DNA of 64,000 bases from positions 1 to 64,000 of the forward strand of contig NZ_BJYT01000012.1 in the NCBI RefSeq assembly GCF_007991655.1, read 5' to 3'. Position numbers and translations under genes: made by a program. The notes below the pieces were generated by a model. It did not search any database. It was given only the letters and a program-made list of their open reading frames with translations, and was not told the origin of the DNA. Below, piece after piece: positions 1 to 64,000 of the stretch. Numbering within the stretch: position 1 is the stretch's first letter; every line of letters begins with the position of its first letter. The DNA is from Segetibacter aerophilus. GTDB taxonomy: Bacteria; Bacteroidota; Bacteroidia; Chitinophagales; Chitinophagaceae.

Positions 1-1
1 C

Positions 2-694
2 CCTGATGGAGGTATGGAGGCGCCAATAGCAGGTTCTCACTTGTCGCCTTTTAATTATGACATCTCGAGCAACCAGGCAAAGATGGCGGAACAGGCGGTC
101 GCACGAGTATTAGAGGATCATCTGGAACTTTCAGATCCGGTTGAAGGTGGGTTGAGTGTAATTGATATCAAGGCAAAGAAAGCTGATAAAGACGTTTTGG
201 TAGAGTTCTCTACAACAAAGAAAATAAATACAGATACATACGAAGTCGAGAAGTCAGCGGACGGAAGGGTTTTTGAATTAAAAAAAGAAATTAGAGTGAT
301 AAAGAATCAAGTTGAAGGCAGCTATCACTTTACTGATCTCAATCCTAATCCCGGAGAAAATTATTATCGGGTTCGATCTACTGCCCATTCGGGTAGAATA
401 ACACTTTCGAAAGTTGCTTCTGTAAATAATATAGCCGAGATTGAAAATGTCCGTGTTTTTCCAAACCCAATTATCAGTAATAAAATTTATGTTCAGTCTT
501 ATAACCTCCCCGGTGGTACTTATGTAATAAAGTTATTAAGCAGTCTTGGGCAAGCCATTTATGCTCAATCGATCACCCATTCTGGAGGCTCTTTTAACCA
601 TATAATTTCTCTAAAAACCGAGTTGTCAAAGGGGCCATATCTATTGCATATTTCAGGTGAGAACAGAACGCTCACAAGGAAGTTGATTAAATAA
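2..694 (+). CDS. T9SS type A sorting-domain protein, 3' end only
   Basis: The reading frame is open from the first codon of the window, so this is the C-terminal part of a larger protein that begins upstream. The last ~85 residues have the layout of the type IX secretion sorting domain: a VFPNP motif, then alternating short beta strands, a G-x-Y-x-I-K-L segment and a terminal RKLIK. In this family the domain directs the cargo through the outer membrane and is cleaved at the surface. The region just before it looks like an Ig/FN3-like linker (YYRVRSTAHSG). The catalytic or binding portion is outside the window, so no function can be given. PorX, the regulator of this secretion route, is encoded at 41.4-42.9 kb. 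Confidence 0.8.
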   Translation, partial: PDGGMEAPIAGSHLSPFNYDISSNQAKMAEQAVARVLEDHLELSDPVEGGLSVIDIKAKKADKDVLVEFSTTKKINTDTYEVEKSADGRVFELKKEIRVIKNQVEGSYHFTDLNPNPGENYYRVRSTAHSGRITLSKVASVNNIAEIENVRVFPNPIISNKIYVQSYNLPGGTYVIKLLSSLGQAIYAQSITHSGGSFNHIISLKTELSKGPYLLHISGENRTLTRKLIK

Positions 695-716
695 GAACGG
701 TCATCAAGTATGTAAG

Positions 717-753
717 GAGGCTGTCTCGCATTAATGGGACAGCCTCTTTTTTT
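717..753 (+). terminator. Rho-independent terminator of the T9SS protein gene
   Basis: An 11-bp inverted repeat (arms 717-727 and 736-746, one G-T pair) encloses an 8-nt loop and is followed by seven T residues. It starts 23 bp after the stop codon. Confidence 0.85.
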
Positions 754-1070
754 ATAACCTGGACGGATCCCTAGGGAGTTCTTAAAAGACTTTGATATTA
801 ATGCCCCTAAGTTTTGGTTTTCTTATAACGAATTAGTTAAACTTAAGCCTGCGTATCTTACTTAGATGCAATTGCCAATTGCAGTGCTATAATCCTTTGA
901 TTTGGAAATTAAAAGCAAATTGTCCCGTTTCAGAAAGAAGAGGTAACATTTATAGCAATATCTTCAAATGCGGTGGCATTTTATAACATAGGACTTGTAT
1001 TTGTAGCAGTTGTGCTGAAAGCGCTATACATACGAAATATTTTTACCATTACACTCCAATCCGCCTAAAA
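754..1070. other. Intergenic stretch without recognisable gene
   Basis: About 320 bp between two terminators. All frames on both strands are broken by stops. Short stretches on the minus strand read like peptide but are interrupted repeatedly, so a decayed gene is possible and cannot be shown. No promoter, RNA or repeat was recognised here. Confidence 0.5.
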
Positions 1071-1110
1071 TGCAAAAAAGCACGTTCCAGTAAGAAACGT
1101 GCTTTTTGCA
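1071..1110 (-). terminator. Terminator downstream of galE
   Basis: A near-perfect inverted repeat (arms 1071-1086 and 1096-1110) has A-rich and T-rich outer flanks, so it can act in both directions. It lies 17 bp beyond the galE stop codon. Confidence 0.8.
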
Positions 1111-1126
1111 TTTTAGAATTTCCCTC

Positions 1127-2182
1127 TTAATTATATTGAAACTTCTGGCTTTTTATAATTTCTTCGTCTTGCTTAACCTTCACCTCCCATGCCCACGCGG
1201 TTCTCATCATTTCTTTCAAGTCATATTTAATATCCCATCCCAAAGCTGTACGCGCGTAATTGTTGTTTGCATAAATCGCTACCACATCCCCCGGTCGGCG
1301 CGGGCCAACTTTATAATTTAGTTTTTGTCCGCTAACTTCTTCAAAAGCCTTGATCGCTTCCAGCACGGTAACACCGTTTCCAGTGCCGAGATTAAAAATG
1401 TCACAATTGGTTTTATTTTTTTCAGCAAGAAGGTATTGGATGGCCAGGGTATGTGCATGAGCAATATCGGACACATGAATATAATCGCGGATATTACTAC
1501 CATCACGTGTTGGATAATCAGTCCCAAAAACAGTGAGTTGAGGAATTTTGCCAATGGCAGCCTGTGTTATAGCGGGAACCAGGTTCGCGGGCTTTCCTAA
1601 AGGAAGTTCCCCAATTAATATTGATGGATGAGCGCCTACGGGATTAAAATAGCGTAACAAAATTGCTTTTGTATCAGCCGCTTTCACCACATTTGTTATA
1701 ATCTCTTCACCCATTTGCTTTGTTGAGCCGTAGGGAGATTCAGCCTTTTTTATAGGAGATTCTTCAGTTACAGGAATTGTGTCAGGGCTGCCATATACAG
1801 TGCAGGAAGAAGAAAAAACGAAATGCGGAACATGAAATTCATCCACGCACTTCAACAAATTAATTAATGAAAAAAGGTTGTTTTCATAATACATTAGGGG
1901 TTCTTCGACCGACTCTCCAACCGCTTTATAAGCTGCAAAATGAATGATACCCGATATGTCTTCATTCTCTTGAAAAACTGCGCGGGTGTCGTTATAGTCC
2001 TTAAGGTCTACTTTATAATTTTTTACTTTTTTGCCTGTCATCTTTTCAATACCATCCAACAGATAGCGGGTACTTCGCGACTGGTCGTCTATAGATATTA
2101 CATCAAATCCATTTTCTATAAGGTCAACAATTGTATGAGAGCCGATATAACCACAGCCACCAGTAACCAGGATTTTTTTCAT
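1127..2182 (-). CDS. galE: UDP-glucose 4-epimerase
   Basis: This short-chain dehydrogenase/reductase enzyme interconverts UDP-glucose and UDP-galactose with tightly bound NAD, feeding galactose use and surface polysaccharide synthesis in the cytoplasm. The N-terminus carries the Rossmann motif TGGCGYIGSH (residues 7-16). The catalytic YxxxK appears as YGSTK near residue 151, preceded by the SSSCTVYG serine segment. The length of 351 aa is usual, with a slightly extended Lys-rich C-terminus. It is followed by its own terminator and is separated by 70 bp from the upstream phosphate transporter gene on the same strand, so it is probably an independent unit. The call is firm at family level; specificity for UDP-GlcNAc as well cannot be excluded. 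Confidence 0.93.
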   Translation of the reverse strand: MKKILVTGGCGYIGSHTIVDLIENGFDVISIDDQSRSTRYLLDGIEKMTGKKVKNYKVDLKDYNDTRAVFQENEDISGIIHFAAYKAVGESVEEPLMYYENNLFSLINLLKCVDEFHVPHFVFSSSCTVYGSPDTIPVTEESPIKKAESPYGSTKQMGEEIITNVVKAADTKAILLRYFNPVGAHPSILIGELPLGKPANLVPAITQAAIGKIPQLTVFGTDYPTRDGSNIRDYIHVSDIAHAHTLAIQYLLAEKNKTNCDIFNLGTGNGVTVLEAIKAFEEVSGQKLNYKVGPRRPGDVVAIYANNNYARTALGWDIKYDLKEMMRTAWAWEVKVKQDEEIIKSQKFQYN

Positions 2183-2252
2183 AAATTATGTATTAGCAAC
2201 ATTTACACATGCAAAATAAGTGTAAATAATGAGTTCTACGCGGTGATTTTTG

Positions 2253-3266
2253 CTATAAAAAAACTTTGATAAGATAGAAGATGAGGGCGGCAATGATACC
2301 ACTAATAGGTATGGTTAAGATCCACGCCCATAGAAGACTTACGGTTACACCCCACCGTACTGCAGAAAGGCGCTTCGTTGCACCGACGCCGATAATGGAA
2401 CCTGTAATGGTATGAGTGGTACTTACAGGAATTTTGAAATGCTCAGTTAGAAAAAGAGTTATTGCCCCAGCAGTTTCAGCGGCAACGCCTTCCAGTGGAG
2501 TTACTTTCGTAATACGCGTACCCATTGTTTTTACAATTTTCCAACCTCCACTCATAGTACCAACACCCATGGCTAAGAAACAAGAAAGTGGAACCCAATC
2601 AGGAATGCTTTTTAAGTCAGGAATGTAGTTGCTGGCAACCATAGCAACGCCAATAAGACCCATCACTTTTTGCGCATCATTTCCTCCGTGCCCAATACTG
2701 AACGCTGCAGACGAAACCAATTGTAATCGTTTGAACCAACGTTCGGCTCTATATGGATTCGATCTTTTAAATAGTTGAACAATAATGACGGTAATAAAAA
2801 AAGCGATAACCATACCTATTAGCGGAGCAGCAACTATAAATGAAATAGTAGGGATAACCTTACTTGCATTTACGACACTGAAAGTGTGATAATGCGCCAC
2901 AGCAGCTCCTATGAGACCACCAATTAGCGCGTGTGATGAACTTGAAGGAATACCGAACCACCATGTAATAAGGTTCCAAATGATCGCCGATAGTAGTCCG
3001 GCCAGAATTACATACAAAGCCAGCGGATCCCCTTTTTGAATGGAAACGCTCTTTGCTATAGTATCTGCTATTCCAAAACCACCAATAACATATTTCGAAA
3101 TAAAGAAAGCTGAAAAGTTGAATAACGCCGCCCACAAAACGGCCTGGAAAGGAGTAAGAACTTTTGTTGATACGATCGTAGCTATGCTATTTGCCGAATC
3201 GTGAAAGCCGTTGATATAATCGAATATAAAAGCAAAAATGATGATAATGACCAGCAAAGAAATCAT
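2253..3266 (-). CDS. Inorganic phosphate transporter, PiT family
   Basis: This inner-membrane symporter takes up inorganic phosphate. It has about ten hydrophobic segments and the duplicated PiT signature: GFHDSANSIATIVSTKVL near the N-terminus and a second copy, GHGGNDAQKVMG, in the middle. The later PVSTTHTITGSIIG segment is also typical. The 337-aa length matches short bacterial PiT proteins. It lies 30 bp downstream of the DUF47 gene on the same strand, a conserved pairing in which the DUF47 protein is thought to modulate the transporter. Together they form a two-gene operon reading away from the TonB receptor region. Confidence 0.93.
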   Translation of the reverse strand: MISLLVIIIIFAFIFDYINGFHDSANSIATIVSTKVLTPFQAVLWAALFNFSAFFISKYVIGGFGIADTIAKSVSIQKGDPLALYVILAGLLSAIIWNLITWWFGIPSSSSHALIGGLIGAAVAHYHTFSVVNASKVIPTISFIVAAPLIGMVIAFFITVIIVQLFKRSNPYRAERWFKRLQLVSSAAFSIGHGGNDAQKVMGLIGVAMVASNYIPDLKSIPDWVPLSCFLAMGVGTMSGGWKIVKTMGTRITKVTPLEGVAAETAGAITLFLTEHFKIPVSTTHTITGSIIGVGATKRLSAVRWGVTVSLLWAWILTIPISGIIAALIFYLIKVFL

Positions 3267-3296
3267 ACGGGAAGTTTGAAGTAATGTAACTGGTGA

Positions 3297-3944
3297 TTAA
3301 GCGTATTTTACAATAATAGACTCAATCACATTAGCAGCATCCTCACACTTATCTGTCGCAAGTTCCAGCACCTGGTAAATCTCTCTTCGTTTGATCACTT
3401 CCTTAAAATCGTTCTCCTGGTTGAAAAGCTTTTCAATACTTAAATCAAAAATATCATCAGCCTGGTTCTCGATATCATTAACTCTTACCAGTGCTTCCGT
3501 TATTTTTCTAAGATTTTTCATGTTGCGGAGTTCTACTACGGCGCTTTGTACATGTATGGTACCTTGTTCAATCAACTCAACCATTTTCTGTATACCCGGA
3601 TCGTTTGGATTAACCCTGTAAAAAATAATCTTCTTTGCAGAAGAATAAATATAGTCTGCAATGTCATCTAATGCAGAGGCCAATGTATGAATGTCTTCCC
3701 TGTCAAAAGGCGTGATGAAGTTGCGCCCCAATTCAGTAAATAGTTTGTGAGTATGGTCGTCATTTAGATGCTCCAGGTCTTCGAGCTTGCTCGAGAGGGA
3801 AGCTCTTTTATCAAAGTCAGGTTCATTAACCAGTTGCTTTAATACTCCACCCATGGTGCGAACCGTTACAGCAACCTCTTCAAACAAATTGTAGAAGATG
3901 GTATTTTTTGGCATGAACAGCTTACCGATAGAATTTAATCCCAT
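3297..3944 (-). CDS. DUF47 / PhoU-like phosphate transport regulator
   Basis: This is a mostly helical soluble protein of the DUF47 family (distantly PhoU-like), the usual partner of PiT transporters. Features seen are an amphipathic helix bundle with the YNLFEEVA start, the LEHLNDDHTHKLF segment and a DREDIHTLASALDDIADYI segment of acidic metal-binding type. I chose the start at 3944 (MGLNSIGKLF) because family members begin this way; an in-frame ATG at 3962 would add six residues. It is the first gene of the PiT operon. A weak 11-bp-period TAAYR array lies 50-85 bp upstream, which may mean phosphate control of this operon as well, but that is inference. Confidence 0.9.
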   Translation of the reverse strand: MGLNSIGKLFMPKNTIFYNLFEEVAVTVRTMGGVLKQLVNEPDFDKRASLSSKLEDLEHLNDDHTHKLFTELGRNFITPFDREDIHTLASALDDIADYIYSSAKKIIFYRVNPNDPGIQKMVELIEQGTIHVQSAVVELRNMKNLRKITEALVRVNDIENQADDIFDLSIEKLFNQENDFKEVIKRREIYQVLELATDKCEDAANVIESIIVKYA

Positions 3945-3993
3945 ACATAAAAATTTCAGCAAAAATAGAGTTAAGGCATCTATCTACAACGCT

Positions 3994-4030
3994 TAACGAT
4001 TACTTAATAATAAGATAATATTGAGTAACG
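3994..4030. promoter_or_regulatory. Weak Pho-box-like array upstream of the PiT operon
   Basis: TAAC/TAAT pentamers begin at 3994, 4005, 4016 and 4026, giving spacings of 11, 11 and 10 bp. The spacing fits PhoB/PhoP-type operators, but two units are TAATA and the orientation is the same as in the stronger array at 4178, so it faces away from the PiT operon. In such AT-rich DNA chance is a real alternative. Confidence 0.35.
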
Positions 4031-4099
4031 ATTATAGTCTTATTAGTATGAATGTTTTTTGAATGCTTTTTTATAAGCTTCATAACTTCTTTCAACATC

Positions 4100-4119
4100 G
4101 TTGTGTCACTCACTTGTAC
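4100..4119 (-). repeat. Dispersed repeat copy 1 (GTGACAC subtype)
   Basis: Reverse-complement match, 20 of 20, to the core GTACAAGWGWGYGACRCAAC shared by ten intergenic sites in this window. It is followed in the repeat orientation by GATGTTGA. It lies in the divergent region between the DUF47 gene and the TonB receptor gene, 130 bp before the receptor start and outside the Pho-box-like array. Confidence 0.85.
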
Positions 4120-4177
4120 AAATTATTTTATTGCAGCTTTCAACCTACAACTTCAGATACTTCTATTAATACTGCGA

Positions 4178-4226
4178 TAACATTTAAGTAACAGTAGGAT
4201 AATGTTGAGGTAACAGTACCATAACA
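4178..4226 (+). promoter_or_regulatory. Pho-box-like operator, five TAACA units at 11-bp spacing
   Basis: TAACA occurs at 4178, 4189, 4211 and 4222, and a one-unit variant TAATG at 4200: five units at an exact 11-bp period. PhoB/PhoP-family regulators bind direct repeats with this period (for example TTAACA-type repeats in Bacillus). The array ends 10 bp before a TAnnTTTG promoter element, where an activator would contact RNA polymerase, and the controlled gene lies in a phosphate-themed block. That a PhoB-like protein binds here is inference; no such regulator is encoded in the window. Confidence 0.65.
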
Positions 4227-4235
4227 TCGCCCTGA

Positions 4236-4243
4236 TACTTTTG
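4236..4243 (+). promoter_or_regulatory. Promoter -7 element of the TonB receptor gene
   Basis: TACTTTTG matches the Bacteroidota -7 consensus TAnnTTTG exactly. It ends six bases before the ATG at 4249, so transcription would start at or next to the start codon and the mRNA may be leaderless. There is no obvious -33 TTTG because the Pho-box-like array occupies that place, as expected for an activator-dependent promoter. Confidence 0.6.
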
Positions 4244-4248
4244 CTACA

Positions 4249-7083
4249 ATGAAACTAACTAAAGTGAAAGTCTATATTTTCTTTTGTACAACTGCACTCA
4301 CACTTTTCTCTTACTCACTATTAGCTCAAGCCGCGTCTAAGATCAGTGGTAAAATATTTAACCTTAAAAACGATCCTCTTTCAGGTGCGTCTGTCACCAT
4401 TGAAGGTTTATCAACCGGAACATCTACAGATGTAGAAGGCAGTTTTGTGTTAACTGTCGCTTCTTCTAAAACTGTAACCCTTAAAGTATCTGCTGTAGGC
4501 TATAAGGAAAAGACTGTTGCAGACATAATTGTGGCGTCCGGTAAAACCGAAGAGCTGAATATTGTTTTAGAAGAAGCAAGTAAAAAACTTGAAAATGTGG
4601 TAGTCAAATCTTCAGGAGCAAGAAGAGAATCTGTGAATGCATTAATCGCATATCAGAAAAACACAAGCACTGTTGCACAGGTAATTTCTGCTGAAGCCAT
4701 CAGAAGATCGCCGGACAAAAACACAGGGGAGATACTAAAGAGAATACCGGGAACGTCTATACAGGAAGGTAAATATCTTGTTGTAAGAGGATTGAGCGAT
4801 CGCTATAACCAAGCGATGTTAAACGGAGTTTTATTAAGCAGCACTGAGCCCGACAGAAAGACTTTCTCATTTGATATTTTTCCTGCAGCAATGATTGATA
4901 ATATGATTATCAATAAGTCGTTTATCCCCGAACTAAGCGGCGAGTGGGCCGGGGGTTTGGTACAGGTTAATACTAAAGATGTTCCTTCAACCAATTTTCT
5001 AAATGTTCAAATAGGTACAGGTTTCAATACGCAAACAATAGGTAAAGACTTTTATACTTATCGTGGAGGAAAACTCGATTGGCTCGGAATTGATGATGGC
5101 GCAAGAGGTTTGCCAACAGGCCTTCCAACTAAATCTCGATTCAGTGACCTGGGTTCTACCAAAGCACAGCAAAATGCTTTTGGAAGAGAATTCGAAAATA
5201 TTTGGTCCGCTAACAAGAATTCTACAAATATTATCCCTGTTCTAAACAAGTCTTTTCAACTGAGTGGCGGGCTGAATAAGAGGCTGTCTACTAACAACAA
5301 ATTAGGGGCAATATTTGCAATTACGTATAATCAACAAAACAGGAGAACCGAGTTTCAAAATACACTCTACTCTTTTCAGAACAATGTTGCCAGTGTAAAT
5401 TTTGACTACAATAATAATAAGTATAGCCAGGATGTTTTGTGGGGAGCTTTAGGAAATGTTACCCTGCAATTGGGAGCTAATCATAAGATCTCATTTAAGA
5501 ACCTCGCCAATATAAACTCGACAGATTATGTAACTCACAGAACAGGTAAAGACTTCGAGTTTAATTCCTCTTTGGGCGAGAATATTAGGGCGACAGAGTT
5601 AGCCCTTAAATCAAATACATTTTTTAATACCCAGTTATCGGGCGATCATAATTTTACAACCTTGCAATCGAAATTGCACTGGTACGGCAGCTTCAATATT
5701 CTCGATCAATACATTCCTGACCAGCGCCGTTTGCAATACAACCAGAACCCGGAAGTTACCAACACCCCTTATGTTGCATTGATTGCAACTTCCAAAACTT
5801 CGCAGAAATCGGGAAGCAGATATTATGGTTTTTTGAACGACTATATTTATAATACCGGCGCTGATGTGGCTACATCTTTTAAAATGTTTGATTTGAACCA
5901 GACAGTAAAGGCTGGTTATTTCTTCCAGGTAAAAGACAGGCTGTTTGACTCAAGACCATTTGCCATTTACATTCCGGCTGGCGAGAACCCGGCTCTGCAA
6001 ACCCTTCCCGCAGAAACGATCTTTAACGCAGAGAATTTCGGAAACGGGGAAGATAATAAGTTCGCGTTTAATGAACTTGCAGGCGACAGGTTCAGGTATG
6101 TTGCCAATACAATTCTTAATGCCGGCTTCCTGCAGTTTGATAACCAATTCTCGGATAAACTAAGAGCTACGTGGGGTGTGAGGGTCGAAGATTATGACCA
6201 GGTAATTGGTAGCCTAAAGCAAAGTGATCCAAGACATTTACACACACGTACAACTGATCTTCTTCCAGGGTTTAACCTGACTTATAAAGTAACCAATAGC
6301 GCCAATATTCGTTTGTCCGGTTCACAGACTGTCATCCGTCCTGAGTTTAGGGAACTGAGTGATTTTCAGTTTTACGATTTCGAACTAGGCGCAACGGTAG
6401 CAGGATATAGAAACCTGGTTCGCACAAAAGTGACCAACGCAGATTTGAGATATGAACTATATCCAAGAGCAGGGGAACTTTTCACGGTAGGTGTGTTTTA
6501 TAAGTATTTTAAAAATCCTATTGAATCTTATTTTAATGCTGTTGCCGGCGGAGGTAGTTCTTATAACTTCCTGAATGCTGATAAAGCAAAAGGTTTCGGT
6601 GCAGAATTGGAATTGAGAAAGAAATTAGACTTTACTGAAGCACTGCGCAACTTTACTTTTCAAACCAATCTTTCTTACATATACAATAGGGTAGAAAGCC
6701 AGGCTGCACAAATTAAGCGGCCAATGCAAGGACAAAGTCCCTATGTGTTCAATGCTTCACTGCAATATGACATTGAGAAATTGGGATTGAACACTACACT
6801 TCTTTATAATCAAATTGGTGATAGAATTTTATATGTCGGCGGCGACAACACTCCGCCAATTTGGGAAGCTTCACGTCCTTTAATTGACTTTCAGATAGCT
6901 AAGAAAATCATGAAAAATAAAGGCGAACTAAAGCTGAACGCTTCTGATATCTTAAACCAGGCGACCAACTATTACGTCGACCTTAACCAAAACAGCACAT
7001 ACGATAAAGGTCAGGATGCTTTAGCCATCAGAAGAAAATTCGGTACAAATGTTAGCTTTTCATTTGCCTATAATACACGGTAG
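4249..7083 (+). CDS. TonB-dependent outer membrane receptor with carboxypeptidase-regulatory-like N-domain
   Basis: This is a ligand-gated outer-membrane channel of 944 aa. Residues 1-28 form a signal peptide ending LLAQA. Residues ~32-115 form the CarboxypepD_reg-like beta-sandwich (ISGKIFNLKNDPLSGASV). Then comes a plug domain with RIPGTSIQEGKYLVVRGLSD, followed by a 22-stranded-type barrel ending in FSFAYNTR. The substrate cannot be read from the sequence. Context points to phosphate or an organophosphate: PiT/DUF47 genes are divergent, a Pho-box-like array precedes it, and ppk1 and a secreted phosphoesterase follow. The gene 128 bp downstream encodes a surface lipoprotein that may be its partner. 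Family call firm; substrate is inference. Confidence 0.9.
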   Translation: MKLTKVKVYIFFCTTALTLFSYSLLAQAASKISGKIFNLKNDPLSGASVTIEGLSTGTSTDVEGSFVLTVASSKTVTLKVSAVGYKEKTVADIIVASGKTEELNIVLEEASKKLENVVVKSSGARRESVNALIAYQKNTSTVAQVISAEAIRRSPDKNTGEILKRIPGTSIQEGKYLVVRGLSDRYNQAMLNGVLLSSTEPDRKTFSFDIFPAAMIDNMIINKSFIPELSGEWAGGLVQVNTKDVPSTNFLNVQIGTGFNTQTIGKDFYTYRGGKLDWLGIDDGARGLPTGLPTKSRFSDLGSTKAQQNAFGREFENIWSANKNSTNIIPVLNKSFQLSGGLNKRLSTNNKLGAIFAITYNQQNRRTEFQNTLYSFQNNVASVNFDYNNNKYSQDVLWGALGNVTLQLGANHKISFKNLANINSTDYVTHRTGKDFEFNSSLGENIRATELALKSNTFFNTQLSGDHNFTTLQSKLHWYGSFNILDQYIPDQRRLQYNQNPEVTNTPYVALIATSKTSQKSGSRYYGFLNDYIYNTGADVATSFKMFDLNQTVKAGYFFQVKDRLFDSRPFAIYIPAGENPALQTLPAETIFNAENFGNGEDNKFAFNELAGDRFRYVANTILNAGFLQFDNQFSDKLRATWGVRVEDYDQVIGSLKQSDPRHLHTRTTDLLPGFNLTYKVTNSANIRLSGSQTVIRPEFRELSDFQFYDFELGATVAGYRNLVRTKVTNADLRYELYPRAGELFTVGVFYKYFKNPIESYFNAVAGGGSSYNFLNADKAKGFGAELELRKKLDFTEALRNFTFQTNLSYIYNRVESQAAQIKRPMQGQSPYVFNASLQYDIEKLGLNTTLLYNQIGDRILYVGGDNTPPIWEASRPLIDFQIAKKIMKNKGELKLNASDILNQATNYYVDLNQNSTYDKGQDALAIRRKFGTNVSFSFAYNTR

Positions 7084-7120
7084 AAGCAAAACATGTAAGT
7101 AGTCGAAAGCGGTTACAACA

Positions 7121-7140
7121 GTACAAGAGTGCGACGCAAT
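7121..7140 (+). repeat. Dispersed repeat copy 2 (GCGACGC subtype)
   Basis: 19 of 20 match to the core (the last C is T). It lies between the TonB receptor and lipoprotein genes. The following bases (CAAAGTT, then TATTGCCGC about 20 bp on) resemble those after copy 3, so the real unit may be longer than the core. Confidence 0.8.
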
Positions 7141-7211
7141 CAAAGTTCAATTCTGTTCTATTGCCGCATTCAAAAAACACTTCATAAAACACTTAAAGTA
7201 AAAATAAACAC

Positions 7212-8621
7212 ATGAAAAAGTTGTTCATCCTTTTTATAGCAGCGGGCGTTGCAATAAGCGGTTGCCGTAAAATAGAGGTAGACGGACCAACGACCGTTAT
7301 CACTGATCCTACCACCACCAACGGCAACGAAAATGTTGTTCTTGAAGGTAGAATTTCAGCAAACAGAACATTGAAAGCAGCGTACACCTACAAGCTTCGT
7401 GGACTTGTATATGTAACAAATGGGGCAATCTTAACTATTGAACCAGGTACTAAAATAGTGGGTGAAACCGGCAAAAACGGCGGACTGATTATAACAAGAA
7501 GCTCAAAAGTAATTGCAGACGGTACTGCTGATAAACCAATCGTGTTTACATCGGAAGCAGCCACACCACAACGCGGAGACTGGGCGGGTTTGGTAGTACT
7601 TGGAAACGCTCCGACAAACGCATCGTTTAATGGCGTGCAAGGTGTAGGCGAGATTGAAGGAGGTATCAATAATAGTGACGGTCTCGGTCTGTATGGCACG
7701 CCTGCTACACAACAGCAAAATCCGGCGGATAACAGTGGTATTTTAAGGTATGTAAGAATTGAATATGCAGGTTATGCATTCTTGCCTGATAAAGAAATTA
7801 ACGGACTAACCTTAGGTGGAGTCGGTAACCAGACCGTGATCGACTACGTGCAGGTTTCTTATGCTAATGATGATTCTTTTGAATGGTTTGGTGGAACCGT
7901 TAACTGTAAACACCTCATTTCTTTCCGTACGTTAGATGATGATTTTGATACTGACAACGGCTTTGCAGGTAAAGTTCAGTTCGGCATTGCTTTAAGAGAC
8001 TCGGCTATTGCAGACATCTCAAAAAGCGAAGCTTTCGAAAGCGATAATGACGCAAATGGAAGCGTGTTATTCCCGCAGACATCGGCAGTATTTAGCAACA
8101 TGACAGTACTCGGCCCAAAAGCTACTTCGTCTTCAAGAGGTAATAGTTTGTTTCTAGCAGGTGCCCAGATTCGCAGAAATTCTTCCATTTCTATTTTCAA
8201 TTCAATCATTGCAGGATGGCCGCAGGGTTTAATCATCGACGCCTCTAAAGGTGTGCCTACAGATTTGAATATTACCTCGGCGACACCTTTGCTGCTTATG
8301 CAAAATAATATTATTGCGGGTTGCGCTCAACCGCTGGTATACGCTGCAAGCTCAACTGCCGCAACAGGAGCTACTACGGCCTCTATTGCAAGCTGGTTTA
8401 ATACCGCTGCCTATTCAAACACCATCTTAACTAACAATGAGGAAGCAGGTTTAACAGCCCCTTTTAATTACGCTTCGCCTGATTTTAATCCCACAGCAAA
8501 TTCTGTCGCTGTAACGGGTGCAGTGTACACAAATTCGAAGCTTGCAGGATTAGCGCCCGTAAATTATAAAGGTGCTTGCGGTCCGGCCGATAGCTGGTGG
8601 AAGGGATGGACGAAATACTAA
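7212..8621 (+). CDS. Surface lipoprotein with beta-helix-like repeats
   Basis: A 469-aa lipoprotein. The signal sequence has a clear lipobox, ISGC, with the acylated Cys at residue 19. The mature part is rich in short strands and Asn/Gly turns (IEPGTKIVGE, GLIITRSSKVIADG, DYVQVSYANDDSFEWFGG), which suggests a right-handed parallel beta-helix. I recognise it as a conserved Bacteroidota type found beside TonB receptors; it has no well-defined activity. Its position directly after the receptor gene, with no terminator between, suggests co-expression and a role in capturing or presenting the receptor's substrate at the cell surface. Given the neighbours, that substrate may contain phosphate. The function is not established. 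Confidence 0.8.
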   Translation: MKKLFILFIAAGVAISGCRKIEVDGPTTVITDPTTTNGNENVVLEGRISANRTLKAAYTYKLRGLVYVTNGAILTIEPGTKIVGETGKNGGLIITRSSKVIADGTADKPIVFTSEAATPQRGDWAGLVVLGNAPTNASFNGVQGVGEIEGGINNSDGLGLYGTPATQQQNPADNSGILRYVRIEYAGYAFLPDKEINGLTLGGVGNQTVIDYVQVSYANDDSFEWFGGTVNCKHLISFRTLDDDFDTDNGFAGKVQFGIALRDSAIADISKSEAFESDNDANGSVLFPQTSAVFSNMTVLGPKATSSSRGNSLFLAGAQIRRNSSISIFNSIIAGWPQGLIIDASKGVPTDLNITSATPLLLMQNNIIAGCAQPLVYAASSTAATGATTASIASWFNTAAYSNTILTNNEEAGLTAPFNYASPDFNPTANSVAVTGAVYTNSKLAGLAPVNYKGACGPADSWWKGWTKY

Positions 8622-8640
8622 TTCTCTTATATGCAGGATC

Positions 8641-8677
8641 ATAAAAAAGCTATCGTTTAATGCGATAGCTTTTTTAT
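8641..8677. terminator. Bidirectional terminator between lipoprotein gene and ppk1
   Basis: A perfect 15-bp inverted repeat (8641-8655 and 8663-8677, 7-nt loop) has A6 on one side and T6 on the other. It separates two convergent genes and can serve both. Confidence 0.88.
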
Positions 8678-8712
8678 GATGTCTATTATGAACTTATAGT
8701 TTACACAGCCTT

Positions 8713-10818
8713 TTAAATGAGCGTCGTTGCGGCGTGCGGCTCTGGTATTGTGTCTTCAATGCGCAGGGTCTTTTGCTGCAGGTAATTAAAGATTTCAATT
8801 TGCGACCTTACCTTATGGTGTTCATCTCTCTCGACATAAGTATTAGATAGTTCACGATCGAGCCATCTTGCTTTTACGTTGTCTTGTAATTGGATGGAGA
8901 TGATGTCTTTTAACTCGTTGATAATTTCTTTATTTGTTACAGGAATGGCAGCCTCTATGCGATGGTCAAGGTTTCTTACCATCCAGTCGGCGGAAGAGAT
9001 AAAGACTTTTTCTTTGCCATCATTGTGAAAGATCATTACGCGGGCATGCTCAAGATATTCATCAACAATACTGATAGCACTAATTGGTTTTTTGAATTTT
9101 GAATTTTCGACAACCGCACAAAAAATTCCTCTTACCACCATCTTTACAATGACACCTGCCTGCGCTGCTTCATACAATTTTTCAATTAAGTCAGCATCGC
9201 TTAGTGAGTTTAGTTTTAGCGTGATGCATGCGTCTTTCTTCGCTTTGGCGTTCTTAATTTCCTTATTGATTAACTGCGTCAACTCATGCCGCATACTTGT
9301 CGGGCAGACCAGTAATGTCTGGCAGAGTTTTAAAGATTCTAAGCTTGTTTTTGGATTTTCGAGAAAATTAAAAATCCGGTTGATATCAGCCATAACGTTC
9401 CGGTTGCTTGTAAGCAAGCAATGGTCGCCGTAGACCTTCGCCGTTGATTCGTTTAAGTTCCCTGTACTTACAAACCCGTATTGAATAACCTGGTCCGCTA
9501 CCCGCTTCCTGATCATGCAGATCTTTGCATGCACCTTCATATTGTCGACCCCGATCAGCACTTTTACACCTTCTTCTTCCAGTCTTTCTTTCCAGGTAAG
9601 ATTTGCTTCTTCATCGAAACGGGCTCTTAGTTCAAGCATTACCACAACTTCTTTACCGTTGCGTACAGCATTGATCAGGGCGTTGATGATTTTAGAATTT
9701 CTGGCAAGGCGGTATAGAGTAATTTTTATAACAGTTACATGCGGATCGATCGCTGCTTCACGCAACAGATCAATGACAGAATTGAAAGAATGATATGGAA
9801 AATTAAGTAGCACATCTTTCTCGAGTATTACGTCAGTAACACGCAGCGAGTGAGAAAGATCAGGATGCATAATCGAACTTCGACGATTGCTTTTCGCATT
9901 GAATACATCGGGAAAATCCATGAAATGCCTGAAATTATGAATACGCCCTCCGGGGATAATATTGTCTTTTCTTGAAAGGTTTAATTTCCTGATCAGGTAT
10001 TCCAGCAAACCGGCATCCATTTCTTTGTCATAAACAAATCGAACTGTTTTTCCCTTTCGACGATTTTTAATGCCTTTTTCTATTTTTTGAATAAGCGAAG
10101 TTGAGATGTCGCTATCAATATCAATTTCGGCGTCTTTGGTAACTTTAAAAATATGCGACTCGAAATGGTCGAACCCAAAATAAGAAAATATGGACGGCAG
10201 GTTAAAGCGAATCACATCTTCAAGCAAGATGATGTTTTGCTCCCCGTTTTCTGAAGGTAGTAAAACAAAACGGCCCAGCGCTCTTGTGGGTATTTCTATC
10301 AATGCATATTTCTGCTCATACGCACTGCTTATTTTTCGCATGATTACCGCGAGGTAAATGGACTTCTCTCTTAAATATGGAAACTGCGGAATGCTTTCAA
10401 CCAACAGCGGTATTACATTGCTTCTTACTTCTTCTTCAAAATATTTTCTTACAAACTGGCTCTGTTCCTCGTTTAATTGTTTTTCATTGAGGAGGTATAT
10501 TTTTTCGTGTTCGAGTTCAACGAGTATGTCTTCCCAAATCCTATTGAACTCATTTTGTTGTTGCAAAACGGTCATCTGAATATCATCAAGAATCTTTTGC
10601 GGATCCTCTTCAAGATGCATATTTTTTTTTCCAATTTGAGTCATCCGTTTTAGAGTAGCTACCCGCACTCTAAAAAACTCGTCGAGGTTATTTGAAAAAA
10701 TGCCAAGAAAACGTATCCGGGCTTTTAAAGGAACAGAGGGATCATTTGCTTCCTGTAATACCCTGGCGTTAAAACTTAACCAGCTAATATCTCTTGGAAT
10801 GAATTTGTGTTTACTCAT
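8713..10818 (-). CDS. ppk1: Polyphosphate kinase 1
   Basis: This enzyme reversibly transfers the terminal phosphate of ATP to polyphosphate, storing phosphate and supporting stress survival. The 701-aa length is usual. The N-terminal domain starts IPRDISWLSFNARVLQEA. The catalytic domain contains the segment around VHAKICMIRKR, whose His aligns with the autophosphorylated residue of the family. It is followed by GFVSTGNLNESTAKVYGDH, and the C-terminal lobe has EHARVMIFHN and SSADWMVRNLDHRIE. It is transcribed alone on the minus strand, convergent with the lipoprotein gene. Its location among the transporter, receptor and phosphoesterase genes supports a phosphate-economy block. Confidence 0.95.
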   Translation of the reverse strand: MSKHKFIPRDISWLSFNARVLQEANDPSVPLKARIRFLGIFSNNLDEFFRVRVATLKRMTQIGKKNMHLEEDPQKILDDIQMTVLQQQNEFNRIWEDILVELEHEKIYLLNEKQLNEEQSQFVRKYFEEEVRSNVIPLLVESIPQFPYLREKSIYLAVIMRKISSAYEQKYALIEIPTRALGRFVLLPSENGEQNIILLEDVIRFNLPSIFSYFGFDHFESHIFKVTKDAEIDIDSDISTSLIQKIEKGIKNRRKGKTVRFVYDKEMDAGLLEYLIRKLNLSRKDNIIPGGRIHNFRHFMDFPDVFNAKSNRRSSIMHPDLSHSLRVTDVILEKDVLLNFPYHSFNSVIDLLREAAIDPHVTVIKITLYRLARNSKIINALINAVRNGKEVVVMLELRARFDEEANLTWKERLEEEGVKVLIGVDNMKVHAKICMIRKRVADQVIQYGFVSTGNLNESTAKVYGDHCLLTSNRNVMADINRIFNFLENPKTSLESLKLCQTLLVCPTSMRHELTQLINKEIKNAKAKKDACITLKLNSLSDADLIEKLYEAAQAGVIVKMVVRGIFCAVVENSKFKKPISAISIVDEYLEHARVMIFHNDGKEKVFISSADWMVRNLDHRIEAAIPVTNKEIINELKDIISIQLQDNVKARWLDRELSNTYVERDEHHKVRSQIEIFNYLQQKTLRIEDTIPEPHAATTLI

Positions 10819-11175
10819 GGTAATTATTCTTCTATCACTAACGATCTAATCTATCATTAAATTTTGATCTAATATCTTTATTCGGCTTCTTGCTAACAGA
10901 AACATTTATGCCATTATTCTAAACATGGGTCGAAAAGGTTTGTAGCAGGAATATTTAGTTTCTTTTGCAGCAAGTTTTCTTTCCAATATTCCGGTCAATT
11001 ACATGGCTACTTTCTTTCGAATTGTTTCAATTTATAGCTAACGAAAAATAGCACTTAAAGCGGAAAAGACAAAATCTGCCACTTCAGTTTTACCTTTTGT
11101 TTGCCCTGTATTTGTGCTTAAAAGTTTTGGGGGGAATTACTACTTATTCTATTAATCACTTTTTTTGTAAAACTT
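10819..11175. other. Divergent intergenic region between ppk1 and the phosphoesterase gene
   Basis: 357 bp of AT-rich DNA that must hold both promoters. GATCTAAT occurs twice (around 10844 and 10868, 24 bp apart). Single TAACA/TAACG pentamers are present but not at the 11-bp period, so I see no Pho-box-like array here. No ORF or hairpin stands out. Confidence 0.4.
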
Positions 11176-13887
11176 ATGATAACTGCTTCTAAATATTTAT
11201 TTCTACTCTTCTTAATTGCGCTTACGTTAGAAGCGCCCGCTCAAAAGCTGCTTAGGGTTTTGACAGTGCCGGGTAAGGATGCGTTTACAAATATTAATAA
11301 AAATGGAAAAACTGTTTTACCGAGTGGCAGGCATGTTACCCCTGCCGGTCAAACTATTCAAATAACTCATGACCCTTTCGGCATGGCCGTTTCTCCTGAC
11401 GGAACCAAAACAGTAACGCTACACAACGGAGTTATTACAATCATCAACAACAGCACATTAAACAACACCCGCGTTCCTTCGTATGATAAGAAAATTGTTT
11501 CACCTTTTTCGAATGGATCTTTTTTAGGCGTTGCGTTTGCACCTGATTCTAAAACAGTTTATCTAAGTGGCGGCGACAACGGTGCTGTGCTTGTATATGA
11601 CGTAGAAAAATTTCAGCGGGTCGATTCGATTTCTCTGAATGGAAGCATAGCAGGCGTCGAATATGATGACAGCTTCACATCTGATCTTTTGTTAGACGAT
11701 GAAAGTAAAGAACTGTTCGTGCTTGACCGGGGCAATTTTCGATTAGTTCGAATTAACATTGAAACAAAGAAAATCACGGCTTCTATAAAAACCGGTCGCC
11801 AACCTTTTGGACTAGCAATTAGCCCTGATCGTAAAACTGCTTTTGTCGCCAATGTGGGTGTCTATGATTATCCTTTACTTACGGGACTAACACCTAAAAA
11901 CAAAAACAGTTTAGCCTTGCCTTTCCATCCTTATGCCGATAATAGTAAGGAAGCAATCGAAGGGTATGAATACAGAGGGAAAAAAGTTCCCGGTGTAGGA
12001 AGCCCACTAGCCCCTGAAGCTATGAGTGTTTATACGATCAATTTGGCAACAAACAAAGTGATTGACAGATTTAAACCCGGCCACCAGGTAGGTCAAATGG
12101 TTGAGGGTGCAGAAGTGGTTGGAGGAGCAAGCCCAAATTCAATAGCTGTTGGAAGCAGGTATGCCTATGTAAGCAACGCGACAAACGATAACATTTCTGT
12201 AATCGATTATCGTAACCACAAAATTGTTGGCCATATTCCCATTAAAGTAAATCCGCTGATTGATCACTACCGGGGGTTATTGCCTTTTGGAGTATGTTTA
12301 AGCAAAGATGAAAAAACGTTGTATGTAGCATTGTTGGGCTTTAACGCGGTTGCTGTTATTGATGTTGAAAAGAGAGTGACAACAGGGTTAATACCTACGG
12401 GATGGGGACCAACGCGGGTTCAATTAAGTAAGGATGATAAGGATTTGTATGTAATTACTTGTCGCGGATATGGCGCCGGTCCAAACGGAGGTAAAGACTT
12501 TGTTGAGCCCATACAAGGAACTTATATCGGCGATATACAACTAGCAACATTTCACAAAATACCTGTACCTAACGTTAGCCAGTTAAAGGCCTATACAAAA
12601 CAGTCGGTTGAAAATACATTTGTGCAAGTGCAGGTAAAAGACGATGTGAAAAACCCTGTTCCTTTATTGCCCGGCTTAAGAACGAGCCCAATTAAACACA
12701 TCGTTTACATTACCAAAGAAAACAGGACTTACGATGAAATTATGGGGCAGCTAACAACCGGCAGGGGCGACTCTACTTTGGCTCGTTTTGGAGTGCACGT
12801 AAACATTAGCGATACAAGTGGAGATTTAAAAAACATGGATGTTTCCCCCAATCATTTAAAAGTCGCTAAAGAGTTTGCTTTCGCTGATAATTTTTATTGC
12901 GATAGTGACGCGTCAATTCACGGTCATCATTGGATGATGGGCGTGATACCAAATGAGTGGGTTGAAACAAATTCAAGCGTGGACAAAAGGGCAAAAATAT
13001 TTTCGAAAGCTTCAGGCAGAAGATTTCCCGGATCAACGGGAAGTATGGATCCGGAAGACTATGCAGAACGTGGTGGCTTGTGGGAGGCATTGGAAAGAAA
13101 GAAAGTTTCTTTTTACAATTTTGGTGAAGCCAATGAAACAGCACACGTGCGGGAGGAGTGGATGGATACAGCTACGGGTGCTGCTCACTCTGTAATGGTC
13201 CCAATGCAAAAGGCTTTGTGGAGCAGAACTAGTCATGATTATGCCGGTTATAATACCAACATTCCAGACCAGTTCAGAATGGAACAGTTTGAAAGAAATT
13301 TTACGAAGATGTGGCTAAAAGGCAAAAATAAAATGCCGCAATTAATAACCATGCAGGTCCCCAACGATCATACAGCTAGCCCTCGTCCTGCTGATGGCTA
13401 TCCTTATCGTCACTCGTTTGTTGCTGACAACGATCTTGCAGTCGGCCGAATTTTACATTTTCTTTCGCGCACGCCTTACTGGAAAAACATGCTTGTTATT
13501 ATCACAGAAGACGATCCGCAGGGTGGGGTAGATCATTTGGATGCGCACAGAAGTATTCTCATGATGGCCGGTCCTTATGTGAAGCGCGGTTATACATCGC
13601 ATACCCATGCGAACTTTGGATCGATCCTAAAAACGATCTATAATATTTTGAATGTTCCTTACGTAAATCAGTACGATGCTACTGCGTCTAACTTACAGGA
13701 CTTTTTCACTGGTAAACCTAACTATACGCCTTACACTTTAGTCATGCCCTCGAAAGAAGTATTTGACCCAACGAATGCGATGAAACGTTATAACCGGGAT
13801 ATCGATTGGCGCAAAATTATTAAAGGTCCCGAAATGGATGATGAAGATGACCAGCGTAAAGACCATTATGACAGCAAAAAACCTTAA
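11176..13887 (+). CDS. Secreted YncE-type beta-propeller / phosphoesterase fusion
   Basis: A 903-aa exported protein with signal peptide (cut likely after EAPAQ, residue ~23). Residues ~60-470 form a YncE-like beta-propeller with repeated FGLAISPDRKTAFVAN-type blades. Residues ~500-880 belong to the phosphoesterase family that includes phospholipase C and acid phosphatases: KENRTYDEIMGQL with the acceptor Thr, then DSDASIHGHHWMMG, VPNDHTASPRP, ITEDDPQGGVDHLDAHRS and SHTHANFGSI supply the metal ligands. It probably releases phosphate from organic esters in the periplasm or outside the cell. The exact substrate is unknown. It has no terminator before the following minus-strand TA-like pair and closes the phosphate block. 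Confidence 0.88.
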   Translation: MITASKYLFLLFLIALTLEAPAQKLLRVLTVPGKDAFTNINKNGKTVLPSGRHVTPAGQTIQITHDPFGMAVSPDGTKTVTLHNGVITIINNSTLNNTRVPSYDKKIVSPFSNGSFLGVAFAPDSKTVYLSGGDNGAVLVYDVEKFQRVDSISLNGSIAGVEYDDSFTSDLLLDDESKELFVLDRGNFRLVRINIETKKITASIKTGRQPFGLAISPDRKTAFVANVGVYDYPLLTGLTPKNKNSLALPFHPYADNSKEAIEGYEYRGKKVPGVGSPLAPEAMSVYTINLATNKVIDRFKPGHQVGQMVEGAEVVGGASPNSIAVGSRYAYVSNATNDNISVIDYRNHKIVGHIPIKVNPLIDHYRGLLPFGVCLSKDEKTLYVALLGFNAVAVIDVEKRVTTGLIPTGWGPTRVQLSKDDKDLYVITCRGYGAGPNGGKDFVEPIQGTYIGDIQLATFHKIPVPNVSQLKAYTKQSVENTFVQVQVKDDVKNPVPLLPGLRTSPIKHIVYITKENRTYDEIMGQLTTGRGDSTLARFGVHVNISDTSGDLKNMDVSPNHLKVAKEFAFADNFYCDSDASIHGHHWMMGVIPNEWVETNSSVDKRAKIFSKASGRRFPGSTGSMDPEDYAERGGLWEALERKKVSFYNFGEANETAHVREEWMDTATGAAHSVMVPMQKALWSRTSHDYAGYNTNIPDQFRMEQFERNFTKMWLKGKNKMPQLITMQVPNDHTASPRPADGYPYRHSFVADNDLAVGRILHFLSRTPYWKNMLVIITEDDPQGGVDHLDAHRSILMMAGPYVKRGYTSHTHANFGSILKTIYNILNVPYVNQYDATASNLQDFFTGKPNYTPYTLVMPSKEVFDPTNAMKRYNRDIDWRKIIKGPEMDDEDDQRKDHYDSKKP

Positions 13888-13971
13888 TGGTCAACAAGGT
13901 TTAGATGGATTAAAAGGGATTGGAAGATTGCCCAACTTCTTCATTGGCAATAATGCTATTGGCTGCGCGAT

Positions 13972-14301
13972 TTATTTTGCCGCTACAACGACAGGTCCAG
14001 GAGTCATGACCCCTTTACTTAAATACTCTTTTACTTTCGGCGTCAGTTTTGTCAATTCTGCGTACTGATTTATTCTCGCTCTCAGAACAAAAACGGTTAC
14101 TGTATGTTTTGAAAAGTTTTGTTGATGCTGCAGATTTTTGTCATAGGTAAGTAGGGCATCAAAAGAATTAGCGATTAGAAGCTTGAGTAATTCACCATTT
14201 TTAATGCCATTCCATTGTTGGTCGCGAACTGTATAAATCTCGTGCTCTGGAAAATCCAGTTTAAGGCGTTTCGGTAGGTTTTCGTCAAGCAACAGTCGCA
14301 T
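13972..14301 (-). CDS. DUF5615 PIN-like protein (putative toxin)
   Basis: A 109-aa protein with the DUF5615 layout, a compact relative of PIN-domain RNases. It starts MRLLLDENLPKRL, whose Asp and Glu are candidate metal ligands, and contains VRDQQWNG and LLTYDKNLQHQQNF. It overlaps the upstream DUF433 gene by 17 bp on the same strand, the usual arrangement for this pair, in which the DUF433 protein is thought to be the antitoxin. The call rests on family recognition and gene order; toxicity has not been shown. A housekeeping regulatory role is an alternative. Confidence 0.8.
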   Translation of the reverse strand: MRLLLDENLPKRLKLDFPEHEIYTVRDQQWNGIKNGELLKLLIANSFDALLTYDKNLQHQQNFSKHTVTVFVLRARINQYAELTKLTPKVKEYLSKGVMTPGPVVVAAK

Positions 14302-14524
14302 ATAAAGCCTCGATATTTTTCGAGGTTAAAAGCTTGTTTGCAATCTCTAACAAAGCAACTGCTTGTTCCCTCGAAACTGTTGGGAAGTCATCTAGAAACT
14401 CTTCTAAAGGTACACCGGCTTCAAGGTGGTCGAAGAAACTTTCGACAGGAACCCGCGTGCCTTTAAACACAGGTTGTCCACCTAAAATATCGTTGTCAAC
14501 GAGTATGATCTCACGAATTTCCAT
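14285..14524 (-). CDS. DUF433 protein (putative antitoxin)
   Basis: A 79-aa protein with the characteristic DUF433 motif ILGGQPVFKGTRVPVESFFDHL near the N-terminus, followed by a helix-turn-helix-like segment (FPTVSREQAVALLEIANKLL). Such proteins pair with DUF5615 proteins and probably both neutralise the partner and repress their shared promoter. It is first in the two-gene operon. The promoter region lies between it and dnaX and also contains repeat copy 3. Confidence 0.82.
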   Translation of the reverse strand: MEIREIILVDNDILGGQPVFKGTRVPVESFFDHLEAGVPLEEFLDDFPTVSREQAVALLEIANKLLTSKNIEALYATVA

Positions 14525-14652
14525 GATACAAAATTACAGTAATTTGTTGCAAGCATCGTTGGTAAGCTCTACCAGGGTAACGCTAGCCTACTATTTTCAA
14601 GCAGAATTTTCAGTATTAATAATCGGTTAATGCCGCATCGGTGCTTTCTGTG

Positions 14653-14672
14653 GCACAAGTGTGCGACGCAAC
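14653..14672 (+). repeat. Dispersed repeat copy 3 (GCGACGC subtype)
   Basis: 19 of 20 match to the core (GTAC is GCAC). It lies in the divergent region between the DUF433 gene and dnaX, followed by AAAAGTTAAGTAGTA and TTCTGCCGC, shared in part with copies 2 and 7. Confidence 0.82.
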
Positions 14673-14813
14673 AAAAGTTAAGTAGTATTTCTGCCGCTGG
14701 CAACCAAAAAATTAATAACAAAACATAGGCTCGTGTGTGAACAATGAGCATTTTATCCTTTACCAAAGTTTGCTAATTTGCACCTCAACCCGTTCTTGAG
14801 CGAGAGAAATATT

Positions 14814-16670
14814 ATGGAAAAATTTATTGTTTCAGCCAGAAAATACAGGCCTCAGAATTTTAATACTGTTGTTGGTCAAAGCCATATCACTACTACTTTA
14901 AAGAATGCTATCCGCAATCATCAACTCGCTCACGCCTTTTTGTTTTGCGGTCCCCGTGGGGTAGGTAAGACCACTTGTGCCCGTATTTTGGCTAAAACGA
15001 TTAACTGCGAGAATATTCAGCCAGATGGTGAAGCTTGTAATGTTTGTCATAGCTGCGTGTCATTCAACGAAGGAACTTCTCTGAACATTCATGAGCTTGA
15101 TGCTGCCAGCAACAATTCGGTAGAAGATATACGGGCTCTTGTCGAGCAGGTGCGATTTGCCCCGCAAGCTGGTAAATACAAGATCTACATTGTGGATGAG
15201 GTGCACATGCTTAGTACGAGTGCTTTTAATGCATTTTTGAAAACTTTGGAAGAACCACCTTCTTATGCCATTTTTATTTTAGCTACCACGGAAAAGCATA
15301 AGATACTTCCTACCATTTTAAGTCGCTGCCAGATCTTCGATTTCAAACGTATTACTAACAACGATACGGTTGAGCACTTACAGGAAATTGCAGGAAAAGA
15401 AGATATCCATTCAGAAAAGGCAGCGTTGCAATTGATCGCTCAGAAGAGTGAGGGTTGTATGAGAGACTCTCTGAGTATACTCGATAAGATCGTAAGTTTT
15501 ACGAATGGCGATGTTACCTATCAGAATACGCTTGAGCACCTGAATATCCTCGACCACGATTATTATTTTAAGCTGCTTGATACCCAGATCAACCAGGACA
15601 TGGCAGGATCGATGCTGCTGTACGACGAAATAAACCGCAAGGGTTTTGAAGGAGATCTCGTTCTGAACGGTTATGCTGAATTTATCCGGAATGTATTGGT
15701 TTGTCAAAATCCGAGAGCTGCTTCTTTGCTTGATGTGGTTGAAGGGCTTCAACCGAAATATATAGAGACAGCAAAAAAGGTTAGCCCTGCTTACCTGGTA
15801 AGTGCTCTTAATATTTTAAACGAAGCCGAGATTAATTATAAGATGGCCCGGAACAAACGGCTGCACGTGGAGATGACGATGATCAAGCTTACTTTTTTGC
15901 AGCAGGCGATAGAACTGTCTTTCGACAACCAGACTTCTACGCTCGTAAAAAAAAAGCGGGTTAGCGGTCCTGTAGCTGTTAAATTCGAGCAGTTACAATC
16001 CCTGCAAATTAAATCTGCACCTGGCACTAGTACTCCTCCAACAGGAGCGAAATTATTTATTGATCCAAAACAACCGGTGCTTGCGTCGGTAACTGAAGTT
16101 CAAAAAGCTGCTGTAAAAGTGGGTGCTATTGCTGATATTCCTGCTACTGCAAATGAAACGCTTGGTGCTACCGCTACAGTAGCAGCGCCACCGAAACCAA
16201 AAGAAGCTTTAACAGGCAAAAAGTCACTTCTTCAAAGTTTACGCGATAAGCATATTTCAAATAAAACAAGCGAGGATATAAAGGAAGCTGTTCCGGTAAC
16301 CGAAGAAAACCTGAAAGAACATTGGAAGTGTTTTACCGAAAAACTAAAACAGCAACTAAAACATTCGGTAGTAACTGTCTTTAATAATGCAGCGTTGCAA
16401 GTTGTAAATGAGCAGCATTTTTCTGTGACCGTTTCCGCCAGTCTTGAACAAAAATTTATCGAGCAGGAAAAATTGCCTTTGCTTGAGTACTTGAAAAGCT
16501 GTTTTCATAACCGCAATATTGGCTTTACTATACACATTAATGAACAGCCAAAAGAAATTGTAATCTCAGAAGCAACGTTGACAACACGCGAAAAGTACCA
16601 ACGCGTTATCGAACAGTATCCGATGATTAAAGAGTTGAAAGATCGTTTGAAGCTTGAGTTAGATTATTAA
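14814..16670 (+). CDS. dnaX: DNA polymerase III subunit gamma/tau
   Basis: This AAA+ clamp-loader subunit loads the sliding clamp and tethers polymerase III. Seen: Walker A GPRGVGKTTCARIL, a four-Cys zinc module (CENIQPDGEACNVCHSC), the DEVH Walker B box and the SRC sensor. Its long C-terminal part (after ~residue 370) is Pro/Ala/Lys-rich and ends in a folded tau-like domain. I chose the ATG at 14814 (MEKFIVSARKYRPQ), which matches family N-termini; the longest frame starts 36 bp earlier. No slippery A-tract/stem combination for a programmed gamma frameshift was recognised, though the A9 run at ~15949 (Val-Lys-Lys-Lys-Lys-Arg) is a possible slippage site. Confidence 0.93.
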   Translation: MEKFIVSARKYRPQNFNTVVGQSHITTTLKNAIRNHQLAHAFLFCGPRGVGKTTCARILAKTINCENIQPDGEACNVCHSCVSFNEGTSLNIHELDAASNNSVEDIRALVEQVRFAPQAGKYKIYIVDEVHMLSTSAFNAFLKTLEEPPSYAIFILATTEKHKILPTILSRCQIFDFKRITNNDTVEHLQEIAGKEDIHSEKAALQLIAQKSEGCMRDSLSILDKIVSFTNGDVTYQNTLEHLNILDHDYYFKLLDTQINQDMAGSMLLYDEINRKGFEGDLVLNGYAEFIRNVLVCQNPRAASLLDVVEGLQPKYIETAKKVSPAYLVSALNILNEAEINYKMARNKRLHVEMTMIKLTFLQQAIELSFDNQTSTLVKKKRVSGPVAVKFEQLQSLQIKSAPGTSTPPTGAKLFIDPKQPVLASVTEVQKAAVKVGAIADIPATANETLGATATVAAPPKPKEALTGKKSLLQSLRDKHISNKTSEDIKEAVPVTEENLKEHWKCFTEKLKQQLKHSVVTVFNNAALQVVNEQHFSVTVSASLEQKFIEQEKLPLLEYLKSCFHNRNIGFTIHINEQPKEIVISEATLTTREKYQRVIEQYPMIKELKDRLKLELDY

Positions 16671-16702
16671 TGTTGCATAACTTCGGCTCGCTCATCGACA
16701 TC

Positions 16703-16722
16703 GTTGTGTCACTCACTTATAC
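16703..16722 (-). repeat. Dispersed repeat copy 4 (GTGACAC subtype)
   Basis: Reverse-complement match, 19 of 20 (GTAC is GTAT). It lies in the short convergent space between the dnaX and cyclase stop codons, 33 bp after dnaX. It is followed by GATGTCGATGAG in repeat orientation. Confidence 0.82.
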
Positions 16723-16775
16723 TGTTGCACACACTAGCAGCTTTTGTTAAAGCGGGGCAAGGAAAGATTGCTTAT

Positions 16776-17894
16776 TTAGATTTTTAAGGAAAACAACTCA
16801 ATGCCGTTGTTCTTTCCTTTTAATTCAACGATGCCTAAGCTCTCTGTTTGCCATTCTTTTAAATCGACATTCTCCTTGAAGTCGACAGACACAATAAATT
16901 TCTGGTTCAGCTCGCTGCACGCACTTCGTATCCGTGCGGTAGTGTTCATCGTATCACCACTCATGGCGATGTCCTTTTTTATCACACCTATTTCTCCCAC
17001 GGTCACATCACCCACATGTATCCCTACCCTGAACTCCGGGATTAGACCATAATGACGACGAAAATGTTCACCTCTTTTTTGTAGGTTTTTTCTTGCCTCT
17101 ATTAAAGCGTCCATGCATTTTCGTGTATTCTTTTTTTCGAAGAGCCACGACACTACTACCTCATCCCCTACGTATTGATAAATGCTGCCACCATGTTCTA
17201 TCAGGGCATTTGAGATTTGGTAAATAAACTCCCGAATAAATTTAAAGTAGTGCTGGTGCCCAAGTTTCTCAGCAATCGGAGTAGAGTCCTTCAAGTCTAA
17301 AAACATTACGATGCGCCTTTCTATTTTTGGCTCAATATATTTTCCAAGAAGGATATCCATAAAAACGCCGGGAGCATACTTCTCATTCACCTCAATAATC
17401 AATTGGGTTAATACAAAAAGAACCATCCAATAAATGATCTTCTGCGTTAACCACAACGGCTGAAAAGCATCTTCCCCGTATCGAGCTAAAGCCTGGCCAA
17501 CACTTAAGTTGAGAATGAAAACTATGTTAGCCGCATGAATAATGTAGTTAACAATGAATGCCCCGATGAATAAAATCCCGCTTCTAAAAACAAAACTTAC
17601 GGCCAGCGAACGATTTCTAAATAATCTCCTAAGCTTAAAAATGAGGAGGTAACCAATTGCCAGGCTCATTAAAAAAATCAACACACTTCGTAGTACAATG
17701 GCAGAAGCAAGGCTATAGTAGGCTGGCTCAGGCCGCGTGAGCACAATGATAAAGTCTATAAGCGTCCAGAAAATAGAGATGTACAATATAAGCGAGAACC
17801 TATACCTGCTTACAAAGCTGAAAGTGAATAATTTTCGTAGCGGCGATTTCATATTTTCATTTGCAGCTCTTAGCAGAAAGAACCTTTTCTGCAC
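16776..17894 (-). CDS. Membrane-anchored class III nucleotide cyclase
   Basis: A 372-aa protein with about four membrane helices (roughly 33-52, 66-86, 103-123, 152-168) and a C-terminal class III cyclase catalytic domain. Both metal Asp residues are present (D200 in FLDLKDST, D244 in YVGDE), as are the transition-state Asn317 and Arg321 (MNTTARI). At the position where adenylate cyclases carry Lys (usually K-Y-x-G-D) this protein has Gln240 (QYVGD), while the paired Asp308 is kept. It is therefore probably active but with uncertain base preference. It lies 92 bp downstream of an HD/PycTM gene on the same strand. An in-frame ATG at 17852 is an alternative start. cAMP production cannot be assumed. 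Confidence 0.85.
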   Translation of the reverse strand: MQKRFFLLRAANENMKSPLRKLFTFSFVSRYRFSLILYISIFWTLIDFIIVLTRPEPAYYSLASAIVLRSVLIFLMSLAIGYLLIFKLRRLFRNRSLAVSFVFRSGILFIGAFIVNYIIHAANIVFILNLSVGQALARYGEDAFQPLWLTQKIIYWMVLFVLTQLIIEVNEKYAPGVFMDILLGKYIEPKIERRIVMFLDLKDSTPIAEKLGHQHYFKFIREFIYQISNALIEHGGSIYQYVGDEVVVSWLFEKKNTRKCMDALIEARKNLQKRGEHFRRHYGLIPEFRVGIHVGDVTVGEIGVIKKDIAMSGDTMNTTARIRSACSELNQKFIVSVDFKENVDLKEWQTESLGIVELKGKNNGIELFSLKI

Positions 17895-17986
17895 TTTTAC
17901 GTGTTATTGCGGAAAGTTAGTAACATCTGACCCTGTGTAATTAAATTATAATACCGAATAGAAGAATAGGATCTGTATTGCTAAAA

Positions 17987-19210
17987 CTATAATGGAGATC
18001 CCTGGGGACCCGTTATTGATCCACTAGCACTATTACTTACAATAACAGCAAACGCGAAAGCAATCACCGAAAGTATTATTCCGAACATAAAAATATTATA
18101 AGCCCAACGGATGAGCCGGTATTTTCGGGCAAGAACAACACCTAACTGGTAAATATCTTTGATGAGGGAGCCGTACAAATATTCAGAGTCAACCATCATT
18201 TTCGACATCGCTTTTTCATATTCTTCCTGTGTGCACTTATAAAAATTGCCGAAGAAAAGAAGGTTCGTTTTCTTAGTATCAATATCCTCTTCACTAAACC
18301 TGCCAACGCTTACCTTAGGTCTCGTTGCCAGGATAGCTACCACAATGGTACAAACAGAGGACGATAAAAATATAATGGTGGGAACGGTCAAATAAGCATC
18401 CTCCTGCAAGCGTCGCATGAGTACAGATAAAATAACGGAGATAATAATTGCATTTACTGATATCAGGATATTTGCCTTGCCATCTGCCATATCACTTAAC
18501 CTCATATGATTCTCAGAAGTAAGCCGTAGCATCGTCTGAATACCTTTTGTTGTAAGGTTGTTAGCGGCTTTAATAGATTCTTTGTCAGTTGCTGGTGCGG
18601 GAGCTTCCTCGGGTTGCTCTTCGATGTTTTTCTTTAGCTTTTTGATATTTTTCTTTTTTCTATCGTTAAGTAGTTCTTTACTGTAAGAAGTATAGTAGTG
18701 ATGGTTTTCAAGCATTTTAACCGTTTGCTTATCCCAATCCCTTTTGCTCATGTGGCCGTTTCTTGAGACGAACTCATCAAACACTTGTTTGTTGGTAGCC
18801 TCAAGCTCTTTTGTTCCAAAATGATAGCAGTCTGCATCCACCAATATTTGCTGTAGTAAGTTAACCGGCTTTGCACTTGGCTTTGTCGACAATATTAGCT
18901 CTTCAATGTTTTTAAGAATATCAGTATCAGCAATTACGGACGAGGCGAATTCGTTCATCAGCTGAACACTCTTCTCTTCATGTAATGCAATTTCGTCAAA
19001 TAAATAGCCGGTGTCGTGAAACCATGCAGCAACAACCAGCGCAAGCATATCATTTTCAATAAGGTGATAATGGCCTGCAATTTCCTTGGTTCTTGCTACT
19101 ACTTTAAGTGTGTGTTGTAAATTATGGTAAACCAATTTAGGGTTTGCCATTCGTTCAAACAGATTCGTTACGTGTGCCTCTACCTTTTTATATATTGAGT
19201 TATAATCCAT
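17987..19210 (-). CDS. HD phosphohydrolase fused to a Pycsar-effector-type membrane domain
   Basis: A 407-aa two-part protein. Residues 1-190 form an HD domain with ligands His33, His65-Asp66 (WFHDTGYL) and an Asp in VDADCYH. A charged Lys/Glu linker (~183-212) follows. Residues 215-395 match the DUF5706/Pycsar-effector (PycTM) type: the RLSDMADGKANILISVNA signature runs into a membrane helix (247-266), then helices at about 277-294 and 371-392 with a soluble insert between. In Pycsar, PycTM proteins respond to cyclic pyrimidine nucleotides by damaging the membrane. The fused HD domain could degrade a nucleotide signal. It starts 9 bp after the preceding phosphoesterase gene. A conserved non-defence role is quite possible. 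Confidence 0.8.
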   Translation of the reverse strand: MDYNSIYKKVEAHVTNLFERMANPKLVYHNLQHTLKVVARTKEIAGHYHLIENDMLALVVAAWFHDTGYLFDEIALHEEKSVQLMNEFASSVIADTDILKNIEELILSTKPSAKPVNLLQQILVDADCYHFGTKELEATNKQVFDEFVSRNGHMSKRDWDKQTVKMLENHHYYTSYSKELLNDRKKKNIKKLKKNIEEQPEEAPAPATDKESIKAANNLTTKGIQTMLRLTSENHMRLSDMADGKANILISVNAIIISVILSVLMRRLQEDAYLTVPTIIFLSSSVCTIVVAILATRPKVSVGRFSEEDIDTKKTNLLFFGNFYKCTQEEYEKAMSKMMVDSEYLYGSLIKDIYQLGVVLARKYRLIRWAYNIFMFGIILSVIAFAFAVIVSNSASGSITGPQGSPL

Positions 19211-19219
19211 GAAATATGG

Positions 19220-22200
19220 TTAAAAAGTCAGGTTAAATTTTGTACCAATCGAAAGGTTAAAAAGTGTTTCTTCCTCGGAAAAGCCCATTGCTGCTGAAAT
19301 CAATACCATATTAAATGGAGAATAGTAAAGTCCTCCTCCCACAGAGTTATGCCATTTCTTGCTGCTTTGGTTTCCTGCCCAAACGCGTCCAATATCATCA
19401 AATCCAATGACGCCTACAGAACCGGGAAGGATGTACGATTTAGTATCAAACAACTTTACAAGCAGCGATAGACTTCCATAGGCGAGGGATGTTCCGGCAA
19501 ACCGGTTCTTTCTAAATCCTCTTAAAAAATTATTTTGCCCCAGGTTCAGTGCCTGGAAGTATTCATAATTTTTACTAAAGATATGTCCGCCTCCAAGTTT
19601 TAAAATACTAACTACCCTAGCCGGATCAGTCAGGCTGGAATAGAGAGTCATATCTGAAGTTAAAGTAGTAAGAGGCTTGCTGTTCTTGTTAATGCCACCT
19701 AAAGCATTCACTTCTGTATTCCAATAAATTCCCCTGGTAGGCATGAACTCACTGTTTACATTGTTTAATAGTATTCCGAATTTACCGCCGACATAAGTCT
19801 TAGTCTTGTACACGTTTATAGAGTCAAGTCCGACAAGTGACGGCGCATTCAAGATCTTGTTGCTATTGTCCTCAAGATGATTCCAATAATTAAAAATGCG
19901 CGGGCCGGCGTATATTTTTAAAACGTCGCCCAACCTCCTGCGTAGCAATACCTCACCATTTACGTAGTTATAGCGAACACGGTAAAACAAAGGTTCCTTA
20001 TTGTTTGCAACTTTGGTATTGTTACCGATGCCGAAAAAATTATTAAGCGTTGGCTTGGCCATTTCACCATTAATCACAATATCATTTTTTCCAATGACCT
20101 GGTTGAACTCGCCTTGGTAATTGAATTTGTAGGCACCACTACCAAAGGCATATAATGTGTTGAATTTTTGAAATGTGGAATAAGGCTCTTTCCTAAATCC
20201 GAAAGTTCTTCTGGCAAAGCCAATACCTGCCATGAAGCCATCTTCCCCGTTGAAGCTAACGTTCAGATTAGGGAAATAATTCTTGTTATAGTTGAAACCT
20301 GTAGTACTGTATTTATTTGCTTCAGGGCTGTTTTCGAACCTTAATCTAGTCCTGTTTTTATTTTGGATGACGTTTTTCTCAGTTGAAAGATCATAGAGGT
20401 AATTCTTAATATCTCCCTTAATGTTGAAGGTATCATTGCCTCTGCCTCCAATGATCCTCATTTTAATTTTTGAGCTCGCATTCTCGTCAATATCGAAAAT
20501 ATCATCTCCGTTCAACCCGTACATGTGAATCTCTTTGGTTATACCGGGTTCAAAAACGCGGCTAAAAACAAGAGCGGCAGAATCTGTCTCTTTTGTTTTT
20601 TTATACACTCTTACCTGTAAGTTTTCACCCGCTGACTCTACCTTAAAGTATTCGTTTTTGTTACTGCCAACCACATTTACCTGCTTAGATAAAAATCTGT
20701 AGTACTTCATTCCTTTTTTTGGCAAGTAGTCGCGGCGACTTTTCAACTTTTCGCTTATAAGCGCTCCATCTAATGCATATACCTCAGGAGGAAGTTTTTT
20801 AACAGCATTGTCTATTACGTTATCGGGCAAATTAGTCTTAAAATTGGCCAAAGCTCTTGACCAAGTCGCACTATCGAGGGAATTAAGAAAGTTGCGATCG
20901 AGATCTTTTGCCCAATAAGCAAGCCATTGAATGCCTGGAATGTGTCTTCTAAATCCTTTAAGGAAAGGGATTAAATTTTCAGAGGCAAGCTTTACGAGCA
21001 CACCATCCGAGTAAGAAAAGGCCTGGTCCCTATCGCGAGGGATAGGGTAGTACAATTTACCTTTTCCGGTGTCTTTTTCTAAAAAGCGCCATTGGTCAAA
21101 GTGCCGGTCCCAGTCGGCTACTAGAAAGTCTAACAGGCGCGCACGTAGAAAGGCTTCCTGGTCGACATGGTTATCATTGTCATCTAACAATTTATTTACT
21201 ACTTTCTGCTCGCTCTTGGTGTCTTCTCCCTTCGCTATTGGTTGTCTTTCTTCCAACAGGCAAATTGTGTTGGCGAAAAAGGGGCGATAAGAACCTAGCG
21301 CAGGATCGTTTGGAATATAGAAAATTCTCGGGGTAGCAACTGTTACATTAACCGCTTTTGCTAGGGGAGGAATAATTACCGGTGAGTATGGATGAGCTGA
21401 GGAAATGAAATCCTGCAAATAATCTTGTGCAAGCGTTCCCTGGATGTTTCCCGGAAGTATTTTAGTAATGTCTTTATTTATAGTTCTTAGGGTCCATTCC
21501 TTTCCGCTCGTGTCGGTGAGACGCAAAGATTTTGTCTGGTGTCCTCCACCCATTTCTCCGATCTTAAATCCACCCATTTCTTCATGTACTCTAAACACTT
21601 TCATCTTAACCGGCTGTGCCCAAACATCACGGTAATTACTTCCATTAAAAAGTCTTTTGGTACCTGAAACCGCAGCATATGTTGGATTTGCAGCCACCGT
21701 TATACTGTCAGCTGCGTAAGGAACAGCTACCACAGGTTCGTCTTTTTTTGTATCCTCTTGAGGTAGTTTAGAAAAGTTTAGGAGATGGCTGTTATAAGCC
21801 TTCTTAATAGAGTCACTAACGGTATAAAAAGAAACGTCTACGTTTTTGTTTTTTGAAATATCAAGCACAGCGTAACCGTTTAGGTCAGATATGAATTGCG
21901 CCTTTTTATTAGGGGAAACGCGGGTGTGTTTTGTTCCACTACCGCTAACAATATAGTTGTAAGTGCTGTCTTTAATCAATTGAAGGCTATGTTCGTGACC
22001 TGCTGTAAAAATTACATTTGGATGTCCCTTAACTACTTTTTCTACATCACGAATCATATTGGCATATGCAGGGTGAGATAAATCCTCAGGAACACCGAAA
22101 ACACCACGGGCAATCGGGTAGATAGACCCAATAACCGGCAGTGGAATATACATATTAGGCGACGCGTCAGTGAAAGGAAAAACGTGCTGCTTGAGAGTAA

Positions 22201-22861
22201 AATAGCCCCCATGAATACCATAACTTCTAAAGGTATGATGGCAGGCAAGTACAACCAGCTTCTTTGAATTTTTTGAAAGAATGTCTTCCAACTGGTTCAA
22301 TATTTCGAAAGGAGTTTTGTAAGGACAATCTGATTCAACACCCGGCTTGTCGTATGGATGTATCCACCATTGGCTGTCGAACATAACAAGGGTAACATCG
22401 TCGCTGAGAGAAACTTCTACCGGTCCGCCACACCCATCTTCGGGGTAGAACTTCACATTTTTACCTCCTTTAGAATCTATGTACTGCTGCTGTCTCACGA
22501 TTGCCTCCCAGCCTCCTCTACCACCTTTATCCCAATCATGGTTGCCGGGAATAAAAAACACTTTTGCATCGGTGCCGCTCGCAATAGCGATCTGCGTATC
22601 CAAAACGCTTCTTCTTATGTCGTAAGATGAATACTGCTCGTCAGGTAAACCGGTCGTGTAGAGGTTATCGCCTAAATAAAGAACCGTCGTTTTCTTATCC
22701 AGCTTCTGTGTTTGTCGCACAGCATCTATCACCGGATGTCTTCCACCTTTAAAGTCACCAGCGTCTCCAATCAATATAAGTTTTGCCTGCAGCGTGTCTT
22801 CCTGGCTATAACCACATAAACCCAGAAACAAAAAAATTAAAATCGCACTAGCCTTTTTCAT
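19220..22861 (-). CDS. Calcineurin-like phosphoesterase fused to an outer-membrane beta-barrel
   Basis: A 1213-aa exported protein. The signal peptide is ~1-20 (ending GYSQ). Residues ~25-330 form a metallophosphoesterase with all five signature blocks (LIGDAGD, YLGDNLY, PGNHDWD, ACHHTF, TAGHEHS). The middle holds a kinase-like or unassigned domain (DRDQAFSYSDG). Residues ~830-1213 are strand-rich, with LGGGHIFSKNYEYFQ and a C-terminal aromatic GTKFNLTF, typical of a Surface antigen/BamA-like barrel. The active site would face the outside or the periplasm. It is first in a run with the HD-PycTM and cyclase genes (9-bp and 92-bp gaps). The middle region around DFLVADWDRHFDQW resembles a fold seen in spore-coat CotH-like kinases, but that is tentative. 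Confidence 0.82.
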   Translation of the reverse strand: MKKASAILIFLFLGLCGYSQEDTLQAKLILIGDAGDFKGGRHPVIDAVRQTQKLDKKTTVLYLGDNLYTTGLPDEQYSSYDIRRSVLDTQIAIASGTDAKVFFIPGNHDWDKGGRGGWEAIVRQQQYIDSKGGKNVKFYPEDGCGGPVEVSLSDDVTLVMFDSQWWIHPYDKPGVESDCPYKTPFEILNQLEDILSKNSKKLVVLACHHTFRSYGIHGGYFTLKQHVFPFTDASPNMYIPLPVIGSIYPIARGVFGVPEDLSHPAYANMIRDVEKVVKGHPNVIFTAGHEHSLQLIKDSTYNYIVSGSGTKHTRVSPNKKAQFISDLNGYAVLDISKNKNVDVSFYTVSDSIKKAYNSHLLNFSKLPQEDTKKDEPVVAVPYAADSITVAANPTYAAVSGTKRLFNGSNYRDVWAQPVKMKVFRVHEEMGGFKIGEMGGGHQTKSLRLTDTSGKEWTLRTINKDITKILPGNIQGTLAQDYLQDFISSAHPYSPVIIPPLAKAVNVTVATPRIFYIPNDPALGSYRPFFANTICLLEERQPIAKGEDTKSEQKVVNKLLDDNDNHVDQEAFLRARLLDFLVADWDRHFDQWRFLEKDTGKGKLYYPIPRDRDQAFSYSDGVLVKLASENLIPFLKGFRRHIPGIQWLAYWAKDLDRNFLNSLDSATWSRALANFKTNLPDNVIDNAVKKLPPEVYALDGALISEKLKSRRDYLPKKGMKYYRFLSKQVNVVGSNKNEYFKVESAGENLQVRVYKKTKETDSAALVFSRVFEPGITKEIHMYGLNGDDIFDIDENASSKIKMRIIGGRGNDTFNIKGDIKNYLYDLSTEKNVIQNKNRTRLRFENSPEANKYSTTGFNYNKNYFPNLNVSFNGEDGFMAGIGFARRTFGFRKEPYSTFQKFNTLYAFGSGAYKFNYQGEFNQVIGKNDIVINGEMAKPTLNNFFGIGNNTKVANNKEPLFYRVRYNYVNGEVLLRRRLGDVLKIYAGPRIFNYWNHLEDNSNKILNAPSLVGLDSINVYKTKTYVGGKFGILLNNVNSEFMPTRGIYWNTEVNALGGINKNSKPLTTLTSDMTLYSSLTDPARVVSILKLGGGHIFSKNYEYFQALNLGQNNFLRGFRKNRFAGTSLAYGSLSLLVKLFDTKSYILPGSVGVIGFDDIGRVWAGNQSSKKWHNSVGGGLYYSPFNMVLISAAMGFSEEETLFNLSIGTKFNLTF

Positions 22862-23410
22862 TAACCAAACTTGTTTTAAAACGTAATATTTTTCTCTTTG
22901 TTCTTTCCTCCGTTTGTCATCACGCCATCTAATCTTCTTACAAGTTGATTTAGAAGCGTTCTATTTTTCTAAATAAACATATTTATACAAAAAATTCAAG
23001 TGACGAACCGTAAAAACTGTAACAACAAAGTCAAATCCTTTGCCGTCTACTTTAACTGTTGCAACAGCGTTAATCAGAAATGTCATTAAGGCGCAACCAG
23101 GTCATGGGGAAACATTTCTACAAGAAACGGGCCTATTAATGTTTTAACCAATTGATATACAAAAGGCTATAATATCAGTTGTAAAGAGTAAAGTTATTAA
23201 TCCGCGCTTTTGTTTTATTCATCCTGGCTGACTCTGGCTAATCCGAACTTCTTTATCTCACAATTTTTCAATTGACAATATCACGTAAAAAAGCGACAGC
23301 AGCTTTTCGGCTTATCCCAAGTTTTATTCGCTTATGTAAATACGTAATCATTCGTACTTATGTGCTTTCTGATGCTGTTAAATCTTTTGAGTTTTGACAA
23401 AACACTTGTT
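22862..23410. other. Divergent intergenic region, 0.55 kb
   Basis: AT-rich DNA between the phosphoesterase-barrel gene (minus) and the OMP barrel gene (plus). It must carry both promoters. I found no copy of the dispersed repeat, no convincing terminator and no ORF with coding character here. Confidence 0.4.
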
Positions 23411-25867
23411 ATGCTAAAACAATTACTCTTTTGTTTCTTGATTTTTTTAACTTTTTCAGCATTTTCTCAAACTACTAAAACCAACGTTTCTATTACAGTA
23501 CTAGGCGAGGGGAAAGCTCCTTTAGAAGGGGCTACCGCAGAATTATTACGAGTCAAAGATTCTGCTATTGTAAAAACTGCCATTACTGATAACACCGGCC
23601 TGGCAGAATTTGAAAAGGTCAGTCCGGGAAAATTCCTTGTTCGAGTAACATCAGTCAATTATTCCACCTATTTCTCTGAACCATTTGAAGTCGGCACCGA
23701 GCGGGTGACTATTCCCCCGGCGAGCCTAACTATGAAAACGGAAGCGGCGTTAAAAGAAGTGACTGTTGTTACTCGTAAACCCTTCATCCAAAAGTTAACA
23801 GACCGGATTGTTGTCAACGTAGAAAACAGTATTGTAAATGCCGGTAGTACCGCCATGGAAGTATTAGAAAGATCTCCGGGTGTTTCAGTAGATCAAAACG
23901 ACAATATAAGTTTAAGAGGCAGGGCTGGTGTGGTGATTATGATTGATGGTCGCATCACCCCTATGACAGGCGCTAGTTTAGCCAGTTATTTAAAAGGTTT
24001 GCCGAGCAATGCAATCGAAAGAATCGATCTTATCACCAACCCTTCATCAAAATACGATGCGGCAGGAAACTCGGGAATTATCGACATCCGGATGAAAAAA
24101 GATCAACGACTTGGATTGAATGGGACTTTCAACGCTGGGTATGGACAAGGAGTTTATCCTAAGGCAAATGCCGGCACTACGTTTAACTACCGCAATAAGG
24201 TTGTAAACATCTTTGGCAATTATAATTATAGCTATCGAAAAGGTTTAAACCATTTACTGCTCGAAAGGAACTTTTTCTCAAACAGCAACTACGATGGAGG
24301 AGACGAAAAAGATAATTACATGACTGCTCCATCCAACAATAACACTGCAAGGTTTGGAGCAGATTTCTTTGCAGGCAAAAAAACAATCCTTGGGTTTGTA
24401 GTCAATTCAAGCTTTAATGACATTGGCAGAACTAACCATAATAGCGCTGTTGTGATGAACAATGTAAAGCAGGCTGCCTCGACTTTTAATACGGATATTA
24501 GCAGCCATGACAAGTTTAATAACTCAGTAATTAACGCAAACATCAAGCATACATTTGATAAGACTGGCAGGGAATTGACTGCCGACGCGGACTATGGGGT
24601 TTTCAATAACAGATCCATTTCGAGTACACTCACCAGGTATTATTTTCTAAATGGTACTAGTCAAAAACCCACCTATATTTTAAATGGCGACCAGGACGGA
24701 AAGCTGACTATTAAAACAGCAAAAGCCGATTATGTAAACCCCTTGAAAAAAGATGGACGAATAGAAGCAGGCATTAAGACAAGCGTTGTTTCATCGGGCA
24801 ACGATGCGAAATTTTTTGACGTGAGTTCCGGCCGCCCCGTTAACGACACTACTAAGACCAACCACTTTAATTATGATGAAAGCAACAATGCTGCTTATAT
24901 CAATTTCAGCCAGCAGTTTAAGAAATTTAGTCTACAATTCGGCCTGCGAGGTGAGCAGACAAACATTAAAACAAAACAGGTAAAAGGAAATGTATCGTGG
25001 GACTCCAGTTACTTTCAATTATTCCCCAGCGCCTTTATCAACTATAAACTTAAGCCTGATCAAACACTAGGCGTATCAGTAAGTCGGCGTATTGACAGAC
25101 CTGGTTATAACCAACTTAATCCCTTTCTATTCTTAATAGATATCAGCACTTATAGTACCGGCGCCCCGGGCTTGCTGCCGCAGTTTACATGGTCGTATGA
25201 ACTCAGTTATACTTTAAAGCAGTTGAACTTTACGTTGGGTTATAGCCATACAAAGCACATTCAGTCAACTGCCATTATACCCTTTAAAAGTGTGTTTCCT
25301 AATGTGCCTATCAACGACACAAATGTCACCTTGCAAATACCTGTTAACCTTACTTCATCAGACTATTTTGGCTTAACAATCGCGGCTCCAATTAAGGTCA
25401 ATAATTGGTGGAACATAATGAACAACGCAGATCTTTATTATATTAACTATAAAGGAAATCTTGCCAATACTCCTTTAAACAACGGGTCTCCCACTGCGCG
25501 CATCAGCACTAATAATTCCTTTACGTTTAAAAAGGGATGGGCGAGCGAGCTGAACTTTAATTACTCCAGCAGAAGCCGTAGCGGTTATATGGTATTAGAA
25601 CCTCAGTGGGGTTTATCGGCGGGGGTACAAAAAAGCATTCTTCAAAACAAAGGAACTGTTCGCTTCAACGTAACAGATATTTTTTGGACCAACCTTCCGA
25701 GAGCCACAATCACTTATAACAACTATATAGAAAACTGGCACGCATACCGCGAAACAAGGGTAGCTAATCTTTCATTTACCTATCGCTTTGGAAACAATAA
25801 AGTAGCTGCATCACGAAGAAGAACGACAGCCTCTGAGGAAGAAAGGCGGCGGGCAGGAGGGAATTAA
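23411..25867 (+). CDS. Outer membrane beta-barrel family protein (TonB-receptor-like)
   Basis: An 818-aa outer-membrane protein when started at the ATG at 23411 (MLKQLLFCFLIFLTFSAFSQ), which begins with a clean signal peptide; the longest frame adds 17 hydrophobic residues upstream. Order: a carboxypeptidase-regulatory-like domain (~20-110, with EGATAELLRVKD), a TonB plug-like domain (~120-240, including RSPGVSVDQNDNISLRGRAG), then a large barrel of the OMP_b-brl_3 type (IDRPGYNQLNPFLFLID). The C-terminus has an unusual Arg/Glu-rich tail (ASRRRTTASEEERRR) instead of ending on the last strand, common in this subfamily. The substrate is unknown. It is a single gene with its own terminator. Confidence 0.87.
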   Translation: MLKQLLFCFLIFLTFSAFSQTTKTNVSITVLGEGKAPLEGATAELLRVKDSAIVKTAITDNTGLAEFEKVSPGKFLVRVTSVNYSTYFSEPFEVGTERVTIPPASLTMKTEAALKEVTVVTRKPFIQKLTDRIVVNVENSIVNAGSTAMEVLERSPGVSVDQNDNISLRGRAGVVIMIDGRITPMTGASLASYLKGLPSNAIERIDLITNPSSKYDAAGNSGIIDIRMKKDQRLGLNGTFNAGYGQGVYPKANAGTTFNYRNKVVNIFGNYNYSYRKGLNHLLLERNFFSNSNYDGGDEKDNYMTAPSNNNTARFGADFFAGKKTILGFVVNSSFNDIGRTNHNSAVVMNNVKQAASTFNTDISSHDKFNNSVINANIKHTFDKTGRELTADADYGVFNNRSISSTLTRYYFLNGTSQKPTYILNGDQDGKLTIKTAKADYVNPLKKDGRIEAGIKTSVVSSGNDAKFFDVSSGRPVNDTTKTNHFNYDESNNAAYINFSQQFKKFSLQFGLRGEQTNIKTKQVKGNVSWDSSYFQLFPSAFINYKLKPDQTLGVSVSRRIDRPGYNQLNPFLFLIDISTYSTGAPGLLPQFTWSYELSYTLKQLNFTLGYSHTKHIQSTAIIPFKSVFPNVPINDTNVTLQIPVNLTSSDYFGLTIAAPIKVNNWWNIMNNADLYYINYKGNLANTPLNNGSPTARISTNNSFTFKKGWASELNFNYSSRSRSGYMVLEPQWGLSAGVQKSILQNKGTVRFNVTDIFWTNLPRATITYNNYIENWHAYRETRVANLSFTYRFGNNKVAASRRRTTASEEERRRAGGN

Positions 25868-25898
25868 GCAGTTGCAAAAAAAGGTGTAGAAAAGCTTC

Positions 25899-25928
25899 AA
25901 AGCCGGGTGAGATTATTCACCCGGCTTT
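25899..25928 (+). terminator. Hairpin terminator after the OMP barrel gene
   Basis: A perfect 12-bp inverted repeat (25899-25910 and 25917-25928, 6-nt loop) is followed by a T-rich CTTGTATTT tail. The tail is weaker than in other terminators here. Confidence 0.7.
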
Positions 25929-25998
25929 CTTGTATTTCCTCCTTGGCATGCTGAAGTTTATTGTTTTTGTAACGCGCATTTGTACTTTTCTCAACATC

Positions 25999-26018
25999 GT
26001 TGTGTCACTCTCTTGTAC
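25999..26018 (-). repeat. Dispersed repeat copy 5 (GTGACAC subtype)
   Basis: Reverse-complement match, 20 of 20, followed by GATGTTGAG in repeat orientation. It lies between the OMP barrel terminator and the DGPF gene, two genes in tandem. Confidence 0.85.
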
Positions 26019-26160
26019 TTTAATTTATTTAGGGCAGCATTTTAAAAATGCCGAAGAATAAAACCTGCAGAAAAAATTTTTCGACCATTTTGTCCAATTC
26101 CCTTTAACCCGTTTGTTATGGATTTATAATTAATTTTCATAACTATTAAATTTCAACATC

Positions 26161-26514
26161 ATGGATGAGTTCGCATTAATTTTTAGACACGAAGACGGTC
26201 AAAAAGTAGCTTCACCAGAACAAATGCAAGCGTGGATGAAACAAACGATGGACTGGATAGGAGGCATAGCTGCGCAAGACAAATTTGTAAGCGGCACAGG
26301 TTTACCTTTTGAGGACAGCAAGGTAGTACGTTACAACAAAATCGTAACGAACGGACCATTTGGAGACATAAAGGAAACCATTGGCGGATTTGTCATCGTG
26401 AGGGCAGAGTCAGTTGAAGAGGCAGTTGAATTTGCAAAGGGAAGCCCCGTACTACAAGGCGAAGGAAATAGCGTTGAAGTAAGAAAAATCGCTAAAAGCG
26501 ATGGTGTTCACTAA
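26161..26514 (+). CDS. YCII-related (DGPF-type) protein
   Basis: A 117-aa YciI-like protein of the kind often called DGPF protein: MDEFALIFRHEDG start, a central NGPFGDIKETIGGFVIV segment (the DGPF signature appears as NGPF) and a final EVRKIAK. It is encoded 44 bp before an ECF sigma factor with a long C-terminal extension. This pairing is the hallmark of ECF group 42, where DGPF proteins are thought to be targets or partners of the sigma factor. Biochemical activity is not known. Confidence 0.87.
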   Translation: MDEFALIFRHEDGQKVASPEQMQAWMKQTMDWIGGIAAQDKFVSGTGLPFEDSKVVRYNKIVTNGPFGDIKETIGGFVIVRAESVEEAVEFAKGSPVLQGEGNSVEVRKIAKSDGVH

Positions 26515-26526
26515 AGACTATGAAGA

Positions 26527-26552
26527 GCCTTTGCAGCAATGCAAAGGCCCTT
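26527..26552 (+). terminator. Attenuator-like hairpin between the DGPF and sigma genes
   Basis: A perfect 9-bp stem (26527-26535 and 26540-26548) with a GCAA tetraloop is followed by CCTTTTAATT. It lies between the DGPF stop codon and the chosen ATG of the sigma factor. The T-run is short, so partial termination or mRNA processing that lowers sigma-factor levels is more likely than full termination. Confidence 0.55.
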
Positions 26553-26558
26553 TTAATT

Positions 26559-27785
26559 ATGGAGCAAAACGAATTAATACCACACCTGTTTAGAACAGAA
26601 TACAGAAAAATAACAGCTGTTCTATGCAAGCTGTTTGGTATAGATCACATTGAAGTTGCAGAAGACTTAGCCAGCGAAACCTTTTTGCTGGCAGTAGAAA
26701 CATGGAGTTACAAAGGCTTGCCTGAAAACCCGACCGCATGGCTTTATTACGTTGCAAAGAATAAGGCCAAAAATCATTTAAACCGTGACAGCATTTTTAC
26801 AAGCAAAATCACAACCGACCTAAAATTATCATCGCAAGGTTTCGAGGAAATCGAGATAGATTTATCAGAAAAGAATATTACGGACAGCCAGTTACAAATG
26901 TTGTTTGCGCTTTGTCATCCATCAATACCAACTGAGGCTCAAATCGGGCTTGCCCTTCGTATTCTATGCGGCTTTGGTATTGATGAAATTGCTGACGCTT
27001 TTTTAACTAATAAGGAAACGGTCAACAAAAGACTCTTTAGAGCCAAAGAAAAACTGCGGCAGGAAAAAGTAAAGATTGAGTTTCCGCGGCGAGCCGAAAT
27101 CGATAAAAGATTAGATGTGGTTCTGCTCACTTTATACTTGCTCTTTAGCGAAGGCTATTATTCTGAAAGCGAGGACAAGGTGTTGCGTAAAGACTTATGT
27201 TTCGAAGCCATGCGCATAACTCATCTTCTTACCGAAAATGAGCAAACCAATCAACCCAAGGTGAACGCTTTACTTGCCCTGATGTGTTTTCATGCTTCGC
27301 GTTTTGATGCAAGAAAGGATGAAAGTGGCGAGATTATTTTGTACCAGGACCAGGACGAAACATTGTGGAACCAGGAACTGGTGCAAAAGGGTGTTTGCTT
27401 TTTTAAAGAAGCCTCACGTGGAGATAAACTTTCTAAATACCACCTGGAAGCTGGCATTGCTTACTGGCATACCATTAAGACTGACACAAAAGAAAAGTGG
27501 GAGAATATTTTACAACTCTATAACCGTCTGCTGCAATTGCAGTATTCGCCCATTGCCGCCCTCAACAGAACGTATGCTCTCTCAAAAGCCAACGGAATTA
27601 CAGAAGCTATTACAGAAGCAGAGAAGTTAAACTTAACAGGTAATCTTTTCTATTTCGCCTTGCTGGGAGAACTTTATAAAAGCGTTGATAAGCAGAAAGC
27701 GAAAGCACATTTCGAACAAGCTTATTCGCTGGCTAAAACAAAGACGGACCGGCAAGTGATTCGAAAGCAGATTGAAAACCTATGA
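26559..27785 (+). CDS. ECF42-type RNA polymerase sigma factor with TPR-like extension
   Basis: A sigma factor of 408 aa, about twice the length of an ordinary ECF protein. Region 2 spans about residues 8-75 (TEYRKITAVLCKLFG, AEDLASETFLLAV) and region 4 about 105-165 (ALRILCGFGIDEIADAFLTNKETVNKRL). The remaining ~230 residues are helical, with TPR-like repeats (YNRLLQLQYSPIAALNRTYALSKANG), as in ECF42/SigJ-like proteins, which have no separate anti-sigma factor. I chose ATG 26559 because it follows the intergenic hairpin; the longest frame would start inside the DGPF-sigma junction. The C-terminal domain is thought to control activity. The DGPF gene upstream is the likely regulon member. Confidence 0.88.
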   Translation: MEQNELIPHLFRTEYRKITAVLCKLFGIDHIEVAEDLASETFLLAVETWSYKGLPENPTAWLYYVAKNKAKNHLNRDSIFTSKITTDLKLSSQGFEEIEIDLSEKNITDSQLQMLFALCHPSIPTEAQIGLALRILCGFGIDEIADAFLTNKETVNKRLFRAKEKLRQEKVKIEFPRRAEIDKRLDVVLLTLYLLFSEGYYSESEDKVLRKDLCFEAMRITHLLTENEQTNQPKVNALLALMCFHASRFDARKDESGEIILYQDQDETLWNQELVQKGVCFFKEASRGDKLSKYHLEAGIAYWHTIKTDTKEKWENILQLYNRLLQLQYSPIAALNRTYALSKANGITEAITEAEKLNLTGNLFYFALLGELYKSVDKQKAKAHFEQAYSLAKTKTDRQVIRKQIENL

Positions 27786-27818
27786 GGCTAGGTTTGCAGT
27801 GGATCTAGTATTGATGTC

Positions 27819-27838
27819 GTTGAAGTGTGCGACGCAAC
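27819..27838 (+). repeat. Dispersed repeat copy 6 (GCGACGC subtype, degenerate left end)
   Basis: 18 of 20 match to the core; GTAC is GTTG. It lies between the convergent sigma-factor and AraC genes, 34 bp after the sigma-factor stop codon. Confidence 0.72.
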
Positions 27839-27880
27839 GAGGTACGAATAATGTTCTTAAAGCCTGGTCAAAAAAGTCTC

Positions 27881-28723
27881 CTACTCCACTTTTCCATGCT
27901 TATACAATTCCTGGAAAGTCTTGAAATATTTGTCTCCCACAAACTGTTGCAGATGCTTTGCAAAATGACTGTAGTCATAATACCCAAATTGAAAATACTG
28001 GAAGGTAGACGGCGAAGCAGTAAGGCTGATGACTGCCTCTCTTATCCGCATCGTTTGAAGTGCCTGCTTGCTGCTAAAACTGGTAGTTGCCCGGAAGTAT
28101 CGTTGCAGTGTTCGATTGCTGATTTTATACTTTTCAGCGAGCTTTTCAACCGGGCTATCAAATTCTTTTTTCTGCAGGCTATTGACCAATATCTCTGTCA
28201 CGGTGCTTACATAATTTAACGAACCCGTGTGCTTATTTACAAGCTCTTCATAATGCTGAAAGATGAGCCCGACTCTGTCAGAGAATGAGCCGGCGTTCTT
28301 TACTTTGTTTATGATATTTCGGTCAATTAAATAAGCGAGGGGATAGACAAAATCAGTGTACTCGGAGAAGTCTACATCTTTTTCAAAGACAATTGGACAA
28401 ACCTTAAACTTGATTCCAAAAAGCCTGTTGCCGGCAGAATGATGGCAGGTGATATAATGATGACGCGGAATAAAACCGTCGTTTTTTACCTCGAGAGAAC
28501 TCTTCTCGAGTTGCATGACGAAAGGAGTACCCAGGTTGATGATATATGTATACCCAATGTTTGGAAAAAGAACATCTGCGAAACCATCAGGGTGTTCAGA
28601 AAGAAGGTGGTCAAAATTAGTTTCCCAACAAAAATCTATGTAAGACGACAATGCACCAGTTGCCCACGTTCTGTGGTACTTGTATTCAAAATGTTCGCGA
28701 TCAATAAACTCCAGGTACTCCAT
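27881..28723 (-). CDS. AraC family transcriptional regulator
   Basis: A 280-aa regulator. The N-terminal ~170 residues resemble the DUF6597-type sensor domain (HPDGFADVLFPNIGYTYIIN, GIKFKVCPIVFE). Residues ~185-275 form the AraC double helix-turn-helix, including VEKLAEKYKISNRTLQRYF and the second helix pair ending SHFAKHLQQFVGDKYFKTFQ (canonical form: D-x-S-H-F-x-R-x-F-K). The effector and targets are unknown. It is convergent with the ECF42 gene and divergent from the SET gene, so it may control either neighbour, but nothing in the sequence proves this. Confidence 0.88.
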   Translation of the reverse strand: MEYLEFIDREHFEYKYHRTWATGALSSYIDFCWETNFDHLLSEHPDGFADVLFPNIGYTYIINLGTPFVMQLEKSSLEVKNDGFIPRHHYITCHHSAGNRLFGIKFKVCPIVFEKDVDFSEYTDFVYPLAYLIDRNIINKVKNAGSFSDRVGLIFQHYEELVNKHTGSLNYVSTVTEILVNSLQKKEFDSPVEKLAEKYKISNRTLQRYFRATTSFSSKQALQTMRIREAVISLTASPSTFQYFQFGYYDYSHFAKHLQQFVGDKYFKTFQELYKHGKVE

Positions 28724-28925
28724 AATCTCCTCCTCGTAACCTTAATTATAAATAGAAATGATAGTAAAAATAAACGTGGTAGTAATACTATGAAAATTTT
28801 AGAAAATGCACTTTTTTTACTGAAGGAACTATGCCTACAATTCTTCTGCTGATTCTTTGCCACAATAATAATTGATAATAGGAGCGTCGCTTTGCATTGG
28901 CATTAAAATTATATAGTTTGTTAAT

Positions 28926-29567
28926 ATGATCCATCCTCATACGAAGCTTAAATTTATCAGCCCCGAAATAGGTTATGGGGTAGTGGCAACGAAGCTTATT
29001 CCAAAAGGAACAATTACATGGGCCTTCGATCAACTTGACCAGGTATTTACTCCCCAGCGAGTTAGTGGGATGGACGAAGTCTACAAAGACATTTTGCATA
29101 AGTATACGTATCGGGATAATAAGGGCGATCTAATCCTTTGCTGGGATCATTCAAGGTTCGTAAACCATAGCTTTAATTCGAATTGCATTACAACTGCTTA
29201 CAACTTTGAGTTGGCAGTAAGAGATATTTACCCGGGAGAAGAATTGACGGATGACTATGGTTACTTAAATTGTCTTGAGCCTTTTGAATGTCTTCCTGAA
29301 CCCAACACTTCGCGCACACATGTGATGCCCGATGATTTGCTGCATTACTACAAAGAGTGGGATGAAAAAGTGGCGAGGGCCTTTGAGTATTTTAACAGCC
29401 TGCAGCAGCCGCTCTCATTTTTAATCGAACCCGCATACCGTAAAAAAGTCGGTTCGATCGCAAATGGCAAAGAGCCAATGGATTCTATTTTAAACTGCTA
29501 TTATAGCGAAGACGAAAGCAAGATGACAGTGAAAGAAGAATTGCTGAATAAGTACAGCTATGCTTAA
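28926..29567 (+). CDS. SET-domain protein, putative lysine methyltransferase
   Basis: A 213-aa protein whose first ~115 residues form a compact SET domain: IGYGVVATKLIPKGT, then the SAM-binding RFVNHSFNSNC motif (Asn80, His81) and GEELTDDYGY with the catalytic-type Tyr111. Two Cys residues follow (~116 and 122), reminiscent of a minimal post-SET segment, then a helical tail. SET enzymes transfer a methyl group from S-adenosylmethionine to protein lysine. They are common in eukaryotes and scattered in bacteria. The target here is unknown. It stands alone between AraC and the aminotransferase and has no visible terminator. Confidence 0.83.
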   Translation: MIHPHTKLKFISPEIGYGVVATKLIPKGTITWAFDQLDQVFTPQRVSGMDEVYKDILHKYTYRDNKGDLILCWDHSRFVNHSFNSNCITTAYNFELAVRDIYPGEELTDDYGYLNCLEPFECLPEPNTSRTHVMPDDLLHYYKEWDEKVARAFEYFNSLQQPLSFLIEPAYRKKVGSIANGKEPMDSILNCYYSEDESKMTVKEELLNKYSYA

Positions 29568-29626
29568 GCTAAATAGGAATTTTTGTTCGTTTTTCCTTTA
29601 AACTACTACTGTTGGTGATGCTGGTA

Positions 29627-30481
29627 CTAAGCATCTTTTAGAGGCAACTTTTCGTGTTTGTAATATTCTTCCTCCAATTGCTTGAAAGCTGTATAAAGCT
29701 CACGGGTAATTTTTCCCGGCTTCCCATTACCAACAATAACATCATCGATTTCTAAAACCGGCAAAAGTCTTTTAGTTGAACTGGTCAAAAAAACTTCAGA
29801 GGCATTCTTTAAATCCTCAAGAGTTACCGTCCTTTCCTCAGCTTTATAATTTCTACCTGCAATGTGGAGTACCTTCTTTCTTGTGATGCCGTGCAAAACA
29901 TTTTTGCCCGGAGTTACAACCGCCCCTTCTTTTGTTACTATAAAAACGTTAGACCTGGGAAACTCGAGTACCTCCCCGTTTTGGTGATACAGTACATCAT
30001 CTGCTTTCTGCTCAACAAGCCTGTTCTGAAGATAGATTGCCATGAGGTAATTGATAGATTTTACTTCAGGTACATCGCGCAAATATTCGTGTAGAATTAT
30101 CCTGATGCCCTTCTCGAATTTTTCTTCAGAAGAAATTTCTACCGGCTGTTGGGTCATAATGAAATTAGGAGTGCCGGGCTCAAATCCATCCTGAGAATAT
30201 CCTCCTGTTAAGATCAATTTAAAACCTGAAGTTTCAATCTGGTTGCGATCAATCATTTCATAAATAATTGTTTTCAACTCTTCTCGCGTGTGTCTTGGCT
30301 GCAGACTTAGTAAGGTGGCGGAATTGAAAAACCGATCAAGATAATCATCCAAAAAAAGAGGGACATAACGATACGTTCGAAAAAAATCAAAGATGCCAAA
30401 ACCCCTTTGAACTGAAAGATCGCTTATACCAATAGAAGCTTCCTTTTCATCGATAAAACGGTCATTTATAAATACAATCAT
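29627..30481 (-). CDS. Class IV aminotransferase
   Basis: A PLP enzyme of the branched-chain/D-amino-acid/aminodeoxychorismate lyase group, 284 aa from the ATG at 30481 (MIVFINDRF), which fits the usual short N-terminus; an upstream ATG at 30508 would add nine residues. Seen: the RGFGIFDFFRTY segment, the Schiff-base Lys in VKSINYLMAIY and the phosphate-cup motif GVLEFPRSNVF-like (GEVLEFPRSNVFIV), plus SSTKRLLPV. Substrate choice within class IV cannot be read reliably; ilvE, dat and pabC are all possible. It follows nadB closely on the same strand, so they probably share a transcript. Confidence 0.85.
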   Translation of the reverse strand: MIVFINDRFIDEKEASIGISDLSVQRGFGIFDFFRTYRYVPLFLDDYLDRFFNSATLLSLQPRHTREELKTIIYEMIDRNQIETSGFKLILTGGYSQDGFEPGTPNFIMTQQPVEISSEEKFEKGIRIILHEYLRDVPEVKSINYLMAIYLQNRLVEQKADDVLYHQNGEVLEFPRSNVFIVTKEGAVVTPGKNVLHGITRKKVLHIAGRNYKAEERTVTLEDLKNASEVFLTSSTKRLLPVLEIDDVIVGNGKPGKITRELYTAFKQLEEEYYKHEKLPLKDA

Positions 30482-30511
30482 TTGCGCCGGTTTTAGTTTG
30501 CAAAACAATTT

Positions 30512-32134
30512 TTACAAAATGATATTCTCCTTCAGCACACTCTTCTCAGGATAGTCTGTATTAAAATGTAACCCGCGACTTTCCTTCCTAAATGCAGCAC
30601 CTTTTACAATAAGATAGCCGACGCTAATGAGATTTCGAAGTTCACATAGCTGCGGAGACACCTTGGTAGACCGGTACAAATCCTCTGTTTCTTCATACAA
30701 CAAATCCAACCTTTTTAGGGCTCTTGTCAGGCGCACATTGGTTCTGACGATACCAACATAATCGCTCATAATTTGCTGCAGTTCTTTTAAACTCTGGGTA
30801 ATCAGGATCATCTCTTTCGGTTCCCTTGTACCCTCGGCGTTCCAGTCTGGAATCATGGCGTCCGCTTGTGCAGCACTTTGCGGATGTAAAGCTTCCAGTT
30901 CTTCCAATCTTGCGATAGAGTGAACGTACGCTCTATGTCCAAAAACCATTGCTTCAAGAAGGCTATTGCTTGCAAGGCGATTTGCGCCATGTAAGCCGGT
31001 ACTTGCACACTCGCCGCAAGCATATAAATTTCTGATGGAAGTCTTGGCAAACTCATCTGTCTTAATGCCGCCGCAACTATAATGCGCAGCAGGAGCTACA
31101 GGTATCATGTCTTTAGTAACATCAATACCAATGCTCAGGCATTTCTCGTAAATATTGGGAAAATGATGGATGAACTTTTCAACAACCATATGCCGGCAAT
31201 CAAGGTATACATGCTCGGTACCATTCTTTTTCATTTCGCTGTCAATGGCTCGGGCAACAATGTCGCGTGGAGCAAGGTCTTTGCGTTCGTCGTATCGCTC
31301 CATAAACGCTTCCCCAAACTTATTTCGTAAAATGCCCCCGTCTCCCCGCACAGCTTCAGTTATTAAGAAAGAGGGCGACACGCCAGGTTGAAACAAAGCA
31401 GTTGGGTGAAACTGGATGAACTCCATATTTTCAATCCGGCCCTTTGCGCGATACACCATCGCAACCCCATCGCCGGTGGCAATGATAGGGTTGGTAGTAG
31501 TTCGATAGGCTTGTCCATTTCCACCAGTAGCCAGCACTGTAACTTTTGAAATGATCTTTTCTATCTCGTTGCTTTCAAGGTTCAAAACATACACACCGTA
31601 ACACTGAATGTCTAAAGTTGACTTTGTAACAAGGTAGCCAAGATGATGCTGCGTGATCAGGTCAATTACAAAGCAGTGCGTAATTAGCGTGATATTAGGA
31701 AGGCTTTGTATTTTTAATAAGAGCGCGCGTTCCATTTCTCTGCCTGTCACATCCTTGTGGTGCAAGATCCTGTTTACACTGTGACCGCCTTCTTTTCCTA
31801 GCGTATAATCGCCGTCGGGATCTTTGTCGAACTGAGCGCCCCATTCAATAATCTCACGTATTCTTTCCGGACCTTCCTTAACAACAATCTCTACAATTTT
31901 TTCATTACACAACCCATCACCGGCAATAAGCGTATCCTCAATGTGTTTTTGATAACTGTCATTTTCGTCATCCCAAACGCCCGCTATACCGCCTTGTGCA
32001 TACTTCGTGTTTGTCTCGTCTGAATGCGCTTTTGTTATTACGGTTACCCGTTTGTCCGGCTTTGCTTCCGCAACTTTTAGCGCGTATGTTAGTCCTGCTA
32101 TTCCGCTACCTATTACTAAAAAGTCTGTTTGCAT
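30512..32134 (-). CDS. nadB: L-aspartate oxidase
   Basis: This flavoenzyme oxidises L-aspartate to iminoaspartate, the first step of de novo NAD synthesis. The N-terminal FAD motif is VIGSGIAGLTYALKVAE. Further family motifs are TKYAQGGIAGV, the HSVNRILHHKDVTGREM segment, EFIQFHPTALF and SCGGIKTDEFAKT followed by YACGECASTGLHGANRLASNS. The 540-aa length is usual. nadA and nadC are not in the window. It is the first gene of a pair with the class IV aminotransferase (about 30 bp gap to its chosen start). Confidence 0.95.
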   Translation of the reverse strand: MQTDFLVIGSGIAGLTYALKVAEAKPDKRVTVITKAHSDETNTKYAQGGIAGVWDDENDSYQKHIEDTLIAGDGLCNEKIVEIVVKEGPERIREIIEWGAQFDKDPDGDYTLGKEGGHSVNRILHHKDVTGREMERALLLKIQSLPNITLITHCFVIDLITQHHLGYLVTKSTLDIQCYGVYVLNLESNEIEKIISKVTVLATGGNGQAYRTTTNPIIATGDGVAMVYRAKGRIENMEFIQFHPTALFQPGVSPSFLITEAVRGDGGILRNKFGEAFMERYDERKDLAPRDIVARAIDSEMKKNGTEHVYLDCRHMVVEKFIHHFPNIYEKCLSIGIDVTKDMIPVAPAAHYSCGGIKTDEFAKTSIRNLYACGECASTGLHGANRLASNSLLEAMVFGHRAYVHSIARLEELEALHPQSAAQADAMIPDWNAEGTREPKEMILITQSLKELQQIMSDYVGIVRTNVRLTRALKRLDLLYEETEDLYRSTKVSPQLCELRNLISVGYLIVKGAAFRKESRGLHFNTDYPEKSVLKENIIL

Positions 32135-32276
32135 GCAGTTCGTTTCTTACTTAAAGAGTTTTTACTTTTAATAATTTTTAAAGATAAATGTCTTTAAACA
32201 TATAGTCGAAGAAAGAGAATTGTTAGAGGTATGAAGTTTTTTTAGAGCCCTTTGGCATTGCTACTATTAAACATTT

Positions 32277-32296
32277 GTTGCGTCGCACTCTTGTAC
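32277..32296 (-). repeat. Dispersed repeat copy 7 (GCGACGC subtype)
   Basis: Reverse-complement match, 20 of 20, followed by AAATGTTTAATAGTAG in repeat orientation, similar to the sequence after copy 3. It lies between nadB and tRNA-Leu, which point away from each other. A short GACACAACATG about 30 bp away at ~32328 may be a fragment of another copy. Confidence 0.85.
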
Positions 32297-32403
32297 AGTA
32301 AGTCCAGCCGGAAGCGCAAAACCTACGACACAACATGCCATAACAGAAAGGAAGGTTTTAAAATTTTTTATTAAATCGTGTCTTTTGTTTTTATGAAATC
32401 CCC

Positions 32404-32411
32404 TACTTTTG
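32404..32411 (+). promoter_or_regulatory. Promoter -7 element of tRNA-Leu
   Basis: TACTTTTG, an exact TAnnTTTG, ends eight bases before the mature tRNA 5' end. A TTTTG at about 32383-32387 is a suitable -33 element. Confidence 0.75.
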
Positions 32412-32418
32412 CAACCTC

Positions 32419-32500
32419 GCGGATGTGGCGAAATTGGCAGACGCACTAGACTTAGGATCTAGCGCCGCAAGGCATGTAGGTTCGACCCCTATCATCCGCA
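32419..32500 (+). tRNA. tRNA-Leu (anticodon UAG)
   Basis: A class II tRNA with a 7-bp acceptor stem (GCGGATG pairing with CATCCGC, discriminator A). The D arm contains TGGCGAAATTGGCAGACGCA. The anticodon stem CTAGA/TCTAG encloses the loop CTTAGGA, giving anticodon TAG. A long variable arm and the T arm GTAGGTTCGACCCCTAT follow. It reads CUA and, by wobble, other CUN leucine codons. The CCA end is not encoded. It is followed at once by a terminator, so it is a single-gene unit. Confidence 0.97.
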
Positions 32501-32505
32501 CTAAG

Positions 32506-32533
32506 AACCTGGCTTTACTGGCCGGGTTTTTTG
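32506..32533 (+). terminator. Terminator of tRNA-Leu
   Basis: An 8-bp stem (32506-32513 and 32521-32528, one G-T pair) with a 7-nt loop is followed by a T-run. Confidence 0.85.
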
Positions 32534-32694
32534 TTTCTTATACTTTCCTCTCAAGATCCTCGAGCTTCCGTTCTTCGAACAATGAGAAAACGGCATAATA
32601 CAGCTTTTCGACAAAAAAATCTTAATCTTTTGAAGCGGGAGATTGCTTTGAAGTATTAAAAGTTTTAATAGGTATTTTTTTCCACGCTAAAACT

Positions 32695-32702
32695 TACCTT
32701 CG
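32695..32702 (+). promoter_or_regulatory. Promoter -7 element of tig
   Basis: TACCTTCG, a C-for-T variant of TAnnTTTG, lies 74 bp before the tig ATG. The same octamer in the same CTTACCTTCGCA context precedes rplS. Confidence 0.6.
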
Positions 32703-32776
32703 CAGCCCTAAAATTTCAGCAAGCTTTCGTTGTTTGCAGAAGATCTTTTTAAAAATTCTATAATAAATTAAATAGT

Positions 32777-34138
32777 ATGGCTACTGTTTCAAGAGAGAAT
32801 ATTGGCAAGCTGACAGACAAGTTAACTGTTACGCTTTCTAAAAACGATTATATGCCGGCGTTTGAGCAATCGCTGAAAAAATATGCTAAGACAGCTAACA
32901 TTCCAGGCTTTCGTAAAGGGATGGTTCCTGCAGGGATGATTAAGAAAATGCATGGAAGTGGTGTGTTTACTGAAGAAGTACTTCGCACAGTGGAGAAAGA
33001 ATTGAACAAATACATGCAGGAAGAGAAGCTCGACATTTTTGCTCAGCCATTACCACTTGAGACTGATGCAAGGCAGTTGGATATGAACAATCCTGCCGAT
33101 TATGCATTTGCATTTGAAATAGGTTTAAAGCCTGCTATCGATATCGACATTAAAGGCATTACTGTTACCCGTCATCGTGTTAATGTAACCGATGCCATGA
33201 TAGATGAAGAGGTAGAGCGTTTAAAAGTCAGGCATGGAAAAATGACAGATCCTGAAGAAGTAACTACCGAAGAAAACGTACTAAACGTAACGTTTGCAGA
33301 AAGCGATGCTGAAGGGAATGAAATTGAAGGTGGCATAAACAAAGGCAACTCTGTTATAGTTAAATATTTCTCTGAAAGCTTCCGCCCGCAGTTAATGGGT
33401 AAGAAAAAGGATGACACGCTTGTCTTGCAATTAAACTCGGCGTTTGAGGAAAAAGAAAGAGAGTGGATTATCAGCGACCTTGGGATTGCTGTAAACGAGG
33501 AAGGTGCAGCAGACAAGTATTTTAAAATGACGATCACTAAAGTTGGGCTGATCGAGAAGCCTGAAATGAATGAGGAGTTTTTCTCACAAGCTTTCCCTGG
33601 AAGGAATATAGCCAACGAAGACGATTTTCGTAAGGCGGTAAAAGAAGGCATTCAAGCTACATGGGATGCCCAAAGCCGTAACCAGTTGCACGACCAGATT
33701 TATCATCACTTAATTGATCATACCCCAATTGATTTTCCTGAAGACTTTCTAAAGCGATGGATGCAGGAGGGACAGGAAGAGCGTAAAACTGCCGAAGAGG
33801 CAGAAAAGGAATATCCTACTTTTGCCAACTCTTTAAAGTGGACTTTAATCACCACGCAGCTCACTAATCAATACGAGATAAACGTAGACCCTGCGGAAAT
33901 TAAGGAGTTTGCAAAACAACAAATTCTTGGTTACATGGGCGGTCAAAGTATGGAGGACGCACCGTGGTTAGACGGTTATGCCGACAGTATGCTAAAGGAT
34001 AAAAAGTTCATTGAAAACACGTATTACCAGTTGCAAACAACCAAGTTATTTGGTGCTTTGGAGGAGCAGGTCAACGTGATTGAAGACGTCGTAACTCCTG
34101 ATGAATTAACTGCTATGCAGCACAATCACAGTCATTAA
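32777..34138 (+). CDS. tig: Trigger factor chaperone
   Basis: A ribosome-bound chaperone that meets nascent chains at the exit tunnel. The N-terminal ribosome-binding motif appears as PGFRKGMVPAGMIKKMHG (canonical GFRxGxxP). It is 453 aa, and the central PPIase-like region is present but divergent (NVTFAESDAEGNEIEGG), as is usual in Bacteroidota. The C-terminal domain is helical and ends in a His-rich tail (MQHNHSH). It stands directly upstream of clpP-clpP-clpX, the standard proteostasis cluster, but has its own terminator, so the protease genes use separate promoters. Confidence 0.95.
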   Translation: MATVSRENIGKLTDKLTVTLSKNDYMPAFEQSLKKYAKTANIPGFRKGMVPAGMIKKMHGSGVFTEEVLRTVEKELNKYMQEEKLDIFAQPLPLETDARQLDMNNPADYAFAFEIGLKPAIDIDIKGITVTRHRVNVTDAMIDEEVERLKVRHGKMTDPEEVTTEENVLNVTFAESDAEGNEIEGGINKGNSVIVKYFSESFRPQLMGKKKDDTLVLQLNSAFEEKEREWIISDLGIAVNEEGAADKYFKMTITKVGLIEKPEMNEEFFSQAFPGRNIANEDDFRKAVKEGIQATWDAQSRNQLHDQIYHHLIDHTPIDFPEDFLKRWMQEGQEERKTAEEAEKEYPTFANSLKWTLITTQLTNQYEINVDPAEIKEFAKQQILGYMGGQSMEDAPWLDGYADSMLKDKKFIENTYYQLQTTKLFGALEEQVNVIEDVVTPDELTAMQHNHSH

Positions 34139-34155
34139 TGCAGCACAAATATTAA

Positions 34156-34191
34156 AAATAAGGTCAGGCTTGGGTCTGGCCTTATTTTTTT
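34156..34191 (+). terminator. Terminator of tig
   Basis: A 12-bp stem (34156-34167 and 34176-34187, one G-T pair) with an 8-nt loop lies within a run of seven T residues. Confidence 0.87.
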
Positions 34192-34341
34192 GCATACAGA
34201 CCAGTATAAGATGGAGAATATTAAAACAAGAATAGTTTCACAAGTGCTATTTTGTCGTATTTCTTCTTTTGCATAGTATTTGAATGAAAGCCTAATCAAT
34301 TAAGTAACAATCTTTATATTCACTACAATAAATTATTATAA

Positions 34342-35034
34342 ATGAATTTTGGAAAAGAGTTTGAAAAATATGCTGTGAAAGATCATGGTATAAGCAGTGC
34401 AACACTGCATAATTTTCAACAACACCAGGTAACAAATCTTACTCCATATATCATCGAAGAAAGGCCTATGAACGTTGCTAGTATGGACGTTTTTAGCCGT
34501 TTAATGATGGATAGGATAATTTTTCTTGGTGAAGGAATTAATGACTACGTAGCAAACATCGTTACCGCCCAGCTACTGTTTCTTGAAAGCACCGATCGCG
34601 CTCGCGATATCCAGATGTATATAAACAGCCCTGGAGGAAGTGTATATGCCGGTCTTGGTATCTACGACACTATGCAATTTATCGGTCCTGATGTATCTAC
34701 CATTTGTACCGGTATGGCTGCTAGTATGGGAGCCGTTTTAATGTGTGCTGGTGTTAAAGGCAAGCGTACTGCTCTCAAGCATAGTCGTGTAATGATGCAC
34801 CAACCAAGTGGTGGAATAGGTGGTCAGGCAAGTGATATTTTGATAACTGTAAACGAGATCAAAAAAATCAAAAAAGAATTATACGAAATCATCGCTTTCC
34901 ATGCAGGTAAGTCACCGGAAGAAGTAGCAAAAGATAGCGACAGAGACTATTGGATGAGTGCTGAAGAAGCAAAAGCATATGGTCTTGTAGACGAAGTGCT
35001 CCTTATTAATCCACGGAAGCAAAACAAAGACTAA
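34342..35034 (+). CDS. clpP: ATP-dependent Clp protease proteolytic subunit (first paralogue)
   Basis: A serine protease that forms heptameric rings and degrades substrates unfolded by ClpX. The catalytic triad is visible as Ser128 (GMAASMGA), His153 (VMMHQPSGG) and Asp202 (RDYWMS). The YINSPGGSVYAGLGIYDT segment is standard. It is 230 aa with an N-terminal extension of about 30 residues before TPYIIEE. It is the more canonical of two adjacent ClpPs, 94 bp before the second. No terminator separates them, so they are probably co-transcribed and could form a mixed two-ring complex. Confidence 0.95.
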   Translation: MNFGKEFEKYAVKDHGISSATLHNFQQHQVTNLTPYIIEERPMNVASMDVFSRLMMDRIIFLGEGINDYVANIVTAQLLFLESTDRARDIQMYINSPGGSVYAGLGIYDTMQFIGPDVSTICTGMAASMGAVLMCAGVKGKRTALKHSRVMMHQPSGGIGGQASDILITVNEIKKIKKELYEIIAFHAGKSPEEVAKDSDRDYWMSAEEAKAYGLVDEVLLINPRKQNKD

Positions 35035-35128
35035 AAAGTAAAAAAGGAAAAATTCAAAAGTAAAAAGAAGCACGCTTTTAATTTCTGCTTTTTAAAGCAA
35101 TTCCAATTTAAAACACACAATTATTAAG

Positions 35129-35764
35129 ATGATTACTTCAAAATATATAACCAATCCTTTTAGGATGGAAGACGAAGAAGAAAAGCCTAAAGAAGAGCAA
35201 CCTTCGGCTGAAAGCAAACTTTTAGCAAAAAAGATGGAGAAACAATTCTTTGAAAAAAGAAGCGTTTATCTATGGGGAGTTGTTGACGATAAAAGCGCCA
35301 GGGATGTGGTAAGTAAACTCTTGCTGCTGGATAGCGATAAGCCTGGTGAAGAAATCAAATTTTACATTAATAGCCCGGGTGGTGTAGTAACCAGCGGCAT
35401 GGTTATTTACGACACTATTAGGTTAATTAGTTCTCCTGTAAGCACCATTTGCATGGGTCTTGCAGCCAGCATGGGATCAATATTGTTAAGTGTAGGAGAA
35501 AAGGGAAAGCGTTTTATTTATCCTCATGGTGAGGTAATGATACACCAACCCAGTTTGGGAGGTTATTACCAGGGAACAAGTGCAGATCTTGAGATACAAG
35601 CTGTGCAGACACAAAAAACGAAAGAGTTGGGTGCAAGGATACTTGCTGATAATTGCGGTAAGACATTTGAGCAAATCATGAAAGACTTCGATCGTGATTA
35701 CTGGATGAACGCAACAGAGGCAGTGGATTACGGAATTGTAGATAAGATATTAGAGAAACTGTAG
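35129..35764 (+). CDS. clpP: ATP-dependent Clp protease proteolytic subunit (second paralogue)
   Basis: A second ClpP of 211 aa. The triad is complete: Ser114 (GLAASMGS), His139 (VMIHQPSLGG) and Asp190 (DRDYWMN). It differs from its neighbour by a charged N-terminal segment (EDEEEKPKEEQPSAESK), which may be a propeptide, by EKRSVYLWGVVDDKSARDVVSKL in place of DRIIFLGEGINDYVAN, and by an altered handle region. The clear divergence argues for specialisation rather than recent duplication. It lies between clpP and clpX. A heteromeric ClpP1P2 assembly as in other lineages is possible but not shown. Confidence 0.93.
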   Translation: MITSKYITNPFRMEDEEEKPKEEQPSAESKLLAKKMEKQFFEKRSVYLWGVVDDKSARDVVSKLLLLDSDKPGEEIKFYINSPGGVVTSGMVIYDTIRLISSPVSTICMGLAASMGSILLSVGEKGKRFIYPHGEVMIHQPSLGGYYQGTSADLEIQAVQTQKTKELGARILADNCGKTFEQIMKDFDRDYWMNATEAVDYGIVDKILEKL

Positions 35765-35833
35765 GTTTTTGTTAAAATGCTCCCGCTACTATAATAGGCA
35801 TCATATTAAGGCTTATTTAGTAGCGGTTTTTTG

Positions 35834-35841
35834 TAAATTTG
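35834..35841 (+). promoter_or_regulatory. Promoter -7 element of clpX
   Basis: TAAATTTG matches TAnnTTTG and lies 86 bp before the clpX ATG, within the clpP-clpX gap. Confidence 0.5.
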
Positions 35842-35926
35842 CAGTTCTATCACAGGAAAAGTAGAAACACACCTCTTTACCCCGCTTTTATATATATATC
35901 CCTGTGAAAAGGATAATTTTTATTTT

Positions 35927-37162
35927 ATGCCCAAACAAAGTCATTTACATTGTTCTTTCTGTGGAAGAAGTCGCGACGAGGTTAAGATCCTTATCGCCGG
36001 CCAGGATGGACACATTTGCGAAAATTGTGTAGAACATGCCCAGGAGATAATTTCACAGGAACTGCAATTAAAAACAGAATCTCAGCCAGCTTCTTTCAAG
36101 CTTACCGTTCGTAAGCCAATGGAGATAAAGAAGTTTATGGACGAGTACATAATCGGGCAGGATGATGCTAAAAAGGTTTTGGCGGTAGCGGTTTATAATC
36201 ACTATAAGCGCTTGCAATATCGCCAGACAGAGTCTGATATAGAGATTGATAAGAGCAATATTATAATGGTTGGCGAGACAGGTACAGGTAAAACTTTACT
36301 GGCAAAAACCATTGCGCGCTTATTAAATGTTCCTTTTGCTATCGTGGACGCAACTGTGTTTACTGAAGCAGGATACGTAGGAGAGGATGTAGAGAGCATG
36401 TTAACCCGCTTGTTGCAAAACTGCAACTACGATGTGAATTCGGCAGAACGAGGAATAGTATATATTGACGAAATTGATAAGATTGCCCGTAAAGGCGATA
36501 ACCCTTCGATTACCCGCGACGTAAGCGGTGAAGGTGTACAACAAGGATTATTAAAAATGCTTGAAGGAACCGAAGTGCTTGTACCACCGCAAGGAGGCCG
36601 TAAGCATCCTGAGCAAAAAATGATCAAAGTAAACACACAAAATATTCTGTTCATATGCGGTGGAGCGTTTGATGGAATTGATAAGGTAATTGCCCGTCGC
36701 GTAAACACAAATGCAATCGGCTTTAACGTAAATAAGCAGCTGCAGGATTACCAGCGAAAAAATTTACTTCAGTTTATAAATGCCCAGGACCTTAAATCTT
36801 TCGGATTAATTCCGGAGCTGTTAGGCCGTCTGCCAGTTGTTACTTACTTAAATCCTTTGGATGCGGAAACTTTAAGAGCAATCTTAACCGAACCAAAAAA
36901 CAGTATTATCAAGCAGTATAATCGTTTATTTGAGATTGAGAATATTGCGCTTACTATTGACAATGATGTATACGATTTCATGGTAACAAAGGCAATGGAG
37001 TACAAGCTCGGCGCTCGTGGATTAAGAAGTATCTGCGAAAGCATCTTAACCGAAGCAATGTATGAGCTGCCAAGTTCTGGACAGAAAGCGCTTCATGTGA
37101 CGCTTGAGTATGCAGAAAGACAATTTGGAAAGAGCAAGATGAGTATGCTAAAAGTCGCTTAG
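35927..37162 (+). CDS. clpX: ATP-dependent Clp protease ATP-binding subunit ClpX
   Basis: A hexameric AAA+ unfoldase that feeds ClpP. The N-terminal zinc-binding domain has Cys9, Cys12, Cys31 and Cys34 ([11 protein letters not shown] and ICENC). Walker A is [15 protein letters not shown], Walker B is VYIDEIDKI, and the pore loop GYVGEDVE, the [16 protein letters not shown] loop and the ClpP-binding IGF-type loop (NAIGFNVN) are all visible. It is 411 aa, the usual length. It is the last gene of the cluster and is closed by a strong terminator. Confidence 0.97.
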
Positions 37163-37181
37163 TCTGAAACTATATTTAGAG

Positions 37182-37211
37182 AGCTTCGCATTTTTTGCGA
37201 AGCTTTTTTTA
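37182..37211 (+). terminator. Terminator of clpX
   Basis: A perfect 9-bp stem (37182-37190 and 37196-37204) is followed by a T-run. Confidence 0.88.
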
Positions 37212-37347
37212 TGCTCTCAAATTCACCTTCCGCCTTTGAGTAAAATACTTCAACTTATTGTAATGATCAGCTTAGGTTCAGGGCTTCCGAGTTGGAATGC
37301 TTTTTATACTTCATCCTTTCATTCAATAGCAAACTAAAAATTAATTT

Positions 37348-37545
37348 ATGAACGAGATAGTAGAACGTTTAACTCAGCAAGCAGGACTAACTCCCGAACA
37401 AGCGCAAAAAGCAGTGGAGACAATTGCTGATTTTGTAAAAGAAAAATTTCCAATGCTAGGTGGTGCAGTAGACCAGATGTTTACAGGTGGGGGCTCAAAT
37501 TCTGGTGGTTCTGGTTTTGGTGGGTTTGGAGGTTTTGGCCAATAA
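37348..37545 (+). CDS. Small helical protein with Gly-rich tail
   Basis: A 65-aa protein, not assigned to a family. Residues 1-45 are amphipathic helix (RLTQQAGLTPEQAQKAVETI, VKEKFPMLGG) and resemble the short helical repeat of DUF2267/DUF2780-like proteins. The last 20 residues are almost only Gly, Ser and Phe (GGSGFGGFGGFGQ), suggesting a flexible or phase-separating tail. It has its own terminator and is flanked by clpX and acyl-CoA dehydrogenase. The clean start, terminator and composition argue that it is a real gene. Confidence 0.75.
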   Translation: MNEIVERLTQQAGLTPEQAQKAVETIADFVKEKFPMLGGAVDQMFTGGGSNSGGSGFGGFGGFGQ

Positions 37546-37565
37546 AACACGTTTTTTCTAAAAAC

Positions 37566-37603
37566 AAAAAAGGGGCAAATTCAATAAGAACGTGCCCCTT
37601 TTT
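37566..37603. terminator. Bidirectional terminator, small protein gene / acyl-CoA dehydrogenase
   Basis: An 11-bp inverted repeat (AAAAAGGGGCA with TGCCCCTTTTT; outer limits 37566-37603) lies between two convergent genes and has A and T tracts suited to both directions. Confidence 0.85.
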
Positions 37604-37623
37604 AAATATCCTCCAAAACTATA

Positions 37624-38763
37624 CTATTTCAGTACTTCCCTTGCGATTACTAACTTTTGAATTTCACTGGTTCCCTCGCCGATGGTACAAAGCTTGGAGT
37701 CGCGGTAAAACTTTTCAACCGGAAAATCTTTTGTATATCCATACCCACCAAAAATTTGCACTGCCTCTGTAGAAACTTTCACTGCAACTTCACTGGCGTA
37801 ATATTTTGCCATTGCAGATTCTTTTGTCATAGGCTCGCCTCGCATTTTTAAATCACACGCTTGCTGCGTTAATAATTCTGCCGCAGCAATTTCAGTAGCC
37901 ATATCTGCTAATTTAAAACTTATACCCTGGAAGCTCGATATCGGCTTATCAAACTGCTGTCGTTCTTTTGAATATTGCAAAGCTGCCTCAAAAGCTCCCT
38001 TTGCAATTCCAAGGCTCAGTGCTGCAATCGAAATCCTTCCACCATCCAATACTTTTAGAGCTTGCCTAAAGCCATCTCCAACCTCACCCAATCTTTGAGA
38101 GTCGCTAATACGGCAGTTATCAAAAATCATTTCAGCTGTTTCGCTCGCTCTCATTCCAAGCTTGTTCTCCTTCTTACCTCCTGTAAAACCTGGTGTGCCT
38201 CTTTCAACAACAAACGCAGTGCAATTGCCACTTGTTCTTGCCTCACCTGTACGTGCTATAACGACTGCTACGTTCCCTGAGATTCCATGAGTGATCCAAT
38301 TTTTAGTACCATTTAAAATCCAATCATCTCCTTCACGGGTGGCAGTAGTCTTCATGTTTCCAGCATCACTACCGGTGTTCGGTTCTGTCAATCCCCATGC
38401 TCCTAAAAATTCTCCGCTTGCTAATAATGGTAAGTATTTTCTCTTCTGCTCTTCATTTCCAAAAAGCATAATGTGACCGGTACAAAGAGAGTTGTGAGCT
38501 GCGACGCTGAGACCAATAGAGCCGCATACTTTGGATATTTCTTGAATAATTTCTATGTATTCGTAATAAGATAGTCCTGCCCCGCCATACTCTTCAGGTA
38601 CTAAAACTCCCATTAACCCCAATTCACCTAATTTCTTGAAAATTCCAACAGGGAACTCCTGGGTTTCGTCCCATTCCATTACGTGTGGCTTGATGTGTTG
38701 CAAGGCAAAATCTCTTGCTGTTTGTATAACCTGTTGCGTTAATTCAGAAACCTCAAAATTCAT
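37624..38763 (-). CDS. Acyl-CoA dehydrogenase
   Basis: An FAD enzyme that introduces the alpha-beta double bond in acyl-CoA during fatty acid or branched-chain amino acid breakdown. Seen: the [17 protein letters not shown] substrate/FAD signature, [14 protein letters not shown], and [19 protein letters not shown] followed by GEGTSEIQK, whose Glu (in GEGTS) is the expected catalytic base of short/medium-chain members. The start at 38763 ([10 protein letters not shown]) is preferred over a longer one by three codons. It is 379 aa. Chain-length preference cannot be told. Confidence 0.93.
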
Positions 38764-38866
38764 AAGTAGCAATCATTTGATAATGAACAAAAATACGTGA
38801 AACACGTGCCGAAAGATTGCATAACGAAAGAATAACAAATCGTACAAAAAGGAATGGTGGGAGTTA

Positions 38867-39820
38867 TTAGAGCGCGATGTAAGGAGCCATCTTGGTATAC
38901 GTGTTTTCGTCGATGATTTCAATCTTATGAAGCTCGTCGACCGACTTGTACGCGCCATGCTGGTTCCTGTAGTTAACGATGGCATTTGCAATATTCCATC
39001 TTATATACGGATGAGTCCTCAACTCGTGGGCATCAGCGGTATTAATATTTAACTTCTTAACATCAGGATTGTTACATTGAAGCCTGCCTTTTATTTGCTG
39101 AAAGGTGCTGTCAGCAATTCCATAAGTTTCTCCAAGTTGATTAACTGAGCTGAAGCCGCCTAGCTTTTGCCGGAAGTTGATGATACGGGTAGCAAGCTTA
39201 GTCCCAATACCGGGCAAAGAAATAAATGCTGACGTGTCTGCAAGGTTGATATCAATTATTCTTGTTCTAGTGTTTTCGTCCCGTTCATGATTGATGGCGG
39301 AGTAGGCCCTAGTTTGAACGATTTTTTTACTGATTCCTTCCTTTTCCAGAATTCGCACGAAGGGAATCAGCTGGTCTGCTTCCTGTGATCTAAGTCCATA
39401 AATTTTTCGAATGTCATCGGGTTGGCGAAAACGGTATCCTTTTGAAATAAAATTTCGAATGGTGTTGACAGTTTTGTCTCTCACTCCCAATCGTTTCCAT
39501 CCATTTTCATCCAATGTATTTGGATCAAATAGAAATAATTCTCCTGTTGGCTTACTGTAATTGTCGTAATGTTTTGGACGGTAATTTTCAGCATCGTCAT
39601 TATTTTGATAAGCGTAAGAACTATGAGAGGTATCAATTGAAATCTTCAGTTGCGCGAGTTCTTTCTGAAAGGCATCTTTGCTAACGTTCATTTTCTTTAC
39701 CGGCAGAAACCGCCCAATAAGAAATACAAGTACAGAAAGAAAAAGAAGGACGAAAATGCCACGGCGTTCTTTTTTCGAAAAGGTGAAGTAATCCTTGACA
39801 ATCTGTGAACGCAATCTCAT
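38867..39820 (-). CDS. Helix-hairpin-helix (ComEA-like) membrane-anchored protein
   Basis: A protein of 317 aa from ATG 39820 (MRLRSQIVKDYF), with a membrane helix near residues 20-40 (GIFVLLFLSVLVFLIGRF) and then three helix-hairpin-helix modules: NTLDENGWKRLGVRD-like, DINLADTSAFISLPGIGTKL and LNINTADAHELRTHPYIRWN. HHH modules bind DNA without sequence preference. In ComEA this serves DNA uptake; in Bacteroidota the role of such multi-HHH proteins is not established. It is in tandem after the MBL hydrolase gene on the minus strand with a gap of ~36 bp. Confidence 0.82.
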   Translation of the reverse strand: MRLRSQIVKDYFTFSKKERRGIFVLLFLSVLVFLIGRFLPVKKMNVSKDAFQKELAQLKISIDTSHSSYAYQNNDDAENYRPKHYDNYSKPTGELFLFDPNTLDENGWKRLGVRDKTVNTIRNFISKGYRFRQPDDIRKIYGLRSQEADQLIPFVRILEKEGISKKIVQTRAYSAINHERDENTRTRIIDINLADTSAFISLPGIGTKLATRIINFRQKLGGFSSVNQLGETYGIADSTFQQIKGRLQCNNPDVKKLNINTADAHELRTHPYIRWNIANAIVNYRNQHGAYKSVDELHKIEIIDENTYTKMAPYIAL

Positions 39821-39856
39821 CTGATTGAGTATTAAGAAATAATAATACAACTTAAA

Positions 39857-40633
39857 TCAGACAAATAATTGCAATGTGTCAAATGCTAAGAACATTCCTT
39901 TAGGTAACTTGCTATTGACCTCTTTATCTAGGCCAAGCTGGTGACTAATATGCGTAAAATATGCGGTGGGAATATTCAGCTGTTGTACAAGAGCAATCGC
40001 TTCTTTCAGCGAAAAATGGGAAATATGGGTTTCGTTTCTTAAAGCATTTAAAACAACTATTTCGCTTCCTTTGATTTTTGTCTGCTCCTGTTCGTCAATC
40101 GCATTCGCGTCAGTGATATAAGTGAACTTGCCAAAGCGGAAGCCGTAGACGGGCATTTTGTGGTGCCAGACAAGAATAGGAATAATGGGAATATCGCCTA
40201 TAATGAACGGCTCCAATGTTATTTCGTGCAAGTTTACCTTAGGCACTCCCGGGTAAGCCAACTGCTGAAACGCATAGGGAATTTCCTTCTTTACCCCTTC
40301 AAGCGTCATCTTGTTTGCAAAAACGTCTGTCGCCCTTTTATTAAAGAATTGAAAGGCGCGGGTATCGTCTATACCGGCAACATGATCTTTGTGCGGATGT
40401 GTTATTAAGAGGCCGTCGATCTTCTTCACTTTTTCCCGAAGCATTTGATACCTAAAGTCGGGTGTTGCGTCTATGATGATTGTTGTGGTAGACGACTGCA
40501 CCATAATACTGCTACGAAGCCTGGTATCTTTTACATCGTCAGAAGTGCAGACCTCGCAACCGCAAGCGATCATCGGAACTCCGCTACTGGTACCGGTACC
40601 TAAAAAAGTTATTGTCAGAGAAGGATAGGCCAC
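39857..40633 (-). CDS. MBL-fold metal-dependent hydrolase (PhnP-like)
   Basis: A 258-aa metallo-beta-lactamase-fold phosphodiesterase/RNase Z relative. The metal motif THPHKDHVAGIDD gives the HxHxDH signature. Upstream are FLGTGTSSGVPMIACGCEVC, with Cys residues like those that bind structural zinc in PhnP, and DATPDFRYQM. The C-terminal FTHISHQLG holds a further His ligand. PhnP hydrolyses cyclic ribose phosphates; other members cleave different nucleotides, so the substrate is open. It is probably co-transcribed with the HHH protein gene downstream. Confidence 0.86.
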   Translation of the reverse strand: MAYPSLTITFLGTGTSSGVPMIACGCEVCTSDDVKDTRLRSSIMVQSSTTTIIIDATPDFRYQMLREKVKKIDGLLITHPHKDHVAGIDDTRAFQFFNKRATDVFANKMTLEGVKKEIPYAFQQLAYPGVPKVNLHEITLEPFIIGDIPIIPILVWHHKMPVYGFRFGKFTYITDANAIDEQEQTKIKGSEIVVLNALRNETHISHFSLKEAIALVQQLNIPTAYFTHISHQLGLDKEVNSKLPKGMFLAFDTLQLFV

Positions 40634-40765
40634 ATTACAAACCTACAGGAAATTGAACAATCTTATGTGCGAGACAAGTCGCAAAAAGAGGATACTTGAA
40701 TATTAGCCTTTTTGAAAAAACGGGGTAATTTCTTTTAAACCAACTTCAGCACTTCACCAAGCATC

Positions 40766-40785
40766 GTTGTGTCACACTCTTGTAC
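40766..40785 (-). repeat. Dispersed repeat copy 8 (GTGACAC core with T at position 10)
   Basis: Reverse-complement match, 20 of 20. It has GTGACAC like subtype A but T at core position 10 like subtype B, so it links the two. It lies 29 bp past the stop of the 121-aa gene, in a tandem minus-strand gap. Confidence 0.85.
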
Positions 40786-40814
40786 GGAAACTTTTAAAGC
40801 GACAGAAGCGGGAC

Positions 40815-41180
40815 TTAAACTTCTTCAGGAGTTTGTGTTTCTTCTGGCATAACGGCTGCTTTTGCTTCTGTGTCTTTCTTCTCGGCTTCAGTTTTCTCGC
40901 TGGCCTCAAGGGCCAAAGCGACCGATTTCTTTTTCAATTCGTCGTACAGCTTTTGCGACTCGTGGGTAAGTAAATCAAGGTTGACATTTAGCTGGGGAAT
41001 TAGATCTACCAGTGTATTGATTCGTCCTTCAACGCTTAGGAACTTATTGAGCACCACAACCTTCTTAGCTTCCAAAATGCAATAGCCGCTTTGAAATGTT
41101 CCTCTTTCGTAGCGAACTACGTATTCAGCTTCGTCGAGTATTTTTTCAATTTTATTTAAAGTTGCCTGGTTGTATTTCAT
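40815..41180 (-). CDS. Conserved small protein with charged tail, function unknown
   Basis: A 121-aa soluble protein, not assigned to a known family. The first ~85 residues are folded-looking (LNKIEKILDEAEYVVRYERG, SGYCILEAKKVVVLNKFLS, INTLVDLIPQLNVN) and begin with a helix. The last ~35 residues are Glu/Lys/Thr-rich and likely disordered. I recognise this kind of protein in other Bacteroidota, without a name. Copies of the dispersed repeat flank the gene on both sides (40766 and 41304). Confidence 0.7.
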   Translation of the reverse strand: MKYNQATLNKIEKILDEAEYVVRYERGTFQSGYCILEAKKVVVLNKFLSVEGRINTLVDLIPQLNVNLDLLTHESQKLYDELKKKSVALALEASEKTEAEKKDTEAKAAVMPEETQTPEEV

Positions 41181-41303
41181 ACACTTCTGCCGTTCACCGG
41201 CGCTCTTTTAATAATACAAAAGTAATTCTGGCGACATTTTCTTGTTCTGTCAATTATCCACAAAAATGTTTCAAAGCTGGGATGGACGATAAGAGAACTA
41301 AAA

Positions 41304-41323
41304 GTTGCAGGGTGCGACGCAAC
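41304..41323 (+). repeat. Dispersed repeat copy 9 (GCGACGC subtype, degenerate)
   Basis: 16 of 20 match to the core: the left half is worn (GTTGCAGGG), while GTGCGACGCAAC is intact. It lies between the 121-aa gene and porX. Confidence 0.65.
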
Positions 41324-41372
41324 AACTGATCATTAGAGTTTCTATAGTTGACTACAAAAAAAGATCATTAGA

Positions 41373-42932
41373 CTAGGACACTTTGCTTACCATCTTAATC
41401 ACGGGTACAATCATTTCCTCCATACTTACCCCGCCGTGTTGAAAGGTGTTTCGGTAATAATTGACAAAGTGATTATAGTTGTTTGGGTAGCAAAGGAAAC
41501 CGTCTTCCTTAGCGAAAATAAAGGACGAGTTTACATTAGGAACAGGTAGTCCCGCTTGGCGTGGATCTTTAAAGGCCAACACATCTTTGGGCTCGTAGTT
41601 TAAGTTGCGGCCGTGTTTATAGCGGAGGTTGGTGGTAGTTTGCTTATCGCCAATAACCTTGTAGGGAGTTTTAACCTTAACCGTTCCATGGTCGGTAGCA
41701 ACGATGAGGTTTACCTTTTTGTCAGCGATTTTTTTAAGCGCCTGGTTGAGTGATGAATGTTCGAACCAGCTCTTGGTAATACTGCGGTAACTAATCTCAT
41801 CACCGGCAAGTTCTTTCAGTACTTCCATCTCTGTGCGTGCGTGACTAAGCATGTCGACAAAGTTGTAAATAATGATGTTTAAATCATTACCCATCAGGTT
41901 GTGGATGTTGTTTACCAGTTGTAGTCCTTCATTATTGTTTACAACTTTGGTATAGCTGTACTTGATATTATCTTTTCGTAATCTTTTTAACTGGCCTTTG
42001 AAGAATGTTTCCTCGAAAAGATTTTTTCCACCCTCTTCGTCGTCATTTTTCCACTCGACCGGAAACTGTTTCTCGATGTCTATTGGTAGTAATCCTCCAA
42101 AAATGGCGTTGCGCGAGTATTGAGTGGCCGTAGGTAAAATGCTGTAAAAGGTTTCTTCTTCAAGTATCCGGAAGTTTTCGGCGAATAAGGGTTGTATAGC
42201 CTTCCACTGGTCAAAGCGAAGATTGTCGATCAAAAGAAAAAAGGTAGGAGTTCCTTTTTCTACATGCGGCAGCACTTTAAACTGAAGCAGGTTATGGCTC
42301 AGGATAGGAGCATTGTTTTTTGGATCAAGCCATGAAGCGTAGTTCCTGCTGATAAATTTAAAAAACTCTGTGTTGGCTTCCTGTTTCTGGCTTTGGAGGA
42401 TTTCCTGCATTTCAGGGCTATCGCTCTTTTCCATTTCAAGTTCCCAGTACACAAGCTTTTTATAGATATCCATCCATTCGTTATAGTCGGGGTTGCTGTT
42501 AAGCGACATAAACAATTCCCTGAACTGCTGCTGGTAAGCAGTCGTAGTTTTTTCGGCAACAAGGCGTCGGTTGTCTATGATTTTCTTCAGGCTCAGCCAA
42601 ACCTGGTTAGGGTTTACTGGCTTAATCAGGTAATCGCTAATCTCGTTACCAATAGCATCATCCATCAAATTCTCAGTTTCGTTTTTCGTGATTAAAACGA
42701 TTGGTATTTGAGAATTGACTGCTTTTATTTGTGCAAGTGTTTGAAGGCCGGTAAGGCCAGGCATGCTTTCATCCATTAACACTACGTCCACTGCATTTTC
42801 CTTCACATATTCAATTGCATCAAACCCGTTAGTCAACGTAGTCACTTCGTAACCTTTATTCTCTAAAAAAAATTTCTGACTTTGTAAACTTTCAATTTCA
42901 TCATCGACCCATAAAATTTTTGCTGCGGACAT
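41373..42932 (-). CDS. porX: T9SS response regulator PorX (receiver plus PglZ domain)
   Basis: A 519-aa regulator of type IX secretion. Residues 1-120 form a receiver domain with the acidic pair Asp10/Asp11, phospho-acceptor Asp54 (VLMDES) and Lys104. A helical linker follows, then a PglZ/alkaline-phosphatase-superfamily domain (LLIDNLRFDQWKAI, PTATQYSRNAIFGG with the nucleophile-position Thr, YNFVDMLSHARTE, VATDHGTVKV). PorX proteins act with the sensor kinase PorY and T9SS components, and the PglZ domain is reported to act on oligonucleotides. PorY is not in the window. The cargo-type protein at the left edge shows that the host uses this system. Confidence 0.93.
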   Translation of the reverse strand: MSAAKILWVDDEIESLQSQKFFLENKGYEVTTLTNGFDAIEYVKENAVDVVLMDESMPGLTGLQTLAQIKAVNSQIPIVLITKNETENLMDDAIGNEISDYLIKPVNPNQVWLSLKKIIDNRRLVAEKTTTAYQQQFRELFMSLNSNPDYNEWMDIYKKLVYWELEMEKSDSPEMQEILQSQKQEANTEFFKFISRNYASWLDPKNNAPILSHNLLQFKVLPHVEKGTPTFFLLIDNLRFDQWKAIQPLFAENFRILEEETFYSILPTATQYSRNAIFGGLLPIDIEKQFPVEWKNDDEEGGKNLFEETFFKGQLKRLRKDNIKYSYTKVVNNNEGLQLVNNIHNLMGNDLNIIIYNFVDMLSHARTEMEVLKELAGDEISYRSITKSWFEHSSLNQALKKIADKKVNLIVATDHGTVKVKTPYKVIGDKQTTTNLRYKHGRNLNYEPKDVLAFKDPRQAGLPVPNVNSSFIFAKEDGFLCYPNNYNHFVNYYRNTFQHGGVSMEEMIVPVIKMVSKVS

Positions 42933-42963
42933 AATTCAAACACTGGTTTGGTGTGCAATATTT

Positions 42964-42971
42964 CAAAAATA
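42964..42971 (-). promoter_or_regulatory. Candidate -7 element of porX
   Basis: Reverse complement reads TATTTTTG, a TAnnTTTG match, 32 bp before the porX ATG and within the 105-bp gap to the HD gene's chosen start. Confidence 0.45.
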
Positions 42972-42993
42972 CCCTTTTTAATACAGCCAATAG

Positions 42994-43001
42994 TAGATTT
43001 G
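42994..43001 (+). promoter_or_regulatory. -7 element of the HD-domain gene, decides its start
   Basis: TAGATTTG matches TAnnTTTG. Transcription would begin at about 43007, downstream of the first in-frame ATG at 42953, so translation must start at 43037. Confidence 0.6.
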
Positions 43002-43036
43002 CCGGAGGTGCTAATATTTTAACAACAACTTTTTCA

Positions 43037-44251
43037 ATGCCTGTTTCAACGAGAAAAATTATTAATGATCCTGTTTACGGTTTTATAAGTATCACAGATC
43101 CGCTCATTTATAAAATAACTACACACACCTGTTATCAAAGGCTCAGACGGATTTATCAAATGGCTCTCGCCCATCTTGTTTACCCCGGTGCTGTTCACAC
43201 AAGGTTTCATCATTCTTTAGGGGCTTATCATTTAATGTGTAATGCCCTTGGAGAGTTAAGCAGTAAAGGGATTGAAATAACGCGTGAAGAGGAGGTGGCT
43301 GCAAAAGCTGCTATTTTATTACACGACATTGGTCACGGGCCCTTTAGTCATGCTTTGGAAAATATTCTGCTTAAAGGAATTCACCATGAAACCTTAAGTC
43401 TGCACATAATGAGATTGCTAAATGAAGAGTTTGGCGGAGAGCTTCAGATGGCTATTGACATCTTTACTGATAAATATCCAAAACGATTTCTACACCAATT
43501 AGTCAGCGGGCAATTAGACGTAGACCGGATGGATTACTTAACAAGGGACAGTTTTTTCACAGGAGTAAGCGAAGGAGTGATTGGATATGACAGGATCATT
43601 AAAATGATGGCAGTGAAGAATGGCGAACTGCTGGTTGAGGAAAAAGGAATTTATAGCATCGAAAAATTTTTAGTTGCGCGCCGTCTGATGTATTGGCAGG
43701 TGTACTTGCATAAAACGGTATTGGTTGCAGAAAAAATGCTGATAAAAATAGTCGAAAGGGTTAGAGCCCTAGGGGCCAGAGAAAGTTCAACTCTTCTTAC
43801 AGGAACTTCCCTTGATTTTTTCCTATTCGAATTTGATGGAAAAATGGATGAAGAGGCGATTCGAAACTTTGTTATTCTTGATGACATGGATTTCATGCAT
43901 GGCATTAAAACCTGGAGCAAACATCCCGACCAAGTGCTAAGCGTACTATGCCAGGGAATTTTAGATAGAAAGTTGTTAAAGATTAAACTTCAGGCCGAGC
44001 CTTTTATCAAAGATTTAGTGCAACAAAAACTTAAACAAGCTTGTCAAAGGTTAAGTCTTACGAACGAAGAGGCTGGTTATTTTGTATTTACAGGTGAAGC
44101 GGTAAATACAATGTATAAGACAAGTGATGAGCGAATCAATATTTTATTTAAAGACGGAATAATCAAAGATATTTCACAAGTCGACAACGCTCTTATTCAT
44201 AATACACTGAGTAGCACTGTGAAAAAATTTTACATTTGCTACTACGAATAG
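43037..44251 (+). CDS. HD-superfamily phosphohydrolase (dNTPase-like)
   Basis: A 404-aa HD-domain protein from ATG 43037 (MPVSTRKIINDPVYGF). The N-terminal half has HTRFHHSLGAYHLM (metal His) and LLHDIGHGPFSHALE (HD pair), then GQLDVDRMDYLTRDSFFTG with the distal Asp. This is the layout of SAMHD1/dGTPase-like and YdhJ-type hydrolases, which cleave dNTPs or nucleotides. The remaining ~200 residues are a helical/mixed domain with no clear match. It is divergent from porX and precedes the lipid A genes on the same strand (77 bp to lpxD), but it is probably not functionally tied to them. Confidence 0.87.
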   Translation: MPVSTRKIINDPVYGFISITDPLIYKITTHTCYQRLRRIYQMALAHLVYPGAVHTRFHHSLGAYHLMCNALGELSSKGIEITREEEVAAKAAILLHDIGHGPFSHALENILLKGIHHETLSLHIMRLLNEEFGGELQMAIDIFTDKYPKRFLHQLVSGQLDVDRMDYLTRDSFFTGVSEGVIGYDRIIKMMAVKNGELLVEEKGIYSIEKFLVARRLMYWQVYLHKTVLVAEKMLIKIVERVRALGARESSTLLTGTSLDFFLFEFDGKMDEEAIRNFVILDDMDFMHGIKTWSKHPDQVLSVLCQGILDRKLLKIKLQAEPFIKDLVQQKLKQACQRLSLTNEEAGYFVFTGEAVNTMYKTSDERINILFKDGIIKDISQVDNALIHNTLSSTVKKFYICYYE

Positions 44252-44328
44252 CATTTGCCCCTTGAAGTTGCTCAATTAATACAAATTCACTTACGCCGAA
44301 GCCAAATGCTTTTGCTAAACTTTTAGAA

Positions 44329-45393
44329 ATGATGTTTACTGCGAGTCAAATAGCGGTTTTAATAAAGGGGCAAATTGAAGGCAACCCTGAAAGCTTAGCA
44401 AATAGTTTTGGACGGATCGAGGAAGCTCAGCAGGGTCAGCTTGCATTTCTGGCAAATCCTAAATACGAGGAATATCTGTATATTACTAATGCGTCAGTAG
44501 TTATCATTTCCGATAAACTTGAATTAAAACAACCTGTTGCTTCTACGCTTATCCGTGTGCCCGATCCTTATTCAGCTTTCGCAAGTCTGCTTCATTATTA
44601 CCAGGAGTTGAAAACGCAACAATTACAGGGCGTAGAGGAGCCGTGCTTTATTTCTCCTACCGCGAAAAAAGGCGAAAATGTATTTATAGGTGCATTTGCT
44701 TACATAGGCGAGGTGAGCGAGATTGGTAACAACGTAAAGATCTTTCCAGGAGTATATATAGGGAACAATGTAAAGATTGGTGACAATAGCCTACTGCATC
44801 CGGGGGTTAAGATTTATCATGATTGCATCATTGGAAAAAACGTGACTATTCATGCAGGAACTGTAATCGGTGGCGACGGTTTCGGTTTTGCGCCTCAACC
44901 AGATGGGTCTTTCAAAAAAGTACCTCAAATAGGTAATGTAATTATAGAGGAGAATGTTGAAATCGGTTCTAATGCTACCATAGACCGCGCGACAATAGGC
45001 TCCACAATTATAAGAGCGGGAGCGAAGCTTGATAACCTAATTCAGATAGCTCATAACGTTGAAGTAGGAACTAATACAGTAATTGCCGCGCAGGCCGGAG
45101 TAAGTGGCAGCACTAAAATTGGAAATAACGTGATGATTGGAGGGCAGGCCGGTGTTGTCGGGCATATTCAAATTGCGGATTATAGCAAGATAAATGCTCA
45201 AAGTGGTGTCAGTAAATCCATAAAAATTCCAAAGTCTGCTGTTACGGGTTCGCCGGCTTTTGATTATACGAGTGCGTTGCGAAGCCAGGCACTTTCGCGC
45301 AATTTGCCTGAGATGGAAAAACGAATAACGGAACTTGAAAACCAGCTAAAATTGCTGCTTGAAGAAAGACTAAATGCTGCTCATCTGCACTAG
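44329..45393 (+). CDS. lpxD: UDP-3-O-acylglucosamine N-acyltransferase
   Basis: This enzyme adds the second acyl chain to UDP-3-O-acyl-glucosamine in lipid A synthesis. It is 354 aa, with an N-terminal uridine-binding domain (~1-100) and a left-handed beta-helix of hexapeptide repeats ([20 protein letters not shown]). The catalytic His segment is [10 protein letters not shown], and the end is a helical coil ([20 protein letters not shown]). Two ATGs stand in line at 44329 and 44332. It starts a run lpxD-lpxC/fabZ-lpxA, the first steps of lipid A assembly. Confidence 0.95.
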
Positions 45394-45467
45394 AAAAAAC
45401 TGTAAAGTAGAGATTTACACGTTTTATAATTCTACCACCCTTTAGAACTAAAATCCGATACTTTTCA

Positions 45468-45475
45468 TACTTTCG
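45468..45475 (+). promoter_or_regulatory. Candidate -7 element of lpxC-fabZ
   Basis: TACTTTCG, a TAnnTTTG variant with C at position 7 of the octamer, ends 17 bp before the ATG. It suggests that lpxC-fabZ can be transcribed separately from lpxD. Confidence 0.5.
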
Positions 45476-45491
45476 TGGCCTTTAGGAGCTT

Positions 45492-46901
45492 ATGAACAGT
45501 AACGGACAATCATTTCAACATACCATACGTCAGGAAATAAGTATTTCGGGTGCCGGCATTCATACTGGTCAGTCTGTTACGATGAATATTAAGCCTGCAG
45601 CTCCTAACACCGGAATCAATTTTCAAAGGGTTGACCTCCCCGGTAAGCCTGTTGTGAAAGCAGATGTAGATTTTGTAGTTGAAACTAACCGTAGTACCAC
45701 ACTTGAGCACAATGGTGCCCGGGTTAGTACGGTTGAGCATTTAATGGCTTCACTGTTAGGAATGCAGGTTGACAATGCCTTGATAGAAATTGACGGAGAA
45801 GAAGTTCCCATTTTAGACGGAAGTGCTCAGCAATTCGTCGAAGCCCTGGAAAAGGCTGGTTTGCAACAACAAGGTGTTCCAAAAATTTATTATACTATTG
45901 ACCATAACATCACTTTTTCTGACGAAGAGAAAAAAGTAGAGATGGTTGCTCTACCTTATCACGAGTACAGAATTAATACATTAATTGATTTTAATAGCCC
46001 TGTGTTGGGCACTCAACACGCCTCTCTAAGGAACTTTTCAGATTTTAGCAAAGCAATAGCTCCATGTAGAACATTTTGTTTTTTTCATGAATTGGAATGG
46101 CTACTCGCCAACAACCTCATTAAGGGTGGAGATATAAACAACGCTATAGTGGTTGTTGATAAGGAAGTGAGTGAAGAGCAGGTTGAAAGGATTTCGAAGG
46201 TGTTTCACAAAAAAGACGTAGAAATCAGTTCCGAAGGTATTTTGAATAATCTTGAACTTCGGTTTCCAAACGAACCCGCAAGACACAAGTTGCTAGACGT
46301 AATCGGAGATCTTGCGCTCGTAGGCTACCCTTTCAAGGCCCATATTATTGCTAACAGGCCCGGTCATGCAAGTAATGTAAAGTTTGCAAAAAAGATTAAA
46401 GAGCATATCAAAAAAATCAAGAATAAGCTTGATGTGCCGAAGTATGATCCTAACAAGCGGCCAATATTCGACATTCAACAAATCGAACAGGTTCTCCCTC
46501 ATCGATACCCCTTTCTCCTGGTAGACAAAGTGATAGAACTAACTGAAAAAGTTGTAATAGCTATTAAGAATGTTTCCTACAATGAACCCTTTTTCCAGGG
46601 ACATTTCCCGAATAATTCAGTTATGCCGGGTGTTCTGCAAGTAGAAGCACTTGCGCAGGCAGGAGGTTTTCTTGCGATCCCCAGAGATACGGATGACAAA
46701 TACGATACTTATTTTTTGAAAATAGAGAATTGTAAGTTTAAGCAAAAGGTGGTGCCAGGCGACACGCTCATTTTAAAAATGGAGCTGTTGAACCCAATTC
46801 GCAGGGGTATATGTGAGATGAAAGGAACGATATACGTTGGCGACAAGATTGTTACGGAAGCTTCTCTCGTCGCTCAAATTGTAAAAAGACCTAAAGCATG
46901 A
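45492..46901 (+). CDS. lpxC-fabZ: Bifunctional LpxC deacetylase / FabZ dehydratase
   Basis: A 469-aa fusion. Residues ~1-305 are LpxC, the zinc-dependent deacetylase that commits UDP-acyl-GlcNAc to lipid A; seen are ISGAGIHTGQSV, STVEHLMASLLGMQVDNA (zinc His) and the C-terminal HKLLDVIGDLALVG (zinc His and Asp). Residues ~320-469 are FabZ, which dehydrates 3-hydroxyacyl-ACP: LPHRYPFLLVDKV, then GHFPNNSVMPGVLQVEALAQ with the catalytic His and Glu. Both enzymes draw on the same 3-hydroxyacyl-ACP pool, so the fusion balances lipid A against fatty acid synthesis. Such fusions are typical of Bacteroidota. Confidence 0.96.
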   Translation: MNSNGQSFQHTIRQEISISGAGIHTGQSVTMNIKPAAPNTGINFQRVDLPGKPVVKADVDFVVETNRSTTLEHNGARVSTVEHLMASLLGMQVDNALIEIDGEEVPILDGSAQQFVEALEKAGLQQQGVPKIYYTIDHNITFSDEEKKVEMVALPYHEYRINTLIDFNSPVLGTQHASLRNFSDFSKAIAPCRTFCFFHELEWLLANNLIKGGDINNAIVVVDKEVSEEQVERISKVFHKKDVEISSEGILNNLELRFPNEPARHKLLDVIGDLALVGYPFKAHIIANRPGHASNVKFAKKIKEHIKKIKNKLDVPKYDPNKRPIFDIQQIEQVLPHRYPFLLVDKVIELTEKVVIAIKNVSYNEPFFQGHFPNNSVMPGVLQVEALAQAGGFLAIPRDTDDKYDTYFLKIENCKFKQKVVPGDTLILKMELLNPIRRGICEMKGTIYVGDKIVTEASLVAQIVKRPKA

Positions 46902-47710
46902 GCAAAATAAGTTCGCTTGCCCACATTCATCCTGATGCAAAAATTGGTGACAATGTAACAATTGATCCTTTTGCTGTTGTTCAAGGTGAAGTTACTATAG
47001 GCGCCGGTACTCATGTAATGTCTCATGCCGTGGTAATGGACGGATCCATCATCGGAAAAAAGGTTACTGTTTACCCAGGTGCTGTTATTGGTGCTACTCC
47101 ACAGGACCTAAAGTTTGTAGGTGAGAAAACAACCGTTGAAATAGGTGACGGTTCAACTATACGGGAGTGTGTAACGGTAAATCGCGGAACTAAAGAAAAG
47201 TGGAAAACGGTACTAGGAAAGAATTGCCTGATCATGGCTTACGCCCACGTTGCTCATGATTGTATTTTAGGTGATAACGTTATTCTTGGAAACGCAGTAC
47301 AGTTAGCCGGTCATGTTGAAGTCGGAAACTTTGCCATCATTAGCGGATTAAGCGGAGCAGTTCAATTTACCCGTATAGGCGCTCACACTTACGTTGCCGG
47401 ACATGCCGTAGTACGAAAGGATGTACCGCCATTCGTGAAGGGAGCCCGGGAGCCGATGAGTTTCGCCGGGGTAAATAAAGTTGGGTTGCAACGTGCTAAA
47501 TTTTCACCTGAGAAAATTCAAGAAATAGCAGAGATCTATAAAATCTTGTTTATAGAAAAAAATATCACTTCTTCGGCACTTGATAAAATTGAGAGCACCT
47601 TTCCTTCCTCAGTAGAAAGAGATGCAATCGTTGACTTCGTCAAAAGTTCTAAAACCGGTATAATAAAGCGTCCTTCCAAAACAGAGAGTGATGACGATAA
47701 AGCTTTCTAA
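46898..47710 (+). CDS. lpxA: Acyl-[ACP]--UDP-N-acetylglucosamine O-acyltransferase
   Basis: This enzyme catalyses the first step of lipid A synthesis, acylating UDP-GlcNAc at O3. It is 270 aa. Most of the protein is hexapeptide-repeat beta-helix (IGDNVTIDPFAVVQGEVTIG), the catalytic His lies in MAYAHVAHDCILGD, and there is a helical C-terminal domain (GLQRAKFSPEKIQEIAEIYK). Its ATG overlaps the lpxC-fabZ stop by four bases (ATGA), indicating translational coupling. Confidence 0.96.
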   Translation: MSKISSLAHIHPDAKIGDNVTIDPFAVVQGEVTIGAGTHVMSHAVVMDGSIIGKKVTVYPGAVIGATPQDLKFVGEKTTVEIGDGSTIRECVTVNRGTKEKWKTVLGKNCLIMAYAHVAHDCILGDNVILGNAVQLAGHVEVGNFAIISGLSGAVQFTRIGAHTYVAGHAVVRKDVPPFVKGAREPMSFAGVNKVGLQRAKFSPEKIQEIAEIYKILFIEKNITSSALDKIESTFPSSVERDAIVDFVKSSKTGIIKRPSKTESDDDKAF

Positions 47711-48308
47711 CGTCGGAAAACGTTTTAACAGAGACTGGATCTTTCGCAACACATCTTACACTTTTTTAGCTGGTCACCATTATGCAATTACGGGCTCCAA
47801 TGGATCCGGTAAAAGTACTTTACTACAAGCTCTGGCTGGAAGTTTGGGAATTAGCGAAGGCAAAATAGAATGGGAACTTAATGACCGCGCTATAACTCCG
47901 GACTCAATTTATAATCAGCTCGCTATTGCTGCTCCTTACGTCGAAGTAATTGAAGAAATGACGGCCGTGGAATTTTTGCTTTTTCACCAACAGTTTAAAC
48001 CTTTATTGAAGGGTATTTCCCTAGACGAAATACTTTTTATTATAGGTCTAGACAAAGCTGCACACAAGCAAATAAGGTACTATTCCTCCGGAATGAAGCA
48101 GCGTATTAAATTGGCGCAAGCAATTTTTTCAAACGTTCCGTTGTTGCTGTTGGATGAACCCTGTACAAATCTCGACCTTGCAGGTTTCGATTTATATAAC
48201 AAGCTAATAAGGGATTATGCTAATTACAAGACGATTATCGTTAGCAGTAATGACATAAACGAATATTCGTTTTGCGAGAATGTAATTAGTATTATGGATT
48301 ATAAATAA
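47691..48308 (+). CDS. ABC transporter ATP-binding protein
   Basis: A 205-aa ATPase subunit from the ATG at 47691; a GTG directly before it is an alternative. It overlaps the end of lpxA by 20 bases. Walker A is GSNGSGKST, the signature YSSGMKQRIKLAQAIF and Walker B LLLLDEPCTNLD. At the switch position, where H is nearly universal, the protein has Asn in IVSSNDINEY. No permease gene is adjacent, so the partner is unknown. Its coupling to lpxA may hint at lipid or envelope export, but that is inference. Confidence 0.85.
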   Translation: MTIKLSNVGKRFNRDWIFRNTSYTFLAGHHYAITGSNGSGKSTLLQALAGSLGISEGKIEWELNDRAITPDSIYNQLAIAAPYVEVIEEMTAVEFLLFHQQFKPLLKGISLDEILFIIGLDKAAHKQIRYYSSGMKQRIKLAQAIFSNVPLLLLDEPCTNLDLAGFDLYNKLIRDYANYKTIIVSSNDINEYSFCENVISIMDYK

Positions 48309-48321
48309 AATCCATTGATAC

Positions 48322-49020
48322 TTACGATACACATAGCATACACGCTGCAACAACCCCTGCCGTTTCTGTTCTAAGCCTCGTTTCTCCCAGGCTTACAGGT
48401 ATATAACTTTTGGCTAGTGCAACCGAAATTTCCTCTTTAGTAAAATCTCCTTCCGGACCTATTAAGATTTGAACAGATTGTTGTAAACGAAAACTGTTAA
48501 TTGAACTCTTTATTTCCTCTTCGCAGTGCGCAACTAGTTTTGTATTGTATCTACTCCCTTTGATCACTTCGGATACTAATTGTGGCTGGTGTAATAACGG
48601 CAACCAAGCTTGTTTACTTTGCATCATTGCGCTCACTACAATTTGCTTCATCCGTTCAGAACGAAAATGTTGCTTTTCTGTGCGATCGCATAGTAAAGGG
48701 ATTATTTCGCTTACACCTATTTCCGTAGCTTTTTCTAAAAACCATTCAAAACGACTCGAATTCTTCAATAGTGAAATGGCTACAGATACTTCCTGGTTCT
48801 TTCGGGCTATAAATTTTCGCTCAATTATTGCAACCGTGCACTTTTTTTTATGTTCATCAATTATTTGAGCAGTTAATAGGTTGCCAGCGCCATCTGTAAG
48901 TTGCAATTGCTCCTTTGTTTTCATCCTTAATACCTGTACCACATGCTTCGACGTATCCTCATTTAGAGTGAGAATATCTGCAGAAGAAAAATGATCAAGA
49001 AAGAAAATAGGAATATCCAT
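48322..49020 (-). CDS. rsmE: 16S rRNA (uracil-1498-N3)-methyltransferase
   Basis: A SPOUT-class enzyme that methylates U1498 of 16S rRNA. It is 232 aa with an N-terminal PUA-like barrel (~1-70) and a trefoil-knot C-terminal domain showing LIGPEGDFTKEEI and LGETRLRTETAGVVAACML, the SAM-binding knot. TEIGVSEIIPLLCDRTE is also conserved. It lies downstream of dnaB on the minus strand, after that gene's terminator. Confidence 0.94.
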   Translation of the reverse strand: MDIPIFFLDHFSSADILTLNEDTSKHVVQVLRMKTKEQLQLTDGAGNLLTAQIIDEHKKKCTVAIIERKFIARKNQEVSVAISLLKNSSRFEWFLEKATEIGVSEIIPLLCDRTEKQHFRSERMKQIVVSAMMQSKQAWLPLLHQPQLVSEVIKGSRYNTKLVAHCEEEIKSSINSFRLQQSVQILIGPEGDFTKEEISVALAKSYIPVSLGETRLRTETAGVVAACMLCVS

Positions 49021-49032
49021 CGGCGTAAAATT

Positions 49033-49060
49033 AAAAACAAAAACCCCGGAAAAACCGGGG
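49033..49060 (-). terminator. Terminator of dnaB
   Basis: A GC-rich 6-bp stem (49044-49049 and 49055-49060) with a 5-nt loop. On the minus strand it is followed by TTTTTGTTTTT. It lies between dnaB and rsmE. Confidence 0.82.
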
Positions 49061-49089
49061 CTAATATATAAATGATTAGTCGCTAAGAA

Positions 49090-50688
49090 TCAGAACGGGG
49101 AAGCTTCATCAAAGCCTTCATCAAATTCTCCTGTATTCATTTTACTTCCTTTTTGAATAAATAGACGTGCGCCGTCATTTGTCGGTGGAGGTGCTGTAGG
49201 TCCTCCTCCTGAAGGCACTGGTTTCCAGTTTCCACCACCACCTGTAGATGGAGGTCCGCCTCCGCTGAGATCATCTCCTTCTTCTTCTATAAATTTTTGA
49301 ATATGCAGGAGCGCTCTCAGCTTAATAGTCTCAAGACTACCATTTCTATGCTTCGCAATTCTAACGTGCGTTTCTCCCCGGTTACTCTCGCCTAATTCGT
49401 TTGTGTTTATTTCATAATACTCGGGGCGATACAAGAACATCACCATGTCAGCATCCTGCTCTATTGCTCCAGATTCTCTCAAATCACTCAACTGTGGCAT
49501 CTTGCTTTCTTTGCGCGTCTCTACCGCACGACTTAATTGGCTCAACGCGATGATCGGAACCTGGAGTTCTTTTGCCAAACTTTTTAAATCCCTCGAAATA
49601 CGGCTGATCTCCTGCTCACGGTTCGAATTCCTGTCGCCACTGCCACTCATTAATTGCAAATAGTCAATAATAATAAGACCTACCTTATGCTTATTAACTA
49701 AACGGCGGGCTTTTGCCCTAAACTCAAAAATGTTTAATGCTGCAGTATCGTCGATAAAAATAGGTGCATCGCTTAGTCTGGTTACTCCCTTACTGTATAG
49801 CTGCTGCATTTCGTAATCTTCCAATCGACCTCTGCTAATCTTTTCAAGCATAATTCCGCTTTCTGCACTAAGTATACGCGAAACTAATTGGGCTGAACTC
49901 ATCTCAAGACTAAAAAATGCTACGGCGGTAGGTTTGGTAGGATGTAAAGCAGCGCTACGGACAAGGTTTAACGCAAAAGCTGTTTTACCCACCGCCGGAC
50001 GTGCTGCAAGAATAATTAAGTCAGTTGGCTGCCAACCGAATGTTACTTTATCCATAGATGGGAACCCTGTTGGAACCCCCGAAATTTCTTCTTGCTTATT
50101 TCTTAAATCATCAATTCTTTGAATAGTTTTTACCAAAACACTTCCAATATCATCAAAGTTCTTTTTAAGGTAGTTGTTGGTAATATTGAACATCTTGCTC
50201 TCGCTTTCATCAAGCAAGTCAAAAACATCAGTGCTATCCTCATAAGCATCGCCAATTATTTCTCCGCTAATGCGGATAAGTTCTCTTTGTATAAATTTTT
50301 GTAAAATGATCCTCGCATGGGCTTCAATATTCGCAGTAGAAACAACCATGTTGGTTAGCTTGGTAATAGCATAAGGTCCACCAACCACATCTAGTTCTTC
50401 TTTCGTCTTTAATTCTTCTACTACTGTAAGAATATCTATCGGTAAGCTTTTTTGAGCCAGCGACTGAAAACACTTAAAAATTCTTTGGTGAGCATCTACA
50501 TAAAAACACTCGGGTTTTAAAATTTCAACAACATTATCAAAGGCGCTTTTTTCCAACATAATAGCACCTAAAACGGCTTCTTCCAGCTCTTTTGCCTGCG
50601 GAGGTACCTTGCCGTATACCATTGTGCTCAAGTCGAGCGAGGGCTTTCTTCCTTTCTTCCTGTCTTTATTAAAATTGGTTAATTCCAT
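49090..50688 (-). CDS. dnaB: Replicative DNA helicase DnaB
   Basis: A hexameric helicase that unwinds DNA at the fork. It is 532 aa, longer than usual by ~60-80 residues because of a Gly/Pro-rich C-terminal tail (GGGPPSTGGGGNWKPVPSGG) ending FDEGFDEASPF. N-terminal domain: LEEAVLGAIMLEKSAFDNV. RecA-like motor: Walker A ARPAVGKTAFALN, IIIDYLQLMSG, and PIIALSQLSRAVE followed by DLRESGAIEQDADMVMFL. No intein. The acidic C-terminus could be a protein-docking tail. It has its own promoter and terminator. Confidence 0.96.
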   Translation of the reverse strand: MELTNFNKDRKKGRKPSLDLSTMVYGKVPPQAKELEEAVLGAIMLEKSAFDNVVEILKPECFYVDAHQRIFKCFQSLAQKSLPIDILTVVEELKTKEELDVVGGPYAITKLTNMVVSTANIEAHARIILQKFIQRELIRISGEIIGDAYEDSTDVFDLLDESESKMFNITNNYLKKNFDDIGSVLVKTIQRIDDLRNKQEEISGVPTGFPSMDKVTFGWQPTDLIILAARPAVGKTAFALNLVRSAALHPTKPTAVAFFSLEMSSAQLVSRILSAESGIMLEKISRGRLEDYEMQQLYSKGVTRLSDAPIFIDDTAALNIFEFRAKARRLVNKHKVGLIIIDYLQLMSGSGDRNSNREQEISRISRDLKSLAKELQVPIIALSQLSRAVETRKESKMPQLSDLRESGAIEQDADMVMFLYRPEYYEINTNELGESNRGETHVRIAKHRNGSLETIKLRALLHIQKFIEEEGDDLSGGGPPSTGGGGNWKPVPSGGGPTAPPPTNDGARLFIQKGSKMNTGEFDEGFDEASPF

Positions 50689-50798
50689 TGTTTTTTCTTT
50701 TGTTCTTTGTACTGTTTCTGATCCTTAAACATCGCTATCACCTCGCATTTTCATTTTTCCCCATGTTACCGGATTGCTATCAGATTTTTATAGGACGG

Positions 50799-50806
50799 CG
50801 AATATA
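50799..50806 (-). promoter_or_regulatory. Candidate -7 element of dnaB
   Basis: Reverse complement reads TATATTCG, a TAnnTTTG variant with one C, about 111 bp before the dnaB ATG. Confidence 0.45.
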
Positions 50807-51219
50807 GGGTCTTAAAAAGTGAGGAAAAAACTTTTGCTACAGGTATAATTTTCCTATTTTATTCAACAGACTTCTTCTACTAAAATCTCTCTTTACTAAC
50901 ATAAAGAAGGGAGATGTACACAAGCTAAAAAAGTTTTCGACCCTTTTGCAATTTCAATTCACACAACCTGTGAAGAAAGAATTATTCGGGAAAAGTTGGT
51001 TTGGAACAGTATTAATCTTAATTCAAAGGGGAAAAAATTCCACAATTTTAAGAAAATTTTAAATCATTAGGAAGGTTTTATTTGGTAAAATAGAGGGCTA
51101 TGAAGGATTTTGAGAGGCATTTTAAAAATTGACAAAAGACAGCAGGGACAGTAAAAATTTTAAAAGTAGAACCTGTTACAGGTGTGTGTGCAGAATTATG
51201 AATGATGTAGCCCACCCGC

Positions 51220-51227
51220 TATATTTG
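51220..51227 (+). promoter_or_regulatory. -7 element of pheT
   Basis: TATATTTG matches TAnnTTTG, ending 20 bp before the ATG, so the leader would be about 15 nt. Confidence 0.6.
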
Positions 51228-51247
51228 CATACGGCAAAAAAAGTTAC

Positions 51248-53674
51248 ATGACGATTAGTTACAAATGGTTGAGCGAATACCTTCCAAACGAAATAGACCC
51301 GCAGGAGCTTTCAAAGATTTTGACATCGATTGGTTTAGAAGTAGAAAGTTTGGAAAAATTTGAAAGTATTAAAGGAGGCTTACATGGTGTAGTGACAGGA
51401 TCGGTGCTTGAGGTATCGCAACATCCAAACGCCGATAAGCTTAAACTAACAAAGGTTGACATTGGATCGGGGAGTCCACTTAAAATTGTTTGCGGAGCAG
51501 CCAATGTTGTTGCAGGGCAAAAGGTTTTGGTAGCTACAGTTGGATCAACGATCTACCCAACAAATGGACAACCCATTACGATAAAAGCAGCAAAGATTAG
51601 GGGCGAAGAAAGCGAAGGGATGATTTGTGCTGAAGATGAAATCGGGCTTGGAACAAGTCACGAAGGAGTTTTAGTTCTTCCACAGGAAGTTCCTGTAGGA
51701 ACGAAAGCTGCTGATTATTTTAAACCTTATACTGACTATATTTTTGAAATTGGCCTAACTCCAAATCGAATGGATGCAATGAGTCATCTGGGAGTGGCCA
51801 GAGATGTTTGTGCTTACTTAACTCATCACAACAAACAAGAGGTAAAGCCCAAAAGTCCTTTTGTAAACAGTTTTAAAGCCGACAGTCACTCATTGCAAAT
51901 TGCAGTAACAATTGAAAATAAAGAGGCCTGTAAACGTTACTCAGGAGTTACAATTTCGGCAGTGACTGTAAAAGAAAGTCCTAAATGGCTTCAGGATAAA
52001 TTGTTGGCGATAGGACAAAGACCTATCAATAACATTGTAGACATCACCAATTTTATTTTACACGAAACGGGTCAACCGTTGCATGCATTTGATGCGGCGG
52101 CTATAAAGGGCGGAACCATAGTAGTTAAAAACTTAGCCCAAAATTCCCCTTTTACTACACTGGACCAAAAAGAAAGAAAGCTCGATGAGACAGATCTGAT
52201 GATTTGTAATGCTGAAGAGGGAATGTGTATCGCCGGTGTATTTGGAGGAGCGGAGAGTGGTGTAAAAGCTGACACTAAAAATATCTTTCTGGAAAGTGCG
52301 TGGTTCAACCCGATAACGATTCGCAAGACATCTTTTCGACATGGGTTACGAACCGAAGCCGCAGCCAGATTTGAAAAAGGGGTAGATATTTCAAACGTTG
52401 TAAATGTTTTAAAAAGAGCAGCTCTGTTGGTAAAACAGGTGGCAGGAGGCGAAATTTCTTCAGACATCGTAGATGTTTATCCTGAGCCGCAGGACAAAAC
52501 TCAAGTAGGTATCAAGTATCATTACCTAAAAAAGTTAAGTGGTAAGAATTATCATCCCGATGCCATAAAAAGAATATTAACAAGCCTGGGGTTCGAGATC
52601 GTTAAAGAAGGCATAGATGAATTATGGGTATTAGTTCCCTATAGCAAGCCCGACATTTCGTTACCCGCTGATTTAGTAGAAGAGATTTTAAGAATTGATG
52701 GATTAGATAACGTTGAGATTACCGGTAGCATGACCATCACTCCTGCCGTTGATGAGAACATCTTGAAAGAAAATTTGAGGGAGAAAATCTCAGGCTACCT
52801 GGTAGGTTTAGGTTTTAATGAAATTGTGACTAATTCGATTACTAACAGTAAATATTATACAGAGGCTGAATTAGGGGGAGCGGCTAAAATGATTAATAGC
52901 CTAAGCGCTGACCTTGATGTAATGAGGCTTTCAATGGTAGAAACTGGCCTGGAAACAATTGCTTACAACATCAACCGGAAAAATAAAGATCTCTTATTGT
53001 TCGAATTTGGCAAGACCTACCATTCCTCAGGAGTGGGCGATTATAAGGAAAAAGAGCACCTTTCTTTATACATAACAGGTAGCCGGCAACAGGATAGCTG
53101 GAAGTCAAAACAGGAGGCAATTGATTTTTTCTTCGCAAAAGGAATTGCGGCCGGAATTGTTCGGGTTGTCGGGCTGGATACTCCTTCTCTTCAAAAAAAG
53201 GATATTAATGGATTTTCTCTTGCGCTGGCTAAAACTGTAAATGGACAGCAATTATTAACTGTAGGAGAAATTGATCCGAATAAGCTAAAAGCTTTTGATA
53301 TAAAACAGCCGGTGTTCTTTATTGATTTTGATTGGCTACTGTTATTGAAGTTAGTGAGTAATGAAAATATTACTTACAAAGAAGTTTCTAAATTTCCAGC
53401 AATGCAAAGAGATCTTGCCGTTGTTGTAGATAAAACCGTAACATTTGAAGCAGTCGAAGATGTGGTCGAAAAAACAAAAATTCCTACATTACAAAATCTA
53501 CAGCTGTTTGATGTTTTTGAAAGCGAAAAACTTGGCAAGGACAGAAAATCCTTAGCAGTAAGTTTTACTTTTTTAGATGAAGAAAAAACACTGACAGATA
53601 AAGAAGTGGATGAAGTAATGGATCGCCTCATCCTAACTTTTGAGCGGGAGCTAAGCGCCGAAATTAGAAGATAA
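51248..53674 (+). CDS. pheT: Phenylalanine--tRNA ligase beta subunit
   Basis: The beta subunit of the (alpha-beta)2 synthetase, 808 aa. N-terminal EMAP/tRNA-binding domain (~40-150: GVVTGSVLEVSQHPNADKLK, CGAANVVAGQKV), B3/4 editing domain (NNIVDITNFILHETGQPLHAFD), B5 domain, catalytic-like core (HGLRTEAAARFEKGVD) and the C-terminal FDX-ACB anticodon-binding domain (SKFPAMQRDLAVVVDKTV). pheS is not adjacent, as is common in this group. It heads a run of pheT, the coiled-coil gene and zapA with gaps of 18 and 4 bp. Confidence 0.96.
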   Translation: MTISYKWLSEYLPNEIDPQELSKILTSIGLEVESLEKFESIKGGLHGVVTGSVLEVSQHPNADKLKLTKVDIGSGSPLKIVCGAANVVAGQKVLVATVGSTIYPTNGQPITIKAAKIRGEESEGMICAEDEIGLGTSHEGVLVLPQEVPVGTKAADYFKPYTDYIFEIGLTPNRMDAMSHLGVARDVCAYLTHHNKQEVKPKSPFVNSFKADSHSLQIAVTIENKEACKRYSGVTISAVTVKESPKWLQDKLLAIGQRPINNIVDITNFILHETGQPLHAFDAAAIKGGTIVVKNLAQNSPFTTLDQKERKLDETDLMICNAEEGMCIAGVFGGAESGVKADTKNIFLESAWFNPITIRKTSFRHGLRTEAAARFEKGVDISNVVNVLKRAALLVKQVAGGEISSDIVDVYPEPQDKTQVGIKYHYLKKLSGKNYHPDAIKRILTSLGFEIVKEGIDELWVLVPYSKPDISLPADLVEEILRIDGLDNVEITGSMTITPAVDENILKENLREKISGYLVGLGFNEIVTNSITNSKYYTEAELGGAAKMINSLSADLDVMRLSMVETGLETIAYNINRKNKDLLLFEFGKTYHSSGVGDYKEKEHLSLYITGSRQQDSWKSKQEAIDFFFAKGIAAGIVRVVGLDTPSLQKKDINGFSLALAKTVNGQQLLTVGEIDPNKLKAFDIKQPVFFIDFDWLLLLKLVSNENITYKEVSKFPAMQRDLAVVVDKTVTFEAVEDVVEKTKIPTLQNLQLFDVFESEKLGKDRKSLAVSFTFLDEEKTLTDKEVDEVMDRLILTFERELSAEIRR

Positions 53675-53692
53675 CTTGCAAATACAATTTGT

Positions 53693-53980
53693 ATGGAAGA
53701 CATGCAGGAGCAAATACAGCGAATTGAAACTAAAGTGCAGCAATTACTGAAAGAGTACAACAACGCTCAAAAGGAAGTTCAGCGGTTGCAAAAAGAAAAC
53801 GAGAACCTCGCGAGGCAATTACAAACACAGACCGAGCAGGCGAATAAACTTCATCAGCGGGTTGATGCGCAAACCTTTTCTTCGTCAAACATGGAGGATA
53901 AAGCTAAAAAGGACCTGGAAAAGCGCATTAACACTTACTTGAAAGACATTGATAAATGCCTTGCACTACTACATTCTTAA
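53693..53980 (+). CDS. Small coiled-coil protein, ZapB-like
   Basis: A 95-aa protein that is one long coiled coil for residues ~1-60 (IETKVQQLLKEYNNAQKEVQ) followed by a short helix (KDLEKRINTYLKDIDKCLAL). It is not a recognised family by sequence, but size, structure and position directly before zapA suggest a ZapB-like partner at the division ring. It lies 18 bp after pheT and 4 bp before the chosen zapA start. Confidence 0.8.
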   Translation: MEDMQEQIQRIETKVQQLLKEYNNAQKEVQRLQKENENLARQLQTQTEQANKLHQRVDAQTFSSSNMEDKAKKDLEKRINTYLKDIDKCLALLHS

Positions 53981-53984
53981 CATT

Positions 53985-54281
53985 ATGTCTAAGCCGCTCA
54001 TTCCCATAAATATAATTGTAGCTGACCGGAGTTATAGGCTAAAGATTGATCCCGATGATGAGGAAGTGGTAAGAAGGACTTTAAAGATTATCAATGAGAA
54101 AATTATTGACTACAAAACCAACTTTGCCGGAAAAGACATGCAGGATTACGTGTCAATGGTGTTACTATGGTATGCAACGGAACAACAAAAACCTACTCCG
54201 GAGATGACCTCCCAAACAGGAAGCCAGGCTAAACTGGACAAACTTGAAGAACTACTTAATAAGGCCATTCCTATAAAATAA
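53985..54281 (+). CDS. zapA: Cell division protein ZapA
   Basis: A 98-aa protein from ATG 53985 (MSKPLIPINIIVADRSYRL); the longest frame would overlap the coiled-coil gene by 32 bp. ZapA bundles FtsZ filaments. The N-terminal beta-hairpin (PINIIVADRSYRLKIDPDDE), the long coiled-coil helix (RTLKIINEKIIDYKTN) and the length are all typical. It is the last gene of the pheT run. Confidence 0.88.
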   Translation: MSKPLIPINIIVADRSYRLKIDPDDEEVVRRTLKIINEKIIDYKTNFAGKDMQDYVSMVLLWYATEQQKPTPEMTSQTGSQAKLDKLEELLNKAIPIK

Positions 54282-54830
54282 AGAGCCCCTGCTTTCACAG
54301 AGGCCGTAGGGTACGGATACAACAGTTTTGCAACAGCTAGTATCCAGACTAAATATACTACATATACTTCACTTTTTTCTTTCCTAAAGGCTACTATATC
54401 TAAATCTAATTTTTAGCTTTCGCTACCAGTAAAGTTTAATAAAGACCAGCTAGCGCGTCTCTTCCTTTTGACCTTTCTTAAATAAAAATTGAAAAAGTCG
54501 AAATTGAAAAAATGTAATTAAGTAGCCCGCAATTTTTACAAATAGCAAATATGGGCGAATAAACATTTAAAGTACAAGTGAGTGACACAACAATGGTAAG
54601 ACATCGGCTAATGTTTGTACCAAAAACAAACCTATCTAATAAGAGAAAAAAATGGCAGAACCCCGAAAGAAGGTACGTTTTAGCACACAACCTCCTTTGG
54701 CGTAACCCTGCTTTATCAACCGCTTTTATCGTTCATAATAATTATCTTCGCGAACCTATACAATCATTTATAACAGAAATGGAGGGTATAACCATATGAA
54801 ATTAAACTTTTTAAAAACAAACAGAAAAGC
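54282..54830. other. 0.55-kb intergenic region after zapA, possible ncRNA
   Basis: No ORF of coding quality. A hairpin GGATAC...GTATCC (about 54315-54346, with an AACAG/CAACAGC interior) lies just downstream of zapA, and GGCTACT (~54394) can pair with AGTAGCC (~54520). In other bacteria the 6S RNA gene lies next to zapA, so this place is a candidate for 6S or another regulatory RNA. I cannot show the conserved 6S secondary structure by eye, so this is only a pointer. Repeat copy 10 is inside the region. Confidence 0.3.
54572..54591 (+). repeat. Dispersed repeat copy 10 (GTGACAC subtype)
   Basis: 20 of 20 match to the core, followed by AATGGTAAGACATC. It lies 240 bp before rny, in a tandem plus-strand gap. 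Confidence 0.85.
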
Positions 54831-56396
54831 ATGGGGACCATAGTATTAACCATAATTATTGGCATTGTCGGAGTAGTTGCAGGAATTATTATAGGAAAAT
54901 TAATTTTTGCCAAAGACACAAGAAAACAGGTAGAGGATGCGGAGCAGCAAGCGCAAAGAATTATTGCTGATGCACAAATGCAGTCGGAGACTTTAAAAAA
55001 AGAGAAGATACTTGAGGCGAAGGAAAGATTTGTTCAACTAAAGAGTGAGCATGACAAGGAGGTTATAGACAAAAACCGTAAGATCGCTGACATTGAAAAC
55101 AGGTTAAAACAAAAGGAAGTCTCAATTAATCAAAAGGAGGTCAACCTCGACAAACAATTAAAGGATAACGAGTCGATTAAAGAAAACCTGAACAGACAAC
55201 TTGAAGTAGTAAGCCAAAAGCGAACTGAACTTGAGAAACACCAGGAAGAACACATTCGTAGACTGGAAAAGATTGCTGCCCTAACTGCGGAAGAAGCAAG
55301 AAACCAATTAATTGAAAGCTTGAAGCAGGAAGCGCAAAGCCGCGCACTGAGCATACAGCAGGAGATTATTGACGATGCTAAACAGAAGGCAAATAAAGAG
55401 GCTCGTAAGATTATCATTCAAACTATTCAAAGAACTGCTGCAGAACAAGCCATTGAAAATGCTATTACTGTTTTCAATCTTGAAACAGATGAAATAAAAG
55501 GCCAAATCATTGGACGTGAAGGCCGTAACATTAGGGCCATTGAAGCCGCAACCGGCGTTGACTTGATCGTAGATGATACGCCGGAAGCAATTGTACTTTC
55601 TTCTTTTGATCCCCTTCGACGCGAAATTGCTCGGTTGAGTTTACAACGCCTTATTTCTGATGGACGTATTCACCCGGCTCGTATAGAGGAAGTGGTTGAA
55701 AAAACGCGTAAGCAACTGGAAGAGCAAATTATGGAGATCGGTGAGCGCACGGTGATAGAACTAGGTATTCACGGGCTTCATAAAGAACTGGTACGTATTG
55801 TAGGAAAAATGAGGTTTAGGTCGTCTTATGGCCAAAACCTTCTAATGCATAGCCGTGAGGTAGCTAACTTGTGTGGGCTGATGGCAAGTGAATTAGGCAT
55901 GAATCCTAAACTTGCTAAACGTGCCGGGTTGCTTCACGACATTGGAAAGGTTCCGGACGAGGAGACAGAACTAAGCCACGCATTACTTGGAGCCAAGCTT
56001 GCTGAAAAGTTTGGTGAAAATCCTGCAGTGATAAATGCAATTGGGGCGCATCACGACGAAATGGAAATGCAGTATGTGATTTCTCCTATTATTCAGGCTT
56101 GTGATGCCATAAGCGGTGCAAGACCTGGTGCCCGACGAGAAATTATGCAACAATATTTGCAAAGAATAAAAGAGCTCGAAACCCTTGCGCTAACATACCA
56201 GGGAGTAGAGAAAGCATATGCAATTCAAGCAGGTCGTGAACTAAGGGTAATCGTAGAGGCTGATAAAGTCACCGATAATGATAGTGACAAACTGAGCTTT
56301 GAAATTGCACAGAAGATTCAAACTGATATGACTTATCCTGGCCAGATAAAAGTTACTGTAATCAGGGAGAAGAGAGCTGTTAACATTGCAAGATAA
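54831..56396 (+). CDS. rny: Ribonuclease Y
   Basis: A membrane-tethered endoribonuclease that initiates mRNA decay. It is 521 aa with an N-terminal membrane helix (residues 4-27), a long coiled coil (~30-200, Lys/Glu/Gln-rich), a KH domain ([21 protein letters not shown]) and an HD domain ([44 protein letters not shown]). The HD pair and the extra His residues are present. It is transcribed alone, closed by a strong terminator. Confidence 0.96.
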
Positions 56397-56418
56397 ACTG
56401 AAATCTAATTATAAATTG

Positions 56419-56443
56419 AAACCCGCTTTAGGCGGGTTTTTTA
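56419..56443 (+). terminator. Terminator of rny
   Basis: An 8-bp stem (AAACCCGC and GCGGGTTT, 56419-56426 with 56432-56439) with a 5-nt loop is followed by a T-run. Confidence 0.87.
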
Positions 56444-56599
56444 TTTACGTTAACAGTCGTGCAACCAAAAGGAGCTAACTGCCAGTCTTAGTAGTAAGAT
56501 TACCAGTCAATTATCCAATATTTCTTAAAAGGCCGCTGCAATTTCTTCCCAAAGAATTGTTTGCCCCCGTAATCATTTTCTGAAATAATTAATTGGTGT

Positions 56600-57253
56600 A
56601 TGAAATCATTTGTAGAGTACCCGTTGGACTTTGAAAAAATCCTGTTTCCTGAAGTATCAGAGAAAAGCTATTCAGGTAAGCTAATAGCCCATTACGAATT
56701 ATACAGAAAAGTAAGTCATTTGGAAGGTTGCGTTGTAAAGTGTGGGATTGCTTCGGAAGAAGGTTTTACACGCTTTTCAATGCTGCGAAATCTCGTAACT
56801 GCCCACCCAAATCAAAAAGTGGTTGCTTTTGAAAAATTTTCGAAAAGCCTCTATCTTACAAGTAGTACAGATGACAGTAGTAAGTTAAAATATCATATTA
56901 AGAGATCGCCTATCAACGTAAGTAGGATTCAGCAGAAGCTGGATAAAAAAGGAATTAAACAACAAATCGATTTCGTTCCGGGAAACATTGGAGACTCGAT
57001 TCCCGAATACCTAATGGAAAATCCGGAGATGAAGATCGCTTATCTCAATATTGACTTTGATGATTACGAAAGTTCATTAACAACCCTTCAGTATTTTTAC
57101 CCTCGGCTCGTTCACGACGGTATACTTATTTTCGACAATTACTACAAAAAAGAGGAAGATTATCAAGCGGTCAAAGATTATTTCAAGTATTCTGAAAATC
57201 GTATTCTTAATTTTTCTGTTAATAAAGGGCCGCACTACTTAGTGAGAATGTAA
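56600..57253 (+). CDS. TylF/MycF-like methyltransferase-fold protein
   Basis: A 217-aa protein resembling the macrocin O-methyltransferase (TylF) family. The SAM-site strand is recognisable but altered (GCVVKCGIASEEGFTRF, where the family has G-x-V-x-E-C-G), the metal motif is kept as LNIDFDDYESSLTTLQYFYPRL, and it continues DGILIFDNYY. Such enzymes methylate sugar hydroxyls in antibiotics or surface glycans. With the Glu of motif I replaced by Lys, activity needs proof. It stands alone between the rny terminator and rplS. Confidence 0.75.
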   Translation: MKSFVEYPLDFEKILFPEVSEKSYSGKLIAHYELYRKVSHLEGCVVKCGIASEEGFTRFSMLRNLVTAHPNQKVVAFEKFSKSLYLTSSTDDSSKLKYHIKRSPINVSRIQQKLDKKGIKQQIDFVPGNIGDSIPEYLMENPEMKIAYLNIDFDDYESSLTTLQYFYPRLVHDGILIFDNYYKKEEDYQAVKDYFKYSENRILNFSVNKGPHYLVRM

Positions 57254-57293
57254 AAAGAATGTTTAAAAACTTTTTCCATCAATCATTTCCCCT

Positions 57294-57301
57294 TACCTTC
57301 G
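57294..57301 (+). promoter_or_regulatory. -7 element of rplS
   Basis: TACCTTCG, identical to the tig element and in the same CTTACCTTCGCA context, 21 bp before the rplS ATG. Confidence 0.6.
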
Positions 57302-57322
57302 CAATCCGAAAAAAAATTTGAT

Positions 57323-57670
57323 ATGAACGCTGTAGCTTATGTGCATGAGCAGTTAACTGTAAACAAAGAAGTACCTAAATTCAAAGCAGGTGATAACGTT
57401 ACCGTTAATTATAAAATTATTGAAGGTAATAAAGAGAGAATTCAGTCTTTTAAAGGTGATGTAATCAAGCGCCAGGGTCAAGGTGCAACGGCAACATTTA
57501 CTGTACGTAAAATTTCTGATGGAGTTGGCGTAGAAAGATTGTTCCCTGTTAACTCTCCTAATATTGAATCAATTGTACTGCATAAGGTTGGTAAAGTTAA
57601 CCGCGCTAAACTGTTCTACCTTCGTGAGAGAAGCGGTAAGAGTGCAAGGATTAAAGAAAAACGATACTAG
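57323..57670 (+). CDS. rplS: 50S ribosomal protein L19
   Basis: A 115-aa ribosomal protein at the 30S-50S interface. Seen: [16 protein letters not shown], the [15 protein letters not shown] loop, [20 protein letters not shown] and the basic C-terminus [20 protein letters not shown], all standard for L19. In Bacteroidota it is often a single-gene unit, as here. It has its own -7 element and a strong terminator. Confidence 0.97.
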
Positions 57671-57691
57671 TATTTACTTTAGAATATTTCT

Positions 57692-57721
57692 AAAAACGGA
57701 AACCAAAAGGTTTCCGTTTTT
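57692..57721 (+). terminator. Terminator of rplS
   Basis: A perfect 13-bp stem (57692-57704 and 57709-57721) with an AAAA loop; the right arm ends in a T-run. Confidence 0.88.
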
Positions 57722-57832
57722 GGGTTATAGCTACTTAATGGACCTATTTAATTATTCGTTTAAATATTAAACCTTTACTAAACTTTACACGTATTTTAGA
57801 GGTCAGTTATATCAACACAACATTATAAAACC

Positions 57833-57840
57833 TATTTTTG
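57833..57840 (+). promoter_or_regulatory. -7 element of tatA-gatA
   Basis: TATTTTTG matches TAnnTTTG, ending 18 bp before the tatA ATG. Confidence 0.6.
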
Positions 57841-57858
57841 TAGTCTAAATCACAAGCG

Positions 57859-58089
57859 ATGTTCACTAATTTATTAATCGGAATGCCAGGAGGCAGCGAA
57901 TGGATTTTAATTGTTCTTGCCGTATTAATCTTATTTGGAGGCAGAAAAATACCGGAATTCATGAGAGGTCTTGGAAAAGGTATCCGAGAATTCAATGATG
58001 CTAAAGACAACGTGAAGAAGGAAATTGAAGAGGGAATGAGTGAAAAAGAGGTAAAGAAAGCTTCTCAAGGTTCATCTGTTCAGCCGTAA
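57859..58089 (+). CDS. tatA: Twin-arginine translocase subunit TatA/E
   Basis: A 76-aa pore subunit for export of folded proteins. One membrane helix (GSEWILIVLAVLILFGGRKI), the FGGRKIPE hinge motif, an amphipathic helix (FMRGLGKGIREFNDAKD) and a charged tail are all typical. tatC is not nearby. It lies 23 bp before the TTG start of gatA, so the two are probably co-transcribed. Confidence 0.94.
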   Translation: MFTNLLIGMPGGSEWILIVLAVLILFGGRKIPEFMRGLGKGIREFNDAKDNVKKEIEEGMSEKEVKKASQGSSVQP

Positions 58090-58112
58090 ACCTTTAGTTA
58101 AAGCAGCTCCTT

Positions 58113-59540
58113 TTGGTAAGTTTTCAGTCTATTTCGGAATATCATAATTTATTAATGAACGGCCAAACCACTTGTGTGGAGGCCGTTCGTCATTATCTGG
58201 ATAAAATATCTGCTTCCTCTCATCTCAATGCCTGGTTAGAAGTTTACGAAGTCGAAGCTTTGGAAACGGCCGCGTTGCTTGACAAGCAGAGGCACAGCGG
58301 TTCACCTTTAGGAAGGCTTCATGGAGTGATAGTAGGCATTAAGGACGTTATTTGCCATAAGGACCATAAAGTATCTGCTGCTTCTCGAGTCCTCGAAAAT
58401 TTCACGTCAGTCTATAGTGCTACAGCTACGGACAGGTTGCTTGCAGATGAAGCAATTATAATCGGACGTCAAAACTGTGACGAATTTGCTATGGGTAGTA
58501 GCAATGAAAATTCGGCTTATGGCCCTGTCCGTAACGCCATTGATGAAGAAAGAGTTCCAGGAGGGTCATCAGGTGGCTCAGCAGTAGCCGTGCAAGCAGG
58601 AATGTGTATGGTTAGCCTTGGGAGTGACACTGGCGGGTCGGTTAGACAGCCGGCCGACTTCTGTGGTATAGTTGGAATGAAACCTTCCTATGGTTCAATT
58701 TCCCGTTACGGACTGATTGCTTACGCTTCTTCTTTTGACCAAATTGGTATCCTAGCGAAGAATGTGGACGATGTGAAACTCGTTCTCGATGTAATTGCCG
58801 GTGCGGATGAATTTGATAGTACAGTTAAGCAAAAACCTTCTCATATCCCTGCTTTAAAAAAGAGCTATAGATTTTGTTACTTTCAAAATGCTTTGGAACA
58901 TTCTAGTCTCGATCCTACAATTTCCGAAGAGATAAAAGGGTTTATAAAGAAATTAACCGGAGAAGGACACACCGTAGAACCAGTCGCTTTTGACCTGCTT
59001 GATTACATTGTTCCTACCTACTATGTTTTAACTACTGCTGAAGCCAGCAGTAACCTTTCCAGGTACGACGGAGTTAAGTATGGCTACAGGAACTCGAATA
59101 AAGAAAACAACTTAAACGAGTTGTATCAACAAACTAGGAGTGAAGGTTTTGGACCAGAAGTTAAAAGAAGAATCTTGTTGGGCACATTTGTTCTTAGTGC
59201 AGGCTATTTTGATGCATATTTTACAAAAGCTCAAAAAGTAAGAAGATTGCTGGTAGACAAAACTCTAAAAATTTTCGAAGAATATGATGCTATTATTCTA
59301 CCAACTGTGCCAACTCCAGCATACAAAATAGGCGAAAAGAAAGACCCGGTAGAAATTTTTCTAGCCGATATCTACACTGTCTATGCTAACCTCGTTGGCA
59401 TTCCCGCTATTTCTCTTCCACTTTTTAAGAACGATAAAGGGCTCCCTTTTGGGTTACAATTGATGTCGTCTCAGAATAATGAGCTACATTTGCTCTCCCT
59501 TTCAAAATTGTTAATAAACCTACGGTTTTCAGGGAAGTAA
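58113..59540 (+). CDS. gatA: Glutamyl-tRNA(Gln) amidotransferase subunit A
   Basis: The amidase subunit of GatCAB, which converts Glu-tRNA(Gln) to Gln-tRNA(Gln). The amidase-signature triad is visible: Lys in GVIVGIKDVICH, the cis-Ser in GSDTGGSVRQP and the nucleophile Ser region in PGGSSGGSAVAV. The substrate-binding YDGVKYGYR segment is also present. It is 475 aa. The start is a TTG at 58113: the next ATG (58155, MNGQTTCVEA) would remove the first helix (SISEYHNLL), which aligns with the normal GatA N-terminus. The use of TTG may reduce its level relative to tatA. Confidence 0.94.
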   Translation: MVSFQSISEYHNLLMNGQTTCVEAVRHYLDKISASSHLNAWLEVYEVEALETAALLDKQRHSGSPLGRLHGVIVGIKDVICHKDHKVSAASRVLENFTSVYSATATDRLLADEAIIIGRQNCDEFAMGSSNENSAYGPVRNAIDEERVPGGSSGGSAVAVQAGMCMVSLGSDTGGSVRQPADFCGIVGMKPSYGSISRYGLIAYASSFDQIGILAKNVDDVKLVLDVIAGADEFDSTVKQKPSHIPALKKSYRFCYFQNALEHSSLDPTISEEIKGFIKKLTGEGHTVEPVAFDLLDYIVPTYYVLTTAEASSNLSRYDGVKYGYRNSNKENNLNELYQQTRSEGFGPEVKRRILLGTFVLSAGYFDAYFTKAQKVRRLLVDKTLKIFEEYDAIILPTVPTPAYKIGEKKDPVEIFLADIYTVYANLVGIPAISLPLFKNDKGLPFGLQLMSSQNNELHLLSLSKLLINLRFSGK

Positions 59541-59619
59541 TCCACACCTATAGATTTACCGACGACCAAGACGAGGCTTTATAACCTGTTTCATTAACTA
59601 AACATTTCTAGTGTAAATC

Positions 59620-60675
59620 ATGAAAAATGTAAAATTTGTTGTCAAGCTTCGTCGGCTTGTGAAATCTTTGGCTCTATGTTTTTTTATCCCATCTGTATTT
59701 GTTGCCGGTAGTGCCTTCAAATCATTTCCGAAAGTTGGTGATCCCGTGAAGTCTTTGGTAAGTACTTCATTAAATGACAAAAGTGGTTTCAAAAGTCTTT
59801 TTTCAGCTTCATACTTCGATCCCACAAAACCTTATGTTACACAACTAAACCCTAAAGCTTTACCGTTCGTACAAAACTATATTCGCGAAGAAGGTGCTGA
59901 CCTTGAGAAAATGAAAGTTTGGGGTAAGCCGTATTTTGATGTCTACGATGCCATTCTGCGTGAGCACGGATTGCCTTTGGAATTAAAATATCTCTCAGTT
60001 ATTGAGTCTTCCCTAGTATCAAATAGTGTTTCAGTTGCCGGAGCTGTTGGCCCTTGGCAAATTATGGCCGGAGAAGCTAGAAGAATGGGTCTTAAGGTAG
60101 GGGGACGCAATGATGAAAGAACGAACTTTTATAAGAGTACTTATGCAGCGGCAAGAATTCTAAAAGAGCTGCACAAGCAATTCAACGATTGGTTACTTGT
60201 TGTTGCTGCCTACAATTGTGGTGCTGGCCGGTTAAGGCAAGCTATTAGAAAAAGTGGAACGAGGAATTTTTGGGAGCTGCAAGCTTTTCTTCCTGCGGAA
60301 ACAAGAAATCATGTGAAAAGATTTATTGGGACACACTTCGTTTTTGAAGGAAACGGCGGTTTGACTACTATGACAGCCTCGGAGATTTTGGATTACGACC
60401 TTAAAACAGCAGCAGTAAATAACAGGAATTTGTCGGTTGCGGGAGAAGTAGGAAATACGCTAATTGAAGTTGCTGGTAAATACCGATCGACTGTTGTAGC
60501 AAAAAAATTGGGTATCGATCTTACCATATTTAATAAGCTTAATCCAAATTTTGATAAGTTGGTAGCAATGGGCGAGACCTATCAAATGAGGTTACCGAAC
60601 GAAAAAGCTAGTTTGTTTTATAGTAGCAAGAATGCAATCCTGAACGAAAGCGTTCAAGCTAGTTTGCAGATGTAA
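59620..60675 (+). CDS. Membrane-bound lytic murein transglycosylase (MltD-like)
   Basis: A 351-aa exported enzyme that cleaves peptidoglycan. Basic N-terminus and hydrophobic signal segment (SLALCFFIPSVFVAGSA). The SLT domain (~85-240) has VIESSLVSNSVSVAGAVGPW with the catalytic Glu, then YAAARILKELHKQFNDW and VVAAYNCGAGRLRQAI. A LysM-like repeat follows (~280-335: GNTLIEVAGKYRSTVVAKKL). It follows gatA by 79 bp and ends at a convergent terminator with pabB. Confidence 0.9.
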   Translation: MKNVKFVVKLRRLVKSLALCFFIPSVFVAGSAFKSFPKVGDPVKSLVSTSLNDKSGFKSLFSASYFDPTKPYVTQLNPKALPFVQNYIREEGADLEKMKVWGKPYFDVYDAILREHGLPLELKYLSVIESSLVSNSVSVAGAVGPWQIMAGEARRMGLKVGGRNDERTNFYKSTYAAARILKELHKQFNDWLLVVAAYNCGAGRLRQAIRKSGTRNFWELQAFLPAETRNHVKRFIGTHFVFEGNGGLTTMTASEILDYDLKTAAVNNRNLSVAGEVGNTLIEVAGKYRSTVVAKKLGIDLTIFNKLNPNFDKLVAMGETYQMRLPNEKASLFYSSKNAILNESVQASLQM

Positions 60676-60697
60676 ATTGGGTGATATTTTTATATGT

Positions 60698-60737
60698 AGC
60701 GGAGTAAATGAAAACGTCAGTTTTTATTTACTCCGCT
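60698..60737. terminator. Bidirectional terminator between lytic transglycosylase gene and pabB
   Basis: A 12-bp inverted repeat (60698-60709 and 60726-60737) with a 16-nt A/T loop lies between convergent genes; its right part overlaps the last codons of pabB. Confidence 0.75.
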
Positions 60738-62023
60738 TTCTTATTTTCTGAAAATATATTCAGAATTGCTCCCGCTTTTAATAGGCATTCCTCGTATTCT
60801 TTTTCAGGTTCGCTTGAAGCGGTAATAGCGCTGCCCGTATGGAACGAAATATTAGTCGTGGTAGCATTATAGACGATACTTCGAATTACCACATTAAAAT
60901 CAAAATCTTTTGTTGGCGTTATATAGCCAAGCGTGCCTGAATAAATGCCTCTTTTATCGTGTTCATACTTTTTAATTAACTCCATTACCTTTCTTTTAGG
61001 CGCGCCGGTCATACTGCCCATTGGGAAAGTTGCCTTTAGAATATCTGAAAGTCCCGTATCTTTTTCAACACTTCCGCTAACTGTAGAAATCATTTGATGG
61101 ACATGCGAGAAAGAGTATATTCCAAAAAGCTCTTCCACTACTACTGAGCCCTCCTTACAAATCTTGCTTAGGTCATTCCTTACCAGGTCAACTACGATGA
61201 CGTTCTCGGTCTGGTCCTTCAAGCTGTCTTTTAATTCTGTTTTATTCAATTCGTCTTCCTTTTGATCAAACCTGTTCCTTGCAGATGTTCCTTTGATGGG
61301 TTGAGATATAATTTTCGTCCCTGTCTTCTTGAGATATCTCTCGGGACTTGCACAAAGGAGATAGTTTTCACGAACGCGGTAGAATGCAGAGAAAGGGTTT
61401 GGAGCTATGTCACTCAGCTTAGCGTAAACGGCAGCGGGTTCAATGTGACAAGTCGCACGAAATTCCTGGCAGAAGTTTATCTCGTAACAGTCACCGTGCT
61501 GAATATGTCGCTGAAGCTGCTCAATGCTATTTAAATATTCCTCTTTTTCAATTGTAGGTGTAAAAACAACGTTACTAAGCTTTGGCTGATTTACAGGCAG
61601 TTTTGTTATTTCTGAAAAAACTTTATTTGCGTCTTGATCAAGTACACCAATTGTTAGAATATCTTCTTTCAGTTCAAGAACAGTTTCAGGAACAAAGAGA
61701 AAAAAGTCTGGAAAGCCATCTTTATTGGAGGATGAAGAAAAAGTTTGCCCTTCAATTATGTTTTTAGCTTCGTAATTAAAGTGTCCGAAGATGAAATCCT
61801 GGTGATTGCCAATGTAATTAGTAAGGGAAGATAAAAAATCACCTGTCGGTTGAAAGATTGAGGCAGCGCCCGCCCCTAATAAACATTCGAAAGAATTGTA
61901 ATTGGATTTATAATAGTGGTTATCAAGCAAACAGCAGATGTTAAACTGGTTGGCCCAGGTTAACATCTGCTGTTTTATAAGATCGCTATTTTCTACTTTG
62001 AAAGTATGATAAGCTCTGGCCAC
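60728..62023 (-). CDS. pabB: Aminodeoxychorismate synthase component I
   Basis: This chorismate-using enzyme makes 4-amino-4-deoxychorismate for folate synthesis. It is 431 aa. The PIKGT motif near residue 240 carries the Lys that marks PabB, where anthranilate synthase has PIAGT. Other conserved stretches: VIVVDLVRNDLSKIC, FSHVHQMISTVSG, FPMGSMTGAPKRKVMELI and GTLGYI. The N-terminus is divergent. PabA and PabC are not adjacent; the class IV aminotransferase at 29.6 kb could supply the lyase, but that is only a possibility. It lies ~19 bp downstream of the acidic-protein gene. Confidence 0.93.
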   Translation of the reverse strand: MARAYHTFKVENSDLIKQQMLTWANQFNICCLLDNHYYKSNYNSFECLLGAGAASIFQPTGDFLSSLTNYIGNHQDFIFGHFNYEAKNIIEGQTFSSSSNKDGFPDFFLFVPETVLELKEDILTIGVLDQDANKVFSEITKLPVNQPKLSNVVFTPTIEKEEYLNSIEQLQRHIQHGDCYEINFCQEFRATCHIEPAAVYAKLSDIAPNPFSAFYRVRENYLLCASPERYLKKTGTKIISQPIKGTSARNRFDQKEDELNKTELKDSLKDQTENVIVVDLVRNDLSKICKEGSVVVEELFGIYSFSHVHQMISTVSGSVEKDTGLSDILKATFPMGSMTGAPKRKVMELIKKYEHDKRGIYSGTLGYITPTKDFDFNVVIRSIVYNATTTNISFHTGSAITASSEPEKEYEECLLKAGAILNIFSENKKAE

Positions 62024-62042
62024 AAAGGTTTATGAGATGATG

Positions 62043-62468
62043 CTAATAATCGTCGTCATCATCGTCGAACTTCGATGATTTGTTGTCGAAAAGATCTTTG
62101 AACTCATCGTCTATTTTAAAATCATCGTCATCATCTTTAGCGCTCTTCTTTGTCGTACCTGTTTTTTTTGCTGTCGATTTAGGTAAATCAAACTCATCAA
62201 AGTCAGGGTCCCAATCATCCTCTTCTTCCGCTTTATTCCATGTATCATCAACTTCATCAACATCGCTATCGTCGTCCCCGTCTTCTTCCGACTTACCTTT
62301 TACCGCCGCAACTTTTTTTCCCTTTGCAGGCTTTTCATCTTCAGCATCTAAATCGTCATCATCGTCTTCAAGTTGTTTTTTCGGTTTTGATGCGATTTTT
62401 TTTGCCGCCGCACCAGTCTTAGGAGCTGCTTTCTTAGGGGTCTTTTCTTGATCAGATTTTGCTGCCAT
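62043..62468 (-). CDS. Highly acidic low-complexity protein, function unknown
   Basis: A 141-aa protein of alternating Lys/Ala-rich blocks (KKAAPKTGAAAKKIASKPKK) and Asp/Glu runs (EDDDDDLDAEDE, SKFDDDDDDY). It is likely disordered and is not assigned to a family. The Lys/Ala/Pro blocks resemble histone-H1-like tails and the acidic blocks resemble nucleic-acid-mimic or chaperone tails. It lies between purA and pabB on the same strand. Its frame is clean and it ends with a typical acidic-aromatic C-terminus, so I consider it a real gene. Confidence 0.75.
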   Translation of the reverse strand: MAAKSDQEKTPKKAAPKTGAAAKKIASKPKKQLEDDDDDLDAEDEKPAKGKKVAAVKGKSEEDGDDDSDVDEVDDTWNKAEEEDDWDPDFDEFDLPKSTAKKTGTTKKSAKDDDDDFKIDDEFKDLFDNKSSKFDDDDDDY

Positions 62469-62572
62469 AACTATAGAATTTGGTCACGTAAAATTTAGAA
62501 CTGTTTTCTATCCGTCCAAAATTTTTATTGAAAAATTATAAAAAATGTAAACGATGAAATTTGATAAAAATT

Positions 62573-63835
62573 TTAAAGTGCGACAATTTGCTCCCTACCG
62601 GGACCATTAGATACATATTTAACAGGAGCGCCGACAAAGCTGTTGATGAACTTAACATACTCATTCATTGTGGCAGGAAGGTTTGCACTTTCTTTGATCG
62701 CCGTAGTATCAGTATTCCAACCTTTGAAAGATTTGTAAACGGGCTCAATCTTAACCTTTGAAATGGCAAATGGAACTTCTTTCTTTTCTTCTCCGTTAAT
62801 AAGATAAGAGGTACACATGCTTAATTCTTGAAAGGAGTCGAGAACATCTGCTTTTGTCATCACAATTTTTGTAACGCCATTAATCATACAAGCATATTGT
62901 AAAGCTACAAGATCAATCCAGCCGCATCTGCGAGGACGACCTGTAGTAGCCCCAAACTCTGAACCAATTTTACGTAACTCTTCGCCTGTTTCATCAAAAA
63001 GTTCTGTGGGGAACGGCCCGCTTCCTACCCTGGTACAATAAGCTTTTGAAACACCAATTACCTCATTTATTTTTTGGGGAGCTACTCCCAAACCAGTGCA
63101 AACTCCTGCAGAAATGGTGTTGGAGGATGTCACAAAAGGAAAAGTTCCAAAGTCTACATCAAGCATGCTGCCTTGTGCTCCTTCTGCCAGAATTTTTTGT
63201 CCCTCTGAAATTTTATTGTTGAGGAAATATTCACCGTTCACCACGTTCAATGAGCGCAAAAATTCTATTGCATCAAAGAACTCGTCTTCCCAATCTGATA
63301 TGTCTTCGTTAAAGTGAAAATTGTCTAGTAGCCTTTGATGTTTTAAACGAAGTTTTATATAATTAGTAATAAAACTTTTATCTAAAATATCGCCAACCCT
63401 AATGGCGTTACGACCAGTTTTATCCATGTAAGCCGGTCCGATACCTTTTAATGTACTACCTATCTTTTCTGTTCCTTTCGAGGTTTCAGAGGCTTTATCT
63501 AGAGCGCGGTGCGTAGGAACAATAATGTTTGTTCTTTCAGAAATATAAAGGTTCTTTCTAACGTCGATACCAAAAGAGGCGACAAGGTCGCATTCTCTCT
63601 TTAGAGTAACCGGATCTAAAACAACCCCACCACCAATAAGATTGATTGTGTTTTGATGAAAGATACCTGAAGGTATCTGGTGCAGCACTACTTTTTTATC
63701 TTCTACATAAAGAGTATGACCCGCATTTGGACCACCCTGGAAGCGGGCAACAAGGTCATAATTCGGGGCGAAAAAATCGACAATCTTCCCTTTTCCTTCG
63801 TCGCCCCATTGTAAACCAAGAATAACATCAACCAT
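62573..63835 (-). CDS. purA: Adenylosuccinate synthetase
   Basis: This enzyme joins IMP and aspartate using GTP in AMP synthesis. Seen: DVILGLQWGDEGKGKIVDFF (P-loop and catalytic Asp), QGGPNAGHTLYV with the catalytic His, GIGPAYMDKTGRNAIRVGD, and TTGRPRRCGW. The start at 63835 (MVDVILGLQWGDEGK) is set by the upstream TAnnTTTG element, since an ATG at 63862 would precede the likely transcription start. It is 420 aa, the usual length. Confidence 0.95.
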   Translation of the reverse strand: MVDVILGLQWGDEGKGKIVDFFAPNYDLVARFQGGPNAGHTLYVEDKKVVLHQIPSGIFHQNTINLIGGGVVLDPVTLKRECDLVASFGIDVRKNLYISERTNIIVPTHRALDKASETSKGTEKIGSTLKGIGPAYMDKTGRNAIRVGDILDKSFITNYIKLRLKHQRLLDNFHFNEDISDWEDEFFDAIEFLRSLNVVNGEYFLNNKISEGQKILAEGAQGSMLDVDFGTFPFVTSSNTISAGVCTGLGVAPQKINEVIGVSKAYCTRVGSGPFPTELFDETGEELRKIGSEFGATTGRPRRCGWIDLVALQYACMINGVTKIVMTKADVLDSFQELSMCTSYLINGEEKKEVPFAISKVKIEPVYKSFKGWNTDTTAIKESANLPATMNEYVKFINSFVGAPVKYVSNGPGREQIVAL

Positions 63836-63859
63836 TGTAAAATGTATTTGCGTTTCCGG

Positions 63860-63867
63860 CAAAATTA
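63860..63867 (-). promoter_or_regulatory. -7 element of purA, decides its start
   Basis: Reverse complement reads TAATTTTG, a TAnnTTTG match. Transcription would begin at about 63853, between the two in-frame ATGs, leaving only the one at 63835. Confidence 0.6.
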
Positions 63868-64000
63868 ATGGAACTGACTTTACTTCGGCTATTTATTGTG
63901 TTGTCGCAAGAGGATGCGGAAAAATGCCCGCAAAAGAATTTGCCCTAAAAAGCTTTAAACTACCACGAGTTGCTCCGGATCAATTTGCTGCCCCAAAGAT

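Follow-up and report, generated by a model that had tools for sequence, protein, structure and literature searches.

Adjacent copies of a short intergenic repeat in the family Chitinophagaceae almost always point in opposite directions when they lie less than 1.5 kb apart: all 76 such pairs were inverted, whereas copies placed at random in the same gaps, each with a random direction, would give 63 direct and 63 inverted pairs. Because inverted pairs are thus near expectation and direct ones absent below 1.5 kb, it is the direct pairs that are missing and not the inverted pairs that are in excess. This direction rule is the distinctive and most informative property of the element, and it is new here; a published description of such a rule was found for no known repeat family. 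The element family itself is widespread in Chitinophagaceae, on chromosomes as well as on phages.

The original prediction was drawn from a window of Segetibacter aerophilus DNA (the whole stretch that was analyzed, 64,000 nucleotides) and concerned a 20-bp repeat, with a genome scan named as the test that could refute it. In that scan (5.89 Mb, 79 contigs), the core 20-mer gave 602 copies at ≤2 mismatches (305 forward, 297 reverse) against 0 matches for a reversed-pattern control at the same threshold, which demonstrates genome-wide enrichment. Nine congeners carried 4 (genome G008, at ≤2 mismatches), 88, 109, 141, 304, 715, 719, 945, and 1345 core copies, so the level of amplification is apparently very different among species. 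Core matches were found in Segetibacter, Ferruginibacter, Foetidibacter, Pinibacter, and further Chitinophagaceae, with 0-712 copies in the other genera of the family, and the scan of other families of the same order gave 0 copies except for one match in one genome. In the literature, the exact core strings occurred only in three unrelated papers, and no description or library entry of the repeat family was found.

The predicted 20-bp repeat is real and conserved, but it is only the core of a longer element and not the whole repeat. Information content exceeds background between about -19 and +57 relative to the core, giving a conserved unit of ~76 bp composed of a left arm (GCYGAATARNRA), the core (GTACAAGWGWGYGACRCAAC), and a right arm ending in GCYGGnnAMCAAAAA; 3' of the core, GATG or an AAAG-like sequence is followed by GCYGG and then by the A-rich end. 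There are three core types, A (GTGAGTGACACAAC), B (GWGTGCGACGCAAC), and the rare C (GTGTGACACAAC). In 507 of 514 copies, positions Y11 and R15 form a Watson-Crick match (C-G in 254, T-A in 253); GATG was part of the search pattern for some of this set but does not overlap Y11 or R15. Minor related subfamilies retain the right half and differ on the left: TGCGACGCAAC preceded by other sequence, GAACGGAGCGTCGCAAC, and GAACTGAGCGTAGCAAC. The last two differ by coupled substitutions (G to T, C to A) flanking GAGCGT and were seen in G000 C1, G001, and G006 (L043-L082, L097-L114, L147-L160). In genome G012, copies are 80-87% alike over ~80 bp and the element has therefore been copied as a unit, the discrete dispersal expected of a miniature transposable element (MITE), while in S. 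aerophilus likeness is left only in the core and part of the arms. Two G012 copies on contig C4 (L369 near 5044, L361 near 13131) have the right-arm sequence CCTGCTGCCGGGC recurring after an inserted terminator-like hairpin, and another repeat, around CATTGCGAGGA..GAACGAAGCAATCTG in inverted pairs, adjoins some copies (G006 C45 near 65724, L100; L152; L336).

The ten window copies are listed below by element, core, and strand.

4062..4138 (core 4100-4119), minus strand: copy 1, type A (GTGAGTGACACAAC), in a divergent gap; orthologous core 20/20 in G006 and 19/20 in G009
7102..7178 (core 7121-7140), plus strand: copy 2, type B (GTGCGACGCAA-), in a tandem gap; orthologues in G006 and G009
14634..14710 (core 14653-14672), plus strand: copy 3, type B, upstream of a dnaX-like gene
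16665..16741 (core 16703-16722), minus strand: copy 4, type A, in a convergent gap
25961..26037 (core 25999-26018), minus strand: copy 5, type A, in a tandem gap
27800..27876 (core 27819-27838), plus strand: copy 6, type B with a degenerate left end, in a convergent gap
32239..32315 (core 32277-32296), minus strand: copy 7, type B, between a gene start and a tRNA-Leu
40728..40804 (core 40766-40785), minus strand: copy 8, type C (GTGTGACACAAC), in a tandem gap
41285..41361 (core 41304-41323), plus strand: copy 9, left half of the core divergent
54553..54629 (core 54572-54591), plus strand: copy 10, type A, in a tandem gap

Nine of these ten predicted copies were recovered at ≤3 mismatches (0.07 expected by chance), and the tenth, copy 9, has 4 mismatches and is considered real because the 10-mer GCGACGCAAC is intact and a relative carries an orthologue in the corresponding position. 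Each of eight copies has 0-1 mismatches, as had been described, and the degeneracy at the left end was confirmed for copies 6 (27819) and 9 (41304). All ten also lie outside our gene calls, which cover about 80% of the window with a simple codon model as the caller and not the >85% initially given. Neighbors within the window already reflect the rule, with five pairs closer than 4.5 kb inverted and four pairs beyond 7 kb direct; the dnaX-like gene is flanked by the mutually inverted copies 3 and 4, and copies 8 and 9 are mutually inverted 538 bp apart. The tRNA-Leu (32419-32501) lies ~100 bp from copy 7. Relative to contig C45 of G006, window positions 1128-22891 align in reverse and 29656-63900 forward, with a rearrangement breakpoint at 22891-29656 in which copies 5 and 6 fall.

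The restriction to intergenic gaps was borne out on a larger scale, as 0 of 389 copies lay inside genes called with our own codon model in 2.04 Mb from six genomes. Both orientations and all gap contexts were again represented: in tandem gaps 101 copies ran with gene direction and 111 against, 71 were in convergent gaps, and 58 in divergent gaps. The even orientation in tandem gaps agrees with the earlier view that a simple promoter or terminator alone is insufficient. Plus and minus copies were likewise balanced along 700 kb of one-signed GC skew, showing no orientation bias. A coding origin was considered and rejected: third positions are invariant in the open frame through the core (GAC, never GAT), which points to constraint on nucleotides.

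Constraint on the core is also evident at orthologous sites. At 15 sites shared in collinear blocks with G006, which are about 75-85% identical depending on the block, core identity was 0.90, compared with 0.40 in the 20 bp before and 0.52 in the 20 bp after; these flank identities are ungapped and therefore somewhat lowered by indels, although gapped flanks were also clearly below the core. The core is therefore constrained. The comparison of orthologous gaps that had been suggested revealed filled and empty sites between congeners, with presence or absence of the element at eight G006 sites and in two G000/G002 comparisons. The gap at 7121, for example, holds an element in G000, G006, and G009 but is short and lacks one in G002 and G008. 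Empty sites thus exist, with flanks too diverged for base-exact insertion boundaries in the target-site check.

Beyond 1.5 kb, direct pairs reappear gradually, making up 2 of 24 pairs at 1.5-2 kb, 10 of 44 at 2-3 kb, 16 of 47 at 3-4 kb, and 29 of 50 at 4-6 kb. When the divergent subfamilies were added below 1.5 kb, 118 of 120 pairs were inverted and 2 direct, and a separate locus collection, counted by hand with two heavily sampled MAGs left out and containing a few other Segetibacter and mostly other genera, gave 20 inverted and 2 direct pairs. The exclusion applies to both direct orders, and most close pairs have their 5' ends toward each other (-+ 39 vs +- 7 below 600 bp). Core types A and B pair as by chance, and the rule holds across core types. 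Phages had 2 direct and 4 inverted pairs. Most assemblies are short-read, and direct pairs whose sequences differ are unlikely to have been lost through an assembly artifact; a control repeat family for the direction test was sought in these genomes, and none had enough copies. No inversion between inverted pairs was seen in the collinear blocks compared, which makes it unlikely that an enzyme acts on inverted sites to the same extent.

Several simple accounts of the rule were rejected: (i) mobile gene cassettes between inverted copies, since the intervening genes are ordinary (dnaK, dnaX, era, and rlmN-like, with names read from their sequences); (ii) a hairpin between inverted copies as the selected trait, since A and B types pair at random; (iii) lagging-strand-specific single-strand transposition, since the rule excludes both direct orders and, where GC skew keeps one sign, plus and minus copies are balanced; and (iv) decay of redundant direct copies, since decayed direct relics were not in excess near intact copies.

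Exact cores also occur in 26 viral stretches, several of the phage copies being on contigs with terminase, portal, DNA polymerase, or primase-helicase genes. The upstream stop codon in phages often falls within the left arm, 10-16 bp before the core, and related phages carry the same downstream gene and element behind three different upstream genes; their homology begins again at about -21. The element is therefore a gene-exchange junction, by homologous or other recombination. The exchanged phage gene is bounded at its other end by a second common sequence, CAGTTTGTTTAACGAAAAAAATAAAGCAGCATG, in L371, L375, L376, and L378 (about 1180-1220 in L371/L378, 850-980 in L375/L376). On chromosomes, a copy lies inside 6 of 11 gene-sized indels between the congeners G000 and G006, but also in 9 of 16 smaller gaps; therefore, the indel counts alone prove nothing.

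Comparison with known classes of elements was mostly negative. The single-stranded element folds no better than its shuffles, with only a 2-3 bp stem possible; no covariation beyond the Y11-R15 pair was found across copies; and own-versus-cross tests revealed no paired terminal segments that could form terminal inverted repeats. Y1/RAYT genes are present in most relatives without adjoining copies: of the 30 Y1 loci read, among them 1 of the 3 in S. aerophilus, 27 had no copy within 1.5 kb, and the other 3 are about what density predicts. The RAYT or transposase-like gene ending in the motif that the original prediction had envisaged was thus sought at Y1 loci and no link emerged, while its statement that these are not classic REP sequences stands, the element being without a long palindrome or a RAYT partner at Y1 loci. 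The integron attC boxes (R'' RYYYAAC, R' GTTRRRY) are not matched by the core consensus RCRCAAC, and the occurrence inside genes that characterizes uptake sequences was not seen. Searches of Rfam gave no match over elements, and known phage and plasmid collections none to the element. Flavo-1 RNA-like sub-threshold matches (E 0.0003-0.006) occur in G012 at L364 5903-5984, 6575-6669, and 17875-17956 and at L368 7826-7919, not overlapping elements.

The best fit to these observations, which we favor tentatively and at rather less than an even chance, is that ~76-bp elements were mobilized, that their core is read directionally by a putative protein, and that close direct neighbors were removed or never established; in this account, we infer the existence of the protein, the deletion step, and how the elements spread. 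The core is probably recognized by a protein in a direction-dependent manner, two same-direction copies within about 1.5-2 kb would be removed or fail to become established, and inverted pairs would be stable. Most simply, a recombinase or transposase-like enzyme would delete the DNA between directly repeated sites, and the alternative to such deletion would be selection against directly repeated neighbors. A protein-binding role, one of those first proposed, is compatible with the constraint seen on the core at orthologous sites and with the symmetry of the covarying Y11-R15 pair. The proposed non-autonomous mobile element is favored by the unit-like copies, the filled and empty sites, and the 4-1345 copies in the genus, but no mobilizing gene, terminal repeats, or target duplications were shown. 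That one candidate family-wide enzyme would excise DNA between any two same-direction elements within about 1.5-2 kb is itself doubtful. Most site-specific recombinases need identical crossover bases, and the free mixing of core types A and B counts against a site-specific recombinase, as the 2 direct pairs beside 4 inverted ones in phages count against the favored account; the search for a cognate enzyme gave no candidate, with Y1/RAYT loci not flanked by copies. If true, however, excision would imply genome-wide orientation-coded sites common to hosts and phages and used at gene-exchange junctions.

The main rival is a directional cis-acting host site (insulator, roadblock, or nucleoid anchor) beside which a same-direction copy would be redundant and decay. 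This is unlikely, even though the strong core constraint, the independence of the rule from core type, and the facing 5' ends of close pairs favor it, because copies lack orientation bias to genes or replication, decayed direct copies are not in excess near intact ones, and a site important to the host would not readily be expected to range from 4 to 1345 copies within one genus. A selfish element of the ordinary MITE or REP type, with close direct copies lost through generic short-repeat deletion and no special core protein at work, could account for copies alike as units, their intergenic bias, variable copy number, and carriage by phages. It is less likely again and ranks third because the direction rule is independent of similarity: the rule is equally strong between core types and subfamilies with only about 10 bp of core in common and reaches 1.5 kb and beyond, across ordinary genes, while core constraint long after insertion is unexpected for a dead copy and palindrome, terminal repeats, and RAYT link are all missing. 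The phage junctions, the position of the upstream stop codon, and the copies in gene-sized indels could be attributed to a homology patch for modular gene exchange, like mosaic-phage linkers, spread by phages and recombination; such a patch alone leaves the direction rule unexplained, and the smaller gaps with copies mean that no indel enrichment is shown, making it improbable. The Y11-R15 covariation might suggest a structured or cis-regulatory RNA motif, which is highly improbable given the folding, the lack of other covariation and of Rfam matches over elements, and the absence of orientation bias to genes; the earlier idea of a transcript-processing signal fails on the same grounds, with no fold, one covarying pair only, and no orientation bias to genes. 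Least probable of all is a DNA uptake sequence as in Haemophilus or Neisseria, to which the short core, A-rich flanks, and many copies would correspond but not the absence from called genes, the copying as ~80-bp units, or the short and empty orthologous sites.

If an active enzyme lies behind the direction rule, these genomes would contain hundreds to >1000 sites recognized by a recombination or transposition system not yet described, with effects on gene order and phage exchange. If host selection does, Bacteroidota would have in the element a directional site for chromosome organization or insulation. In both cases, the repeat family, which is abundant and for which no published description was found, can now be tested with a two-site stability assay.

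Among known systems, the short repeats described best are the GTAG/CGTC-tagged REPs, which extend to Bacteroidetes (PMC3733652). REPs and REPINs with RAYT resemble the element in being short, intergenic, present in hundreds of copies, and inverted in close pairs, but the element lacks both a long palindrome and a stem-adjacent GTAG or CGTC tag, leaves RAYT genes unflanked, and is mostly single, with inverted pairs not over-abundant and direct ones missing. Like MITEs, ERIC, RU-1/RU-2, BOX, and RUP, it is non-coding, of the order of 100 bp, intergenic, and dispersed as a unit; unlike them, it has no terminal inverted repeats that we could see, a core conserved at orthologous sites, and a direction rule over 1.5 kb. 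The uptake sequences of Haemophilus and Neisseria share its very high copy number, fixed core, and A-rich flanks, whereas the element is absent from genes and copied as a unit. Phage copies recall integron attC sites in lying just 3' of a gene and sometimes overlapping its stop codon, but the core reads RCRCAAC against RYYYAAC and, in place of direct-repeat arrays, direct repeats are excluded. Phage linker or boundary sequences at module junctions are similar in that phage gene-exchange breakpoints fall at the element, which, in contrast, also occurs in hundreds of chromosomal copies with a direction rule. The element thus belongs with the short interspersed intergenic repeats and is set apart from them by its direction rule.

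Follow-up and report, generated by a model that had tools for sequence, protein, structure and literature searches.

In the Pho box of Escherichia coli, 11-bp repeats of a CTGTCAT half-site run head to tail in place of the upstream promoter hexamer, the basic box having two half-sites, and such boxes lie before pst and phoB. The Bacillus subtilis PhoP box has TTAACA-like repeats at 11-bp spacing, with a half-site core nearly identical to that reported here, in an unrelated phylum and with another type of promoter. E. coli PhoB binds as dimers, head to tail, on tandem 11-bp half-sites, and the Pho-box consensus differs among species (PMC4415409). For the Bacteroidota, published work already shows that PhoB can bind a pst promoter and that the response to phosphate is large. 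Bacteroides fragilis PhoB bound the pstC promoter in an EMSA with a 512-bp fragment; the operator motif is not given in the portion of that study available to us (PMC3547664). In Flavobacterium johnsoniae the PUSIV cluster (Fjoh_0543-0546) groups phoR, phoB, a TonB receptor and a lipoprotein, and on Pi depletion the receptor and the lipoprotein, FII, rose by log2 8.0 and 9.9 (about 250- to 960-fold); an Oar-like receptor, Fjoh_3841 (PF13620), was likewise induced, and plant-associated Bacteroidetes were reported to be without Pst, the accessible part of the paper giving no operator sequence for PUSIV (PMC8115612). The Riemerella anatipestifer PhoP motif, TTTAACA, comes from another member of the Bacteroidota and has the same core half-site as the array below; in what is accessible of that report we found neither an array of 11-bp period nor a promoter geometry or a phosphate regulon (PMC9603813).

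The window, the whole 64-kb stretch of Segetibacter aerophilus DNA that was analysed, has an array of such units on its forward strand. The five units at an exact 11-bp period described in the original prediction could be read directly from the sequence, namely TAACA at 4178-4182, 4189-4193, 4211-4215 and 4222-4226, and TAATG at 4200-4204; a further unit on the same grid, TAATA at 4167-4171, had been missed, bringing the total to six. The -7 element TACTTTTG, of the TAnnTTTG type, follows at 4236-4243, 9 bp beyond the final TAACA and 14 bp from it when measured start to start. Because in Flavobacterium psychrophilum TAnnTTTG occupies positions -12 to -5 (PMC9723704), transcription should start, by prediction, at about 4248. 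Elsewhere in the window there was no place with four units and at most two mismatches at any period between 6 and 23 bp, and no array of four units with two mismatches or five units with three arose in windows simulated by a Markov model. A model derived from relatives and run on both strands gave the array 37.3 and the runner-up in the window 14.0.

Orthologous promoters were drawn from 61 relatives and from a set of named genomes in which Chitinophagaceae predominate, alongside Pedobacter, Sphingobacterium and Chryseobacterium. Seventy-five of them were aligned by the -7 element alone with the array ignored, a procedure that avoids the bias of best-fit positioning. The stack had T-A-A peaks at -14, -25, -36, -47, -58 and -69, which correspond in turn to the units at 4222, 4211, 4200, 4189, 4178 and 4167, and TAnTTTTGC was conserved at the -7 element. 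The array was expected to define a Pho-box consensus for this group, and the 75 promoters supplied one, the unit TAAYATTNNNG. A four-unit score was high in these promoters at offsets 14 and 25 only and at period 11 only, and this fixed phase upholds the earlier proposal that the array takes the place of the -33 element before TAnnTTTG. The trained model found a site in 75 of 78 named orthologues versus 3 in reversed sequence, a count that is partly circular because the model was trained on those same promoters; the tests on pst loci and whole genomes are not circular. At two Chryseobacterium loci (L207, L216) receptor orthologues about 51% identical to that of the window were without the array.

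The model trained on receptor promoters only was then applied to 16 fetched pst loci. PstB occurred in 13 of the 61 relatives and was absent from the remainder and from the S. aerophilus genome itself, which has PhoB and PhoR without Pst. Sites scoring 29.6-38.4 lay directly before porin-pstSCAB-phoU operons in five genomes (G007, of the same genus, G015, G024, G028 and G036). In G038 a weaker site, scoring 19.8, stood before pstS. At a score of at least 18 there were 8 sites in the 16 loci versus none in reversed sequence. Two of the 16 loci were interrupted by contig ends, and since most of the others had no strong site, the link between array and pst is strong and not universal. A single contig from another class (L304) carried an array before pstSCAB-phoU and then an array before the receptor and lipoprotein genes. 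In several relatives phoB itself was preceded by an array; none was found upstream of the S. aerophilus phoB.

Unselected scans extended this association. A pattern search of the S. aerophilus genome (5.9 Mb) for three units plus the -7 element with at most two mismatches gave two matches versus none in the reversed control, and looser patterns (two units plus -7 with two mismatches, or three units with three mismatches) gave no excess over the control beyond these two good sites. The first pattern matched 89 times in the 61 relatives versus 19 in reversed sequence; with at most one mismatch, the 198 genomes scanned across the phylum had 56 matches versus 6, and a pattern with one extra fixed base matched 54 times versus once in 149 genomes of the family. 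The check proposed with the original prediction, enrichment of phosphate genes behind genome-wide hits, was thus run across genomes and came out in its favor: phosphate-linked classes lay downstream at 39 of 52 newly fetched matched loci, and of 109 background ORFs 5 belonged to them (Fisher p about 1e-20). These classes were relatives of the window receptor (19 loci), its lipoprotein (5), the pst porin (5), pstS (4), an Oar-like receptor (3), a PlcP-like phosphoesterase (2) and PhoB (1). Because some of the receptor matches are distant (~30% identity), most weight goes to pst, PhoB, the lipoprotein and the PlcP-like genes.

Both clear sites in the S. aerophilus genome precede TonB receptors. 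The second (G000:C4:188838-188881; L145 about 2328-2382) has four units and the same TACTTTTG element, and stands before the gene of a 1,057-residue Oar-like TonB receptor; one relative (G005, C55:14740) has a match before the same gene. As far as the available F. johnsoniae data go, Fjoh_3841 is of this gene type (PMC8115612), any phosphate link of the S. aerophilus Oar-like receptor being putative.

A candidate regulator is encoded at about 154959-155645 of contig C6 (G000:C6), a different contig from that of the receptor, with a kinase gene adjoining. This PhoB-like protein was 55% identical to the PhoB encoded beside pst-phoU in G038, as against 34-37% for its identity to the two other best candidate regulators of its own genome. 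It scored below the curated cut-off of NCBIfam TIGR02154 (230.7 versus 296.2 bits), a cut-off reached in none of the 41 genomes searched. The distance between the receptor gene and the best PhoB gene was no more than about 12 kb in many relatives. A same-genus relative (L301) had all of these in one locus: PiT-DUF47, array-receptor-lipoprotein, array-PlcP-glycosyltransferase and PhoRB.

Taken as a sequence-based reading, there is a high probability that the array is a Pho box through which PhoB activates the receptor gene and that of its partner lipoprotein at low phosphate. The Pho-box identity first suggested for the array gains from its presence before pst operons and phoB and from the phosphate-linked genes behind most matched loci. 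A Pho box has two or more 11-bp direct repeats, and here there are six, four to six being usual at these promoters; it replaces the distal promoter element, and here TAnnTTTG begins 14 bp after the start of the last unit; it precedes core Pho genes, and here the motif stands before porin-pst operons in five relatives, before pstS in other classes and before phoB, if not before every pst locus. The core TAAYATT differs from the E. coli consensus CTGTCAT, a mismatch that is not decisive because the consensus varies among species (PMC4415409), and the promoter is of the Bacteroidota TAnnTTTG type, unlike those of E. coli Pho boxes.

The array is very probably a docking site for PhoB, and we infer that PhoB binds there, that it activates the receptor gene instead of repressing it, and that the gene products work in transport. 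Its operator would consist of six 11-bp half-sites with the consensus TAAYATTNNNG, recognized by the PhoB of a PhoBR pair. Under phosphate starvation, PhoB in its phosphorylated form would occupy these half-sites head to tail on one face of the DNA, the six of them accommodating three dimers, and the final half-site would stand in for the -33 element just upstream of TAnnTTTG. Bound PhoB might then contact the sigma factor and bring in RNA polymerase that carries the primary sigma factor; the invariant spacing between array and -7 element fits an activator that must touch polymerase. The TonB receptor and the lipoprotein that is its partner would thereby be switched on and take up a phosphorus source.

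The principal alternative is that the array is the operator of another OmpR-family regulator, ArcA-like or akin to the Riemerella PhoP, with the phosphate link secondary. OmpR-family operators do have similar layouts, and in the accessible part of the R. anatipestifer report DAP-seq of PhoP yielded TTTAACA, likened to the E. coli ArcA motif, and a regulon not made up mainly of phosphate genes (PMC9603813). Such a regulator is improbable, given that the array occurs before pst operons, before phoB and before PlcP-like genes and that many relatives have their best PhoB gene beside the receptor; the Riemerella protein may itself be a relative of PhoB. Less probable still, PhoB might bind the array and yet serve to repress or fine-tune the receptor instead of activating it. 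PhoB/PhoP regulators can act as repressors elsewhere, and the final half-site is close to the -7 element, but the location in place of the -33 element, the single helix face and the invariant phase are those of an activator, and the F. johnsoniae counterparts were strongly induced in the data available from that study (PMC8115612).

Lone units are short and frequent, so that an effect of chance or composition, such as tandem duplication in an AT-rich promoter, might be entertained; we give it almost no credence. No array appeared in simulated windows or at other periods, the difference between 75 of the 78 named orthologous promoters and three in reversed sequence is large, and the reversed controls of the own-genome, phylum and family scans point the same way. 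A chance or compositional origin is refuted by these comparative data.

The gene facing the array encodes a TonB-dependent receptor, as originally proposed and in agreement with its Pfam domains (PF13715, PF07715, PF00593 and PF14905). Placed at 4264-7083 on the forward strand, its ORF reaches back to an ATG at 4249, just 5 nt past the -7 element. In relatives the first in-frame start codon was mostly 15-22 nt past this element, and 8 nt or less in 6 of 82; GTG 4264 is therefore probably the receptor start rather than ATG 4249, judging from this clustering. With transcription starting near 4248, ATG 4249 would give a leaderless message. The probable second gene of the unit (7212-8621, forward strand) encodes a lipoprotein with no Pfam match, and a lipoprotein gene followed the receptor in 53 of 54 named loci long enough to be assessed. 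The window shares with PUSIV, as described in the portion of that paper at hand, a TonB receptor with PF07715, PF13715 and PF14905 followed by a lipoprotein, a match made by domains and context, and by position and context the window lipoprotein is the counterpart of FII; PUSIV has phoBR within the cluster, whereas the S. aerophilus phoBR is on contig C6 (PMC8115612). Linkage of phoBR to the receptor was found in 19 of the 54 named loci.

On the reverse strand, divergent from the receptor, are genes for a DUF47/PhoU_div protein (3297-3944; PF01865) and a PiT phosphate transporter (2253-3266; PF01384). The view that these two, ppk1 and a secreted phosphoesterase (11176-13887) form a Pho-controlled block together with the receptor is not supported: scanning the window with the receptor model revealed no array before ppk1, PiT-DUF47 or the phosphoesterase, and since they have no array of their own they are not demonstrably co-regulated. 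The phosphoesterase is left out of the regulon account because none of the 54 loci conserves it beside the receptor. The divergent DUF47-PiT pair was present at 20 of the 54 named loci, mostly in Pst-less lineages. In such a lineage the Pho system may, rather doubtfully, have been rewired, PhoBR being kept with the receptor-lipoprotein unit as its main target and a PhoU-like DUF47 protein with PiT replacing PstSCAB-PhoU in sensing toward PhoR. The pair in the window (2253-3944) could be such a sensor arm for PhoR.

We found no Bacteroidota Pho-box consensus in the literature, most subscription journals lying outside the search. With TAAYATTNNNG every 11 bp and the last unit 14 bp before TAnnTTTG, the phosphate regulon becomes predictable from sequence across much of the phylum, and the array can be used as a regulon tag because in many Bacteroidota phosphate genes stand behind such a site. 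Through the consensus, TonB receptors and lipoproteins that are as yet uncharacterised become linked to the uptake of phosphorus, and its geometry illustrates how an activator may act at the unusual promoter of this phylum.

One relative had about seven arrays within 14 kb (L144; G016:C11:12000-31500), preceding two receptors, a lipoprotein, a small acidic protein and a PlcP-like metallophosphoesterase. In two other loci (L301, 7338-9265; L151, 9038-10961) a PlcP-like phosphoesterase gene adjoins that of a glycosyltransferase (PF13528), with an array upstream in L301; the pair is likely an operon for remodelling lipids to phosphate-free forms.
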